NCBI GenBank assembly: GCA_903813345.2
Contig: CAIIXF020000001.1
Coordinates: 7,011,098-7,075,097, forward strand
Direction of reading: 5' to 3'
Origin: Owenia fusiformis
Lineage: Eukaryota > Annelida > Polychaeta > Sabellida > Oweniidae
DNA length: 64,000 nucleotides
Program-made: the position numbers and the translations under genes
Notes under the pieces: model-generated
Databases searched by the model: none
What the model was told of the DNA's origin: nothing
The model's input: the letters and a program-made list of their open reading frames with translations, nothing else
Shown: positions 1-64,000 of the stretch, in pieces
Numbering within the stretch: the first letter of the stretch is position 1
Layout: the number at the start of each line of letters is the position of its first letter

Positions 1-487
1 TTTAGGTGATGTTTGGTAACATCATATCAGAAGTGATTTCATCAATGGCTACTAGCTCCAGACGCATGTACAGGAATTGCGATCACATCTATACTAGAAA
101 GTAAATATGCTATTCTTACATCTGTACATCTATTCTGTTTGAAATCATGAAATAGGCATGTCATATTGTTGATACATTACAGTATTTTACTGTCAACAAT
201 CTTTTCAATTTTAAAACTTTTATATGGCTCTTTGGTGATATATTTTAATGGTAGTACAAAATACCCCAAAGATGAATAAAGAAAAATTACCCTAAGCTGT
301 CAAAAACTTCCATTTTTCACCTTCATAATGTCAATGGGTTTGTGTAGACATCATTTATTAAAGCGAAAATTTAAAAGAATATTTTATTTTTATTGTGAAT
401 CATATGACTTTTGAACAATTTAACACTCATGTGATTTAAATTTGTCAAACAATATGCACTTTTCTTAACGACATATATATTTTCCAG

Positions 488-598
488 GTTTGTAATAGTA
501 TGTGGACACATCACCTGCCATTCTGTCACTTCATTTCTGAAAGATTACTTGCAGAGAGATACACACATACAAGGCATAAGAGTGATATTTGTGCACAA
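488..598 (+). CDS. Slo exon a: start of RCK1
   Basis: Acceptor tttccag, donor gtaaga. It encodes residues 1-36, beginning FVIVCGHITCHSVTSFLKDY, which matches the Rossmann start of Slo RCK1. The two Asp that line up with the RCK1 Ca2+ site (five residues apart) are here. One base at the front completes a codon from an exon outside the window. Ends in phase 2. Confidence 0.9.
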
Positions 599-3500
599 GT
601 AAGAGATACACAATACACATACATAGGCTTGCATACATCACTCTCTTTTTATGTCACCCCCAAAAATTGAATTTATTTTTCAAAACCATTTATGAGTTCT
701 CAGAAGTTCAAATCTGACTATACATTTGAGATTTGACCTTCGATGACCTTCTCAAGGTCAAAAAAAGGTCAAAGGGTATTTTTCATATTGTTTCAAATTG
801 ACCAATTTTTTCAAAATCATCTACAAGTACTCAGAAATTCAAATCTGTCATAAGATTTGAGATTTGACCTTCAATGACATTCTCAAGGTAAACAAGGCCA
901 AAAGGTCTTTTTACAAGCTGCTCAAAATTGCCCAAGTTTAATTTTCAAAATATCTAAATTGACATGAAACATGACTACTACAGTGATCATCAATTTGGCA
1001 TGTTTTATAATGTTTAACTTTTAGCAAAATCTGGTACATATTATGAGACTTGTGCTTACATTTAACTTTTGATCACTCTAGTTAGCTAAATACAGTATTG
1101 TGTGAAATTAGGTGGTAAGTGACATTTTTTCATGTTTTAACATTAAAATGCCTTGTCACCTTTCTGTCAACACAAACACAATGCTATTACTATGTTGTAT
1201 CTAAAGTTGCTAGTATTTGCAGGGATCCCCCAGGTGAGGAGCTGGAACTAGTCATAAAGACGAACTTCACTCAGGTGCGATACTTCCAAGGTTCAGTCCT
1301 CAATGATGCAGACCTTCAAGCCATGCATGTAAGTACATAGGTAGTCTAATGCACAGCCTAAACAAATACCACAATTTGAGGCAATCCTCTCCATGGATCT
1401 GTTTTCTTAGTGTCTCGCGTCTTGTTTTCTGAGAGTACATTAAGGTCATTAAATTCATTTTTGGTCAAAATCATATGATGAAAGCAAATGTTTTAGATTG
1501 TTTAATAGATTCTGCCTGTAGCTCATATTTGAGCATGTATCCTGGCCAGAGAGAGAAAACTGTCTGTTTTCGTCAAATACCATTTATAGATAAAATGACT
1601 GTAAACCTAATTCAGCTACAAGACAAGGAACAAGGAATGTTTTATTTTCAGACATATAAGAAGTCCATTCTTACTCTATTTTACTCAAAGTTATACATTT
1701 GCATGTTTATCACTTTTTCAATACTTTTCATTGTACTAAGTTGTCAATTTCATCTCCAGATGAGCTCAGCAGATGCATGTCTGATTCTATCAAACAAGTG
1801 TACACCAGAGCCCTATGAGGAGGATGTTGCCAACATTATGAGGTGTACAAGTGTTAAGACATTCAGGCCAAATATCAGAGTCATCATGCAAGTCTTACAG
1901 TATAGAAACAAGGTTAGTGGTTCAACAATGTATGCAATGTATGTAACACATTTCAATATGTCAGTTTCAAGTAAACTGAAGGTTTTGGGGAATTAGGATA
2001 TTGTCGCGTTCCAGACTTTTGCCTATAGTCTGGAAGCGATGAGTAATTTTCTACCTTATACTTCTTTGTGGGCCCAGTCCTGGTTTGGTGGACTGGATGA
2101 AACGACAGTCACAAATGGCTTCAAATTTAATACATATATTTTAACACACACTAACTATACAAGAAAATAACACACTTTAATGCTCATAGACTAAAATGTC
2201 ACTTTGATCTCTCTTTATAAGCTTGGTAGTGGCCGTTACTGCTTTCTTACTGCTTCCTATGGCTCTTAAGCTCTTTACTCGGCTCCTCTGCCTCTTTATG
2301 GCTCGTAATTTTGGCTCAGCTCCTCTGGCTCTTCGTTCAGCTCCTCTGGCTCTTGAGCTTGGCTCTTCTGGCTCTTAAGCTTGGCTCCTCTGGCTCCTGA
2401 ACGTGGCTCCTCTGGCTCTTCGTTCAGCTCTCTTTGGCTCTTTAGCCTGGCTCCTCTTGAGCTTGGCTCTTCTGGCTCCTGAACTTGGCTCCTCTAGCTC
2501 CTCGTTCAGCTCTTTGGCTCTTTAGCCTGGCTCCTCTTGAGCTTGGCTCTTCTGGCTCCTGAACTTGGCTCTTCTAGCTCCTCGTTCAGCTCTTCTGGCT
2601 CTTGAGCTTGGCTGCTCTGGCTCTTCGTTCAGCTCTCTGGCTCTTTAGCCTGGCTCCTCTTGAGCTTGGCTCTTCTGGCTCTTAAGCTTGGCTCCTCTGG
2701 CTCCTGAACGTGGCTCCTCTGGCTCTTCGTTCAGCTCTCTTTGGCTCTTGACTTTTCCAGGGAGGCTCCTCACTGCTCGATGCGATGGAAGTCTTCCTGG
2801 AACTACTTCTGTCAGCGGTGAAACCAACTGACAAAATACTTCTCTGTGTTGGGAAGTTTCTCAATTGCACCTTACAGCTAGTGGTGGAACCGAACTAACT
2901 GTAATGCAAGGTTGCTTCCAGAATGTTCCTTGCTGCTTCCTCAAGGACAACACTGAGCTCTGAATCTCTTTACAGCACTCTTAAGAATGGAAGTATGAAG
3001 CTATTCTTGCTTTCAATTAAATCTAACAAATATCTCACTAACTTAGAAAGCCTGGGACACAAAATGGCGACACACAGTAGATCTGGATACCTAATGAACT
3101 AGAAATTACGATCAGTCAGAGGCATCTCAGTAGCATGCTGATCATAAAGTCACAAATTCTGGTACACTTGAAATTCAAAGTTATAGTCAGTCAGAGGCAT
3201 CTAGTAGCATGCTGGCCATAAAATCACATAAACAAAAAGGAAAAATCTCACCCGAATCAGTGCTGCTTTCTCTTAGGCCCAAAAATTCGAGTTTCCTCTC
3301 CTGTTTCTCCTTCTAAAACGTCCTGGTGTGTCTTCCCGCTTTATTCTTCTTAACTAATCCCAAATCACTGGCTGATGGCTACTCCAAAGCACGATAATTG
3401 TAGATTTTCTTCCAAACCTCAATTCACACTGCTTCATTCAAGATGGCGACCTTCCTTTTTTCTCACGTGATGGCATGAGTCATAGGCACAGGTTATCACT

Positions 3501-6500
3501 ATTTAAAATCAGGGGCACTGCATTGCAGCAATTGAGGGGAATCCCCTTCCTATCTTGGAATACCCACTTGTGAGCAGGGGTTTTCCTATCCCTTGCATAA
3601 ATGGACTAATAACCATAAAACTGCACCAGTGGGAAAATTAAAAAGGATAAACACAAAAAATGAAATTTTCCCACAATATCATATTTTTATTTTCTTGTTG
3701 TTATGTTTTTGAATTGTGCAAATTTTCAGATGTCCTTTTATACCTGATACTCCTCAATTTAAAGGCTTAATAGCTATACATATTTTTGGGGCCTTGAAGA
3801 CGCTTGATAGCTATAAAGAGATTACTCATACTTGTCAATATGTTGTGTATTCTTATTTTCTCAATGTTGCTATTTGTGCACATTTTATCTAAACATACAT
3901 GTTGACACTCTATGTGTTACTTTCAGCAAAGGTTGAAGAATGTTCCACATTGGAATCCAACAAGGGGTGATGAGGTTATATGTGTTACTGAGCTCACCCT
4001 CAACCTGATGGGTCAACATTGCATCAGTCCATGTCTGCCAACCCTAGTTGCTAACATCATCAGGCCATACTCATCTGTGGCTAAACATAAGGTGCAGATT
4101 TTGCCTCACTTTTGGAATTATGTTGTGGTACTAAGATTGTTATTATGTAAAGTTGCTGTCACATGGGGGATACATGTATCTTGTTTTAAATCTGTTTGTT
4201 TTGCACCATGTATCCATCATGTATGCCGTGCCCCACTGTAAACCCAAAAGTATTCATACAGTGGCAAACGGTGCGCACACACAGTTTAAGGGGAGGCATC
4301 AAAAGTTCGATGTCGGATAGAAAACTAAATAAATCTAGTTAGGGGGAGGGGGCTCAAACCCATATCATATCAGTTTGCTATCCGACAAATTTCAACATTT
4401 CAAATTTTGGGCAATTTTGACTCAGAATGCCTTGGAATGGTTTAAAAATAAAGGTTTTACCTGATGCTTTCTTCGTCAAGATCATTCTAATAGACTCTAT
4501 TCTATCAATAATTGTTAAAAGCCGCAAATAACGATAGGAATTAACAAAAACTAGATCATGTTTAGCAATAATTTTTCAAATTCTCAAACCGGAAGTCCAA
4601 TATCAACTTTCATGGTATTTAGTTTTGAGGGGGAGGAGGGGGGGTCAAAGTCAAAACTGGATTTATTTAGTTTCCGATCCGACATTGAACTTTTGATGCC
4701 TCCCCTAAGTGTGACAGCTCCATATATAACTATAGAGAGTAAGTTATGATATGACCTATTCGCTCAAGATATTTTGGCACAGCCCCAGGAACATGTATAA
4801 AAAATCGAGTCATCATCTGAATAAGTAATACAGATGTCGACTCGATATTTGTATACATGTTCCCTGGGCCTATGGCTGTATTTAAGATTGTAAGATGTAT
4901 GGTGTTTATTTCAGATCTACAAACTTGAGAGCTGGGAGAAGTCTTATCATGAAGGTCTCAAAATGGAGGTCTATAATGTTGCATTACACAGAAGTTTCAA
5001 TGGCATGCCATTTAGTGAGGCCGCAAAGTAATACATTATTGCATTATTGTTTTCTGAAGCCATGCTACAGAGGCATCGGTGACATACTAGTTAAATCAAG
5101 AATAACAAATTAAAATGAAATTCTAGAAAACAAACAAGTAGCTTATTTGATAAATAACATCACGGGATAAACAGAGCAATTGAATTCAAGGTATCTAATA
5201 GTACATGGGCAGTGCCTGAGCCCTGCAATACTCGTCTGGTCTTTAAACATAAAATTGGTATTCATATATTATTGTGCCGTAATTCTCAATCTTTATTCCT
5301 TAAATAGAAATGGTCCTTATATTTTTGTAGAATATGTTACTGTGAACTGGATGTGCTCCTCATTGCCTTGTATACACCTGCTTCTCAGGGTGAAGATCCT
5401 TCAGATGTTTGTAGCACATTTCTAGTCAACCCGTCTGAGGACTCAGTACACAGTAGAAGTGTAGGGGTCTGCATAGCATCTTCTGCTGCTACAGCTAAAC
5501 AGTACGTACATATACATGACAGTTGGTGTTTGGTGGTTGGTGCTCGGCGTCTGTAACAAGTGGCAGGTGGTGACATTTTGCATGTTAATGCCTTGTTATC
5601 CAATACTATGGAGAGGTATAATTTTGATGGTTAATTAAATAACATCCATACTCATCATGTTCCATCACCATTCTGATTCTTTATGATATCATAATACGAG
5701 ATGAATTCATCCTTAAACAATATTAATTGGCTTGTTCAATACATCGCTTGTTCAATAGTCAAAACTATTGACCACTCATTGACCAATCAGAGTTGAGTAT
5801 TTTGACTAAGTTAGTAATAAAATGAATAGTACATGGTAGTTTTTTAGCTCACATGGTGAGCTTTTGCAATCGCTCACTTATCCATCTGTCTGTCCGTCCG
5901 TCCGTCTGTCTGTCCGTCCGTCAACAATAGTGGCACGTTTTAAAACCTCTGTCGATAGGATTCCTGTTTTAAGTTATTTCTGTTCAACATCAATACAGAA
6001 AACTCCCCTATGACTCCTGGTTAAAAAGCTCGCCTATTTTCAAAATGGCCGCCATTTTTGTCTCGCGAAATTCACTTTTGACTGGCACGTTTTAAAACCT
6101 CTGTCCATAGGATTCCTGTTTTAAGTTATTTCTGTTCAACATCAATACTGAAAACTCCCTTATGACTCCTGGCTCAAAAGCTCGCCTATTTTCAAAAAGG
6201 CCGCCATTTTTGTCTCGCGAAATTCACTTTTGACCTATTTCCTACCTTTACAAATAATTTCAAGTGTCCTACATTGTAAAAATCCATGTCAATGTAAAGA
6301 GTAGATGTATGAAATAATTTTGTTACGAAAAATCAGCAAAAAATTATATCCATTTTTTTTATTTTCAGCCATTTTAGTTAACATTGATTTGTCCATCTGT
6401 CTTGCAAAATCCACTTTTGGACCATTTGCCTTAAACCCTCTGTCGATAGAATTCCTGTTTAAGTTAATTTTGTTCAACATCAATACAAAAAAACTCTCCT

Positions 6501-9500
6501 ATGAGTATGACTCTTGGTTCAAAAGCTCGCCTATTTTCAAAATGGTCACCATTCTTGTCTCGCGAAATTCACTTTTGGCCCATTTCCTAGCTTTACAAAT
6601 AATTTCAGCTGTCCTGCATTGTAAAAAGCCATGTCACTGTAAAGAGTAGTTGTATGAAATAATTTTGTTACAAAAAGTCGGCAAAATATTATATCAGTTT
6701 TTTTTTTTCAGCCATTTTAGTTAACATTGATTCGTCCATCTGTCTCTCAGTCAGTCCAAAAAAGTGGCAAGTTTTAAACCTCTGTCAACACTTTTTAAAT
6801 CCTCTGTAGATAGGATTCCCGATTTAAAATAATTTTGTTCAACATCAATAAAGAAAAAAAAACTGTGACTCCTGCTTCAAAATATCGCCTAATTTCAAAG
6901 GCCACCATTTTTGTCTCGGGAAATTCACTTTTGGCCCATTTCCTAGCTTTACAAATAAGTTCAGGTGTCCTGCATTGTAAAAAGCCATGTCTTTGTAAAG
7001 AGTAGTTGTATGAAATAATTTTGTCATAAAAAATCTGCAAAAAATTATACCCGTCTTTTTTATTTTCACTTTTGAGCAACACCATGTGAGCCCAGTACCC
7101 ACGGTACTAATTTTGTATTAAATGTCTCGTTCAATATACAATAAATTGACCTGAAGATGTAGTCATTTAAATCTACATATAATCATCTTCACTCTTCAGT
7201 AATCGAGCTGTGTGTCATTAGTAAATCATATTTTAAAAAATGTGATAATATTCAAAACTTTAAAATACAACATAATTGCATGGTTGTTGTTCAAGCTTTA
7301 ATGGTTTCTTAGGTATGTTCATCGTCTGTGCCAGAATATAATTGTATGGTGGGTGTTCTAGCTAGCTCTAAGAGTTGACAATAATTGCATGGTTAGTTTT
7401 CTTGCTCTAGGATATTAACATTGTCTGTTGTTTAAGTTAGATAGTTTCATGGTTTATCTGTTAATCTATTCAATAGTTGTATATTATAACTGCATGTATA
7501 TTGAAATAAAGGTCACACAACATTATCATACATATACGTGTATACATATGTATTTCTAATTTTATTTATGAAAATTCATTATAGAGTGTCAACTTGGTGT
7601 ACACAATGTCTTCATCACCATGGTGACCATGACTGTTTCGCAGACCAGCCAACCAAATCAGTCAGCAAAAAAGGTACATTTCATTTCAAAATATGAGACA
7701 GGGGGTAGAAACAAATACAGTGAATGCATAATGGCATGTTCTTAATGCATTTAGGTTATGAACATTTCCAATGAATTGTGGGTTATGTTGTAGCAATCAT
7801 CAAATTAGTTTTGACACTAAGTGCAACAAGACTTGGCAATTTCACATGCCTCGAAAGAACACTAATTGTGATGTCTGATTTCCTGTTGGTTTTCTATTAT
7901 GGTTTATGATTTCCCATTACTTTTTTTTTTTAGAATACACACTGGTTTACAATATATTGCCACAGCCCCCAAGGCATCTTAACTCCACCACAAGTCATTT
8001 GTTACCAGATCAGTGCAGAACTGAATCTAATGGAGCTGTGAAAAATTATGAAGAAGCTATATGGGTTTCAAGGCCAGCACCTACTTTAAGGTATTTTCAT
8101 TGTTCAATCAGTGAGATTATGATTTAAAAATTCAATGTAATTTATTCTTTAAGGTAAATAATAAGCAACTCTATGGTTTACATCTATCTAGCTCTTATAC
8201 TGTACTTCTACCTGTATTGCCATGGAGTATGCTCATGTTATCATGCCTAACCATCGACAATGTACTGTGGCAAAATATATGGTTGTACACTTTAACTGTA
8301 CATTGTCATATTTGTATCAAAAATTATGATGTTTTAAAAGATTAATTTAAGGAATATTAAGTAGAATTTCATGTTTAATTTTATATACATGCTCTTCGCA
8401 AGACTTTTAACTTTCTCAATACTTTAATAGATTCTCGAGCAATACTCAAATTTTTTCTCGATAATTCCACCCACATAGTTGACCAGTTCAAAAATGTTGG
8501 TTATATTCACATGGATATGGGTGGAATTACCTAGAGAAAATTTGTGCTCTGCTTGAGAATCTGTTAACGTAATTAAAAAATTCTTGCCAAGAGCATGCAC
8601 ATTAAACATGAATTGAACATGAAATACTCAAACATATTCCTCAGATAAATATTTTAAAACCTACATCACAATTTTTACTTCAAATTACTACTTTTTGTCA
8701 CTGTATGTTGTCAATGGCTAGGCGTGACGTTATAAGCTTGGTAATATTTAAAGGAATAACAATTAACTACAGTACATGTACGTGCCGATGCCCATATATC
8801 CCCCTTATGTTTCCAAGATGTACAACCTGTAATCAATTAATGTATTACTGTATTTTTTTATTTTCATAGGGACAATATACCTTTACTTACTGTTGAAACA
8901 AGGAAGGCCAGCATATGTAAGAGACCACAATGTAAACAGAGTGTGACATCACCAACTACATCTAGATCTTACTACTGGACAAGGCAACACTCAGTCGAAG
9001 ATGCAATACTTGTAATACATTTTTACATATTTATTGAATTGTTGATTCAAATTGTTGATGAAAAACTAGCTGCATAGGTCTATTGACATAGGGTCAGAAT
9101 CGGCTTTGGCATGAGTTAGAAACCTGTCGACATCACAATTAATCACAGTACAGTTTAATGCAGAAATGCAAGAAAATATAGAGCACACCACCTTACTCTG
9201 TTTCAGACTATAAGCTCTGTGAATCTAGAAAGTAAAACACAAGTTTGATTAGAGTTCTCTTAAGTTTTTCCCAAATGAACATTTACTATTTTAACACTAC
9301 ATTCCTTGGTGTTCAGATCTTCTTTTCTTCTTCCAAACTGCTAATCTCCATTAAATATATGCTTCTTTAAATTATTTTCCAGACTTCCAAAATGGATGAC
9401 AAAAAGTGTGCTATATTACAGAAGCATATAATCGCCATAGTGATAGCCAGTGGAACTGATCCAATTATTCAGCTTGAAAACTTTGTTAAACCCTTGAGGA

Positions 9501-11819
9501 CAATAGATAAAGACTATGATGATTTGAGGCCAATAGTTCTTGTTGGTGACAGATATTACCTGGAGAGGGAGTGGGCTAGTTTACAACATTATCCAAAGAT
9601 TTATATTCATGAAGTAAGATCATCACTGGAATAACTATTAGTATAATTCATGTGTTTCAGGTATAAATATCATCTAGTAATCCAAGTATATTCAAACATA
9701 AAGCCTTATATTCCATGTAATAATTGGGTACGAATTGCAAATTGACCATACACATATATTGGTTGTATAATGCCATTTTTCAGTTCCAAACGACCCAAAC
9801 AACAGATAAGGTCCTTGACTTCAAAATGTTTAAGTACCTGATATCCATATTTTTCAGAGTTACCCCATTTTACCTCAAGTTTTAGAAGACGTGAATATTA
9901 GACAAGCGTCATCCTGTGTCATCCTTTCTGCTGCTAGAGGGAGCTGTTCACACCCAGAATTACGGGACAAGGATGTTGTCATGTGTGCCTTGGAAGTGCA
10001 GTCCCTACTTAGAGAAAACCTGGATTGCAGAATGGTGAATTATGCAGGTGCATCAAATCCAGGTTAGACATAATTAATATAAGGAAAGGAACTACTTTTA
10101 TATGTAGATATGGTACTAGCCCACCAGAAAATATCAGTGTTCATTCATATTTCAAGTTTTTCTCAAAAAGTGTAAATGAACTGCTTGAATTTTGGTGTTT
10201 ATACAAGTTTGATAGTTGACGTCATGCCTGTTTATCAAATGGCAGATAGTTACATTATACTGCAAACCATTTAAATTTGTACGTGCATAATGTATGGTAC
10301 TAAATTGGGTGGATTCTAAAAGATTTGTTTGCCTCATGTTACTTCAGAATACACTGTGCAATCATCAGACTACAACTTTTCTCCAACACCAACTAAGACA
10401 AACCTTCTAGTCGAGACAGCCAATGATTCCAGCGTGCAGTATCTAGGCAGAGAAAGCACACTGTCCATAGCCATCATGGATTCACTCGTTGTGTCAGTGA
10501 GTATAATCATACTAGATTGTATACAACACTCACAATTGCATGTCAAACACTGCTTATGGACCCATATGTCCATAGAGGGAAAAGAATGTTTCAAACAACA
10601 TTCATTTCAACATATCCAAAACTTAAAACTTTTAATTTTTTTTTAATTTTTAAACCTTTGAAACTTTCCCGGGAGCAGGATATATTGTATCTGCCTGGAG
10701 CGGGACATATACAATATATCCTGCCCGCTCCTTAGATATGATGTATATTCCCAGGTGATATCTACCCCGAACCCACTCAAGTATGAGATACTGGTTGATA
10801 TTTTCTAGACATATTACTCCCCCTGTGTATCCATGGTGGTTAATACTTTGTCCAGTGGTAGCAGTAGTGATGTAGCATCATTCACAAATCACAAAGGGGA
10901 GCAGACCAGTAGGAATCAAGTCACAACAATAACACTTGAGGATGGAGAATATTCTGAGTATAAGGTATACAGTATTGAATAATAGATCATTTCATTTAAG
11001 TTTTAAAGTGAAGATGAACCATGTTGTCACTTGAAATAACATGTTGTTTGATCTTTTCTGTGACATAATAACATTGTAATATGACCTTAAAATCAGTTGT
11101 GGTGAAAGTAACTTTCAAAGGCAATTTACATAAAAATATGTGTCTGAGCGTTGGCAATGTTTACTTTCAATTTCAACAACTTATTCTTTTATATTCAGAA
11201 TGGTTACTATGGGGATCTATTTTCCCATGCACTAGTGACCAATGGTGTGTTGTGTCTGGGAGTACGGAGAAAGTGCAGCCAAACCTTTGGGCAGGAAAAC
11301 AGGAGAGTCATCACAAATCCACAAAGCAGTTTTAGACTGAATTCTTCTGACAGTGTAAGAAAATGAACGATCTGATACAAAAATCTGGATCCTTAATTTT
11401 TGATTACATATACTTTTAATTGCCACTATTGTTTGATTAATATTGTATTTTGATATAGTATTTTTGTGTATTTACACTTGTATTTTCTGGACCATGATTC
11501 TTATTTATTTATTAACCATCAATGAAGATGACTTGGACATTTTGAAACAAAGTGAAATTTATGAGCAAAAATATAGTAGACATATTTTATTAACTTGTTC
11601 AGCATCAGGTCTGGGAACCCCTCCCTCCCTCTGACCCTCCCCATCTACATGTACATGGCTTTCCCTCTTGGAGTGGTTAGTAGGGAGGGGGGGGGGACTG
11701 GGGCAATGGTATTGAACTAAAATATTGAAGTAATTGCTCTCTATTTTCAGGTATATTGTTTGTTGCCTCAAGAAAACCCAATGCAGGACAATGGGAACAT
11801 TACCATATCTGAAATATGA
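488..11819 (+). CDS. Slo-family (BK-like) potassium channel, C-terminal gating ring, 5'-partial gene
   Basis: Large-conductance Slo channels are plasma-membrane K+ channels whose cytosolic tail carries two RCK domains forming a ligand-sensing ring. Fifteen exons join in frame to 718 residues plus stop: 488-598, 1223-1328, 1760-1912, 3927-4091, 4915-5027, 5331-5501, 7585-7673, 7934-8090, 8870-9011, 9383-9613, 9858-10047, 10348-10496, 10809-10964, 11199-11354, 11751-11819. RCK1 opens with VIVCGHITCHS (residues 2-12) and contains QGSVLNDADL, SADACLILSNK and ANIMRCTSVK; RCK2 is residues 403-718. The paired Asp of RCK1 (FLKD and the Asp five residues later) are kept. The calcium bowl of Slo1 (NVQFLDQDDDDD) is replaced by SVQYLGRESTLS, so the high-affinity Ca2+ site is absent. 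The S0-S6 membrane part must lie left of the window. Divergence fits a Slo3-like or fast-evolving Slo1 paralogue better than canonical Slo1, which is very conserved in animals. The exact orthology is inference. Confidence 0.93.
651..1158 (+). repeat. Degenerate copy of the TGTCACC / AGGTCA-rich element, in a Slo intron
   Basis: It begins with a form of the tgtcaccacc terminus, carries two units of the phrase with gttctcagaagttcaaatct and gaccttctcaaggtca, and ends in a form of ggtggtgacattttgtcatg with atgccttgt. It is a short relative of the array at 49612-52310. Confidence 0.65.
1223..1328 (+). CDS. Slo exon b: RCK1
   Basis: Acceptor tttgcag, donor gtaagt. It encodes residues 37-72 with FTQVRYFQGSVLNDADLQ, near identical to the FTQVEFYQGSVLNPHDL block of vertebrate Slo1. 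Phase 2 in, phase 0 out. Confidence 0.93.
1760..1912 (+). CDS. Slo exon c: RCK1
   Basis: Acceptor ctccag, donor gttagt. It encodes residues 73-123: MSSADACLILSNK, EEDVANIMRCTSVK and NIRVIMQVLQYRNK, the best conserved stretch of Slo RCK1 (Slo1: SADACLILANK, EDASNIMRVISIK). Phase 0 at both ends. Confidence 0.94.
2002..3675 (-). mobile_element. Candidate solo LTR (TGT...ACA) in a Slo intron
   Basis: A 1,674-bp unit begins tgtcgcg and ends cccaca and is flanked on both sides by atat (1998-2001 and 3676-3679). On the minus strand it would start TGTGGGAAAAT, a common LTR start. No protein domain is seen inside. An alternative is a DNA element, since the outer gatattgt/acaatatc is also an inverted repeat. 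Confidence 0.4.
2240..2760. repeat. GGCTC-rich minisatellite
   Basis: Irregular tandem repeats of ggctcctctggctcttc and cgttcagctctttggctc phrases, with a larger unit of roughly 80-100 bases in which the tagcctggctcctcttgagc phrase recurs. It lies inside the candidate LTR. Open frames across it are repeat artefacts. Confidence 0.85.
3927..4091 (+). CDS. Slo exon d: RCK1
   Basis: Acceptor tttcag, donor gtgcag. It encodes residues 124-178: LKNVPHWNPTRGDEVICVTE, then LMGQHCISPCLPTLVANI, matching Slo1 [20 protein letters not shown] and GLSTMLANLF. Phase 0 at both ends. Confidence 0.93.
4286..4709. mobile_element. MITE with about 32-bp terminal inverted repeats
   Basis: Left end ttaaggggaggcatcaaaag and right end cttttgatgcctcccctaa pair over about 32 bases with two or three differences. 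It lies in the Slo intron between exons d and e. A diverged relative lies at 12568-12806. Confidence 0.8.
4774..4880. repeat. Short foldback element
   Basis: Arms around ccccaggaacatgtata (left) and tatacatgttccctggg (right) plus inner aatcgagt/actcgat pair to form a hairpin of about 105 bases, ending about 35 bases before exon e. Confidence 0.65.
4915..5027 (+). CDS. Slo exon e: RCK1
   Basis: Acceptor tttcag, donor gtaata. It encodes residues 179-215: IYKLESWEKSYHEGLKMEVY and RSFNGMPFSEAA, matching the Slo1 DTWQKYYLEGVSNEMY and SAFVGLSFPTV blocks. Phase 0 in, phase 2 out. Confidence 0.92.
5331..5501 (+). CDS. Slo exon f: RCK1
   Basis: Acceptor ttgtag, donor gtacgt. It encodes residues 216-272: CELDVLLIALYTPASQ, FLVNPSED and VGVCIASSAATAKQ, matching Slo1 VKLKLLMIAIEYKS, ILINPGNH and LGFFIASDAKEVK. 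Phase 2 at both ends. A truncated repeat begins about 20 bases after its donor. Confidence 0.92.
5515..5602 (+). repeat. Deletion remnant of the TGTCACC-family element
   Basis: It carries only the ggtggttggtgctcggcgtc tract, ctgtaacaa, and the 3' end ggtggtgacatttt...catgttaatgccttgtt, joined directly. The repeated body seen at 49850-52260 is missing. Confidence 0.7.
5847..7091 (+). mobile_element. Hairpin-plus-CCGTC element, family B, in a Slo intron
   Basis: The ends are gctcacatggtg (5847-5858) and caccatgtgagc (7080-7091), a perfect 12-bp inverted pair. At the left the terminus also folds on itself (gctcacatggtgagc). Then comes a tract of tctgtccgtccgtccgtc, then about four copies of a block with acctctgtcgataggattcc, gttcaacatcaatac, tcgcctattttcaaaatgg and tctcgcgaaattcacttttg. 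No conserved protein is visible. Confidence 0.75.
7585..7673 (+). CDS. Slo exon g: Cys/His segment after RCK1
   Basis: Acceptor attatag, donor gtacat. Of the three frames only this one joins both neighbours without a stop. Residues 273-302 include WCTQCLHHHGDHDC, in the place of the Slo1 YCKACHDD segment; the CxxC spacing is kept and extra His residues are added. Phase 2 in, phase 1 out. Confidence 0.82.
7934..8090 (+). CDS. Slo exon h: RCK1-RCK2 linker
   Basis: Acceptor is a long T tract plus tag; donor gtattt. Residues 303-354 start EYTLVYNILPQPPRH and end VSRPAPTLR. The linker is poorly conserved in the family, so support is the open frame, splice sites and phases. Confidence 0.78.
8349..8645. 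mobile_element. Near-palindromic MITE
   Basis: The left half (ttaaggaatatt, aatttcatgttta, atgctcttcgcaaga, gattctcgagca) is matched in inverted order by the right half (tgcttgagaatc, tcttgccaagagcat, aaacatgaattgaac, atattcctcag). It lies in the Slo intron between exons h and i. Confidence 0.75.
8870..9011 (+). CDS. Slo exon i: RCK1-RCK2 linker
   Basis: Acceptor ttcatag, donor gtaata. Residues 355-402 include SYYWTRQHSVEDAIL, in the place of Slo1 STGMFHWCAPKEIEKVIL just before RCK2. Phase 2 in, phase 0 out. Confidence 0.8.
9383..9613 (+). CDS. Slo exon j: start of RCK2
   Basis: Acceptor ttccag, donor gtaaga. Residues 403-479: HIIAIVIASGTDP, LENFVKPLRT, and VGDRYYLEREWASLQHYPK, which align with Slo1 HVVVCIFGD, LRNLVMPLRA and VGSIEYLKREWETLHNFPK. 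Phase 0 at both ends. Confidence 0.94.
9858..10047 (+). CDS. Slo exon k: RCK2
   Basis: Acceptor tttcag, donor gtgcat at 10048. An earlier gtgaat at 10035 would put the next exon out of frame. Residues 480-542 contain ASSCVILSAARGS and LRDKDVVMCALEVQS, matching Slo1 CDMCVILSANQNN and LQDKECILASLNIKS. Phase 0 in, phase 1 out. Confidence 0.9.
10348..10496 (+). CDS. Slo exon l: degenerate calcium-bowl exon
   Basis: Acceptor cttcag, donor gtgagt. Residues 543-592: NLLVETANDSSVQYLGREST then SIAIMDSLVVS. Slo1 has ELVNDTNVQFLDQDDDDDP then FAVSVLDSLMS here, so the flanks are conserved while the run of aspartates is missing. Confidence 0.92.
10655..10805 (-). repeat. Copy of the CCCGGGA/ATATATC repeat family
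   Basis: It contains an inverted pair around ggatatattgtat / atacaatatatcc, then gatatctaccccgaacccac and tcaagtatgagata, which is the reverse complement of 33285-33345. It sits immediately before Slo exon m. Confidence 0.65.
10809..10964 (+). CDS. Slo exon m: RCK2
   Basis: Acceptor ttctag, donor gtatac. Residues 593-644 start TYYSPCVSMVVNTLSSGS, matching Slo1 TYFNDNILTLIRTLVTGG. The rest is a low-similarity acidic/polar stretch. Phase 0 at both ends. Confidence 0.87.
11199..11354 (+). CDS. Slo exon n: RCK2
   Basis: Acceptor attcag, donor gtaaga. Residues 645-696: NGYYGDLFSHALVTNGVLCL and NRRVITNPQSSFRL, matching Slo1 [20 protein letters not shown] and KRYVITNPPYEFEL. Phase 0 at both ends. 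Confidence 0.93.
11751..11819 (+). CDS. Slo exon o: last coding exon
   Basis: Acceptor tttcag. Residues 697-718 (VYCLLPQENPMQ to ISEI) and TGA. Slo1 reads DLIFCLMQFDH here and continues about 60 residues further; this protein stops soon after, so it lacks the long Slo1 tail. AATAAA occurs at about 12379, a possible poly(A) signal. Confidence 0.88.
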   Translation, partial: VYCLLPQENPMQDNGNITISEI

Positions 11820-12074
11820 TCAAGATCACAATCTGTGGTGTGAAACAGTGGCAGGATTTAGTGGAAATGCTTATTGGAATAACATGTTAGATTTGAAACT
11901 TTGCTAATGTATATATCATCGAATGGGATTTTAGGTCTGCATTGTATTGTATTTTCGTTACCGCCATATTTTGGCGAGCAGTACCTCATTGGTATATTCC
12001 ATATTTTACTTACGAGAACATGTATTTACACTCGAAGACAGAGCCAGTAACCCCTCCTAGGAGGAGCCCTGTGT

Positions 12075-12243
12075 TCTATGTGCTCCAAATACACAGACAT
12101 ACAAGGACACACAACAGCCTTTTTAAAGTTGTGGGTCAAACACCCTGAATTACAAAATGCACAAATTTGTCTGAATCGGGAATCGAATGTGGGTCAGCAA
12201 CAGTGGTAACCTTGGCTCTGCCAATGAGCCATAGTAGATGGAC
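12075..12243 (-). mobile_element. tRNA-derived SINE, copy 1
   Basis: On the minus strand it reads tggctcattggcagagcc (A-box-like) and cattcgattccc (B-box-like), spaced as in a tRNA head, followed by tttgt...ttcagggtgtttgaccc. It matches copy 2 at 21885-22058 along its length. Confidence 0.72.
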
Positions 12244-12567
12244 TAAAAAGGAATTAAGGACAGTTATGGTTAAATGTTTGATTTGGTATTGATCAGTAAA
12301 GCTGAATTTACTATTGGAGTTGTTGCCACAAAATTACTAAACTATAGACATACACAGGACTCTTGCTGGAGAATTTTAAATAAATGTAGCTTCAGAACTA
12401 AAGTACCATATATCTCCAAATAAAAATGCTTTCTACGTGCCTGAATATCATAATTACTCCATATTTATATACAAAATGTAAATATACTTATTAATTAAAT
12501 GTTTTTCATTTAGGAGACTATATGTAGCATATATATATATAAATTATTCATAAATCTTTTGAAGAAT

Positions 12568-12806
12568 AAGGAAGCATCTCAAAAGTTCAATGTTTGATGG
12601 ATTACTAACTGTATTTGAACAGTTAATCTGTGACTCCTCCTCCCCCTTATAACTTTGTTTGGGAAATGTTGATTTCGTTGGTCACACTATATATTATAAT
12701 TATTCACTGTCAGTAAGATGATTTTTAATGTTATTAACCCCCTTCCCCCTATAACTGTTCAAATACACTTAATTTTCTGACACCGATATTTTGAAATGCT
12801 CCCTAA
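12568..12806. mobile_element. Diverged MITE related to 4286-4709
   Basis: The left end is aggaagcatctcaaaagttc; the right end ttttgaaatgctccctaa is its inverted partner. The interior has mirrored actcctcctcccccttat and acccccttccccctat tracts with tgtttga-type arms. Confidence 0.6.
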
Positions 12807-14092
12807 AGTGATTCCCTGTTATATAACATACATGATCATACCGATGTTGACTTTGTGGTTAATAAATCAAACAATAGAATTAATATTTATTAGTTTCAAA
12901 TATATCTGTATTTCCCCTCATATATACAATGTTTCCACCCTCTTATATTATGTACAAACTTAAAATACATGATATTGAACAGCCAATTACAAAAAGATTT
13001 TCTTCATAGTTATAAACTGAAGTGAAGTTGATGTAATCCCAGGGTCTCATCTTCTCAAAGTTTGTAATTTCTGGAAAGTTGGCTTAGTTTTGTGAAAATA
13101 TCATAGTTCACATTGTAAATTCATTGAGACAACTGATATTTGTCCACAAATCAGTTTATGGACGACTCAGAGTCTTTGACTAGTTATTCTCGTAGAATTA
13201 GGTAAGCCATGATTGTAAGCTTGCAAACTGACCTCTTGTAAGACTAAATCTAATACATTTAATCTTATTAATATATTTTCCATTGTATCCAGGTCTCCCC
13301 CAGTACTTTCCAACATAAGCTATAAATAAAAACTTGCAATAATTTCAATACATTATCAACTGAAAACATATGTAACCTTGTCATTGTATCTTTCAACAAT
13401 CACCTTCAACAACCTTCACAAGTCCATATGCTTCAAGAACAACACGTCGGCATGGTTACTGGACTAACATACATCCAATGTTTAAATTTTCAAAAGCGAT
13501 TTCAAAATGTCTGCCATATTAAATACTGTAGTAATAATAATGATTATCTACAACTTTTTGCATACACATACTTTGTATGTACAAATGCTATAATTTAATA
13601 ATAAAAACAACACCTATTATGAATTTATCAAAAAGGTTACAAAATAGGCAAACAAAAAGTGCACTAATCATAAAACAACAATTATATGCATTTGATACTT
13701 TAAGGCTGATTATTATGTTGCACTCTGTATTATACGATGAGTTAATACAAAACATGTTCACGTACATGGGATCAAAAACAGTTGGAATGACAATTCACTA
13801 TTTAAATTAACATTAATTTAGTTTACAACAGTCATCTTAAATAAAATACAGTAAACCTGACATTGTGATTCAAAACAGGCATATGTACATGTTCATTATG
13901 GCAACATTTCAAACTGCATTGAATCCAGTAGATACATATTATGTATCATGTCATGTATTGGTCTTCTGTAAACAAGCTTAACAGTCCCAAGAGAGGAATA
14001 TAATGTATAATTTTTCAACGATGTTATACAGTGTGGTATTGAAAACCAAGCATTACTTTTGAACTCCTCAAATACAAGACATTTAGTGAATG

Positions 14093-14440
14093 GATCTTGA
14101 GTCACAGGATGTTCAATACTATAAGTTATAGAATGATTTGAAGTGCAATACAGGTTATATTCTGCTCGAGAAATTCCGTATTGGAACGAGACAAAGTCGA
14201 GTGCCAATACAGAATATTGAGACAGAATACTAGTATATCCTGTATTGCACTTCAAATCATTCAATAACGTTTTTATCGGGTGATCCTCTGTATTGCTAGT
14301 GAGATTGTCCCCTCCGTACCAATATTTTCTGTATTGCAACGGAGATGATCAACGGGGACAGTCTCAGTAGCAATACAGGTTGGTACAGCACAAGAACTGA
14401 CCAACAATCAGAAGGCTTCAATTTACAGATCATACGATAA
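14093..14440 (+). mobile_element. Foldback MITE, copy 1
   Basis: It contains gatttgaagtgcaatacagg and its inverted partner cctgtattgcacttcaaatc, an inner inverted pair around ccgtattgg/ccaatacag, and a tail with gggacagtctcagtagcaat. The reverse complement of the whole unit is found at 26600-26930. Confidence 0.78.
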
Positions 14441-15583
14441 ATGCCTTTATTGCTCTAAATTGAACTGATGAAACAGTTTGAAATTCACATCATTTGGAGA
14501 CCTAAGTGTCAACAATATATTAATATTCTTATCAGCCATTCTATAGCAGAATATGGTTTAGATGAGGAAGCATCTTTAATCGATTTAAATTTTCTAACAT
14601 TTTATTAACAGGAGAAAAATCAAAGATGATCTCTCGTGGAATGGTGTCTATTACTCCCGATGTGCAGGAGATCTTCAACAGTTCTAAATTGGACAGTCCA
14701 AAAGTCAATTTGCCATATTGTAGTACAAACATAATCTGAGACTGGAAAATCATATTATCTAAAAATCTTATGGCACAAAGTGAAACTTCTGGATTACGAG
14801 TTTGTTCACAATAAATCAACTGGCACCTTATACCTAATTAATCCACTATTTCACCTTTATATAACATTGCATAATAACACTACAATACTGCATGTTTGTC
14901 TACCTCAATGGCTCAAGAACTTTTCTTTTTCTTATTTGGTTAATACAGTTAGATGTTGAATTAAACGCTGATGCCATGTATACCTCAGCTTCTATATTGT
15001 GGGGAATCAGCGTTCAGGTATAATTCACTAAGAACCCTTAGACAGCTCAATCCATTCAGTTCAAATTGATCGAACAAGTGTATGATTTACTTTAAGAACC
15101 CCTAACTGTCTAGTCCGTATAATTTGGACCAGTGAGTATATAATATTTTAAGAATCCTCAAACTGCTCAGTCCATATTGATTGGATGAGAGCGACACAAT
15201 GAGAATGACAATAAGTCAATAATATATATTATCTACATAGGTTTTCCATTGTGTTACTTTAATTTGGAATGTAACTTGTTTTATCTACATTGTTGATGTC
15301 CTAGATATAGTTCATTTTAAGTATTATGCAGCAAGGCTAGACTAAGATACACATTATTTAGGGGAAATATATAAGTATACACTCATACACCAGCACTCTT
15401 AAAAATGTGTACCCCAACCTCCCCATTATTGGTAAAAACATATACCATTTAAATGTACTGGTATATTTAATATGTGAGCTGTAATACTGTACTTAATATA
15501 TACTTAATATGTATGTACTATCATTTGGTGCCATTTGCAACATTTTCCATTTTAAGTCAAAGAACTTCTTCCTAATGATAATC

Positions 15584-15678
15584 ATCCTCCAAACGCATCC
15601 TCCATACATCAACCACTACGTTCCTTCCTTTTTCTGGAAGAACGAGGTCCAAGTTCTGGAAGCCTGCGTTTGGAGGAT
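15584..15678. repeat. 95-bp hairpin element
   Basis: Perfect 14-bp inverted ends atcctccaaacgca and tgcgtttggaggat, with a second nested inverted pair near tccttcc...ggaagaacg. It resembles a very short MITE. Confidence 0.6.
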
Positions 15679-15924
15679 AAATGATAATGAAAATAAGCAT
15701 TTTGCTACGGTCAAAGCTATTGCTTTCTGTGTAAATTTTAGGTTTGATGTTGTTCATTTGTTAAGATCTTGTCATGTTACATCGTTCATCTTTGTCCAAA
15801 ACATGATGAAATTCCTCACTATGATCAATAATAAATATATCAGATCCCTCATAACACTATCCATAACATATTTTTATGTATCTATATAACTTCATATCAC
15901 ATTAGGTATGTCTCACATAATTGG

Positions 15925-16217
15925 TTACCTTCTCAAATTTTTTGGATGACTAATTTTTTCTTTTACTTCTTCCGCCATAGGCTTTAATTTCTCAACATAG
16001 TCCCCATGTCTTTTCTCAGATATTGTAGCTAAAAGTCCCCCTTCACATTTAGGCTTGTTACCATCTGAATAGTCTATATAGCTACCATCCAGTGTTGTCA
16101 TTTTGCCTTTTATGGCATTTAATATTGCATTTCCTGCACATATATCCCATTTCTTAATGAGTGTTGTATGAACATAGGCATCAACGTTACCCAGGGCAAC
16201 TTCTATAGATTTAAACC
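15925..16217 (-). CDS. BPNT2: BPNT2 exon 5, last
   Basis: Acceptor tttcag. It encodes [37 protein letters not shown], and CEGGLLATI, ending [10 protein letters not shown] and TAA. It matches human [18 protein letters not shown] and IEGGLLASI. Confidence 0.95.
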
Positions 16218-19200
16218 CTGAAAATATTGAGATAATAGAATGTTATTTTACAACTATAGTTAAATACAATTTGTCTCTTTGTCATGCTTCAAGCCGCATC
16301 AAGCAAATATCAAATCACATATCATATCAAAATTCTTCAATAGGTCCATCACAAAAAAACAAATTAAATATCTTATTTTTAAATTAAGAATTTATCATCA
16401 TTTATATTGTGAAACTCTTGTCATGTGTTAATGAAAAGGTAGTACAGTATAACCAACCATGCAATTTGGTACAGTAAACCCTGTTACACTAAAAGGTGTT
16501 TGGTGTTCCATTTATAAAGGTTTGATCAATATTAATCGGTGTGTCACAGAATGTGAACTGGTTTCATTTTACAAAGGTGTTCTGCAGGGTGAGCCAAAAA
16601 ACAGTAACCAAAACATTAAAATTTGTTTGGTCTTTTTTGACTCACCCTGTACTTTACTGATTTAACTGAATTTTAGTCCTGTCTCTCACAATTATTCTTT
16701 GAAATCTTACCTGCTCCACCTGCTGGGACAACTTTGGTTTTCTCACCAAATGTTTTCTTTGCAATACTTTCCACTTCACCAGCATGTGACCTAGAGACTA
16801 TAATCTTGTATTCGTTCCCCTCTTTCTCTTTATCCTGGTCTTCTGGCACTATAAGATTCTTGGAGTGGCCATAGCCTTCCCATGCCCATACTGCAAGTAG
16901 TCAATTACAATGGTGATGGGTGGTCAAAATATATTATATGACAATACTCCAGAATCTGGGTTTTTACTGAAATATTGCAGTTGAGTTTATACAAACATTT
17001 TGTCTTTCTCAAAAATTTACTACACACATCATTGCCATTGATTTCATAAGGCTGCAAATGTCAGCAAACCTTTTTAACTGCTACAACAACAACTCTAGGG
17101 TATGGTAAATTCCATCATACAATTTTGTCAAGCTTATTTACATTTTCTTGATCTTTTTTATATGACACATACCAGGTCGTTCAATAAGTTCACGGAAAAA
17201 TGCTCTCATTTCAAAGATTCTTGATATTTTCCCATAAAATTTTCACACAATGTGCAAAAAATACTTTCTCATCGATTCCTAAAATATCAGCATCTCATAT
17301 TTGATTGGTCAAAAACAAGGGTTACTATGGTAATTTGACTTTTGGGTAGGCGGGGCACTTTTTACGTCACACTATTTACCATTACAGATATCTATCAATA
17401 TGTGCAAATGAAGGATCCCTATTTTTTATTTGTTCTTATTTATATTACAAATGTTCTGAGGGAAAATTGATGTTCATTGTTATCACGAACATTTCTGAAA
17501 TCATGCTAGTCAATGCTGTACCAGTGGACCAGAAAATCAACAAAGAGTAATGCTATGGAAAGTTGATTAAAACTTAACCATCCAGCCAAACTCTAACTTT
17601 TTCCATCGGGATAATGCAGCCGATCACACTGCTAATATTGTGCAGGAAACCATCACAATTAATTGGCAAAATAGATGGCAAAGCTGCCCCAAGCTACATA
17701 ATCTCCAGATGAGATAATCCTTGATTTTGCTGTTTTCACGAGGATGAAGGATCAGCTAAGAAGTGCACTTTATGGAACAATGAAACAACTTTCGACTGTA
17801 GTCAAGATTGCCTTTTAAACAAGTTTTCCAGATGGCTTCAGAGCACTGTATCGTCAATAGGCTAAATGCAAGCGACTGTGCATTAAACATGAGGCGGGAG
17901 AATATTTCTGAAACCTTATGGGACAATAGTTGTAACTATTACATTAAGTTATATCATGTACAAGTAGAAGAGGAAATTCATGTGATATGTATACTCACAA
18001 ATTGCCTACTATTCTTTTGTTTTTCTAATAAATAATCAATGTGACGTAAAAAGTGCCCCGCCTACCCAAAAGTCAAGTTACCATAGTAACCATTATTTTT
18101 GACCAATCAAATAAGAGATGCTGATATTTTAATATTCAATCAGAAAGTATTTTTTATTCATTGTGTGAACATTTCATTAGAAATTATCAAAAATCTTTGA
18201 AATGAGAGCATTTTTCCGTGAATTTATTGAACGACCTGGTAGTCATGTTTATTACTCCAAGGGATATCAAATTATTGCTAAAATCATGGTATGTCCCTTT
18301 AATATATAATATTAGGCAAAGGTTATGAAATCTTGTGTTTAACATTATAATTTTGAGTTGCAGAAGAATGAATGATTTTTTTATTTCTTTAGTACCTTTA
18401 TATCTATGTATAATCAAACATAAAGTACACTAGTTTTGGTATGCTAGGATAATGGTCTATTTTATATCATTAATGGACATAATCAACAGAAGTTTGAAAT
18501 GAATAAGCTGAGACATGCTAAACATTATTTTCATTTACCTTTGCCTTTTATGTATTCAATTATAACCTACTTGTTTCTCCCTCCCCTTTCTGAGCGAAGG
18601 GTTTGTGTATGATCCCCATGACAGGACGTCCCCTCAATGCTACACATGTCATCACAGTAACATACTCTGTAAGCTTTTCTAAAATGAAACACATCAAAGG
18701 AATTAAAAAAATACAGAATGATTTTCATGATCCTAGAGATTTTGAACATGAAAATTACACAGCTTTTTTTGATTTTTTTCCTGACAAATCTAATTTTAAC
18801 ATAAAATGACAGAAATGCTTTAAAATGCAATAATGGCAATTTTGAAGTGATAATATTAAAGTTTGTTTCAAGACCGCATATCGTGAAATAACTTCAGTAT
18901 TTGAGTACTTAATTCCTTTCTAATTGGACATATTTTAATTTTGGTATTTTTGGTGTCATACAATTCCTTGAACAGATCTGGGAGTACTTATTCAAGGTTA
19001 TTCAAAATCTGTACTACCTGTGCACATTTTGTGTAATTTGCATTCATAAGAACAGGACAAAATACTTAGGTCCTCGCATATAAATCATTTAGGCCAAGAA
19101 AAATACTCTCATTCCTGGTCAACAAGCTTCAAAATTAACACCTTCCTGCCGGACTAATTTTTTTCCTTGAACCTTTGCCGCCAAACTCTTATCACAAAAC

Positions 19201-22200
19201 TTCCTTGGCCAATACTCTGCGATTTTACTCTCACTTTAATAATCATCAAAATATGTAAGATAACATTCTCACATGTTTTAAAAACAGACATAATGTTGCC
19301 TTACAGGTGATACTATTGAATGGGCATTTAATTTGAATTATTGATCTTAACCAACAGCTTCATCCAACAATTCATCATAAATTACCATTTGAAGTACTTC
19401 ACACAAGTACAAGCTTTACATGTAAGCATATGTTTTGGTAATAAACAAGTATTGATTCGCAGCATGTATGAAAATACCATTTTTAGAAATTATAGAAGAA
19501 GGTTTTTAGCAATAATTATAGATTTTTACATGACTAAGGGTTTAACACAGTGAAACCTGTAAAGGTGAACACTTCTACAAATGGGACACTTCAATAAGGA
19601 AAACTTTAAAGGTGCCAAAGGTGTTTCGCTTATACAGGTTTTACTTCTTGTATTCACTTTTATCATTGACTTGTAAAGGAAAAACTGTAAAAAATTTCCT
19701 AATCATCATTTTCCCAATCGAATTTTTCCCAATCACCATTTCAGTTTATAATGTGTTTATGGACTGGGATTTTGAACCAAATGATATATAGATATGTTAG
19801 TTAGAGTATTCATGTAAAATTACATCAATATTTTGATCTGGTCCCTTTGTTAGAAAGAAATCAATATCTCACTACATGTTGATTCAGGAGTAAAAACATT
19901 AAATAACCTGTTACATTGAAAGAAATACATTACTTCATGGCTGTGTAAATATAGAATAACAGCATAGAATAAGATTTCTGAGAAACACTTTTCTAAAATA
20001 AACATTAATATTAAACTATCAAAAAATTAAAATGTTCAAAATCCTGTGATGCCATTGCTGTACAATGCAAGAAAGGAGATGTAGTTTGTCACCCTTGTCT
20101 TTCCAATCAAGATCTATCAATTATTTCGCATTTGAAAGAGCCTATGGATTGGCATTCAGAGTTTTAGTGGATTTTGAGTGGACCAACATGAAAAAAAGTT
20201 CAGCAGTCCAATGCGGACATTCCTGAAGTCAACCATGTGCATCCTGAAGTTAATGTACATAATCTCATGCATTATGTTTTGTATCATGAGACCTTGTGTG
20301 ATGCCGTTAAGTTCTGCTATTCTGTGTGACATTCCAAAAAGTCTCAGAATAATTAAAACTTTGAACAGCGAAAATAAATTCTTTTGTACATTTGCATTTG
20401 TGATGCATCTTATTTGTCTTGAATACTCAAATATAATTGGTTACTATTTCTGAATTTTTCTTTTTGAGCCAATCAGAACACTTATAACAAAACATGACAA
20501 AGCTTTTAAGAAGAGAGTAGTATCTAACATTGGACTATCTTAATAATTTCATTTCTTTCTTTCTGGTTTGATAGGTCAAAAAAACAATTTAGAGGCAATT
20601 CAAATTACAGGAAACCAAAAGCTAGCTATCATTTAATTCAAAGTCTTCAAAAAGTCAATGTCAGAGTCTAGAAAAAGCAACTTAAAGTAAGCTATATTAA
20701 TGGGACCATCTTTATGTTCTTTATGATTAGATTTTGATGAGTAACATGCAACGTGAAAACGTCTTGCCACCTGACAAAACCCCCTTTCTATAGGACCCTG
20801 AAAGGGCTGGCATGATTTTGAAAAGCATACCATTTGTATCTTTCTTGATATTAGAGTATGACATTCTGGAATATAACAGAAATCAAATCTGTTGAACTTA
20901 CACCCATATTCCAAAATAAATGTCAAAAAACAAAAACATTATCATCCGATGCACCTACTAGAAAACTATGGACGGCAACTAAAACATCAATGTATAATAA
21001 ATTCAAACCTGTGTATTCTTGTGTTGCATCTAAGGGGTCCATCCAGACTGTGACATCATCTAGGGCTACTTGGCTATCAGAATTTGTCCTATCCAGTACC
21101 TCAGCAAGACGTTTACTGACTGTTGGAATTGATTTAAAGTCAGCTGGTTCATGTTCATGCTCTTCAGAGACAACCTGTATGAATGCAATTCATAATGTAA
21201 ACTTATAAAAACTTATATAAAAACACCACAGTAATAGCCTTTGATGGGACGATATGCAGGAAATAGGTCGGGAAATCTATCATGCCAGGGGCATGCCAGG
21301 TTCATTTTTTTGGTTTGCTCTTTCATGAATGTGCAAAAGTGAATAAACTTAACTCTATTCCTTAACGAAGAGCTAGTAGTTTGAAACGCTCGCAGAATTT
21401 ACTGACTCAAGAAGCAAAATGAACATATGACCTCTGCAATTTGAGATAACTGGAACTTTTGTGACTTTGACAGAACATAGGGAATGAATGTTAGCATCTA
21501 TTGAAGTAAACAAGATAATCCAGTGAAAACTGATCTACTTTTTATGAAAGAAAAAGGCCATGAACAAAGCAACATGTTAATTTATATGACATCATAGATT
21601 AATATAGAATCAATATTGATGTACATGTATGTGATGTTAAGATTATCTGTTTGTTTAGTTGTCGCTGGGGAAACATGTGACTGATGTCATAATTGATGTG
21701 ATATTTCATATCTTCGAATCACAACCTCATCATATGACGACTTGATAGTTGCCTTACCAACTCGCCATATAAGCTAATAAAGACGGGCTTACTGAACTGG
21801 AAGTCCCATGAAGGGTTCAAGCCTGATCCATAGAAAGGATGCTCCACCCAATCCGTGTAGGCCTTCGTAAAAATGGGTGTATGCACTGATACACAGACAT
21901 ACAAGTATACACTGCAGCCTTTTATACAAGCTGTGGACCACTCAGTCAAACACCCAGAATGAGATAACGCACCAAAAAATTTGTCTGAACTGGGAATCAA
22001 ACCCGGGCCAAGCGATAGTGGTAACCTAGCCTCTCCCAATGAGCCATAGCGAGTGGACCGAAAGTATAGACTTTTGAAAAATAAGTGGCTTAATGAGACG
22101 TCTAAATTAGTGAATAACATAAGGTAAATGTAAGTCTATATATCTATCTATGTCTAGGCCTATAGCTATTCCCGTACATGTAATGTAGCTATTATTCTAT

Positions 22201-22591
22201 TGAATAAATTTTGAATTTATCAAGTTTTAATCTACATGACACAATTTTTAGCTCTATTGATACTTACATTTATGCCTGGAAAGGATTTGAAGTATCCATA
22301 GTATATAGCTCGATGTGATTCCATATCACCACTTGTGACATACTCATTTTTACCCTGTTGAGTTTTTCCCTTGACTTTTTCTGCCAAGTTGTCATCATTT
22401 CTGATTTCCCTCACTCTTTCACCGCCTCTTTTTGCAAGTTCAATGCTGACTGACAATAGTTCTCTCATGCTAATAGTTTCCCGCCTTTTAAATATATCTA
22501 TTCCACCTAATAAGTAGAAGACAACACTGCCAAACAAGACTAGAATCAGGACAATCCCGATAGGGTTTACCTTGACACTTACTGCAGCCAT
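15925..22591 (-). CDS. BPNT2: BPNT2 (IMPAD1), Golgi-resident 3'-phosphoadenosine 5'-phosphatase
   Basis: The enzyme hydrolyses adenosine 3',5'-bisphosphate, the by-product of sulfotransferases, to AMP in the Golgi lumen, and so supports glycosaminoglycan sulfation. Five minus-strand exons join in frame: 22591-22268, 21174-21009, 18678-18571, 16890-16711, 16217-15925, giving 356 residues (human is 359). Residues 10-28 are a single membrane anchor near the N-terminus, as expected for a type II Golgi protein. Family motifs are KGKT, TSGD (86-89), EE (112-113), [12 protein letters not shown] with metal-binding Asp 154 and 157, the PAGGAG turn, and KKWDICAGN (281-289) with Asp 284. The start chosen is the Met of [12 protein letters not shown] because it gives the human length; in-frame Met codons 15 and 57 bases upstream are alternatives. 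An intron holds a mariner relic. Upstream is UBE2W in divergent orientation. Confidence 0.96.
16585..16649. mobile_element. 65-bp mini-MITE
   Basis: The ends cagggtgagccaaaaaa and ttttttgactcaccctg are an inverted pair. The terminus resembles that of the 1.29-kb element at 44053-45338. It lies in a BPNT2 intron. Confidence 0.55.
16711..16890 (-). CDS. BPNT2: BPNT2 exon 4
   Basis: Acceptor ttgcag, donor gtaaga. It encodes [32 protein letters not shown] and VVPAGGAG, matching human [20 protein letters not shown] and IIPAGGAGYK. Confidence 0.93.
17172..18239 (+). mobile_element. Mariner-family transposon relic in a BPNT2 intron
   Basis: The 1,068-bp unit is flanked by TA on both sides (17170-17171, 18240-18241). 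Long inverted ends of about 200 bp begin ccaggtcgttcaataag. The interior plus strand keeps transposase traces: [18 protein letters not shown] at about 17600-17655 (second catalytic Asp block of mariner DDE enzymes) and [14 protein letters not shown] at about 17715-17760 (third Asp block), separated by frameshifts and stops. It is inactive. The inverted ends are much longer than those of standard mariners. Confidence 0.85.
18571..18678 (-). CDS. BPNT2: BPNT2 exon 3
   Basis: Acceptor attttag (not the nearer ttacag, which would delete the residues EKLT), donor gtaggt. It encodes [18 protein letters not shown] and [10 protein letters not shown], matching human EDLRKYVTTMVCVAVNGK and PMLGVIHKPF. 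Confidence 0.92.
19549..19645. mobile_element. 97-bp pogo/Tigger-like mini-MITE
   Basis: Ends agtgaaacctgta and tacaggttttact are inverted with one mismatch. The interior has gaacac, gggacactt and ggtgtttcgctt. Related ends occur near 35410-35572 and 59478-59542. Confidence 0.6.
21009..21174 (-). CDS. BPNT2: BPNT2 exon 2
   Basis: Acceptor atacag, donor gtttga. Residues 109-163 begin VVSEEHEHE and end [15 protein letters not shown], the metal-binding motif shared with inositol monophosphatases. Phase 0 in, phase 1 out. Confidence 0.93.
21885..22058 (-). mobile_element. tRNA-derived SINE, copy 2
   Basis: The minus strand reads tggctcattgggagaggc (A-box-like) and gggtttgattccc (B-box-like), then aaattttttggtgcg and attctgggtgtttgac. 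It shares head and body with 12075-12243. An open frame across it is fortuitous. Confidence 0.78.
22268..22591 (-). CDS. BPNT2: BPNT2 exon 1
   Basis: Encodes residues 1-108: the membrane anchor [38 protein letters not shown], and [14 protein letters not shown]. Donor gtaagt. The open frame continues 57 bases upstream to another Met (22648). Confidence 0.93.
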
Positions 22592-22808
22592 TCTGAATCT
22601 CATCCTACGTTGGAGATCCACGCTATCGTAAATTCTCCTCAACATCATTCCTCATTGAACTTGCAAGAAGTTGGATTATGTAGGCTTTATATAATTCTTG
22701 AAGTATTTTTCTGCTATTGTTAAAGCAGATTAAAGATCTATTGTTACCTAATACGGTTTGTGGCATTTCAATATTTTATACGAAACTTCGGTCAATGTAA
22801 TCAGTACA
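22592..22808. promoter_or_regulatory. Shared divergent promoter region of BPNT2 and UBE2W (inferred)
   Basis: Only 217 bp separate the chosen BPNT2 start codon and the proposed UBE2W start codon, which point away from each other. The stretch is AT-rich with no obvious CpG cluster. A tttatataa string lies near 22688. Promoter function is inference from gene layout. Confidence 0.45.
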
Positions 22809-22814
22809 ATGGAG
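22809..22814 (+). CDS. UBE2W: UBE2W exon 1 (tentative six-base coding part)
   Basis: ATGGAG followed by gtatgg gives ME before RRLQKEL, in phase 0 as the next exon needs, and the right total length. The donor is weak. An alternative is ATGTCT followed by gtataa near 23914. Confidence 0.45.
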
Positions 22815-25800
22815 GTATGGAAAAATATTTTTTCTCTCTTTTCCCCACTCAAGGCTTCAATGCGAAGATGTATTGCATAACGATGCTTCTATGACATTTC
22901 ATCTATTTTATCTTATCAATTTACTTCGCAACACCATTGAAAACAATTACTGATGCAGATTATTTTTGATGTTTTTTTCCTGTCAAATTTTCCTTCTTCT
23001 TGTTCTTCCATGGGGTTTCAACTAGATCTAGAATCTAGTTGAAAGCCCATGGTTCTTCCAACCTGTATCTATTGCAAGACTTATGCCTTGTACAACCGTC
23101 ACCATGTTATAAAGTGTTTTTAAGTTCCGCAAGGATTCTGCCATGACCGCGGTAGTGTAATCCTGAAAGCCGAGTAGTCTATAACCGTGACAATGCAATA
23201 TTATATTGCAATGCAAGGCCTGTCATGACCGACCGTGGTTAGTAAGCCTTATAGTGTAGTATAGTAGTAGTAGTCTAGATTTACATATTTAAGGTAGTTA
23301 AACGATGAAATATTTCATTACGGTATTCTCATGCTACTAAAGGTCAGTTAATATACCGATTGTCACGGTCACATCGTGCTTTAACATTACCACAGTCATG
23401 ACAGGCCTTGCAACCATTGTCACGGTCATATCAGGCCTTAACATTAGGCTTTAACATTATCAGACTTTAACATTACCACAGTCATGACAGCCCTTGCAAC
23501 CACTGTCGTGGTCAAATCAGGTTTTAACATTAGGCTTTAACATTATCAGGCTTTAATATTAACTGGGTCTTGACAGGCCTTGCAACCATTGTCACAGTCA
23601 TATCAGACTTTAATATTACCACGGTCATGACAGGCCTTGCAATATAATACAACATTGTCACGGTTATACCAGGCTTTCACGATGACACTACCACTGTCAT
23701 GGCAGGATCCTTGCGCAACTTAAAAACACTTAATAACATGGTCACGGTGTGCCAGGCATAAGTTTTGCAACAGATAGGGTCTCCTTCTTCCTCAGAGTGG
23801 TAACCGGTCATCTCAACCCCAAGTCAAGTCAACCCCAATAAAACTCAACCCCAAGTCAAGTCAACCCTGTAAAACTCAAACCCAGTAAAATTCAACCCTA
23901 TTCATTTTTGCGATGTCTGTATAATTTAATTTTACAATGAGTAATTTACATCTATGCCCAGAAAGTACTCATGGTGAAAGATATGACTGTCTAAAATCAC
24001 TTGCCATACTGCACATGGACCTTTATTGTCAATAATCTTGTTAATTTGTAGTTGTTTTTTATCATGAAAAATCATTCCAAACTTTGATATTCTTTAGAGA
24101 CGACTGCAGAAAGAATTAGCAGCACTACAAAAAGATCCACCAGTAGGAGTTCACATTGACGCAGATGATATAGGCAAAAATCTTACAGAGTGAGACTTAT
24201 TTTATTACCTACATGTATTTGTGATAATTTTCCATTTTTCTTTACCTTATCAATTTAGGTATCAATTGTTCCATGTTTGCTTATTTTGCAACGAAATAAC
24301 AGTTGTTTGATAATTTTCTACATTGTCTAGTAAATATTGTTTTCTTTAGATGGAATGTGAATCTAGATGGAGCTCCAGGATCTCTTTATGAGGGAGAAAA
24401 ATATGTATTACTCTTCAAGTTTGGCAATAAATATCCATTTGATTCTCCTCAGGTAAGTTATCATATTGTTTTGTTTCAACAATCCACCATGTTGTTGTGT
24501 TTTAATAATCTACCATGTTGTGTTTCAGCAATCCACCATGTGGTTGTGTTTCAACAATCCACCATGTGATTGTGTTTTAATAGTCTACCATGTAGTTGTA
24601 TTTTAATAATCCACCATGTGGTTGTGTTTCAGTAATTCACCATGTGGTTGTATTTTAATAATTCACCATATGGTTGTGCTTCAATAATCCACAATGTGAT
24701 TGTGTTTTAATAGTCTACCATGTGGTTGTATTTTAACAATCCACCATGTGGTTGTGCTCCAATAATTCAGCATGTGGTTGTATTTTAATAATTCACCATA
24801 TGGTTGTGCTTCAATAATTTACCACGTGGTTGTGCTTCAATAATTCACCCTATGGTTGTGCTTCAATAATTCACCATGTGGTTATGTTTCATTAATCCAC
24901 CATGTGGTTGTGTTTCAATAAGTCACCATGTGGTTGTATTTTAATAATCCACCATATGGTTGTGTTTCAATAGTGTACCATGTGATTGTGCTAATGTGCT
25001 TCAATTATCCACCATATGGTTGTGTTTTAATAACGTTACCATATGGTTGTGCCTCAATAATCCTGAACACTATGGATTGCTACTGTTCTTATTAATTGAT
25101 GCGTGTGACAACTTTTCATTTTGAATAAAAAAAATTAACATTTTTGGTATCCCTGGGAAAGACAACAATAAGACAAAGCACTTTAAACTTTACACGGGGC
25201 CTTTAACATATTCAACACTCTAGGGAGAGTGGTACTAATGTAAGATCACCTGTAAACTCATGTCACAATAGTGGGTCCCATGATACTCCATACTGACTTT
25301 TATTAAATAATTTCAGGTGATGTTTACAGGCTCAAGTATTCCAGTGCACCCCCATGTATACAGTAATGGCCACATATGCCTTTCAATCCTCACTGAAGAT
25401 TGGTCACCAGCTCTTTCTGTACAAGCAGTATGTCTTAGTATTGTCAGTATGCTGAGTAGCTGTAAAGAGAAGGTATGCATACATTCTTAAAATATGACTC
25501 AATCTCTTATTCTGCTCCTGAAGTACTCCAGATTTTTGAAAAGCATAGTCATGTGATTTATAACTACATGTAGTACCATCATCATCATCACATTTTCTCT
25601 AAATATCAATCCTTGAACAAATTGCTCACTTAGTCGATAAATAGCACAAGTAAGAGTAAGAGGCTGGTATACTTTTGGTGGAGTATTTTAAGGTTGAGTC
25701 ACCTTAGGGATGTTACAACTTAAGGTAACTCTCTTTTCAGTTACACAAAGTGATAACCTCTATGCCATTTTTTCTAAGGGCTGCACACGAGACGAAGCAC

Positions 25801-26974
25801 AGATATTTTATCTAAAAAGATCTTGGATTTTTAGATTAAGTATACAGTAGATTACATTTTAGTTTAATTCACTACTGAAACTACAGTTCAATTTATTCAG
25901 TTGAAATACAGTTGACAACGGTTTGCATTTAGATGTTGATCCTCATCACTGCAGTTTTAGATTCTACCCTTATCATTTATAGTCCTAATTTATGCTTTCA
26001 GAAACGTCCTCCAGATAACATGTTTTACGTGAAAACTTGCAGTAAAAATCCAAAGAAAACCAAATGGTGGTATCATGGTAGGATTTATCTCATTTTGTAT
26101 TGCTATAAATTATGCACTCTCTCAGTTGTAACTGTTATATATGATATGTATTTAAACTTGTCCTCCTTCAAATCAATAACAATTTCAACCAAGATTGTTT
26201 GAAATGATCTGTCTAATATCAGATATTGATATATGATTTGTCAGATTCATCAATAATTAGTCTTGATCAAATGTTGTCATTCTCTCTATTGAGGTCTCAT
26301 ATACATTGATAGCAACACTATAGTTTTGGTCTGGCCAGTATTCTATTCTTTCATTTGGAGAAACTGATATTCTACTCTATTTCTTTATTGATGAAATATT
26401 TGATTTGATCAATGCATCAACTCCATTAGAATGTAATTAGAAGATCTTTTTGACACACAGATTGTGACTCAACCTTACAATTGTGATCCTGAAAGGAATT
26501 ATTCCAAGACGTTTTCCAATTTACTGTTGTAACCATGGCAATCACAATGAGGAATGAATATGAAATTCCCAAATGTCATGGCTAATATCTTTCAATACGT
26601 ACATTTATCGTATGATCTGTAAAATGAAGCCTTCTGATTGGTCAGTTCTTGTGCTGTACCAATCTGTATTGCTGCTGAGATTGTCCCCATTGATCATCTC
26701 CGTAGCATTACAGAAAATATTGGTACGGAGGGAACATTCTCAGTAGCAATACAGAGGATCACACAATAAAAACGTTACAGAATGATTTGAAGTGCAATAC
26801 AGGATAGATTCTGCTCTCGATATTCTGTATTGGCACTCAACTTCGTCTCATTTCAATACGGAATTTAACGAGCAAAATATATCCTGTATTGCACTTCAAA
26901 TCATTCAATAACTTATAGTATATTGTCTTGATTAATAATTTGATTATTTCAAATTTATAGATGATGCAGTATGA
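22809..26974 (+). CDS. UBE2W: UBE2W, N-terminal ubiquitin-conjugating enzyme E2 W
   Basis: UBE2W accepts ubiquitin from E1 on its catalytic Cys and transfers it to the alpha-amino group of disordered substrate N-termini, usually with RING E3 ligases. Exons 22809-22814, 24098-24189, 24350-24452, 25317-25472, 26002-26077 and 26961-26974 join in frame to 148 residues (human 151). Seen: [18 protein letters not shown] helix, [29 protein letters not shown], and [15 protein letters not shown] with Cys 88, which falls exactly on human Cys 91 given the three-residue shorter N-terminus. The C-terminal [15 protein letters not shown] is typical of UBE2W and unlike other E2s. Exon 1 (ATG GAG only) is tentative; the other five are secure. 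Introns hold a large foldback and a minisatellite. Confidence 0.95.
23062..23780. mobile_element. Large foldback element in the proposed UBE2W intron 1
   Basis: Arms of about 190 bases (23062-23250 and about 23590-23780) are inverted copies, sharing gtatctattgcaagac / ttttgcaacagata, aaagtgtttttaagtt / aacttaaaaacactt and caaggcctgtcatgaccg. The centre has direct repeats of tcatgacaggccttgcaacc and caggctttaacatta. Confidence 0.78.
23949..24026 (+). repeat. Dispersed repeat R1, copy 1
   Basis: It shares cagaaagtactcatggtgaa, gatatgactgtct and aatcacttgccatactgcac with 53328-53402 and, inverted, with 49230-49302. Confidence 0.7.
24098..24189 (+). CDS. UBE2W: UBE2W exon 2
   Basis: Acceptor tctttag, donor gtgaga. 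It encodes [20 protein letters not shown] and [10 protein letters not shown], matching human KRLQKELLALQNDPPPGM. Phase 0 in, phase 2 out. Confidence 0.94.
24350..24452 (+). CDS. UBE2W: UBE2W exon 3
   Basis: Acceptor ctttag, donor gtaagt. It encodes [20 protein letters not shown] and [14 protein letters not shown]. Phase 2 in, phase 0 out. Confidence 0.95.
24460..25070 (+). repeat. About 30-bp minisatellite in a UBE2W intron
   Basis: Roughly 20 imperfect copies of a unit with ccaccatgtggttgtgttt and caataat, beginning just after the exon 3 donor. The first copies stay open in the exon frame by chance. Confidence 0.88.
25317..25472 (+). CDS. UBE2W: UBE2W exon 4, catalytic
   Basis: Acceptor tttcag, donor gtatgc. 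It encodes [25 protein letters not shown] with the catalytic Cys, and [19 protein letters not shown]. Phase 0 at both ends. Confidence 0.97.
26002..26077 (+). CDS. UBE2W: UBE2W exon 5
   Basis: Acceptor tttcag, donor gtagga. It encodes [20 protein letters not shown] and KWWYH. Phase 0 in, phase 1 out. Confidence 0.95.
26600..26930 (-). mobile_element. Foldback MITE, copy 2
   Basis: Inverted copy of 14093-14440, sharing gccttctgattggtcagttc, ttgtgctgtacca, cagtagcaatacagaggatc and gatttgaagtgcaatacagg with its inverted partner. It lies in the last UBE2W intron. Confidence 0.78.
26961..26974 (+). CDS. UBE2W: UBE2W exon 6, last
   Basis: Acceptor ttatag. It completes DDAV and TGA; human ends DDTC. 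Fourteen coding bases only, but phase and residues fit. Confidence 0.85.
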
Positions 26975-27479
26975 TGCTTGTTGTATCTGAAGAGGAACAG
27001 TGTACATACCATATTGAAACCCACCATCCTACAAAAACAAGTTGGCTAAGGTGAGCTGTAGCTAAGGAAACAATGCAATACAATATGCTATACTAACATT
27101 ATGTACTGTATAAACAGTACTTGTATAATACAGATTGCATGGTTGGGGCGACATCAAGTTTCAATATAATTTATGATGACTTTTGAATTAAGATTTAACA
27201 ATGCTCTGCTTAAGTTATCCCATCATGGGATTTGCTGTTTCTTGTTATGTTAATTCACTGTGTATATTTAAGGTAGACAGTTAATTAAGATTTAAGATGT
27301 TGATGTATTTATTGCTGTTGAGGATTGATGTGGTCCCTCCTGTACTGTATGGACATGTTATGAGGAGACAATGAGGTGATTTAGGAGGAGAATATACATG
27401 TATATACATGTAAAGTGCTTCATATTATAATTCAGCTTGATTATGTGATATTGCACTCAAGGTTACATTGAAGATAATT

Positions 27480-27920
27480 TCACTGTATGCATTAAAGATG
27501 CATTGAGAATAATTTCAGAATTTCAGGAGGGAAATACATGTAAAGTGAGATGCTTAATGTTATAATTCAGCTTGATTACATGTATCGTATTTAAAATCGC
27601 AATAAAGATACAGTGAGGATATTTTCAGGAGGGAAAATACATGTAAAATGAGATGCTTAATGTTATAATTCAGCTTGATTACATGTATTGTATTTAAAAT
27701 CGCAATAAAGATACAGTGAGGATATTTTCAGGAGGGAAAATACATGTAAAGTGAGATGCTTAATGTTATAATTTAGCTTGATTACATGTATTGTATTGCA
27801 ATAAGGATACATTGAAGATAACTTCACTGTTTGCATTAAGGATGCATTGAGGATAATTTCAGGAAAGAAAATACATGTAAAGTGAGATGCTTAACGTTAA
27901 AATGCTATAATTCAGCTTGA
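27480..27920 (+). repeat. 103-bp tandem repeat
   Basis: Three to four copies of a unit with gggaaaatacatgtaaa, gagatgcttaatgttataat, tcagcttgattacatgtat and gcaataaagatacagtgagg. Two adjacent copies are 103 bases apart. Confidence 0.82.
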
Positions 27921-30562
27921 TTACATAATGTTATTTTAAATATTACAGTTACTATACTGTACAATTGACATCATTTTTTCACAAGTCTTGACAGAGAGAT
28001 AAACTGTATATATCACATATCTTTTGACTTAGAATGCTCGTACATGCATACCGTGAATAATGTCAGATAGATTTATAGATCACTATGAATGCTAATGAAG
28101 ATTAAATAATGTAAATCACAATTTCATAAATATCAAACCAGATCAAATTGAGATAATGGTTAACATGTGGCTCTGCTCTGGGGTTTGATCATAAAATCTA
28201 TATGGATCAATAAATGTAATTCTTAATATTTCGACTAATTTCTCCTACTTTTATTAATAATTTTTATTTAGAGAATTCAGATTGTTAAAACAAAGTGAAT
28301 GACTTTTTGCCCAGTTCCACTAAATATAATAAATTCCTCTCTTGGTTGACAGGTGTTTTGAGTTGACCCCCTATATTACATGTATAGGCTTTAAAACTAA
28401 TTGCAGTCATCAGTTTGTCGGTAAAATGAGTTCCATTTACACTAAAAGTCTAAAAATGAACCCTGGTTTATTTGATAAGAGTCATGTGGCCATATCTAAC
28501 CAATTGCACGAGAGAATGTAATGATACACTGGTGGCTTGTTTCTGGTCATGTAAATGTGCTTCCATGGTATTTGGCTTGAGACATGGTCAATAATTTTTT
28601 AATTTGGCTGCTCACTATTCAAAATGGCTGCTGTTAATTGGTATTCATTTTTAGCTGTTTTTTTTTGCATTGAGAGGACCCATGGTCTGAAAAATGGCCC
28701 AGTCTCTAGCTTTGACCCTAAAATGTTTCAGAAATTGTAATAGTCTGCAAAGTGTACCTTCAATGTGTCGCTTTGAAAGAAACCATTTCTGCAAATATTA
28801 CAAAGATTGCTAATCTAGTAAGTGGTATTTTTATGCATTTTATAGAATCAGAGATAGAGACTGATCTGAGTCACTAGAAATTTATGTAAGTAGAGTGTGA
28901 CTGTTTGCGCATTGTATTACAATGCTAGCCTACAGCCCTACATGTAAAGGGTCAAAATCAATTGGCGGTATTATTTATTCCACTCTGCCTAGCTTAAGAC
29001 GAGCACATAGTTTCTACTGTATAGGTGCAATCATTTAGAATAAATCCAGATAGTATAACATGGAAAATGAATTAGAAATTAGGAAATATAATTCAAGTAG
29101 ATGTAGTTTATTAAAACAATGTTCGCTATTATCAGTATTCATGCCAAGATGTCACATTTGTAGTAAATATTATAAAAATTGTTTGGCATAAATATTTATT
29201 ATTCTAATAAATAAATTATTATTATTAATTCATTTTTTAGTTTATTATTTATTAATTTTTTCAAACTTTTATTATTATTAATTATATTATAAAGTTGTTT
29301 TCTTTATATGAAAATCCAATGTAGGTGAGCAAACAAGAAGAAATGATGCAATTTTTAAATGCAAGAGTGGTAGCTTTTGAGATCTGGTCTGCTTAAGGAG
29401 GTTCACGAGTTATAAAGTTGTCTAATTAAAACCATTTCATTTTAGTGAATTACTAGTTTATTTGAAAACATAATTTTTGAAGAATTCCAAAAGCAATGAT
29501 TTCAAACTTATTTGTAAAATATTTTAGTATAATAAATGAAGGAGCCTATGAATTTATGCTTATTATTTTGATTGAAAATTGAAATGTACCTTAATATTGT
29601 AAACCATAATTTTGTTAACCTCGTTAGGTAATACAGTACCTATAAATATTTCCCCAGAACAACTGCATCTTTGGTGAGAGGGTTGATTAATTCAAATGTT
29701 GTGGGATTTCATTGATTGTACTGTGTATTTCCAAAATATCTTACAAATTATTGCTTGGATTTGCTCCATAGTTCAACCTGTATACACCTGGGATGGTATG
29801 AGTGGCATTTACTGAAAGTAAAATGTGTCAAAATGATACAGACTAGAAAATGGGTGTTTTTGTCAATTTATTTTTTACTGACTTTTGTTGTTGTTGTTAC
29901 ACCATTCTTTTTTACCTAATCAAAATCAATTTTACTGAAAAATAAATGAATTTAATAAACCTTTTTCAATTTTCTGTCTTGCTGTTAAAAGTAATTGACT
30001 TATGCCAAAATTGCCCCTATTCATATAAGCACGATTTAAGCAACTTTGTACACATCAGAATTCTGTATTGGTATTACATCTTTATTCCTGACACACCAAA
30101 GTGTTTTTTTGGAAACAAGATTCATGCAATTCAATGAGAAAGATGTCTCTACAATAGGTTGAAAAATGTGCAAAATTACAAGCTTGGGAATCTTTAAAGG
30201 CTGCACCCAGTTGGCTTATCAACTGTGACATGAAAGATATATGTGTTTGTATTGTGGTAATGCTCATATCATTGATGTCATAGGGAATTTTCTGGAGTGT
30301 TTCAATGCTTAAAGTTTGGTTTAGTTATAGATCAAACTGAAGTTGCAGAATCATACTAAGCATATATTTATAGTCAAATTATATGTTAATCATATTACTG
30401 TATGTTGACCTAGACTGGTTTGATTTTTTCAGACTGCTTTGATTTTTCATCATCCCCTTAAACATATTGTTATTTCCTCAGTCTGGTATGATGTGGTTTC
30501 AATTTCAATCTGGATCCAGAAGACCATGTATTTTGGAACTCTTATATCTCAATATACCTCTC

Positions 30563-30761
30563 CATGGGCGTAGCGCCTGGTACGCTGGGTACGCACGCAC
30601 AGGCGTACCAGATGGTTGCAAATGCACTCCAAATACAACCAAATTTCAAATTTCTCCTGGGGAAGAACCCCAGACCCCCCTAAATGCTCATTTTTTGATT
30701 CACTCAGCTCTTTTTCCCGTGGTGGCGGCATACTACTTAGAAAAATAGCGCTACGCCCATG
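30563..30761. mobile_element. 199-bp MITE with a 5-bp target duplication
   Basis: Perfect 14-bp inverted ends catgggcgtagcgc and gcgctacgcccatg, flanked on both sides by ctctc (30558-30562, 30762-30766). It is GC-richer than its surroundings. Confidence 0.82.
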
Positions 30762-31449
30762 CTCTCATTGGTTATTATTACCTACCTAAGAATGGATCTA
30801 CTCCTACTTCCATCTTAGTAATTGTCTCGGAACAGTTAATTGAATTACCTTAGAGCCATAAGCATCTTCTATACCAAGGGGAATTAGAATGAACCCATCA
30901 TGTTTTATTTTTATTCATAGGGGCTTTAAATGGGATTCTAAAAGCTATTAGCAGTGTGATGGATGGGCGTCCTAAACCTACATCGGACAATGGATGGGTT
31001 CCGTCAAGGAGATTACTGGTGTACTGCATAATTCACTGTAGATATCATGGCTGTCTAATATTGCAACTGGGGTCTCATTAGTAATGATCAAAATATTTTT
31101 GAATTGTATGCTACTCTTAAACATGATTTGTAGAATAGTGTATCCTTTTAATGTTGGGAAATTATTTGGAGGGAGAGATTTTCCTATCCTCTGAGGAATA
31201 TTGGAAATGAGGGCATTAACCTCCATGTTATCTTTATGATAACCAAAGACCCATGAATATGTGACTGAAGCCTATGTCAAAAGTTATCAATTTTTAATCC
31301 ATTATCTTACTGTCTTAATGGGAGTGTATACTTGTAGACATTCGGCACAAGACAAAACAACCATCCTTGTTTTTATATAATTTTAATTGTTAAATGTGAA
31401 AAATAATGTATTTTACAAAATGAAATACAATTTTAACAAATCAAACAAC

Positions 31450-31640
31450 ATAGTTTAACATATTGTAAAACACAGTCTGTACCTTATTGTAGAGCACAGT
31501 CTGTAGCATACTGTAGAACACAGTCTATATATAACATATTGTAGAAAACAGTCTATACCATATTGTATAACACAGTCTATACCATATTATAGAACACAGT
31601 CTATAAGATATTGCAGGCTACTGTCTATATCATGTTTCTG
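31450..31640. repeat. About 28-bp tandem repeat
   Basis: Seven or so imperfect copies of a unit with catattgtagaacacagtct and atac. Confidence 0.78.
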
Positions 31641-31674
31641 AATACAGTCATTGCCTTTGTAGTTATCCTACCAA

Positions 31675-32010
31675 ACGAAGTTCAGGAGGGATATAAAGAA
31701 ACTATCCATCTAATCCATTCATCTGTCCATTATTATGTTTGTCTGTCCGAGCATTGACTCAAATACTGGTTGACAGATTGTATAAATTGATGCTTATGGG
31801 CATAGGTCCTCTTCTCCAAGAAGGATTTCTAATATGGCTGCTCAATTCCAAATTTTCTAAGAAATGTAATCTTTGATAACTCAAATATCAATTAACAGAC
31901 TTTGTTCAAATGTTATATACTGATGCCTCTGGGACATAAGACCTCTGCTTAGAAAGGCATTTTCAAGATGTCTGCTGAATTCAAAATGGCCACTGAATTT
32001 AAAAATAGGT
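31675..32010 (+). repeat. Degenerate relative of hairpin family C
   Basis: It has ctaccaaacgaagttcagga, gggatataaagaaac, a decayed gtctgtccg tract, and gactcaaatactggttgaca, in the same order as the element at 38735-39482, plus phrases such as aatatggctgctcaattcc. Confidence 0.55.
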
Positions 32011-33284
32011 GGGTTAATAAGGGTGTCTTTCAGATCTCTCCCAGAAACTAATGAAACAACAATGTTTAGTTATCTCTGTTGTTCAGAGTCACTTTAAGGC
32101 TTCTATACTAAAATTCTGACATCTCATCTGAGATGTATTCAATCATTAATAAGGCTTGGCATGCTACTAATAGTTCATTAATATTGCACATCTAATGTAC
32201 ACAATTATGTGCACCTTTAAGATTGTTTACTGAGCCAAAGTGATTCCATTTGAAGTATTCTAGACTAGTAGTCAAATACTACTTCCTCTTCCAATATTAA
32301 ATAACTGTCCTGTGTCTAATAATAGTAAAGAATGGAGAATAGAATAACACTTTATTAAATATTCTAGTAAGTGAAACCCCAAATGACCTCTAATAGTTCA
32401 TCAATCATCTAAAACTCGTATTATATGGCCTATTCTAATGATTGTTCTTATAATCTATATAAATGTTTCTCAGATTTTAATGTAACGTAAACATACACAT
32501 ATGTACAGTATGTAAATTGTGAAAAAGTGAATCACATTTTCGACATAAAGTAAGAAAATAGTTGAGAAATATTTACATTCTTTAACAAGTTTTAACTTTC
32601 AAAGTTAAGTTGCTTTGGGAAACTCTGGTATATGCAATAAACAGTGAAAAGCATGTTAAAATGAAATGTGTATGCCGTATGGAGAATATAGTAAGCATTA
32701 AAGAGGCATACCTTTTTTGAAACATACCCAGTAACAAATATTGACTAAAACTTGCACAATACTTCCTTTACAAAATGAATTAAATGTGGACCCCATGTGA
32801 CAATTTGATTGTCAATTTCAAGGTCATGATTTTTGCATGTACATGCATACTCATTTTATTTTTGAAACAACTTTATTTTTGGAATTTTCATGATTATCAG
32901 CCATCAATTTTTCATTGCATCCTATTCATTAGGACGGTTTGCCTATTTAACATTTACTTATTCAAGGCTATTACAACTGGTAAGGTAAAGAAAACACAAA
33001 GTATGCAATTGAACATATATGTTGATATAGAAATAATCAGACATACACTTCATGGTTTTATGAAAAATTACTCATTTAACATCATTCATCTCTTCATAAA
33101 GCTCGGAATGTACATAACATAAGATTATAAAGAAGGAGTGATTTAAAGAGATATTTTTCTTCATAAATGACCAAGTTGTCATCATAAAATATGAATAAGA
33201 AGAGTTTGGCTGAGGTGAAGCATCTCAGAGGAATAATTGAATTTAAAATAATCTAATGATCAATCAAGAAGAGGTGATATAATG

Positions 33285-33515
33285 TTGTATCTCATACTTG
33301 AGTGGGTTTGGGGTAGATATCACCCGGGAATATATATCATATCTAGATATAGGGTATATCCCTCGGGAAATATTTATATCTCCCCTTGGTCCCTTCAGTC
33401 CCTCGGGTTGATATAAATATATTCCTCAGTATATAACCTATATCCAAAACCTCCCAGTACATAACCCTCATATATCCACTGTTTTTTGACTCGGCATTGG
33501 CAGTTGGTGGCTGTA
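33285..33515 (+). repeat. Repeat with CCTCGGG/ATATATC phrases, copy 2
   Basis: It contains atctcatacttgagtgggt, ggggtagatatcacccggga, then atatccctcgggaaatat and inverted partners (cccctcgggttgatataaat-like). The first part is the inverse of 10740-10800; the second resembles 53670-54050. Confidence 0.65.
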
Positions 33516-34293
33516 ATAGGTTGTTACACATGTGTAACTATATGAGGTGATAGCATTGTGTCCTGTAACGCCTTTAATATTGTATTCATTTGTTTAGGTA
33601 CTATTTCGAGTTCTATACATATTTGAGAAATTCCAAATCATTGTACTTATATCAATTATGAATAAAATATTCTTAAAATCACCCCTTGTCGTTTACAATT
33701 AAGCACCTTAATGAATAATTAAAACATCATTATTGGACAATAAATGTCGTAACAATATAATTGAGCAGTGAAAGGTTGCAACACATTTTAATAAAAAATC
33801 AACAATAATTTATTGTTTATACATGAAATTCAGAATGCACAGGTGATCCAATGCTCCATTCACATTGTGATACTTCATATACAGTACAAGTGTATCCCAT
33901 GTATGTGTAACCTTGTAGTTCATGTATATTTCATGTATAGTACTATGCACTAAAGTAGTTCATGTATTTCATAAATATATTAGTAGATGTAGCCCATGTA
34001 TATTTCAAGTTTGTGTACTCTAGTAGTCCATGTATAGTTCATATATATGCCATCTAGTAGTCCATGTGGAGAAATATGTTTCGGGAGCGAGTAAATGGTG
34101 GTGTGAAACTGACGATTTCACATTTGCAATGAGAGAATCATGGTTCGAGCGCAAGGAATGTAGTTCACGAGCTCAGAACTGATGTTCATGTTGGCCTGTG
34201 TATAGTCATTGAATGTCATTGTATTGAACGTATAGTCTATGGCTGTCACATTGTATGGACTGTGTACATGTAGTATATGGGAGTCGCATTGTA

Positions 34294-34785
34294 ACACCCC
34301 AGTCACATTTGTCGTACGGAGGCCGTGCGTCGACCGCAGATCAATTAAATTAGTATATTTCTGCGGCGAGCGTAGTAAAAGTATGCTCGCCTTGCGGCCT
34401 CCGTACGGCGTATCCAGTTTTTTACAGGCCGCAAGGTCGCCGTAGAAATTATAACTCGGAGTTATAATTTTTGTTCATTTCTGAGGTCCCCGTAGAAATC
34501 AACTGGCTCAACAAGATTGAATCATTATTTGTCAATGTTTCACGATCACTTTTCATTTGATATTACATCCTAGCACTACGAATAACATTTATAAATTGTC
34601 CCGATGTAAATAAAATGAAAAAAGTATTATTTATCAACAGAAATTTAATATTTACCGTGCGGCTGCCGTGGGAAATGTGACTGCAAAAGTATGAGAGCGC
34701 AGAAATTCCACGGCGAGCGTAGAAATGTTACTGGCCGCAGAAATGATAGACCGCAAGGTCGCCGTAGGAAATGTGACTGGGGTGT
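34294..34785. mobile_element. 492-bp GC-rich MITE
   Basis: Perfect inverted ends acaccccagtcacattt and aaatgtgactggggtgt. The interior has mirrored phrases ggaggccgtgcg, ccgcaaggtcgccgtag and cggcgagcgtag in both orientations. It is rich in CG compared with its surroundings. Confidence 0.8.
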
Positions 34786-35399
34786 AAGGTGTATTAAGTC
34801 AATGAATGTCATATTGTATCGGTGTCACTTTATATAGGTGAAAAGTTGAGAGTGTAATATTGAGTTAGAGGGCCGTTCTGTCTGTACAGTATGATACTGT
34901 ATGACATATAATGGGTGTTTTGTGCGGTACATATGCGATTACATTCATCAAACCCCCCCCCCTGGCTACACCTATGTACATGTACATGTGTAATAAGAGT
35001 GCTCCGAGACTGTACCTACCAGGTGGCATAGAACAATCGGATTACCACAATTCATGAATTGGAACATTGTCCACTCCAATGCAAAACTGAATTAAATTAT
35101 ACATTAATAAAAGGACTAGTTACATAAGATTGATAAGTTACATTGGACTGACTAGTTACATGTGATTGATTAGTTACATTGGACTGACTAGTTACATGAG
35201 ACTATCTATAAAACAAGAAATAATACAAAAACATGTTTTATGTAATGTTCTATATGGGATCAAATCTAGCAGTACACTCTTAAAATGCATATTACTATAT
35301 TATACATATATAACTTATGCAGAAGTTAGATAAATTAATCTGCTATATGTACAAAGCCTAAACAGTCTATTAACAGATCTATGAAGTTTAAGTACATGT

Positions 35400-35900
35400 A
35401 TGGTAAAATCTGTAAATTGGAAACATCAGTAAGTAGAACACCTCTGTAAGTCAAACACCTCCTTGAATGGAACACATTATAAAATCTTCCTTCCCTCTTA
35501 GAGGAAGATCTCCCCAGTAGAACATTACTTTGGGGTACCAGAAAGGCATTTCACTCACACAGGTTTTACTCAACTTCATTTTTACTATATATACATTATG
35601 TTTTCTTATGATGAATTTCTCCTTGTAATTAACCCTCATTGTTATGAATACCTCCTTGTTGATAGCAGTAGATACACCTCATTACTATTTTTCTCTACTA
35701 AACACCTCATTGTGCTGAATACCTCTCTGTATATAATACTCTTTATTATTAGTACCTCATTGTATATAACGCCTCATTGATGTAAATACCTCACTGTACT
35801 TCCTCTTTGTACTTGATACCTAATACCTCTTTTGTAAATACCTCTTTGTAGTTAACACCTCATTGTTCTGAATACCCCTTTGTAGTGAACATACTTTTAT
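35400..35900. repeat. CACCTC-phrase repeat block
   Basis: The first part (35405-35575) ends in acacaggttttact, like the pogo-like ends elsewhere. The second part repeats short units such as gaatacctctttgta and aacacctcattgt, about 20 bases each. Confidence 0.65.
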
Positions 35901-37599
35901 GAATATATACAGGTTCATGGGATTATAACTTTAGCCTATGTACATGATAAAACAGTTGAATTGTTAAGTATGTAACAGCTGAAGTTTATAATATACATGT
36001 ATGTACATGAATAAGGGATATAACAGTTGAAACTCATAGTCTATATACTATATATAGTATGTATTATAATGAAGATCGTTGGTTGTGTGCATATTTCATC
36101 ATGGTGCATTATTTTAATATCATCATCTTTGCAAGTGTTTTATTTTTCATTGAACACATCTTTAAATGATGGCTAGACTGACAAGACAGTTTCCTCCGTG
36201 ATACACTAAATTGCGATATACAGCAATTTTTACGCCAAGTGCCTCCTACACATTTTTTCACTCATCTGTAGGTTTTCACTTCCAATAGAGAGTGTATTAT
36301 GGCACGTAGCTCAATACACAATGATTTGAGAATATTTCATTTCCAGACAGATATATTCATTTAAATATTTTTCACCACTTTTTGTTTCCATCTCTTGTTG
36401 CCTTGACCTGGGTAACTCGCTCTGATATATCTAAGTATTGTGAAAGGATCTACATGTATCTATTTCGATACTCAGACTTCTATGAAATCTCTGTCACATA
36501 CTTATAACGAACCTTCAGTATAACTGTATGCACAGTAGCTATTGTGAGAATCGGGAAGACTAGGAACACACTATCGCTTAAATAGTTGGCATCCAGGATA
36601 ATTTTTATCTGAAAATAAAAATAGATAATGATAAATTATTGTACTATAAAGTATGAGGAGGATTGATGATCCCTTGAGTTTTCATAATTTTACAATGAAA
36701 GATCACCAAATGAAGAGGTTTGATTGGTCACTATAAGTCACATGATTCAATTCTCAAGATAAGCAGCCAGACATTCTGAGTAATGGTGCAAATAAATCCC
36801 ATAAGGAGACAAGTCCCATAGCACAAGTTATCAATATTCCTGACCAGTGTGATCTTTATGATTGATCATCTCATGTGTGATCATCCAGAAACATCTTGGA
36901 AACATAAACAGAAACATAATGGAGTAGTTTTGAATAATTTAACATTAAAAGTCTGGGGCCTTGTCTTGTCATTGCCCTTGCACCAATAATATGATTGATG
37001 TTAGTTATATAGTCATTAGCTTGTACACTGGGATGGCCACCATTATTAATATTTTGAGAGTATCTGAGTTTAGTCAGACTGGCAAATTGATATTTTGAAA
37101 GGAAAATCTTGCTACCATGCAAAAATAGCCTGCAAATATCAGTATCTGGGCTAATACACTAAAATAATATTATTATTATAATTTTATAGATGTTATTTGT
37201 TGGAGAGGGGTTTCTTAATAAGTAGCAGAAGCTGTTTTCTACACTTGTATTCTCCACTAAAAAATCTATGGTTGAAACTCAAATATTTTTACAATATTTT
37301 GAATACCACAGACCATACCTCTACATATAATTCGCATAATCCAAAAAAAACTAAGGCACATTGAAGTATATTGATTTATGTAGGCGTTCCTCTGACATAA
37401 ATATCTCCATGTGATTTATGGACTACTGTATGAGCTGATAGGCTGCAGGTTAAAACAGTCCATTATTCTGGTATACCTTTATTAGAAGATAAGCAAGATC
37501 AATATACACAATGTCTCCTCCATAGCGGATAATTATAATGATGTAGAAACAGAGTTTTAAACCTCCTATTGAAGATACAGGATGAAAGCTCATTTGAAA

Positions 37600-38690
37600 T
37601 TATAACATATATCATAATTCTTTGAATAATATTGTTGATAAATTATTTTGCATTCAGTATATTGTATATTTATTAAAATGTTAACATACCGGTATATCAT
37701 AATTCTTTGAATAATATTGTTGGTAAATAGTAATTATTTTTGCATTCAATATGTTGTATATTTATTAAAATGTTGACATATATCATAATTCTTTGAATAA
37801 TATTGTTGATTAATAATAATTATTTTGCATTCAATATATTGTATATGTATGAAAATGTTAACATATATCAATGCTTTGAATAATATTGTTGATAAATAAT
37901 AATTATTTTGCATTCAATATGTTGTATATTTATTAAAATGTTAACATATATCATAATTCTTTGAATAATATCGTTGATTAATAATAATTATTTTGCATTC
38001 AATATATTGTATATTTATTAAAATGTTAACATACCGGTATATCATAATTCTTTGAATAATATTGTTGGTAAATAGTAATTATTTTGCATTCAATGTATCG
38101 TATATTTATTAAAATGTTAACATATATCATAATGCTTTGAATAATATTGTTGATTAATAATAATTATTTTGCATTCAGTATATTGTATATTTATTAAAAT
38201 GTTAACATACCGGTATATCATAATTCTTTGAATAATATTGTTGGTAAATAGTAATTATTTTGCATTCAGTATATTGTATATTTATTAAAATGTTAACATA
38301 CCGGTATATCATAATTCTTTGAATAATATTGTTGGTAAATAGTAATTATTTTGCATTCAATATATTACATATTTATTAAAATGTTGACATATATCAATGC
38401 TTTGAATAATATTGTTGATTAATAATAATTATTTTGCATTCAATATATTGTATATTTATTAAAATGTTGACATATATCATAATTCTTTGAATAATATTGT
38501 TGATTATTAATAATTATTTTGCATTCAATATATTTTATATTTATTAAGATGTTAACACTATCATAATGCTTTGAATAATATTGTTGATTAATAATAATTA
38601 TTTTGCATTCAATATTTTGTTTATTTATTAAAATGTTAACAGATATCATAATGCTTTGAATAATATTGTTGATTAATAATAATTATTTTG
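37600..38690 (+). repeat. AT-rich 86-bp satellite array
   Basis: About 13 copies of a unit containing atcataattctttgaataat, attgttgattaataataatt, gcattcaatatattgtatat and attaaaatgttaacatat. Variants with accggtatatc or gttggtaaatag alternate in parts, which suggests higher-order duplication. Confidence 0.92.
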
Positions 38691-38734
38691 GTGTTCACTT
38701 TTCAAGGTTCCTTAATACATGTATATGAGTCATT

Positions 38735-39482
38735 ATCCCAACGAACGTTCGTTAGGGATATAGTGAAGCCCTCCGTCCGTCCGTCTGTCCGTCAGTCTGT
38801 CAGTCCGTCAGTCAGTCAGTCAGTCCGTCCGTCTGTCCGGAAGATAACTCAAATACTAGTTGACAGATTTTCTTCATATTTAGTGGAAAGATGTATATTG
38901 GTGAATAGTTTTACGCAAAAAAAAAAATTTTCAAGATGGCAGCCGCTTTAAAAATGACGGGACTTTTTCGCAAAAATCATAAATTTTTCATTCTAAACCA
39001 AAGTAATTAATATTATTGTTTGAAATTTTGGTAGTGTATTTACAACATTTATCTATTTCACATATATTCTGTGTTTTTCATCCTGACCCCTGTATGGACA
39101 GGAAAACAGAAATTTTCGCTAATTTTTAGATCTTTCTGAAGTATAGCTTTATTATACTCAAATTAAAGGCAATTAAGAGTGGATTGCAAATATTGTATCT
39201 TTTTTCTGATTCGAGCCTCGTAAAATTCAAAATGGCCGTCTAATGTACGATTTCGCAATAATTTTTACGATCCCTTCAAAGTATGGCTATATTATACTCA
39301 AATTGAAGGAATTTTGGAGTAGATCACAATTATGGTATTATTTTTCAGATTTGTACCTCAGAAAATTCAAAATGGGTGCTTTGCAGGAATTCGCAATTCT
39401 AAAATCTAATTTTTTCATTTTCAACCAAAGTAATGAGTATAATTGATTGGAATTCGGTAATTGATATTTTGTTCGTTGGGAT
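38735..39482 (+). mobile_element. Hairpin-plus-CCGTC element, family C
   Basis: Ends atcccaacgaac (38735-38746) and gttcgttgggat (39471-39482) are a perfect 12-bp inverted pair. At the left the terminus folds on itself (aacgaacgttcgtt). Then follow a ccgtccgtccgtctgtcc tract, aactcaaatactagttgaca, and a body with tactcaaattaaaggcaatt and attcaaaatggccgtc repeated in variants. Confidence 0.75.
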
Positions 39483-41066
39483 TCGCTACTCCGCGGAGTT
39501 GCCGTTATCTAGTTCGAGAGGTGTTCAGATTAGTTCTACTGTACCTGTCACTGCAAACTTTAGGCATGTCATTTTTGCATATTTTGCATTATATTTATAT
39601 AATTTGACATCCCAGACCTACCTGTAAAATGTAAAATGTCTGATATCTTAAAATGCCATTTATTTACTTTGACCACCTTATAGTAGAATAGAATTAGGAA
39701 TAACAATTTTATACATCATATTATAATATAAAGCATGATTATTGTTCAATGTGGAGCATAAATTAATAGATGAAATGAAGATCTTGTGTTGGAAGTTAGG
39801 GTCAATATTTGCTTTTGTCATAATCTGTCGATCTTTAATGAAGTTTGCATCATCTCCAATAACCAGTTCTTTTATACAGAATGTATGAACATAAGTGATA
39901 ATTTTATCACATACAAAATACAATCAGTCAATTTACATGTTGATCCATGGTGTAAGTCAAAATACATCATTATCAATGCTAAATAAAGCGTGTCACACAA
40001 GGTGAAGACCTACAAGCTCAAATGGATACATGATTGGTTTGGGTGTAACTTGCTCTCATTAAAAAACAATGGCAAATGCAAAATCAATATATTGGTAGAA
40101 CTCAATTTTTTGCAAATCTGAATAACCTCAATGAATTTGCATGTATGCTACACAAAATGTGTGTTTCTATAACTACAGAATACATAATTTATACATACAA
40201 AAATATTTTTCTTTGAGAGTTGAGGATATTATGAAACACTCTCATTTTTATCTGTTAATGCCTTTGGTGAGTACATAGTCAAACAAAACTATTTCAAATA
40301 GCCTTGCATAAAGATGATATTTATGGTATTCCTGCTTTGCAAGTTGTCAAGATCTTCTCGTTTATTGCCAAAGCGAAGGCGAAAATAAAATATCCCATTG
40401 ACAGTAATGAAGTCTTTTGTATTCCCAGAAAAAGAAGGTCTGAATATATTGATCTTGCATGTGTGTTATAAAAATAGTGTACTATTTTCTAACTTCAAAA
40501 TGACACATCTCCTACGATTAGGGCATTTATGATTTTATTAATTCAGGAAATGATAAGGGTAATGAGTTTTTTTGAACTGTCAAAACATTTTAGTGTAAAG
40601 GGTCACAGGCTTTGATCAACCTTATGGTTTGCTAGTTAGCAAAGCAGATATTTGTTCTAACCATGGGCATTCAAACTATAGAAAGCCCATGTTCTAACTT
40701 AGCAGGAGTGGGCTATGTCATCATTCACATATTCACCTATATGTTATTTATGAGTTTCAATTAGCTCGCCCTTCATTTCTTGTTCCCAAAGTAGTCATAA
40801 GTAATCACTCTTGACAGAGGGATTCAAATAGAGTTAAAATTGTAGTTTTAGTCCTGTCAGTATTATTGCAAGTATTTGCGTGTTATCATAACGCACCTTG
40901 GGGTTTCCAGAAATTATTAAGAAGCAATCGTTTTAGTTGCAGTCTCCAAATTTGCTGAGATTTGTTTGACAAATATGAAATGTAATATTAAAGAACAGAG
41001 TTTAAAACCTATGAAATTGTTTAAATAAACCTCACCTGTGTTATGTACATGTCCAACTGCTATCTG

Positions 41067-41611
41067 CTAGCCTGTTTTAGACTCCAAAGTGTCATCTATA
41101 TAATCTATACTGGGATGTAGAGTCAAAATTGTAGGTTTCTCATAGTCCTTCATCATTTCTTTATCTCTGTCAGACTCAGGGGAGTCACAATTACAATCTT
41201 TAGGAGAAATGTCCTCCTCACGTTCAGTATTATTTTCCATAGTATGGTCTTGATTGTCTGAACTGCCACTGTCTCTTAATGATTCTTCACTTTTTGACAT
41301 TTTTGCCCCTTTTTTCGAGTTAGGCCTACTGGTTTTAACACCATTGTCATTGCTATTTGACCTTGGCCCTATGTGCCTATTTCCTTTTTTCTTTAACTTC
41401 GGAGAATGTCCCTTTTTCTCACAATTTTTTGTATTATCGTGAATGTTATTACCATTGAAGTGGGTATCATTGGGTTCTTTGTTCGAATCATTTAATAACT
41501 TTTCCGTTTCTTCTTGATTCATTGCATCTTTTTTAGTAAGGAATTTTTTATCCCTGATGATGGGTGTTTTATCTTGGTGACCAGTGGATGGTTTGTCAGC
41601 AGTCATCGGGA
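41067..41611 (-). CDS. Kv2 C-terminal exon B with stop
   Basis: Acceptor attccag; the split codon gives Val, then [14 protein letters not shown]. It is rich in Asn, Lys, Ser, Asp and Glu ([38 protein letters not shown]) and ends [16 protein letters not shown] and TAG. It has many possible phosphorylation sites. No domain is recognised. Confidence 0.78.
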
Positions 41612-44600
41612 CTGGAATCAAACATAAAATACATACTGTATACTCTGACTTACACATAGCACACATGTAATACACAACAAAACATGATGATTTTATTTAC
41701 ATGTTAAATTTGTAATTTGGTGATGGTCTCATATTATTTATAATTGAATTTTATCATTTTACTTTTGATATGCAACGGAGAAAATTCTGAAATTGTAAAT
41801 CTATCACAAAGACACTTGAAATTCTTAATTTTTGCATGCTTGGATTAAATTTAGTAGTACAATTTGATATAATATATATTCATATCTCACATTGAAATAT
41901 AAAATTAAGCTCTAAAATATATTAACAAATATATCTTTAAAGTGTTTATGTACCTTACAAACCTAAGTACATGTAAATAATAACATGTACAGTTTCACCC
42001 AAATAATATGTACAGTTTAACCCAAAGAACCTGTATAATTTCACCCAAGTTCTTTGAAGCAAAATGCCAAATTAAGCTGGCAAAGCAAGAGAAAAGTTAA
42101 AAGGTTAATTCTGTCATGGAACTCTGAATGCGATATAGAGATTCCTATTTCTGTATCTATTAAAGTTTAAAAGCTAAGCAATGTAAATGTCTTCAATAGC
42201 AGAAATAGCAAGTTTGTCATCATTACATTGAAGAGTTATATTAGCCAATTTGTTCCAAGATTCATAAGAGTGTGCAATGAAGACACAAATAAAAGAAGCA
42301 ATGGTGGAAAAGATAAGCAGTAAAATTGCAGAGCAAACTAAGCTAACAAAATTCAAGGCAGATGCACCTGTAGTATTAACAGTTAGAAAATCTAGAAAGT
42401 GCTAAAAGTTGAAAAAAATAAAAATGATCATACATTACTGTATATACCTCACCAGGGGCCTTGCTGTTCTTATCATATTCAGGGCTATTTAATTCTAAAC
42501 CTCATGATGTTCTCAAGTGAATAAAAATTGATATTCAAAGCTCACCAGATAAATAACATAATTTAAGTTGGTCATACAATAAAAATTCACACTTAACATG
42601 TACTTATAAAAAAACTGACTGAATTCTGTATTTGTGTAAACTGTGTGTGATTGACTCAATCTTTTGTTTGTGCCAAGTTTACATTTTGAGTGAGTTACTT
42701 TTGGGTGAATCTTGTGAAAATAAAAAAAGAATAGAATTGCCATGACATTTATTTTTATAAAGATCACCGACAAGGAGGATTGGCTCCCAGGATCGAAACT
42801 CGATATTTTCCAACAATGAAAACGTCGAAATGTCGTTATTTTCTGAAATTAAAACCGACTATAAATTCAAAATAAACAGTTCAAAAGATTCGAACCAATA
42901 TCTCGATCGTTTCTTGTGAGTTTTGGAATTTTTCGTTTGGAAATAAGACCAAAATTCACGATTTAAATGTTGAAGTGAACAAAATGGCGGCTGTTTGAAT
43001 TCGAATTTTGTATTACGACATACCCATATATGGGACAGAATATCGGTGGTGCACTCTGGGAGCCAATCCTCCTTGGATCACCGAGGCAAAACATATGCAC
43101 TAGAATTGGCAAGAGCTTTATAGCTTTTTCTGACAAGTTGGTTGCCATAGTAACAAATTGCGAAGTTGCCATGGCAACCACATACCTGGCTTTGGAGATT
43201 TTTGTTGGTAGCTGGCGAGCTTTTTGCCTGTATTAGGACTTGCATGGTGCTGCCTTCTGCCAGACAAAGGGGGCTTTCTGATGCAATCCCTGTGTTTGCC
43301 TGAACTTTCCTGGTGTGTGAGAGATTCATTGGAAGTATGACTGTGTAAACCATCAGCTTCAATGTCAGCAAAGCGTGCTTTATGCTTGCCAAAACCAGCA
43401 GACTTAGTCTTGCGTAAAACATGCGGATGAAGATGGGAATGAAGACAGTTTGGTGCCCCTCCACCATTATTTCCCAGACTTTCCCTGAACTCTGATCTTT
43501 GGTACAGCATATTGGGATTAACTGATGGTTGCTTATGCCAAGTAGTGCTTAAACCATCAGGTAACCTCTGTACTACCTGATCAGATACCTTTTTACATGG
43601 TCTTGTGAACTTCCCAGGACATTCTAATGGTAAAATAGGCAGTACATTGCTAAGTATAGGAATTGGCTGATCCAGTGGATTAATGTATACATTTTGTGGT
43701 GGGCATTTTGAGGGGTAATTAGGAGGGGAGGGTGTATTTGCATAATTAGGGGGGCTTTTAGAGCTACCTGTAGTGACAGGCTGCAGTTCATAGAGCTCTT
43801 CTCCTCCAGATCTGCCATTGCTATCATCTCCCTCGTTGTTGTACGTATTACTGGCATCCTAAAATAATATAAGGTTGTATAAAAATAGCAAAAGCTTACA
43901 ATATTTGTGATCAAAATTCTTGTATTATTACACAACTTTATAGTTTACAAACCATTTATTCAGAAAGTAAGTGACACTTGTGCTGAAAATAGCATTGATG
44001 GATGTAAAATGTAATGGTTCATCCCTTAACTGCATAAACCTTCTGATTTATACAGGGTTGGCCAAAAAAACAAATACCCAAGTTTAAATACTGTCATATG
44101 ATACAGTATATGTTAAACCATGCCATGTATTATATATCATTTAAAAGTAAATCATTTGCTAACAAAATAACACCATCCAATTGCTTTCTCGTGGAGATTA
44201 AATTGACACCAGGGGTGTCATGAGCGGCCAAAAATCAAAAAATGAAAATTCCCAAATTTCCATCCATATTGCAGTCACAGTTGCACTCTATATGCTTGAA
44301 GAATCATCATAAAGGAGCATGCAATTCTAACTTGGATTATGAATATTTTCTGATCATGAACATGGGTGTATCTTTTAGATCCATGCATTATCTTCAAGAA
44401 AAGTATATATATGGATAATTTAGTTAATCAGACCTAAGTGATATTGAAGGGGCAATGGACCAATCAGCATACTTTTTCAAAAATGTTGACCTAATTTTCA
44501 CCAAATATGCAACCTTTTATTATATTGTTGAATGCATAATTAGAATGTGCTTTGAGACATGTTTGATTTCCTAAAAGGAAAAGTTGATTGCTCCAGGGAC

Positions 44601-47600
44601 TTTAAAGATACTGAATTTGGATGACCAAAATGAACTGAAACCAATGGATAGCATGAGCTTTTTCAATGGAGAAATAACATGGGGAACACTTATCTTAAAG
44701 CAATTAAGTTTTTCTTTCAAGAACTATTTGATACATCAAAATAGAGAATAGTAATGCATTTAACATTGTAAAAAATGATTGCATTTTTGGTGGAAATGGG
44801 GTCAACATCTTTGAAAAGTGTGTTGATGGGTTTATTGCTAGTTAAATATCTCCGTGTTTGTTTGATTTTATTATTACTGTATATAATTTTCTTTGAGATA
44901 ATGAATTGATCTAAAAGATAAACCTGTCTTCATTGTCAGAAAATAGTCATAATCCAAGACACAACCTTCTGAAATTGTTTGCGATAACCTACGTGCTCCA
45001 TTTATTTAAGAGTAAGACAGAATTGATAATTAATTCAAAATATATATGTATTATTGCTGAATTTTGCACTATATTTGTATAAATGTACCTCTTTTGAAGG
45101 TGCCAAAGTTTTCCATTTTCCACAATTTGGAAATCCGCAGTGAATAATTTTTTGGTCATTCATGATACCCCTGGTGTTTATTTTAGGTTCTTACTCCATT
45201 ATGAAACAACAATTTTTCAATCAGATGGTGTCATATTGTTAAGAAAAGATTTATCTTTAAAATGATATATAATACATGGCACAGTTTAATACATATTATA
45301 TGAATCATTCATCTTTAAACTTTTTTTGGCCCACCCTGTATAAACAGATTTATTACAAATTATTAACTTTTGCCATACTTAATCAATCACCACTAAATGA
45401 TGCTACTTCATTTTGACCGCATACATGTACAATATATATAAGAAAAACAATTATGTGTCTTATCTAATGCCTTTTGATTCTTAAGATTAGACCTCTATGA
45501 ACGTTATAAACTTTGCATCAACACCAGACATGGCTATCCATAAATCCCGTTCCGGCATAATCCTATCTATATATTTCATATACACAAGGGATCCACTGAC
45601 ATTTAAGTTCCACTTTTTGAGCACACTATAAAACCTTAGGGATTTCTCACTCAAATAAAACATCATGGGCCAAATATCCACTGGCGCATCTATCAAGTTT
45701 TTCTCTTCAAGAACCCTCTTACTATAATGGCCATTATTTCCCAGTCCCCAGTTATAATATCTTCATTTTTTATGTTGCAATTGTAATTGGTGAGATGGAT
45801 ATGCAAGGCTGAAGTAACCAAAAAGCTCTATTACTACAGCTATCAATTCATCAATAAGCTCAATTTGTGTGCATTATATTAAACTTAGAATGGAAATGAT
45901 GGCAAAATAATATTATGTAAAATTTATTCAGCTCTGTGGTGATGTTAACCATTTTTGCAACCACAGAAAATGAAGTAGTATCTGAGTCATAACCTTCTTA
46001 AGGGAGTGTTTTATCTTTTTTTTTTATTTAGGAATATCAATAAATTTAATGTTGGCTGATCTTAAATGCTGTTTCTCATATACTACCCAAACTACTCTAG
46101 CTTGAAAGGGTAATTAGGTTTGTGGAATCATCAGAATTTTTTGGAGGCACAGACATTCTATTAAAGCATGGAAAACATATCTCAAATTGGTTCATATTTG
46201 ACTGGATGTACTGAACTGGTTCATGTGGAATCATCAGATTTTTTGGAGGCACAGGCATGAAAAACATTCCAAATTGGTTCATATTTGACTGGATGTACTA
46301 AACTGGTGCATCTAAGACAAGCACAGGTTGATTGCTATGAATTAGTATGTGCTTTGACAGAGCTAAGGCCTACTAGTAAAGCAATTTACATTAAGGCAAG
46401 AGGTCTCATTTTCATAAAATCAATAGCATAACACACGGTTTGGCATCAAGTAACACTTCAAATTGCCAACAACACAACATGGGCATTATGAGGTCTAACC
46501 ACTGACCTAATCAGTGATATATTTTCTTTCCTTATTCCCTACATGCATTAATTTTCTTCTGGATAAGGTTTGACAGCCTATCAATTCAAAACGATTCTTC
46601 AACTATAGATAGTTTTGCTGATGAACTGTACGGTTGTAATAGATTAATGGCCTTGTATACAGTTACGGTAATGTATGTTTTGTGCAGAGAATATTAAACA
46701 ATGAATGTCTATTTTTATACACAGGACTCCAAGAATCAATTTAGAATAATCAGATAAGCAAAATTAAGTAAAGATATCTCAATTAATTTGGTCAAAATCA
46801 CAATCATTCTAGTAAATTCCCTTTTTGCAAAATGTCACTTATTAAAGGAAGAAGTAATGATTAAGTTTACTATTCATTTATATTGGAAATATTCTTGTCA
46901 GAAAGCATACCAATGTTAATTCATAAAATATGTTATGTCTGATCAGATATTGAAATTATTGAAGATGTACATGTATGGTGCAAAAATGTCCAAATTCATT
47001 AGAGTATAATGGGGGAATTCCCCCAAATAGATATAAATCAGAGAATTATCCAGAAATACGGGTCAGAACTGCCTGTTTTAGGAAATATGCATGACAGAAC
47101 TATGAGAGCAAAAAATTCTATTCCTTTTCTTTCTATTCCTTTCTGATCCCTCACTTATATCCTTTTGTTGATGGGCTAGGTATAAATACCACATAATTCA
47201 AAATTTCACATTTGTTGGGCAAAACTCAATTATTTGCTAAGATTTAAAAACTCAGCAGAAATATCACTCCCTTTAGACACAATCAGTCACTTTCCCCTAG
47301 AAGTTAAAAATACATTGGCGGGTGGCAAAAATTCCAAAACCATTCATAAAAGAATTACTTCACTTAGACATGTCCATGATGGCCAAGCATATATCAATGA
47401 ATTTCAGGCTTAATAGATATTTTTGCAGTTTTTTTTAGTTCAGAATTGGTTACTATTCATGAAGATTGTGGAAGAAATTGCCTAAAGCTACAATATTAAA
47501 TTTGTCATTGTTGCAAACCCAATTAGTGAAACCCAGAGAGTTACATAATGTGTCCCATGGTAGTGAAGTAATCTCATTAGATATTTAATAACAATGTTAT

Positions 47601-50600
47601 GGGCCAAGGAGGAATTCTATCTTATTTTTCTTGCTTGTATACTATCAAGCTAAATTATACTTTAGATGATGACTTGAGCAAAAAGTCCAGGACCACGATA
47701 GTAGTGGCACAATCAAGTAGGGTATACTCGATATGCATTTTCCTAAGTTTGAAGATTTTGTGAAATGGCTAAGTGTGGTTGTCATGGTAGACAGAAATCT
47801 GTTTGTTATAATGACTGATATATGAGCTATAGTGCTATCAAGATTTAAAGAAAACAAAGGAATATTTTTAAAACCCATAATTATTGGACAATATGTCAGC
47901 GCTGTCCCAAATTTGAGCTCTCACCAATGCCTCGTGTCATGTTCTTGTCTTTGAGAAGCAACTTAATGTGCCTATACATTTACAGTATATACACTATATA
48001 TAGAGGTTAACAAATTTCCAAAATGATAAATGGTAATTATCTCAAGATCCGGTTACTTTGTTGGAGAGTTCAATAATTTTGTCATTTATTTGTGTCTGTA
48101 CAAATATGGTAACAAGAGATTAGTGTGGCCTAAAGTCATATCAAATGAGTAATTTTAGATAACAAATGATAGCATTTACTGGAATATAATTTGAATTTCC
48201 GGAAAAGCAAATTGAAAATGTCTCCTAATTGGGCTTGTGATGATTGAAGATGAAATGAGTGCTTCAAGTGCATTTGAAACCAAAATTCCCTTTATTTATA
48301 CATTTTGAAAAAAATGTAATATTTTTTCCTCTCAGATTGGCCAATTTCCATGTTTTATGCTCAAAGCCAAAATTGGCTGTGCAGCACGTACCTACCCAAA
48401 TTATTTGGAGTGAACCCCTTGGGTAATATATTTGACAATATGGGGCATAATGATTGTACAAACCAGTGTTAAATTACTTATCTAAGAAATAAAAGGTTTC
48501 ATAGAATGCTTTTGGAAAGGACATTTATCAAGAGGAAAATACTTTACTTTAATGAACAATCAACCTGTTGAAGATGTAAACCCTATTATTGAACATTCAA
48601 CATATTGTATAGATACGCCATTGATTTATTAATTGGCCATTTTCAGTTAGCTAGATTTTAATTGTTTTATTTACTGAATTTGTTGCTATGCATTTCTTCT
48701 ATATAATGGTATGCCATTATGCTAGTAGACTGACATGATAATAACACGAGCTGCAACATGCATGATTGCAAATTGATAAATTCACTATCAATTATTTATT
48801 GCTCTTAGTTCCAAATAGCAGAGCAAATGAGAGCTTCAAAGTATGTTCGTTAATGAAAAATAAATGACACAATTTGTTCTCAGGTTCTAATATACCATTT
48901 GAAAGATGAGTATGTCTGCTTTAAGGCTCTGATGATTTCACATTTGAAATTGAACTGCTTCATCATTGCCACAACAAAAATATTTGTACACAAGGATAAA
49001 CCTGTTGTTGACTTGTATCTGGATAAAATCTGGACCATAGTGTACTTGTTGCATTTTAAAAGGGCAGCATCAGTACTTCTGGTCTTAAACCACTCCCAAC
49101 ATGTTTTTAAAACAATGACCTGTATAACTTGCATTAATAGACTTAATGTAATGTAAACATTATTGTTTGTAAACATCTTGACAAAAATTGTTCACTTAGT
49201 AAACAGCTTGACAAGTCAAAAACAGAAAGGTACATGTGCAGTATGGCAAGTGATTTCAGACAGTTATATCTTTCACCATGAGTACTTTCTGGGCATAAAA
49301 ACAATTTGTTTTCTTTCAATTGAAGTCCCCATGATGATAAAAATATCAATCAAACAATTTGAAAAATTATAAATAGGGACCCCACGTCAACAATTTTTTC
49401 AAAATGTTGAACTTATTTGCTCAAAAGAGGATCTTCTTTTTCTATTTTATATTGCATGATAAGATTATTTAACAAGGGGTCTAAAACATCTTCAAAAGTA
49501 GAATGGTATTGAAAGTCTAGTTTTGAAGATATCAATTTTCGATGACCAAAATCATGCTGAAAATAATATGAGTTTTCCCTATGGAAAAAAAAACTAGGGA
49601 AATATGGTTTTTATGTCACCACCAAAAAGTGGTGACATATTGTTATGGTCTCCGTTTTTTTTATGTCACCACCAAAAAGTGGTGACATATTGTTATGGTC
49701 TCCGTTTTTTTTGCGACGGCGGTTGGTGGTTGGCGTCCGGCGTCTGGCGTCCGGCGTCTGGCGTCTGGCGTCCGGCGTCCGGCGTCTGTAACAATTTCTT
49801 ACAACTTCCTATAACTTAACAAATACTGTTTAGACTGACTTCAATTTTTTTCTAAATCATCTACATCTTCTCAGAAGTTCAAATCTGACTTTAGATTTGA
49901 CATTTGACCTTCAATGACCTTCTCAAGGTCAAAAAGGTCTTGTTTCAACTTGCTTCACATTGACTAAATTTTTTTTCAAAATCATCTACATGTTCTCAGA
50001 AATTCAAATCTGACTTTAGATTTGACATTTGACCTTCAAATCTGACTTTAAATTTGACATTTGACCTTCAATGACCTTCTCAAGGTCAAAAAGGTCTTTT
50101 TTCAACTTGCTTCACATTGACTAAATTTTTTTTCAAAATCATATACATGTTCTCAGAAATTCAAATCTGACTTTAGATTTGACATTTGACCTTCAAATCT
50201 GACTTTAGATTTGACATTTGACCTTCAATGACCTTCTCAAGGTCAAAAAAGGTCAAAAAGGTCTGTTTTCAACTTGCTTCAAATTGACTAAATTTTTTTT
50301 TCAAAATCATCTACTTGTTCTCAGAAATTCAAATCTGACTTAAGATTTGACATTTGACCTTCAATGACCTTCTCAAGGTCAAAAAGGTCTTTTTTCAACT
50401 TGCTTCACATTGACTAATTTTTTTTTCAAAATCATCTACATGTTCTCAGAAATTCAAATCTGACTTTAGATTTGACATTTGACCTTCAAATCTGACTTTA
50501 GATTTGACATTTGACCTTCAATGACCTTCTCAAGGTCAAAAAGGTCTTTTTTCAACTTGCTTCACATTGACTAAATTTTTTTTCAAAATCATCTACATGT

Positions 50601-53600
50601 TCTCAGAAATTCAAATCTGACTTTAGATTTGACATTTGACCTTCAAATCTGACTGTAAATTTGACATTTGACCTTCAATGACCTTCTCAAGGTCAAAAAG
50701 GTCTTTTTTCAACTTGCTTCACATTGACTAAATTTTTTTTCAAAATCATATACATGTTCTCAGAAATTCAAATCTGACTTTAGATTTGACATTTGACCTT
50801 CAAATCTGACTTTAGATTTGACATTTGACCTTCAATGACCTTCTCAAGGTCAAAAAAGGTCAAAAAGGTCTGTTTTCAACTTGCTTCAAATTGACTAAAA
50901 ATTTTTTTCAAAATCATCTACTTGTTCTCAGAAATTCAAATCTGACTTAAGATTTGACATTTGACCTTCAATGACCTTCTCAAGGTGAAAAAGGTCTTTT
51001 TTCAACTTGCTTCACATTGACTAATTTTTTTTTCAAAATCATCTACATGTTCTCAGAAATTCAAATCTGACTTTAGATTTGACATTTGACCTTCAAATCT
51101 GACTTTAGATTTGACATTTGACCTTCAATGACCTTCTCAAGGTCAAAAAAGGTCAAAAAGGTCTGTTTTCAACTTGCTTCAAATTGACTTAATTTTTTTT
51201 TCAAAATCATCTACGTGTTCTCAGAAATTCAAATCTGACTTAAGATTTGACATTTGACCTTCAATGACCTTCTCAAGGTCAAAAAAGGTAAAAAAGGTCT
51301 GTTTTCAACTATTTTCGAATTGACTAAAAAAAATTTTCAAAATCATCTACGTGTTCTCAGAAATTCAAATCTGACTTTAGATTTGACTTAAGATTTGACA
51401 TTTGACCTTCAATGACCTTCTCAAAGTCAAAAAAGGTCAAAAAGGTCTTTTTTCAACTTGCTTCAAATTGACTAAATTTTTTTTTCAAAATCATCTACAT
51501 GTTCTCAGAAATTCAAATCTGACTTTAGATTTAACATTTGACCTTCAATGACCTTCTCAATGTCAAAAAAGGTCAAAAAGGTATTTTTTCATCTTGTTTC
51601 AAATTGACTAATTTTTTTTTTCAAAATCATCTACGTGTTCTCAGAAATTCAAATCTGACTTTAGATTTGACTTAAGATTTGACATTTGACCTTCAATGAC
51701 CTTCTCAAAGTCAAAAAAGGTCAAAAAGGTCTTTTTTCAACTTGCTTCAAATTGACTAAATTTTTTTTTCAAAATCATCTACATGTTCTCAGAAATTCAA
51801 ATCTGACTTTAGATTTGACATTTGACCTTCAATGACCTTCTCAGTGTCAAAAAAGGTCAAAAAGGTATTTTTTCATCTTGCTTCAAATTGACTAAATTTT
51901 TTTTTCAAAATCATCTACATGTTCTCAGAAATTTAAATATGACTTTAGATTTGACTTTAGATTTGACATTTGACCTTCTCAAGGTCAAAAAAGGTCAAAA
52001 AGGTCTGTTTTCAACTTGCTTCAAATTGACCAATTTTTTTTTTCAAAATCATCTACATCTTTTCAGAAGCTCAAATTTGACTTTACAAGTTCTCAGAAGT
52101 TCAAATCTGACTTTAGATTTGACCTTTGACCTTCAATGACCTTCTCAAGGTCAAAAAGGTCTTTTTTCAACTTGCTTCAAATTGACTAATTTTTTTTTCA
52201 AAATCATCTACATGTTCTCAGAAGTTCTTCTTAAGGTCAAAAGGTATTTTTCAACTTGCTTTAAATTGACCAAATTGTTTTAGGTGGTGACATTTTGTCA
52301 TGTTAATGCCTTGTTAACTTTGTTGCATTTCAATACCCATTCCCTTTTCAGAAGTTATTAATATAGTGGAGAAGAAACTTTTGATATACTGTAAAACGGG
52401 TAATTTTGTCACCGGAAAATTTTAGCGATTTTTCAATCTTAAGGGGTTTTAGCGCGGGAAATATTAGCGAAATGAAGATTAATCTTTAAAAAATCAAATT
52501 AGCGAAATGCATTAGAAATTTTATCATTTATGGCAGAAGAATGAATAACGGACATGACAGAGGAATTATCAAAATGTAAGACTTCTAACGCACATGGTAT
52601 TGGTCCAAACTACTGTAATCTCATCTGACTAATCACAAAATCACGGTAGCATTTAAAATATTGAAAGAAACATACGATTTAAAAATATTTACCTTTATCA
52701 AATTACAAACCGGAAGTCGAGCACTGAACGAAAAGGTTTATTTTAGCGAATTGAATTTTTAGTGAAACTATAGCGATCGCCAACAATCGCTAACAATTAC
52801 CCCTCGCTAACAATACCCGTTTTACAGTATTCAAATTGAGGAAAACAAGATCCTCTTTTTAGAAAATACACCTTACATTTTTAAAAAAGTGACAAGGTTG
52901 GGTCTTAAAGGCAGAATCTGATCTATAGGGGGTGACAAAATTACAAGCAACATGTATATTTGACCTACCAATCTATTCCTTACAATATCAAATACAATAT
53001 CTCCCAAAAGATTCACAATATGTTATAAATTGGTGAAGTTATTAATGATTCAAACAGTGCAAAAATGAGTGAAAAATGTTTAAATTCTCCCAAATAATAA
53101 GAATGGTAACCATTCTTATAGAAAAATAATACATTATTGTAAAAATCTTTAGTTTACCTGGAAGAAAGTATGCACTTCTAAAATTGAATTAATTTTTTGT
53201 TTAGCCTGCTCGCTATATCTGATTCTCTCTTTAATCCATAATTTTTCAGAGAGTTGGATTGATATTTTACTATCATGGGGACTTCACTTTAAAGAAAACA
53301 TATTGTTTTAATGAAAACCACTGTATTTATACCCAGAAAGTACTTATGGTGAATGATATGACTGTCTTAAATCACTTGCCATACTGCACACGGACCCTTA
53401 TGCTCTCACAATTTTGAATTATATATAAGATCCTGTATCAGCCAAAATCCTGTATCAGAACTATCAGAAAATTTCATGAGACTTAATATTGTGTTATTAT
53501 GGTATATTATGAACCATATTAGTATTAAAAATTATTTCTATTTTACAATTTGTTAAAATTTGAAAATGTGATTCGATAAATTAGATTGTATCATTTATGA

Positions 53601-55295
53601 CACCATCATTGGGTGACGACATACAGAACAAGTTTCAGAAAAATATTATGGAATAGATAGGTTATTGATGGAATATGAATTTTTCCTCAAGAAAATATGA
53701 TATTGGCCTCGAAAAATATCATATTAACACTCGGGCTGTCACCCTCGGTCAATATGATATTTTCCCTCGAAATAAAATTCATATTTCATCCCTCCCATTA
53801 AATAACCTCTATATATCCCGCTGTATCTCCCACTCAGCAATTCCTGGGAATTTTTTTCAGTGCATGTTCTCATAATCTACTAAGTATAGGATTAATCAGT
53901 TATTTAATGCTCGGTTTGCATACAGGGTTTAAGCCTCGGGAAATACAATGTATATAGCCTCTGTCCCTGTGGTCGCTAGGGTTCATATATTATATTTCCC
54001 TCAGGATATATCCTGTATCCAAAACTTCCCATTAAATAACCCTCATAGTCATATAGATATTGATGATGCGAATTACAGGTCATTAGGCCTAAGTTTAAAT
54101 ATTTTTGGTTGATTTTAGAATCAGAATTCCAGAAACGTCAATTTAAATTTAACAGTTGACCTTTAATATACTGTTCATACCCTTCTGTACGTACCTTATT
54201 GAGCATAGGTTGAGATTGCGTCATCCTGTCTAGTGATTCTTGGTCAACTGCCAGTAGATTGTTGAAGCTAGGGTTGTTCTCTGGTAAGCTCTGTGTATCA
54301 GGGCATCCTCCCTTTCCTTCGTTGGTTTTACACTCACTGGGTGTGTTAATGTCCTTTATAGCAAGGGCATATGTGGCAGCTGGGGGGCGATTGGCCTGAG
54401 GTTTGAAATCAATGTGTTTGTTGATTTGTTGATTGAGGTTGTTCCTGCTGTCTGAGACGACATCAACAAGACTGAGTTCAACGCTACGTGCGAATGCATC
54501 TCTTAAGTTTGATGAGTGGTTAAAACTCAGTATGCTTCCATTGCGTTTGGCTTGTGCTAATGCCTCACGACGTTTCAGTGCTTTTTCACGCCGCATCTGA
54601 TCTTTGTAGAACTCAGCAAAATTGTTAACTATAATTGGAATAGGCAGGGCAATAACTAATACCCCACATATACAACACACTGCACCAACTACCTTACCCA
54701 GAGCTGTCTTAGGGTAGACATCACCATAACCTACTGTCGTCATTGTAATAGCTGCCCACCAAAACGTCTGAGGAATACTGATGTATTTGGGATTTTCGTC
54801 TTTTTCAGCAAAATATGCTAAACTTGAAAACATGAGTATGCCTATAGCTAAGAACATCATGAGCAAACCAAGCTCTTTGTATGATCTTTGTAATGTATAG
54901 CCCAATGACTGCAATCCTGTGGAGTGGCGGGCAAGTTTCAGAATCCTTAATATCCTCATAATACGAAAGATTTGGACAACTCTTCTGACATTATGGAATT
55001 GTTCCGTACTTCTGTTTGACTCAACCAACCCCAAGGAGATAAAATATGGTAGGATTGCTAGTAAATCTATTATATTTAAAGGTGCTTTGAAGAACTTCCA
55101 TTTATTTGGTGCTGCCCAAAATCGGGCTAAATACTCCAATGTGAACCAAGCTATACAGACTGCTTCTACTAATGCCAGCTTCTCATTATCAGTTGGCTGG
55201 TCATCTTTGTCACGTCCCTGTATTGATGGCATAGTATTTAATGTTAGGGCAATTGTGGATAGGACTATGAATAGTACTGACACTACCGCTACTAC
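41067..55295 (-). CDS. Shab/Kv2 voltage-gated potassium channel, S1 to C-terminus (T1 exon outside window)
   Basis: Kv2 channels are tetrameric delayed rectifiers of the plasma membrane. Three minus-strand exons, 55295-54195, 43858-43186 and 41611-41067, join in phase to 772 residues plus stop. Numbered from the first residue here: S1 about 1-19, S2 43-61, S3 73-91, S4 104-123 with regularly spaced Arg ([17 protein letters not shown]), S5 140-162, selectivity filter TVGYGD 187-192, S6 202-227 with the Kv2-type PIP bend. [25 protein letters not shown] and TQSQPMLN mark the Kv2 tail and separate it from Kv1, Kv3 and Kv4. The rest of the tail is low-complexity, rich in Ser, Asn, Lys and His. The N-terminal T1 domain should lie on an exon right of 64000; I found none between 55300 and 64000. 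It corresponds to KCNB1/KCNB2 of vertebrates and Shab of insects. Confidence 0.95.
42771..43075. mobile_element. 305-bp MITE with 20-bp ends and 9-bp target duplication
   Basis: Perfect inverted ends caaggaggattggctcccag and ctgggagccaatcctccttg, flanked by gatcaccga on both sides (42762-42770, 43076-43084). It inserted in a Kv2 intron about 100 bases from exon A. A 9-bp duplication fits Mutator-like transposition. Confidence 0.88.
43186..43858 (-). CDS. Kv2 C-terminal exon A
   Basis: Acceptor attttag, donor gtatgt, 224 codons plus one base. It begins [20 protein letters not shown], then [34 protein letters not shown] and [13 protein letters not shown]. No domain is recognised. Assignment to Kv2 rests on strand, phase 0 entry after the membrane exon, and lack of any other gene. 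Confidence 0.8.
44053..45338. mobile_element. 1.29-kb TA-flanked foldback transposon
   Basis: TA lies at both edges (44051-44052, 45339-45340). The ends are cagggttggccaaaaaaa and tttttttggcccaccctg, and homology between the arms runs at least 170 bases (caccaggggtgtcatga versus tcatgatacccctggtg). Inner segments such as gttgacctaattttcacc and ggtggaaatggggtcaac are mirrored as well. No transposase is visible. Confidence 0.82.
46118..46310. repeat. Two-copy tandem duplication
   Basis: Two copies of roughly 95-105 bases share gtggaatcatcaga, ttttttggaggcacag, aaattggttcatatttgac and tggatgtact. Confidence 0.8.
49230..49302 (-). repeat. Dispersed repeat R1, copy 2
   Basis: Inverted match to 23949-24026 and 53328-53402. 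The match to the 53-kb copy extends on to the gaagtccccatgatgataaa segment at about 49322. Confidence 0.68.
49612..52310 (+). mobile_element. Hairpin element, family A, with a 17-unit AGGTCA-rich array
   Basis: The terminus tgtcaccacc (49614-49623) is inverted at ggtggtgaca (52283-52292). The left 50 bases, which form a hairpin, are duplicated exactly (49611-49660 and 49661-49710). Then comes a ggcgtccggcgtctggcgtc tract, then about 17 units of roughly 125-160 bases holding gttctcagaaattcaaatct, gacatttgaccttcaatgac, cttctcaaggtcaaaaaggt and ttcaaaatcatctacatg. It ends gtcatgttaatgccttgtt. Relatives lie at 651-1158 and 5515-5602. Confidence 0.85.
52389..52827. mobile_element. 439-bp TA-flanked MITE
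   Basis: Perfect 14-bp inverted ends ctgtaaaacgggta and tacccgttttacag with TA at both sides. The interior has repeated ttttagcgatt, ttagcgaaatg and tagcgcggg phrases. Confidence 0.82.
53328..53402 (+). repeat. Dispersed repeat R1, copy 3
   Basis: Contains cagaaagtacttatggtgaa, gatatgactgtctt and aatcacttgccatactgcac, as in copies 1 and 2. Confidence 0.68.
53655..54055. repeat. Foldback repeat with CCTCGAAA/ATATCAT phrases
   Basis: Mirrored segments: gaatatgaatttttcctc versus cgaaataaaattcatatttc, and gaaaatatgatattgg versus caatatgatattttcc. It then has gcctcgggaaatacaatgta with its partner. Related to 33285-33515. Confidence 0.65.
54195..55295 (-). CDS. Kv2 exon with the whole membrane domain
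   Basis: Acceptor cttgcag, donor gtacgt, 367 codons, phase 0 at both ends. It begins [17 protein letters not shown] (S1) and ends SQPMLNK. The frame stays open past the donor to 54138, but the strong donor within the TQSQPMLN motif makes read-through unlikely as the main form. A single exon carrying S1 to the proximal tail is typical of Kv2 genes. Confidence 0.95.
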
Positions 55296-55400
55296 CTGCA
55301 AGCATACATAAGCATATGGTCAAATCAAATCAAAATAAGTTGTTCATAATAAAAGTATAAGTTCAGTTTTCTACAAAAATGAATGAAGAAAATATATGTC

Positions 55401-57260
55401 ATACCTGCCAACCTACCGTATTTTTACGGGAATCTACCGTAAATTTTTCATTTTTCCGTAAAAAAATGACAAACTTCCGTAAAAAAATACCATGTTTTTC
55501 CCGTAAAAACGCCCGTAAAAAAATCTACCGTATTTTTTTCGAAATCTACCGTAAATTTATTTTTTAAAAACTCGTTTCTTCCATGAGAACGGCCGTAAAA
55601 TCTACCGTAAATTTTTGAAAATCTACCGTAAATTTTCGAAAATCTACCGTACATTTTCGAAAATCTACCGTAAATTTTCGAAAATCGACCGTATTTCTGC
55701 TAAAATCAACAGTATTCTTGTTCAAACTACCGGAAAATTTCCCGTTATTGTTGGGAAATGCTGAAAAATTGAAGTCATTGATATCATGAGAGACTTGCGA
55801 GTAAACAAATCAATTTTCAATACCATATGATTTCAATGTTATATGAACATTATGTCTGTCATTTCAATTCGTTAAAGTGATAGATCATCTAAGATGGTGA
55901 GTAAAAACGTGTAAAATCCATATTTTGTATTTCAGTAAATGTTTCATTAGTATTTCCAAACATCGTGATATCTTATGAACTGGTTAGAAGGTGAATAAAA
56001 GTGGAGATATGAATATTGTGTTCTATTTTGAATCAATCTAGATTTATTGTAAAAGAGTTGTAGAAAAGTTCTGATCAACATACCACTTACATGGACATAC
56101 AAATTTGCGAACCAACCAGCATGAGGATTATGGAATTTTTTCCGCATCTTTATTCTATTTTCACACTTTTGGATTTGATTACAACCATTCGATATTCCAC
56201 TCTATTAAAATGGTTTGAAACACGTAATAAATTCGTTTGTTTTTACACATTTATATTTGATTTATGTAACTATATATGTGATAAATGCACTTGTGTATGC
56301 GGTTCATGTTATTCAGTGTTTGGTAAAATGTCACATATTTAAGTAACGAACAAAGGCGGTTGACACATAATATATTTAGAACACACATCAAATACAAATA
56401 TACTTTAGAACCAAACAATGTTCATTTACCGAACAATCATAGAGTACCAAATAGCACGGACATATAGTGACTTACCCCACATAATTAATGACATATTGCA
56501 CATAAAATGATGTGGGGTAGGTCAAATTCTTCCACAAAACTAGTTATTTTAAAATGTACCGCAAAAACTCCCGCATTTTTTCCAAATTTACCGAAAAGTA
56601 CCGCATTTTTGGCAAATCTTCCGCAAAAGTACCGGTTTTTCAAAAAATTACCAAAATCTACCGTAAAACTACCGCATTTTTGGCAAATCTTCCGCAAAAG
56701 TACCGGTTTTTTCAAAAAATTACCGTAAAAACTACAGCAATTTTCAGAATCTTCCGCAAAACTACCGCTTTTTCAAAAAACTACCGTGAAAACTACCGCA
56801 TTTTTTCAAAATCTACCGTAAAACTCCCGCATTTTTTCAGAATCTTTCGCAAAACTACCGCTTTTTCAAAAAACTACCGTAAAAACTACTGCATTTTTTA
56901 AAATCTACCGTAAAACTACCGCATTTTTCTAAATCTTCCGCAAAACTACCGCTTTTTTCGAATTTCTACCGTAAAATTACATTATTTTCAAAAATCTACC
57001 CCAAACCTCTGAAACTACAGTATTTTTTTAAAATCTACCGCAAAAACTACCGTTTATTTTATAAATCTACCGTAAAAACTACCTTTTTTTAAAAAATCTA
57101 CCGCAAAAACTACCGTTTTTTCTAAAATCTACCGCAAAAACTACCGCAATTTTGTTGAAAAATACCGCAAAAACTACCGTATTTTGAAAAAATCTATCGC
57201 AAAAATACAGCAATTTTAAAAAAATCTACCGCAAAATTTTGGTCTTAGGTTGGCAGGTAT
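55401..57260. mobile_element. 1.86-kb element built of TACCGYAAA repeats
   Basis: Inverted ends atacctgccaacct and aggttggcaggtat enclose two blocks of short repeats, 55425-55740 (mostly taccgtaaattttcgaaaat) and 56556-57240 (mostly ctaccgcaaaaactaccg), in the same orientation, with an 800-base non-repetitive spacer. The spacer contains a ccccacat/atgtgggg hairpin near 56475-56520. It lies in the intron before the Kv2 membrane exon. Open frames across it are artefacts. Confidence 0.8.
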
Positions 57261-57744
57261 GTATGTTTTCCCTGAAACAAAAAGAAACATTCTAAATTAA
57301 TAAAATCGGAAGCAAAACATGATATTAACCTAACGCTGAGTTGACCTCTACATATAATTGCTATTTAGTGACTACAACTGAAAATCAAATATAATGTATA
57401 AGAAGTAAGATCAACTGAATATGTGCAATATAATATAGGTATATGATGCATATATACCTTCTATTGACTCTCTGATGTCATATCAATGACATATTTGTTT
57501 GTAACTTAACTATGTACAGTAATATACAAAACTAAACAAGAACTACCGTAGGCTAAACTATACAAAATACAAAAATACTAGTCAATTGTAAATATGTAGC
57601 ATGATAAAATGTAAAGATATGTGACGTATCATCTACACAATGTCAATCCAATTTTTCGAATTACATCTGTGTTTTTTTATGAGACATCATTTTTTTAATA
57701 CTACTGATTGCCTAATTGTTAAACAAAAAGTGATCAATGATTTT

Positions 57745-58561
57745 GTATAGTTGTCCAAAAAGTCTTGAAATTTTTGCTTTAACTTTCTAGATTATTCCTT
57801 AATTCAGCTAAAATTTTGTGTATACTGCAATTGAAGTGTTATCCTACATTAATGTTAAGTCTTAAAATGGTTGCTATAGCAACGCAGGGCCATGGGATGG
57901 GCAGGGCAAACTCAAACTCAGCCATGGTCAAGAAATTGCAAAATGGATGCAATTCTCCAACCTGATAGGACATGTAGGAAGTCATTAGATTCATACTTTA
58001 CTTGGACTTACAGCCACACAAACTCATGCTACCATGATGAAATTACTATACACCATGTATTACTTGGTGGTTGAAGGGATTTAAATTGATAATTGGACCT
58101 TTAATGACAATTCCAAACCAGGGAGGCTAAAAACTCCAAACCTGGGAGGCCAAAGACCCCATGAGTCACGGCTGAAAAAATTGCCTAGACTGGGTAAGAA
58201 GCCATCAACTGTGCATTACTTGGCAAGGCCAATATTTTGAAATTGTGAATGGGACAATGTGTTTAGTATACATCAACTAAATCTAAAATCTGCTCATAGT
58301 AATTTACTTTAGTAACTTACTATAAATATATTTATAAGTAATGCATGAATAGGATGTGGCCCTAAATTCAAAATTTTGGATGATTTTATACTCATACTCT
58401 TGCAATGCTCATAAAAATAAAACCATGCAGTGTAATTCCTTCAAACTTTAAAAAGTGAACAAAAAATGTTCAAAGCTCGTCCATGTGAAATATGAGGCCA
58501 AAAGAATAAAAATTGATAATATGAGAGCAACAATTTCAAAACTTTTTGGACAACCCTCGTA
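57745..58561. mobile_element. Non-autonomous mariner-like element
   Basis: The left end gttgtccaaaaagtcttgaa is inverted at ttcaaaactttttggacaac followed by cctcgta on the right; TA follows. The left tip is eroded. No transposase is visible in the 0.8 kb. Confidence 0.6.
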
Positions 58562-59477
58562 CACTTTAGAATATTTTTCAATCTAATTATTCCAGTGACA
58601 AATGCAATTGATCTGATTTGAGAACCCATACTGTTATGACATGACCCATTCATTAACCTGTATATAATGTACTGATTATAAAAATCAATGTTCTCTCATT
58701 GTATTGAATAATTCTACATGTGAATATAGTGAAACATGACAATAAATAGAGGTCCTTGACACTGCTAGTTCAGAATACAGTTTTCTATATAAGGAGGTAG
58801 TCTCACAAACAGGTGGGAAGAACAGATGCAGAGAAAAAATTTCTTCAAACTTAAAGATTTTGAAGATCAAGTTAACAGTTTTGATTTTGTCAATTACAAT
58901 GGAAATGGAAAAATATTTGGTTCTTTTGAAAAGCATTCCTTGTTCATAGGTTTTCCCTACAGAGAGGTATTCCATCGGACAGGTTTTGGATAAATGTGGA
59001 TCCTGTATCTTTCTAAAGAAGAAGAAGAAGTATGTTTACTGATTCATGAACGATTGTAGATGTGAATTGGTTGTTGGACCTGTAGTGGACATTTCTATAA
59101 GAAATTTTCTCCTCCCATTGACTCCCATGTTAAAAAACCTTGAAATGTGAACACCTCCCAATTTGAACAATGAACAGTCATATTTGAAAAAATAATCCTG
59201 TCTAATCTAAAAACCTTTCATAAAATATTACATGTTTCATACAAAATTGTTCAAATATTTAAAAGTTAAACACTGATTTGTCATGATATCAAAACTTTTA
59301 GAGAAATCTTGAATGGTCTCAATCTCAATAGGGCTTTCTAAAAAGACTAAGTTCATTTGAATTGAATTTTCAAATTACTGGTATGCGATGTGGTAAAAAA
59401 AACTATAGATATTTATTGAGAATTAGTTCACATTTCTTCAAAATCCAGAATGTTGCGAATGCAAAAACCTTGAAATG

Positions 59478-59542
59478 TAAACACCTCCTAATCTGAATGC
59501 TTTTAGCCGGTCCCAATCGTGTTCGGATTAGACAGGTTTTAC
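59478..59542. repeat. Pogo/Tigger-like terminal fragment
   Basis: It has acacctcctaatctgaatgc, ggtcccaatcgtgttcggat and tagacaggttttactg, a form often seen at ends of pogo-like transposons. Only one end is clear. Confidence 0.5.
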
Positions 59543-60730
59543 TGTTACTGTATATTTTTGTGGTGAAACTTGCTTTTTTAATAATCATAAGGAACAACAT
59601 TTTATTTTTATCTGAAAATTGGAATCTTTTGCTGATAAATAAATTTTCAAACACACAATATGGTACCTATGTTTTCCAATTAAACATCTCCACATGTTTC
59701 ATGAATTTTAGGAAATCATTGACTTGAGTATTGTTTCGTTGATTTGCTGACTGTAACATTTGTCCATATATCATTTTTGGACTTTTTGATAATATTGGAA
59801 ATGTTGAAGTTGTTTCTCATGGAAAAGTAAAATACTAATTGGAATTATAATATTTTTTCATGCTTTATATTCAAAAAGTTAAAATCAATTTTTATTACCT
59901 TGTTATATGATAATACAATGCAATGTAAGCTACCAGTAGAATATCAAGTCTGGATTTGTGACTACACATGCACATTATCCAATCAGAACACAATATAACC
60001 ATGCATAGTTTATTTAGTCTAATGAGACAATACAATGCATGGATGGCTCTTGAACAGTTGGCAAAGCTTGCAAAAATTATACCAGTTGATCAATGAAATT
60101 ATTCAAAATATTTTATCAGATATCATTTATTGATTACTTCTTGACATGCTTATAAATCCTTTATGTAAATTGCAAGTGTTTTGATCAATTTCTGATAAAA
60201 ACAGAATCATATTTCAAAACACTGTATAAAGCCCAAATCTTCTATAATCAATACGGATGTTAAAATGATGTTAAGCCGCCATTGAAACTGATTTTATGTA
60301 ACACTTGTTTCATTCTATGCTAGCTTTCACACTCGGTTTTCAGTCTAGGGTTAAGGCTGCATACTACTCAACTAGCACATGGTATTCTTTGTTAATTTTA
60401 AGGGAGTTATTTGAAAACAAGATTCAGTTGATACACAATTTGAAAGTACGCTTGGTATGAGAAATTGAGAGTTGATTGCATGTCTCTACAATTTCCCATT
60501 TGATGTGTTTGATTCCTTTTATTTTAAAAAACGATATACCTGGTACATAGTATATAAATCATTTACCCATTATGTACTTCCCATTATTACTCATATATGG
60601 TATATATTTCAATGTATTATCACATGCCTTACTGCATTGGCAACATGCACTTCAATGATTGCCATGAGTTTAGTGTATTCCTTAACAGCTTCAATGGTGT
60701 TGATCTGTTTACATCAATAGCTCTATGTAT

Positions 60731-61419
60731 TTGTTCCATATTAGCTTCATGCAGGATAATGCATTAGCTCAAGATTATTCAATGTATTTTTTTTCATATG
60801 TGATTTATTTCATAGTAAAATAGAATTATAACATACACATGTTGCGGCTTTGCAATGGAGCATTATAAGCCACAATTGAATAATAACAAGATTTAAAAAA
60901 GTAAGTATGACAATGAATTTGCAATAAACAAAAGAATAATTGTGTACAAAGTTATACAGTTGGTGGTGGAAGAAATACTTACACGCTTGCACACCTTTGA
61001 ATAATGTATTTGCATCCCTTGTTCTATATTAGCTTCATGCAGGATAATGCATTAGCTCAATATTATCCAATGTATTGGCATCTCTTGTTCTATATTAGCT
61101 TCATGCAGGATAATGCATTAGGTCAATATTATCCAATGTATTGGCATCCCTTGTTCTATATTAGCTTCATGCAGGATAATGCATTAGCTCAATATTATCC
61201 AATGTATTGGCATCTCTTGTTCTATATTAGCTTCATGCAGGATAATGCATTAGCTCAATATTATCCAATGTATTGGCATCCCTTGTTCTATATTAGCTTC
61301 ATGCAGGATAATGCATTAGCTCAATATTATCCAATGTATTGGCATCTCTTGTTCTATATTAGCTTCATGCAGGATAATGCATTAGCTCAATATTATCCAA
61401 TGTATTGGCATCCCTTGTT
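60731..61419 (+). repeat. 66-bp satellite array, left part
   Basis: Six perfect or near-perfect 66-bp units starting gttctatattagcttcatgc run from 61021 to 61416; a decayed unit lies at 60731-60795. Because 66 is a multiple of three the array stays open, with a 22-residue period (FYISFMQDNALAQYYPMYWH). Units alternate between ggcatctctt and ggcatccctt, so the real unit is a 132-bp dimer. Confidence 0.92.
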
Positions 61420-62877
61420 ATCGCACTTTGAAAAAGTGCTATATTGTCGTCGTCTTGTGCTGTTGGGCGGGCGTGCGGTTGTGCGGGCGTGCGGGCGGCA
61501 CATAAACCAAATCTTGTCATCAAATTTCCAGGATAACTGCTTACCTGTTCAACTTGAAATTTTTACAGATGCAAGAGCAGACTAGTACCAAGATCTGATT
61601 AGGTTAAGGGCATGCTGGGTAAACTACGTGGCGGCCATTTTGAATTTTTCAACAAATCTTGTCATCAAAATTCCAGGAAAACCACTTATCCATTCCACTT
61701 GAAATTTTTACAGATGCAAGAACAGACTATTGTCAAGATCTGATTAGGTTTTGGGTATGCTGGCTGAATTATATGGTGGCCATTTTGAATTTTTCTATTT
61801 GGCGGCCATTTTGAATTTTTCAACTTGCTCCAAATTGACCAAATTTTTTTTTAAAAACATCTACAAGTTCTCAGAAGTTCAAATCTGACCTTAGATTTCA
61901 GATTTGACCTTTCATCCACCTTCAGTGACCTTGAAAAGGTCAAAAAAGTTGATTTTCTAAATTGATATTTTGGATTTAAATTTAGGTCAGCTTAATTACA
62001 AAACACCTACTGAGGTCTGAAAAAGTGAAATTTTCAAGGTCGAAGGTCAAGGTCATTAAACTAGGTCACAAATGATGTTATCCAAGTTTCTCAAAGTTTG
62101 AGACTACAAATCAATTCTTGTCATCAAAATTCCAAGAAAACCGCTAACCTGTTCAACTTGAAATTTTTACACATGCAATAGCAGACTAGTGCCAAGATCT
62201 GATTAGGTTTAGGGCATGCTGGGTAAACTACGTGGTGGCCATTTTGAATTTTTCAACAAATCTTGTAATCAAAATTCCAGGAAAACCACTTATCCGTTCA
62301 ACTTGAAATTTTTACAGATGCAAGAGCAGACTATTGCCAAGATCTGATTAGGTTTTGGGTATGCTGGCTGAATAACATGGTGGCCATTTTGAATTTTTCA
62401 ATTTGCCGGCCATTTTGAATTTTTCAACTTGCTCCAAATTGACCAAATTTTTTTTTTAAAAACATCTACAAGTTCTCAGAAGTTCAAATCTGACCTTAGA
62501 TTTCAGATTGGACCTTTCGTTGACCTTCAGTGACCTTTAAAAGGTCAAAAATTTGATTTTCTAAATTGATATTTTGGATTTAAATTTAGGTCAGCTTAAT
62601 TACAAAACACCTACTGAGGTCTGAAAAAGTGAAATTTTCAAGGTCGAAGGTCATCAAATAAGGTCACAAACAATGTTATCTAAATTTTCCCAAAGTTCAA
62701 GACTACAAATAAATTCTTGTCATCAAAATTGCAGGAAAACCGCTAACCTTGTCAACTTGAAATGTTTACAGATGCAAGAGCAGACTAGTGCCAAGGTCTG
62801 ATTAGGTTTTGGCCATGCTGGGTAAATTGCATGGTGGCCAGTTTGCTCTTCAAAGTGCGATATTTATCACTGTGTGT
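61420..62877 (+). mobile_element. Hairpin element, family D, inserted into the 66-bp satellite
   Basis: Inverted ends atcgcactttg (61420-61430) and caaagtgcgat (62851-62861); the left terminus folds on itself (cactttgaaaaagtg). A gggcgggcgtgcggttgtgc tract follows, then a body made of about four related blocks with cttgtcatcaaaattccagg, acttgaaatttttacagatg, agatctgattaggtt and ggcggccattttgaattttt, and AGGTCA-rich phrases similar to family A. The satellite continues on both sides, with cttgtt duplicated (61414-61419, 62878-62883). Confidence 0.82.
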
Positions 62878-63078
62878 CTTGTTCTATATTAGCTTCATGC
62901 AGGATAATGCATTAGCTCAATATTATCCAATGTATTGGCATCTCTTGTTCTATATTAGCTTCATGCAGGATAATGCATTAGCTCAATATTATCCAATGTA
63001 TTGGCATCCCTTGTTCTATATAAGCTTCATGCAGGATAATGCATTAGCTCAATATTATCCAATGCATTTGCACCCCTG
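62878..63078 (+). repeat. 66-bp satellite array, right part
   Basis: Three further units of the same 66-bp satellite, again alternating ctctt and cccttt-type junctions, ending at aatgcatttgcacccctg. Confidence 0.9.
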
Positions 63079-63692
63079 ACTTCAGTGGCACCTGGCACAG
63101 ATGGTACCATGCAATTGCAATATGTTAGGTGGGGAGAAGATGAAATTATAGAAAGATGCAATAGGAAACATGATACAGGTCTGGCAAGTGTGTTGTATAT
63201 GTCCAATGTATGAGTTGTTGCATTAACTATTCCAAAGATTATAGCCAAGTCAGCAGTTTTAGTACTAGGTTCTAGGCAGTAGGTTATAAATAGAAGAAAA
63301 GTAACATTTAGTACAAACATTGAGCACAACAAACAAGTATGAATCAACATATACAATACAAGATAAAATATAATTTCTTATATATATATAGATAGATTAC
63401 ATTTACATATGATAAGCAGCTACAATTAAAATACAATTACTTTTTTAGGATTAAGATTCATAGATAAACTACTACATAACAAACAATGTACAGCAAAACA
63501 TGTCTTAAGCAAATACAGATGGGACCAGCTAAAAATATTCACTGAGAGAGTGTCTGCAGTCTGCATGAGGAAGTTCACTTAATGTACATAAAGGGACGGA
63601 AAAAGCCTGTTCAACATTTAGCATTTCTTTAGAAAGGTTTTACTCTAAATTTATTACCAATAAATATATGTACTATCAATGAATGTATTGTA

Positions 63693-63915
63693 AACAGCGG
63701 ATTATATAAAAATGGACTGTAACAAATACCCGGATTTGTTGGTTTTCAAAAAAAATTATTTTTTGATATCACTTTTTATGCCTGGCATAAAAAGTGATGT
63801 CCCATTTTATGCTGAGCATAAAAAGTGATATCTCATTTTATGCTGGCATAAAAAGTGAAATCCCATTTTATGTTACAGTATTTGTTACAGTCCATTTTTA
63901 TATAATCCGCTGTTT
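63693..63915. mobile_element. 223-bp palindromic MITE
   Basis: Inverted ends pair over more than 35 bases without mismatch (aaacagcggattatataaaa at the left, its complement at the right, continuing through tggactgtaacaaata). The centre has three to four cataaaaagtgat repeats that also pair with each other. Confidence 0.85.
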
Positions 63916-64000
63916 GTATTATCTGAAACAAAAGCATTAAATATTTAGCAGTTGATATAATATGTAGGATACTTCTATATGCATACATGTATATGATAAA

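Follow-up and report, generated by a model that had tools for sequence, protein, structure and literature searches.

Does a Slo channel gene without a calcium bowl, lying beside BPNT2, UBE2W, and Kv2 in an annelid genome, mean that Slo3 is older than the vertebrates and that the chromosome 8 linkage of these genes is ancient? This question is raised by a stretch of 64,000 nucleotides in Owenia fusiformis (C1:7011098-7075097), hereafter the window, on a 62.2 Mb contig that makes up about 12.5% of a genome of 498,259,871 bases in 525 contigs. A preliminary description had leaned towards yes on both parts. Our analysis suggests another answer: C1 very probably shares the ancestral linkage group of human 8q (BPNT2, UBE2W, and Kv2, in shuffled order), and the Slo of the window is a divergent Slo1-type duplicate with convergent loss of the bowl, not an orthologue of Slo3, a sperm channel in humans.

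The window holds, in order, a Slo (BK-type) channel gene (+), BPNT2 (-), UBE2W (+), and Kv2 (-), and their presence, as initially described, is borne out by Pfam matches, spliced alignments, and a PDB match. Gene models for UBE2W and BPNT2 were obtained by protein-to-genome spliced alignment with human proteins as queries, to which 107 of 142 residues (UBE2W) and 134 of 287 aligned residues (BPNT2) are identical. The neighbors of Slo are as follows.

15955..22477, minus strand: BPNT2 homologue (Inositol_P family), 5 exons found; spliced alignment, Pfam
24098..26076, plus strand: UBE2W homologue, 4 exons found; spliced alignment, Pfam
54141..55319, minus strand: Kv2 (Shab/KCNB) main exon with S1-S6; PDB match, genome search, Pfam

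The best PDB match of the Kv2 main exon is KCNB1 (E 3.3e-135), and the first of the 22 matches listed in the genome search (E up to 1e-30) is the window itself, the next best being 50% identical. The N-terminal T1 exon of Kv2 was looked for between 55319 and 64000 and was not found. Long low-complexity open frames on the minus strand downstream of the main exon (41070-41696 and 43121-43858) are possibly Kv2 C-terminal exons. Eight of the 22 listed places matching Kv2 are on C12; these are Kv-type channel exons and suggest a Kv expansion. Two further open frames were noted, one at 61001-61582, which is a tandem repeat of MQDNALAQYYPMYWHPLFYISF-like units and not a gene, and a long one upstream of Slo (window coordinates -18111 to -17032) that encodes a C2H2 zinc-finger protein. 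The statement that all four genes have human relatives on chromosome 8 holds only loosely: judged from a single gene, Kv2 predates the division into KCNB1 and KCNB2, and Slo is no closer to KCNU1 than to KCNMA1.

The genome search with BK_channel_a hit six loci, with nine matches in all. The gene on C3 is a Slo2, its RCK1 piece matching KCNT1 (1.1e-80) better than KCNMA1 (1.1e-18 at best). The other five loci hold Slo1-clade genes, namely the window gene and the four below, all described from gene models.

C9, 26.9M: canonical Slo1, intact bowl
C11:31.26-31.29M: Slo1-clade duplicate, near-intact bowl, R213 lost
C5:27.77M (C5a): Slo1-clade duplicate, near-intact bowl, R213 lost
C5:11.90M (C5b): Slo1-clade duplicate, degraded bowl, R213 lost

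The passages on Slo1 in PMC5337896 give generally one such gene per metazoan species, a rule from which the five genes depart. Among the loosely matching papers listed by a literature search for lophotrochozoan Slo1 expansions, none was on topic by title, and such expansions may already be published. Twelve intron positions of the window Slo match those of the C9 gene, 11 exactly and one at 608 versus 606 (positions 204 and 255 were counted by hand on the C9 alignment). Because intron positions are mostly common to the duplicates and the canonical gene, the former are DNA-level duplicates and not retrocopies. It is likely that the window Slo is one of four divergent, intron-bearing Slo1-type duplicates beside the canonical gene on C9, and that it reached C1 by duplication.

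The place of these duplicates was examined with a full tree of eleven rows and 943 columns (LG+C20+F+G4) and with gating-ring trees of nine rows, or eight without C5b, from which mouse Slo3 and worm SLO-1 were dropped, their letters being provisional; no tree has an outgroup. A tree with KCNU1 and KCNMA1 had been proposed as a check in the preliminary description, and in it the window Slo falls among Slo1 duplicates, which are lineage-specific as far as one genome shows; a placement of this kind had been named there as refuting its idea. More specifically, it groups with the C11, C5a, and C5b genes at 99/100 on the full set; on the gating ring the duplicates' grouping has 82/99, and 69/14 without C5b. 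Also on the full set, the canonical C9 gene pairs with Aplysia Slo1 among the references used (87/94), and the seven canonical and vertebrate rows come together (99/100). The highest identity of the window Slo to a canonical Slo1 is 37% (Aplysia). Its end branch is very long (2.64 on the full set, at least 3.6 on the gating ring), which makes its exact place unsure.

A single clade of all five genes, when imposed on the tree, is weakly rejected (AU p 0.038), and thus an older lophotrochozoan origin of the duplicates is possible. The four would then stem from a duplication before the split from Aplysia and have been lost or overlooked elsewhere, which agrees with their place outside the C9 and Aplysia pair and outside the group of seven rows. 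However, long branches tend to be pulled outwards, molluscs are represented by a single sequence, the p value is near 0.05, and the gating-ring branch holding the duplicates apart falls to the low values given above without C5b. We consider an origin of this age possible but doubtful. A fuller form of the idea, offered tentatively, is a second old lophotrochozoan BK clade of R213-less paralogues predating the split from molluscs, in which the bowl passes from near-intact (C11, C5a) through degraded (C5b) to absent (window), one member having independently reached the Slo3 condition.

The window Slo begins upstream of the window, with its S0 to pore exons at window coordinates of about -6515 to -579. 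The exons placed by spliced alignment, in one case together with the BK_channel_a search, are listed below.

near -6515, plus strand: S0 exon
near -5299, plus strand: S1 exon
near -2826, plus strand: S3 exon
-1193, plus strand: S4-S5 exon
-749, plus strand: pore exon
6..100, plus strand: S6 end and linker to RCK1
488..598, plus strand: RCK1 start (KFVIVCGH...)
1223..1328, plus strand: RCK1
1760..1912, plus strand: RCK1
3927..4091, plus strand: BK_channel_a start, end at 4079 or 4091; also BK_channel_a search
4915..5027, plus strand: exon with the E535 position
5331..5505, plus strand: BK_channel_a end, end at 5501 or 5505
9383..9613, plus strand: RCK2
9858..10062, plus strand: RCK2, end differs between models
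10398..10496, plus strand: exon at the expected calcium bowl (NDSSVQYLGRE...), bowl deleted, 5' end uncertain
10809..10964, plus strand: RCK2, end at 10964 or 10971
11199..11357, plus strand: RCK2 end, start at 11149 in one model

The gene matches Pfam Slo-like_RCK at 2.5e-28 and BK_channel_a at 3.9e-21 and, the S2 exon excepted, has the S0-S6, TVGxGD pore, and tandem RCK domains with BK_channel_a that mark the Slo1 clade. The S2 exon was not found, the best candidate scoring 21 when 20 shuffles scored 13 to 27 and the C11 control 107. A frame at -4139 to -4038 has a D and a hydrophobic pattern like those of an S2 exon, with a score not above chance. Repeats with LALLAPELGSSGS-like frames lie within a Slo intron (2208-2720). 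Since S2 was not found, the window Slo could be partly degraded, and its extreme divergence would also suit a decaying copy, or pseudogene. However, the exons that align, which run from S0 through RCK2, have open frames and splice sites at conserved positions, and we regard a pseudogene as unlikely.

With regard to linkage, we take BPNT2, KCNB2, UBE2W, STAU2, ELOC, EYA1, and YTHDF3 to be on human 8q, KCNU1, VDAC3, KAT6A, and AP3M2 at 8p11, and KCNMA1, VDAC2, KAT6B, and AP3M1 at 10q22. Searches with markers of these regions gave the following places.

C1:31.63M: ELOC, 8q marker, from the marker search
C1:40.40M: EYA, 8q marker, from the marker search
C1:15.03M: STAU, 8q marker, 66% over 50 residues (runner-up 38%, on C7)
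C1:52.03M: YTHDF, 8q marker, from the marker search
C9:19.20M: VDAC, 8p11/10q22 marker, 182/283 identical to human VDAC1
C9:35.99M: KAT6, 8p11/10q22 marker, 82% in the best exon versus 66-73% for the best exons elsewhere
C6:20.64M: AP3M, 8p11/10q22 marker; C1 holds weaker relatives

Another Porin_3 locus, on C10, was rejected as VDAC (7/27 residues, not VDAC-like), and a family search with nlz1 (NocA/ZNF703 marker) found no match anywhere in the genome, which is uninformative for linkage. All four 8q markers searched are on the chromosome of the window; if genes fell on chromosomes in proportion to length, the chance of this would be about 0.0002. The four 8p11/10q22 markers searched gave three orthologue-like matches, two on C9 with canonical Slo1, one on C6, and none on C1, so that the window Slo has no 8p11-type chromosomal neighbors among VDAC, KAT6, and AP3M. 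EYA and YTHDF appear among the genes that PMC6585022 lists in the Hsa 1/2/8/20 paralogon. As in the 8q ancestral linkage group or this paralogon, EYA, YTHDF, STAU, ELOC, Kv2, UBE2W, and BPNT2 are here on one chromosome, but in shuffled order, and Slo shows no sign of belonging.

In this genome some 28 kb separate UBE2W from the Kv2 main exon, in human presumably about 1 Mb separate it from KCNB2, and both distances count for UBE2W and Kv2 (and BPNT2) being a conserved microsyntenic block kept by regulation. However, STAU2 and ELOC, which we take to be the human neighbors of UBE2W, have their counterparts 8 and 25 Mb away in this genome, and such a block seems to us quite improbable. A search of the literature on UBE2W-KCNB2 synteny found no paper. 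The ancient linkage proposed at the outset stands at chromosome scale for BPNT2, UBE2W, and Kv2, and fails for local order, given these two distances, and for Slo, given VDAC and KAT6 on C9. In the shared linkage group that we favor, C1 and human 8q would both descend from one common ancestral group that placed the three genes on one chromosome, with gene order within it shuffled later.

The Slo was correctly described as bowl-less: at the bowl of human Slo1 its sequence has GRE and then continues, with 18 residues fewer. These 18 missing residues span 21 alignment columns, three of which are filled only in Slo3. The window Slo resembles canonical Slo1/KCNMA1 (BK alpha) in S0, S1, S3-S6, the TVGxGD pore, the tandem RCK domains, and the intron positions, and differs in the deleted bowl and in changes at R213, E374, E399, N449, and R514. 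With Slo3/KCNU1 it has in common the lack of a calcium bowl and a GFG filter, its own filter being TVGFGD; GFG is also found in canonical Aplysia Slo1, and this rules it out as a mark of Slo3. Unlike the window Slo with its deletion, Slo3 carries another stretch of residues at the bowl site. We take D367, E535, and R514 to form the RCK1 Ca2+ site, and the roles of Ca2+ and Mg2+ residues are assumed generally. The window Slo, with no bowl and an incomplete RCK1 site, keeps D367 and E535 and has lost R514, whereas human Slo3 has K at both D367 and E535 in the same alignment. Slo3 retains E374, which all four duplicates have lost. At R213 in S4 the duplicates read N, A, I, and L, so that 4/4 have lost the arginine, whereas Slo1 of human, fly, and worm, Slo3 of human and mouse, and the canonical gene on C9 retain it; the letters of the Slo3 membrane part, S4 included, and of the worm and mouse rows are provisional. 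Since one bowl was deleted where the other has different residues, and since the residue patterns differ, the two losses look independent, and the likeness of the window Slo to Slo3 would be convergence.

The trees bear on the same point. Human Slo1 and Slo3 are sisters at 100/100 in all three, namely the full set with human and mouse Slo3 and the two gating-ring trees, and this contradicts a Slo1/Slo3 split before the vertebrates, the early origin at first suggested for this gene. On the full set, a constraint joining the window Slo to Slo3 lowers the log-likelihood by 22.4 units (AU p 0.014), and forcing all four duplicates with Slo3 gives p 0.0015; union of the window Slo with the whole vertebrate Slo1 and Slo3 clade is not rejected (p 0.145). 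Thus, the window Slo is not monophyletic with vertebrate Slo3 on the full set, while the gating ring does not reject their union (p 0.139; without C5b, p 0.164). The passages on Slo3 in PMC5337896 place its origin at one of the vertebrate genome duplications, with only Slo1 found in amphioxus, Ciona, sea urchin, acorn worm, fly, and nematode.

The chromosomal position of KCNU1 adds to this argument. We presume that 8q is separate from 8p in the amniotes of the table cited next, which does not itself give this. A 4/8p association is marked in 13 of the 15 amniote columns of that table, chicken and opossum included (Table 2 of PMC3204295). The ancestral karyotypes reconstructed in PMC9550189 place 8p together with segments of 4 or 2. 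If 4/8p was associated and 8q separate, as presumed, then KCNU1 sharing a chromosome with 8q genes reflects a later rearrangement and not ancient linkage. A window gene that is an invertebrate Slo3 still linked to its 8q neighbors, from a Slo1/Slo3 split predating vertebrates, would agree with the absent bowl, the GFG filter, and the gating-ring trees, but is very unlikely in view of the sister relation of Slo3 and human Slo1, the rejection on the full set, the Aplysia filter, the opposite patterns at R213, D367, and E535, and the 8p position of KCNU1, the 8p markers VDAC and KAT6 being on C9 and not C1.

As a divergent Slo1-type duplicate, the window gene is predicted from its TVGFGD filter to make a K+ channel subunit, with two of three S4 charges and a partial RCK1 Ca2+ site. 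With these two features, the channel probably responds to calcium little or not at all, and its voltage gating is probably weak. It may act on its own or modulate the canonical BK subunit as a partner, the chances being about even.

A pre-vertebrate Slo3 is not supported, and the result weighs against it. The locus also illustrates that sharing a human chromosome can mislead, as the 8p11 markers are on C9 and C6 and the 8q markers on C1. Finally, a multi-gene BK family is added for an invertebrate, and its natural series of bowl loss invites comparison with Slo3.
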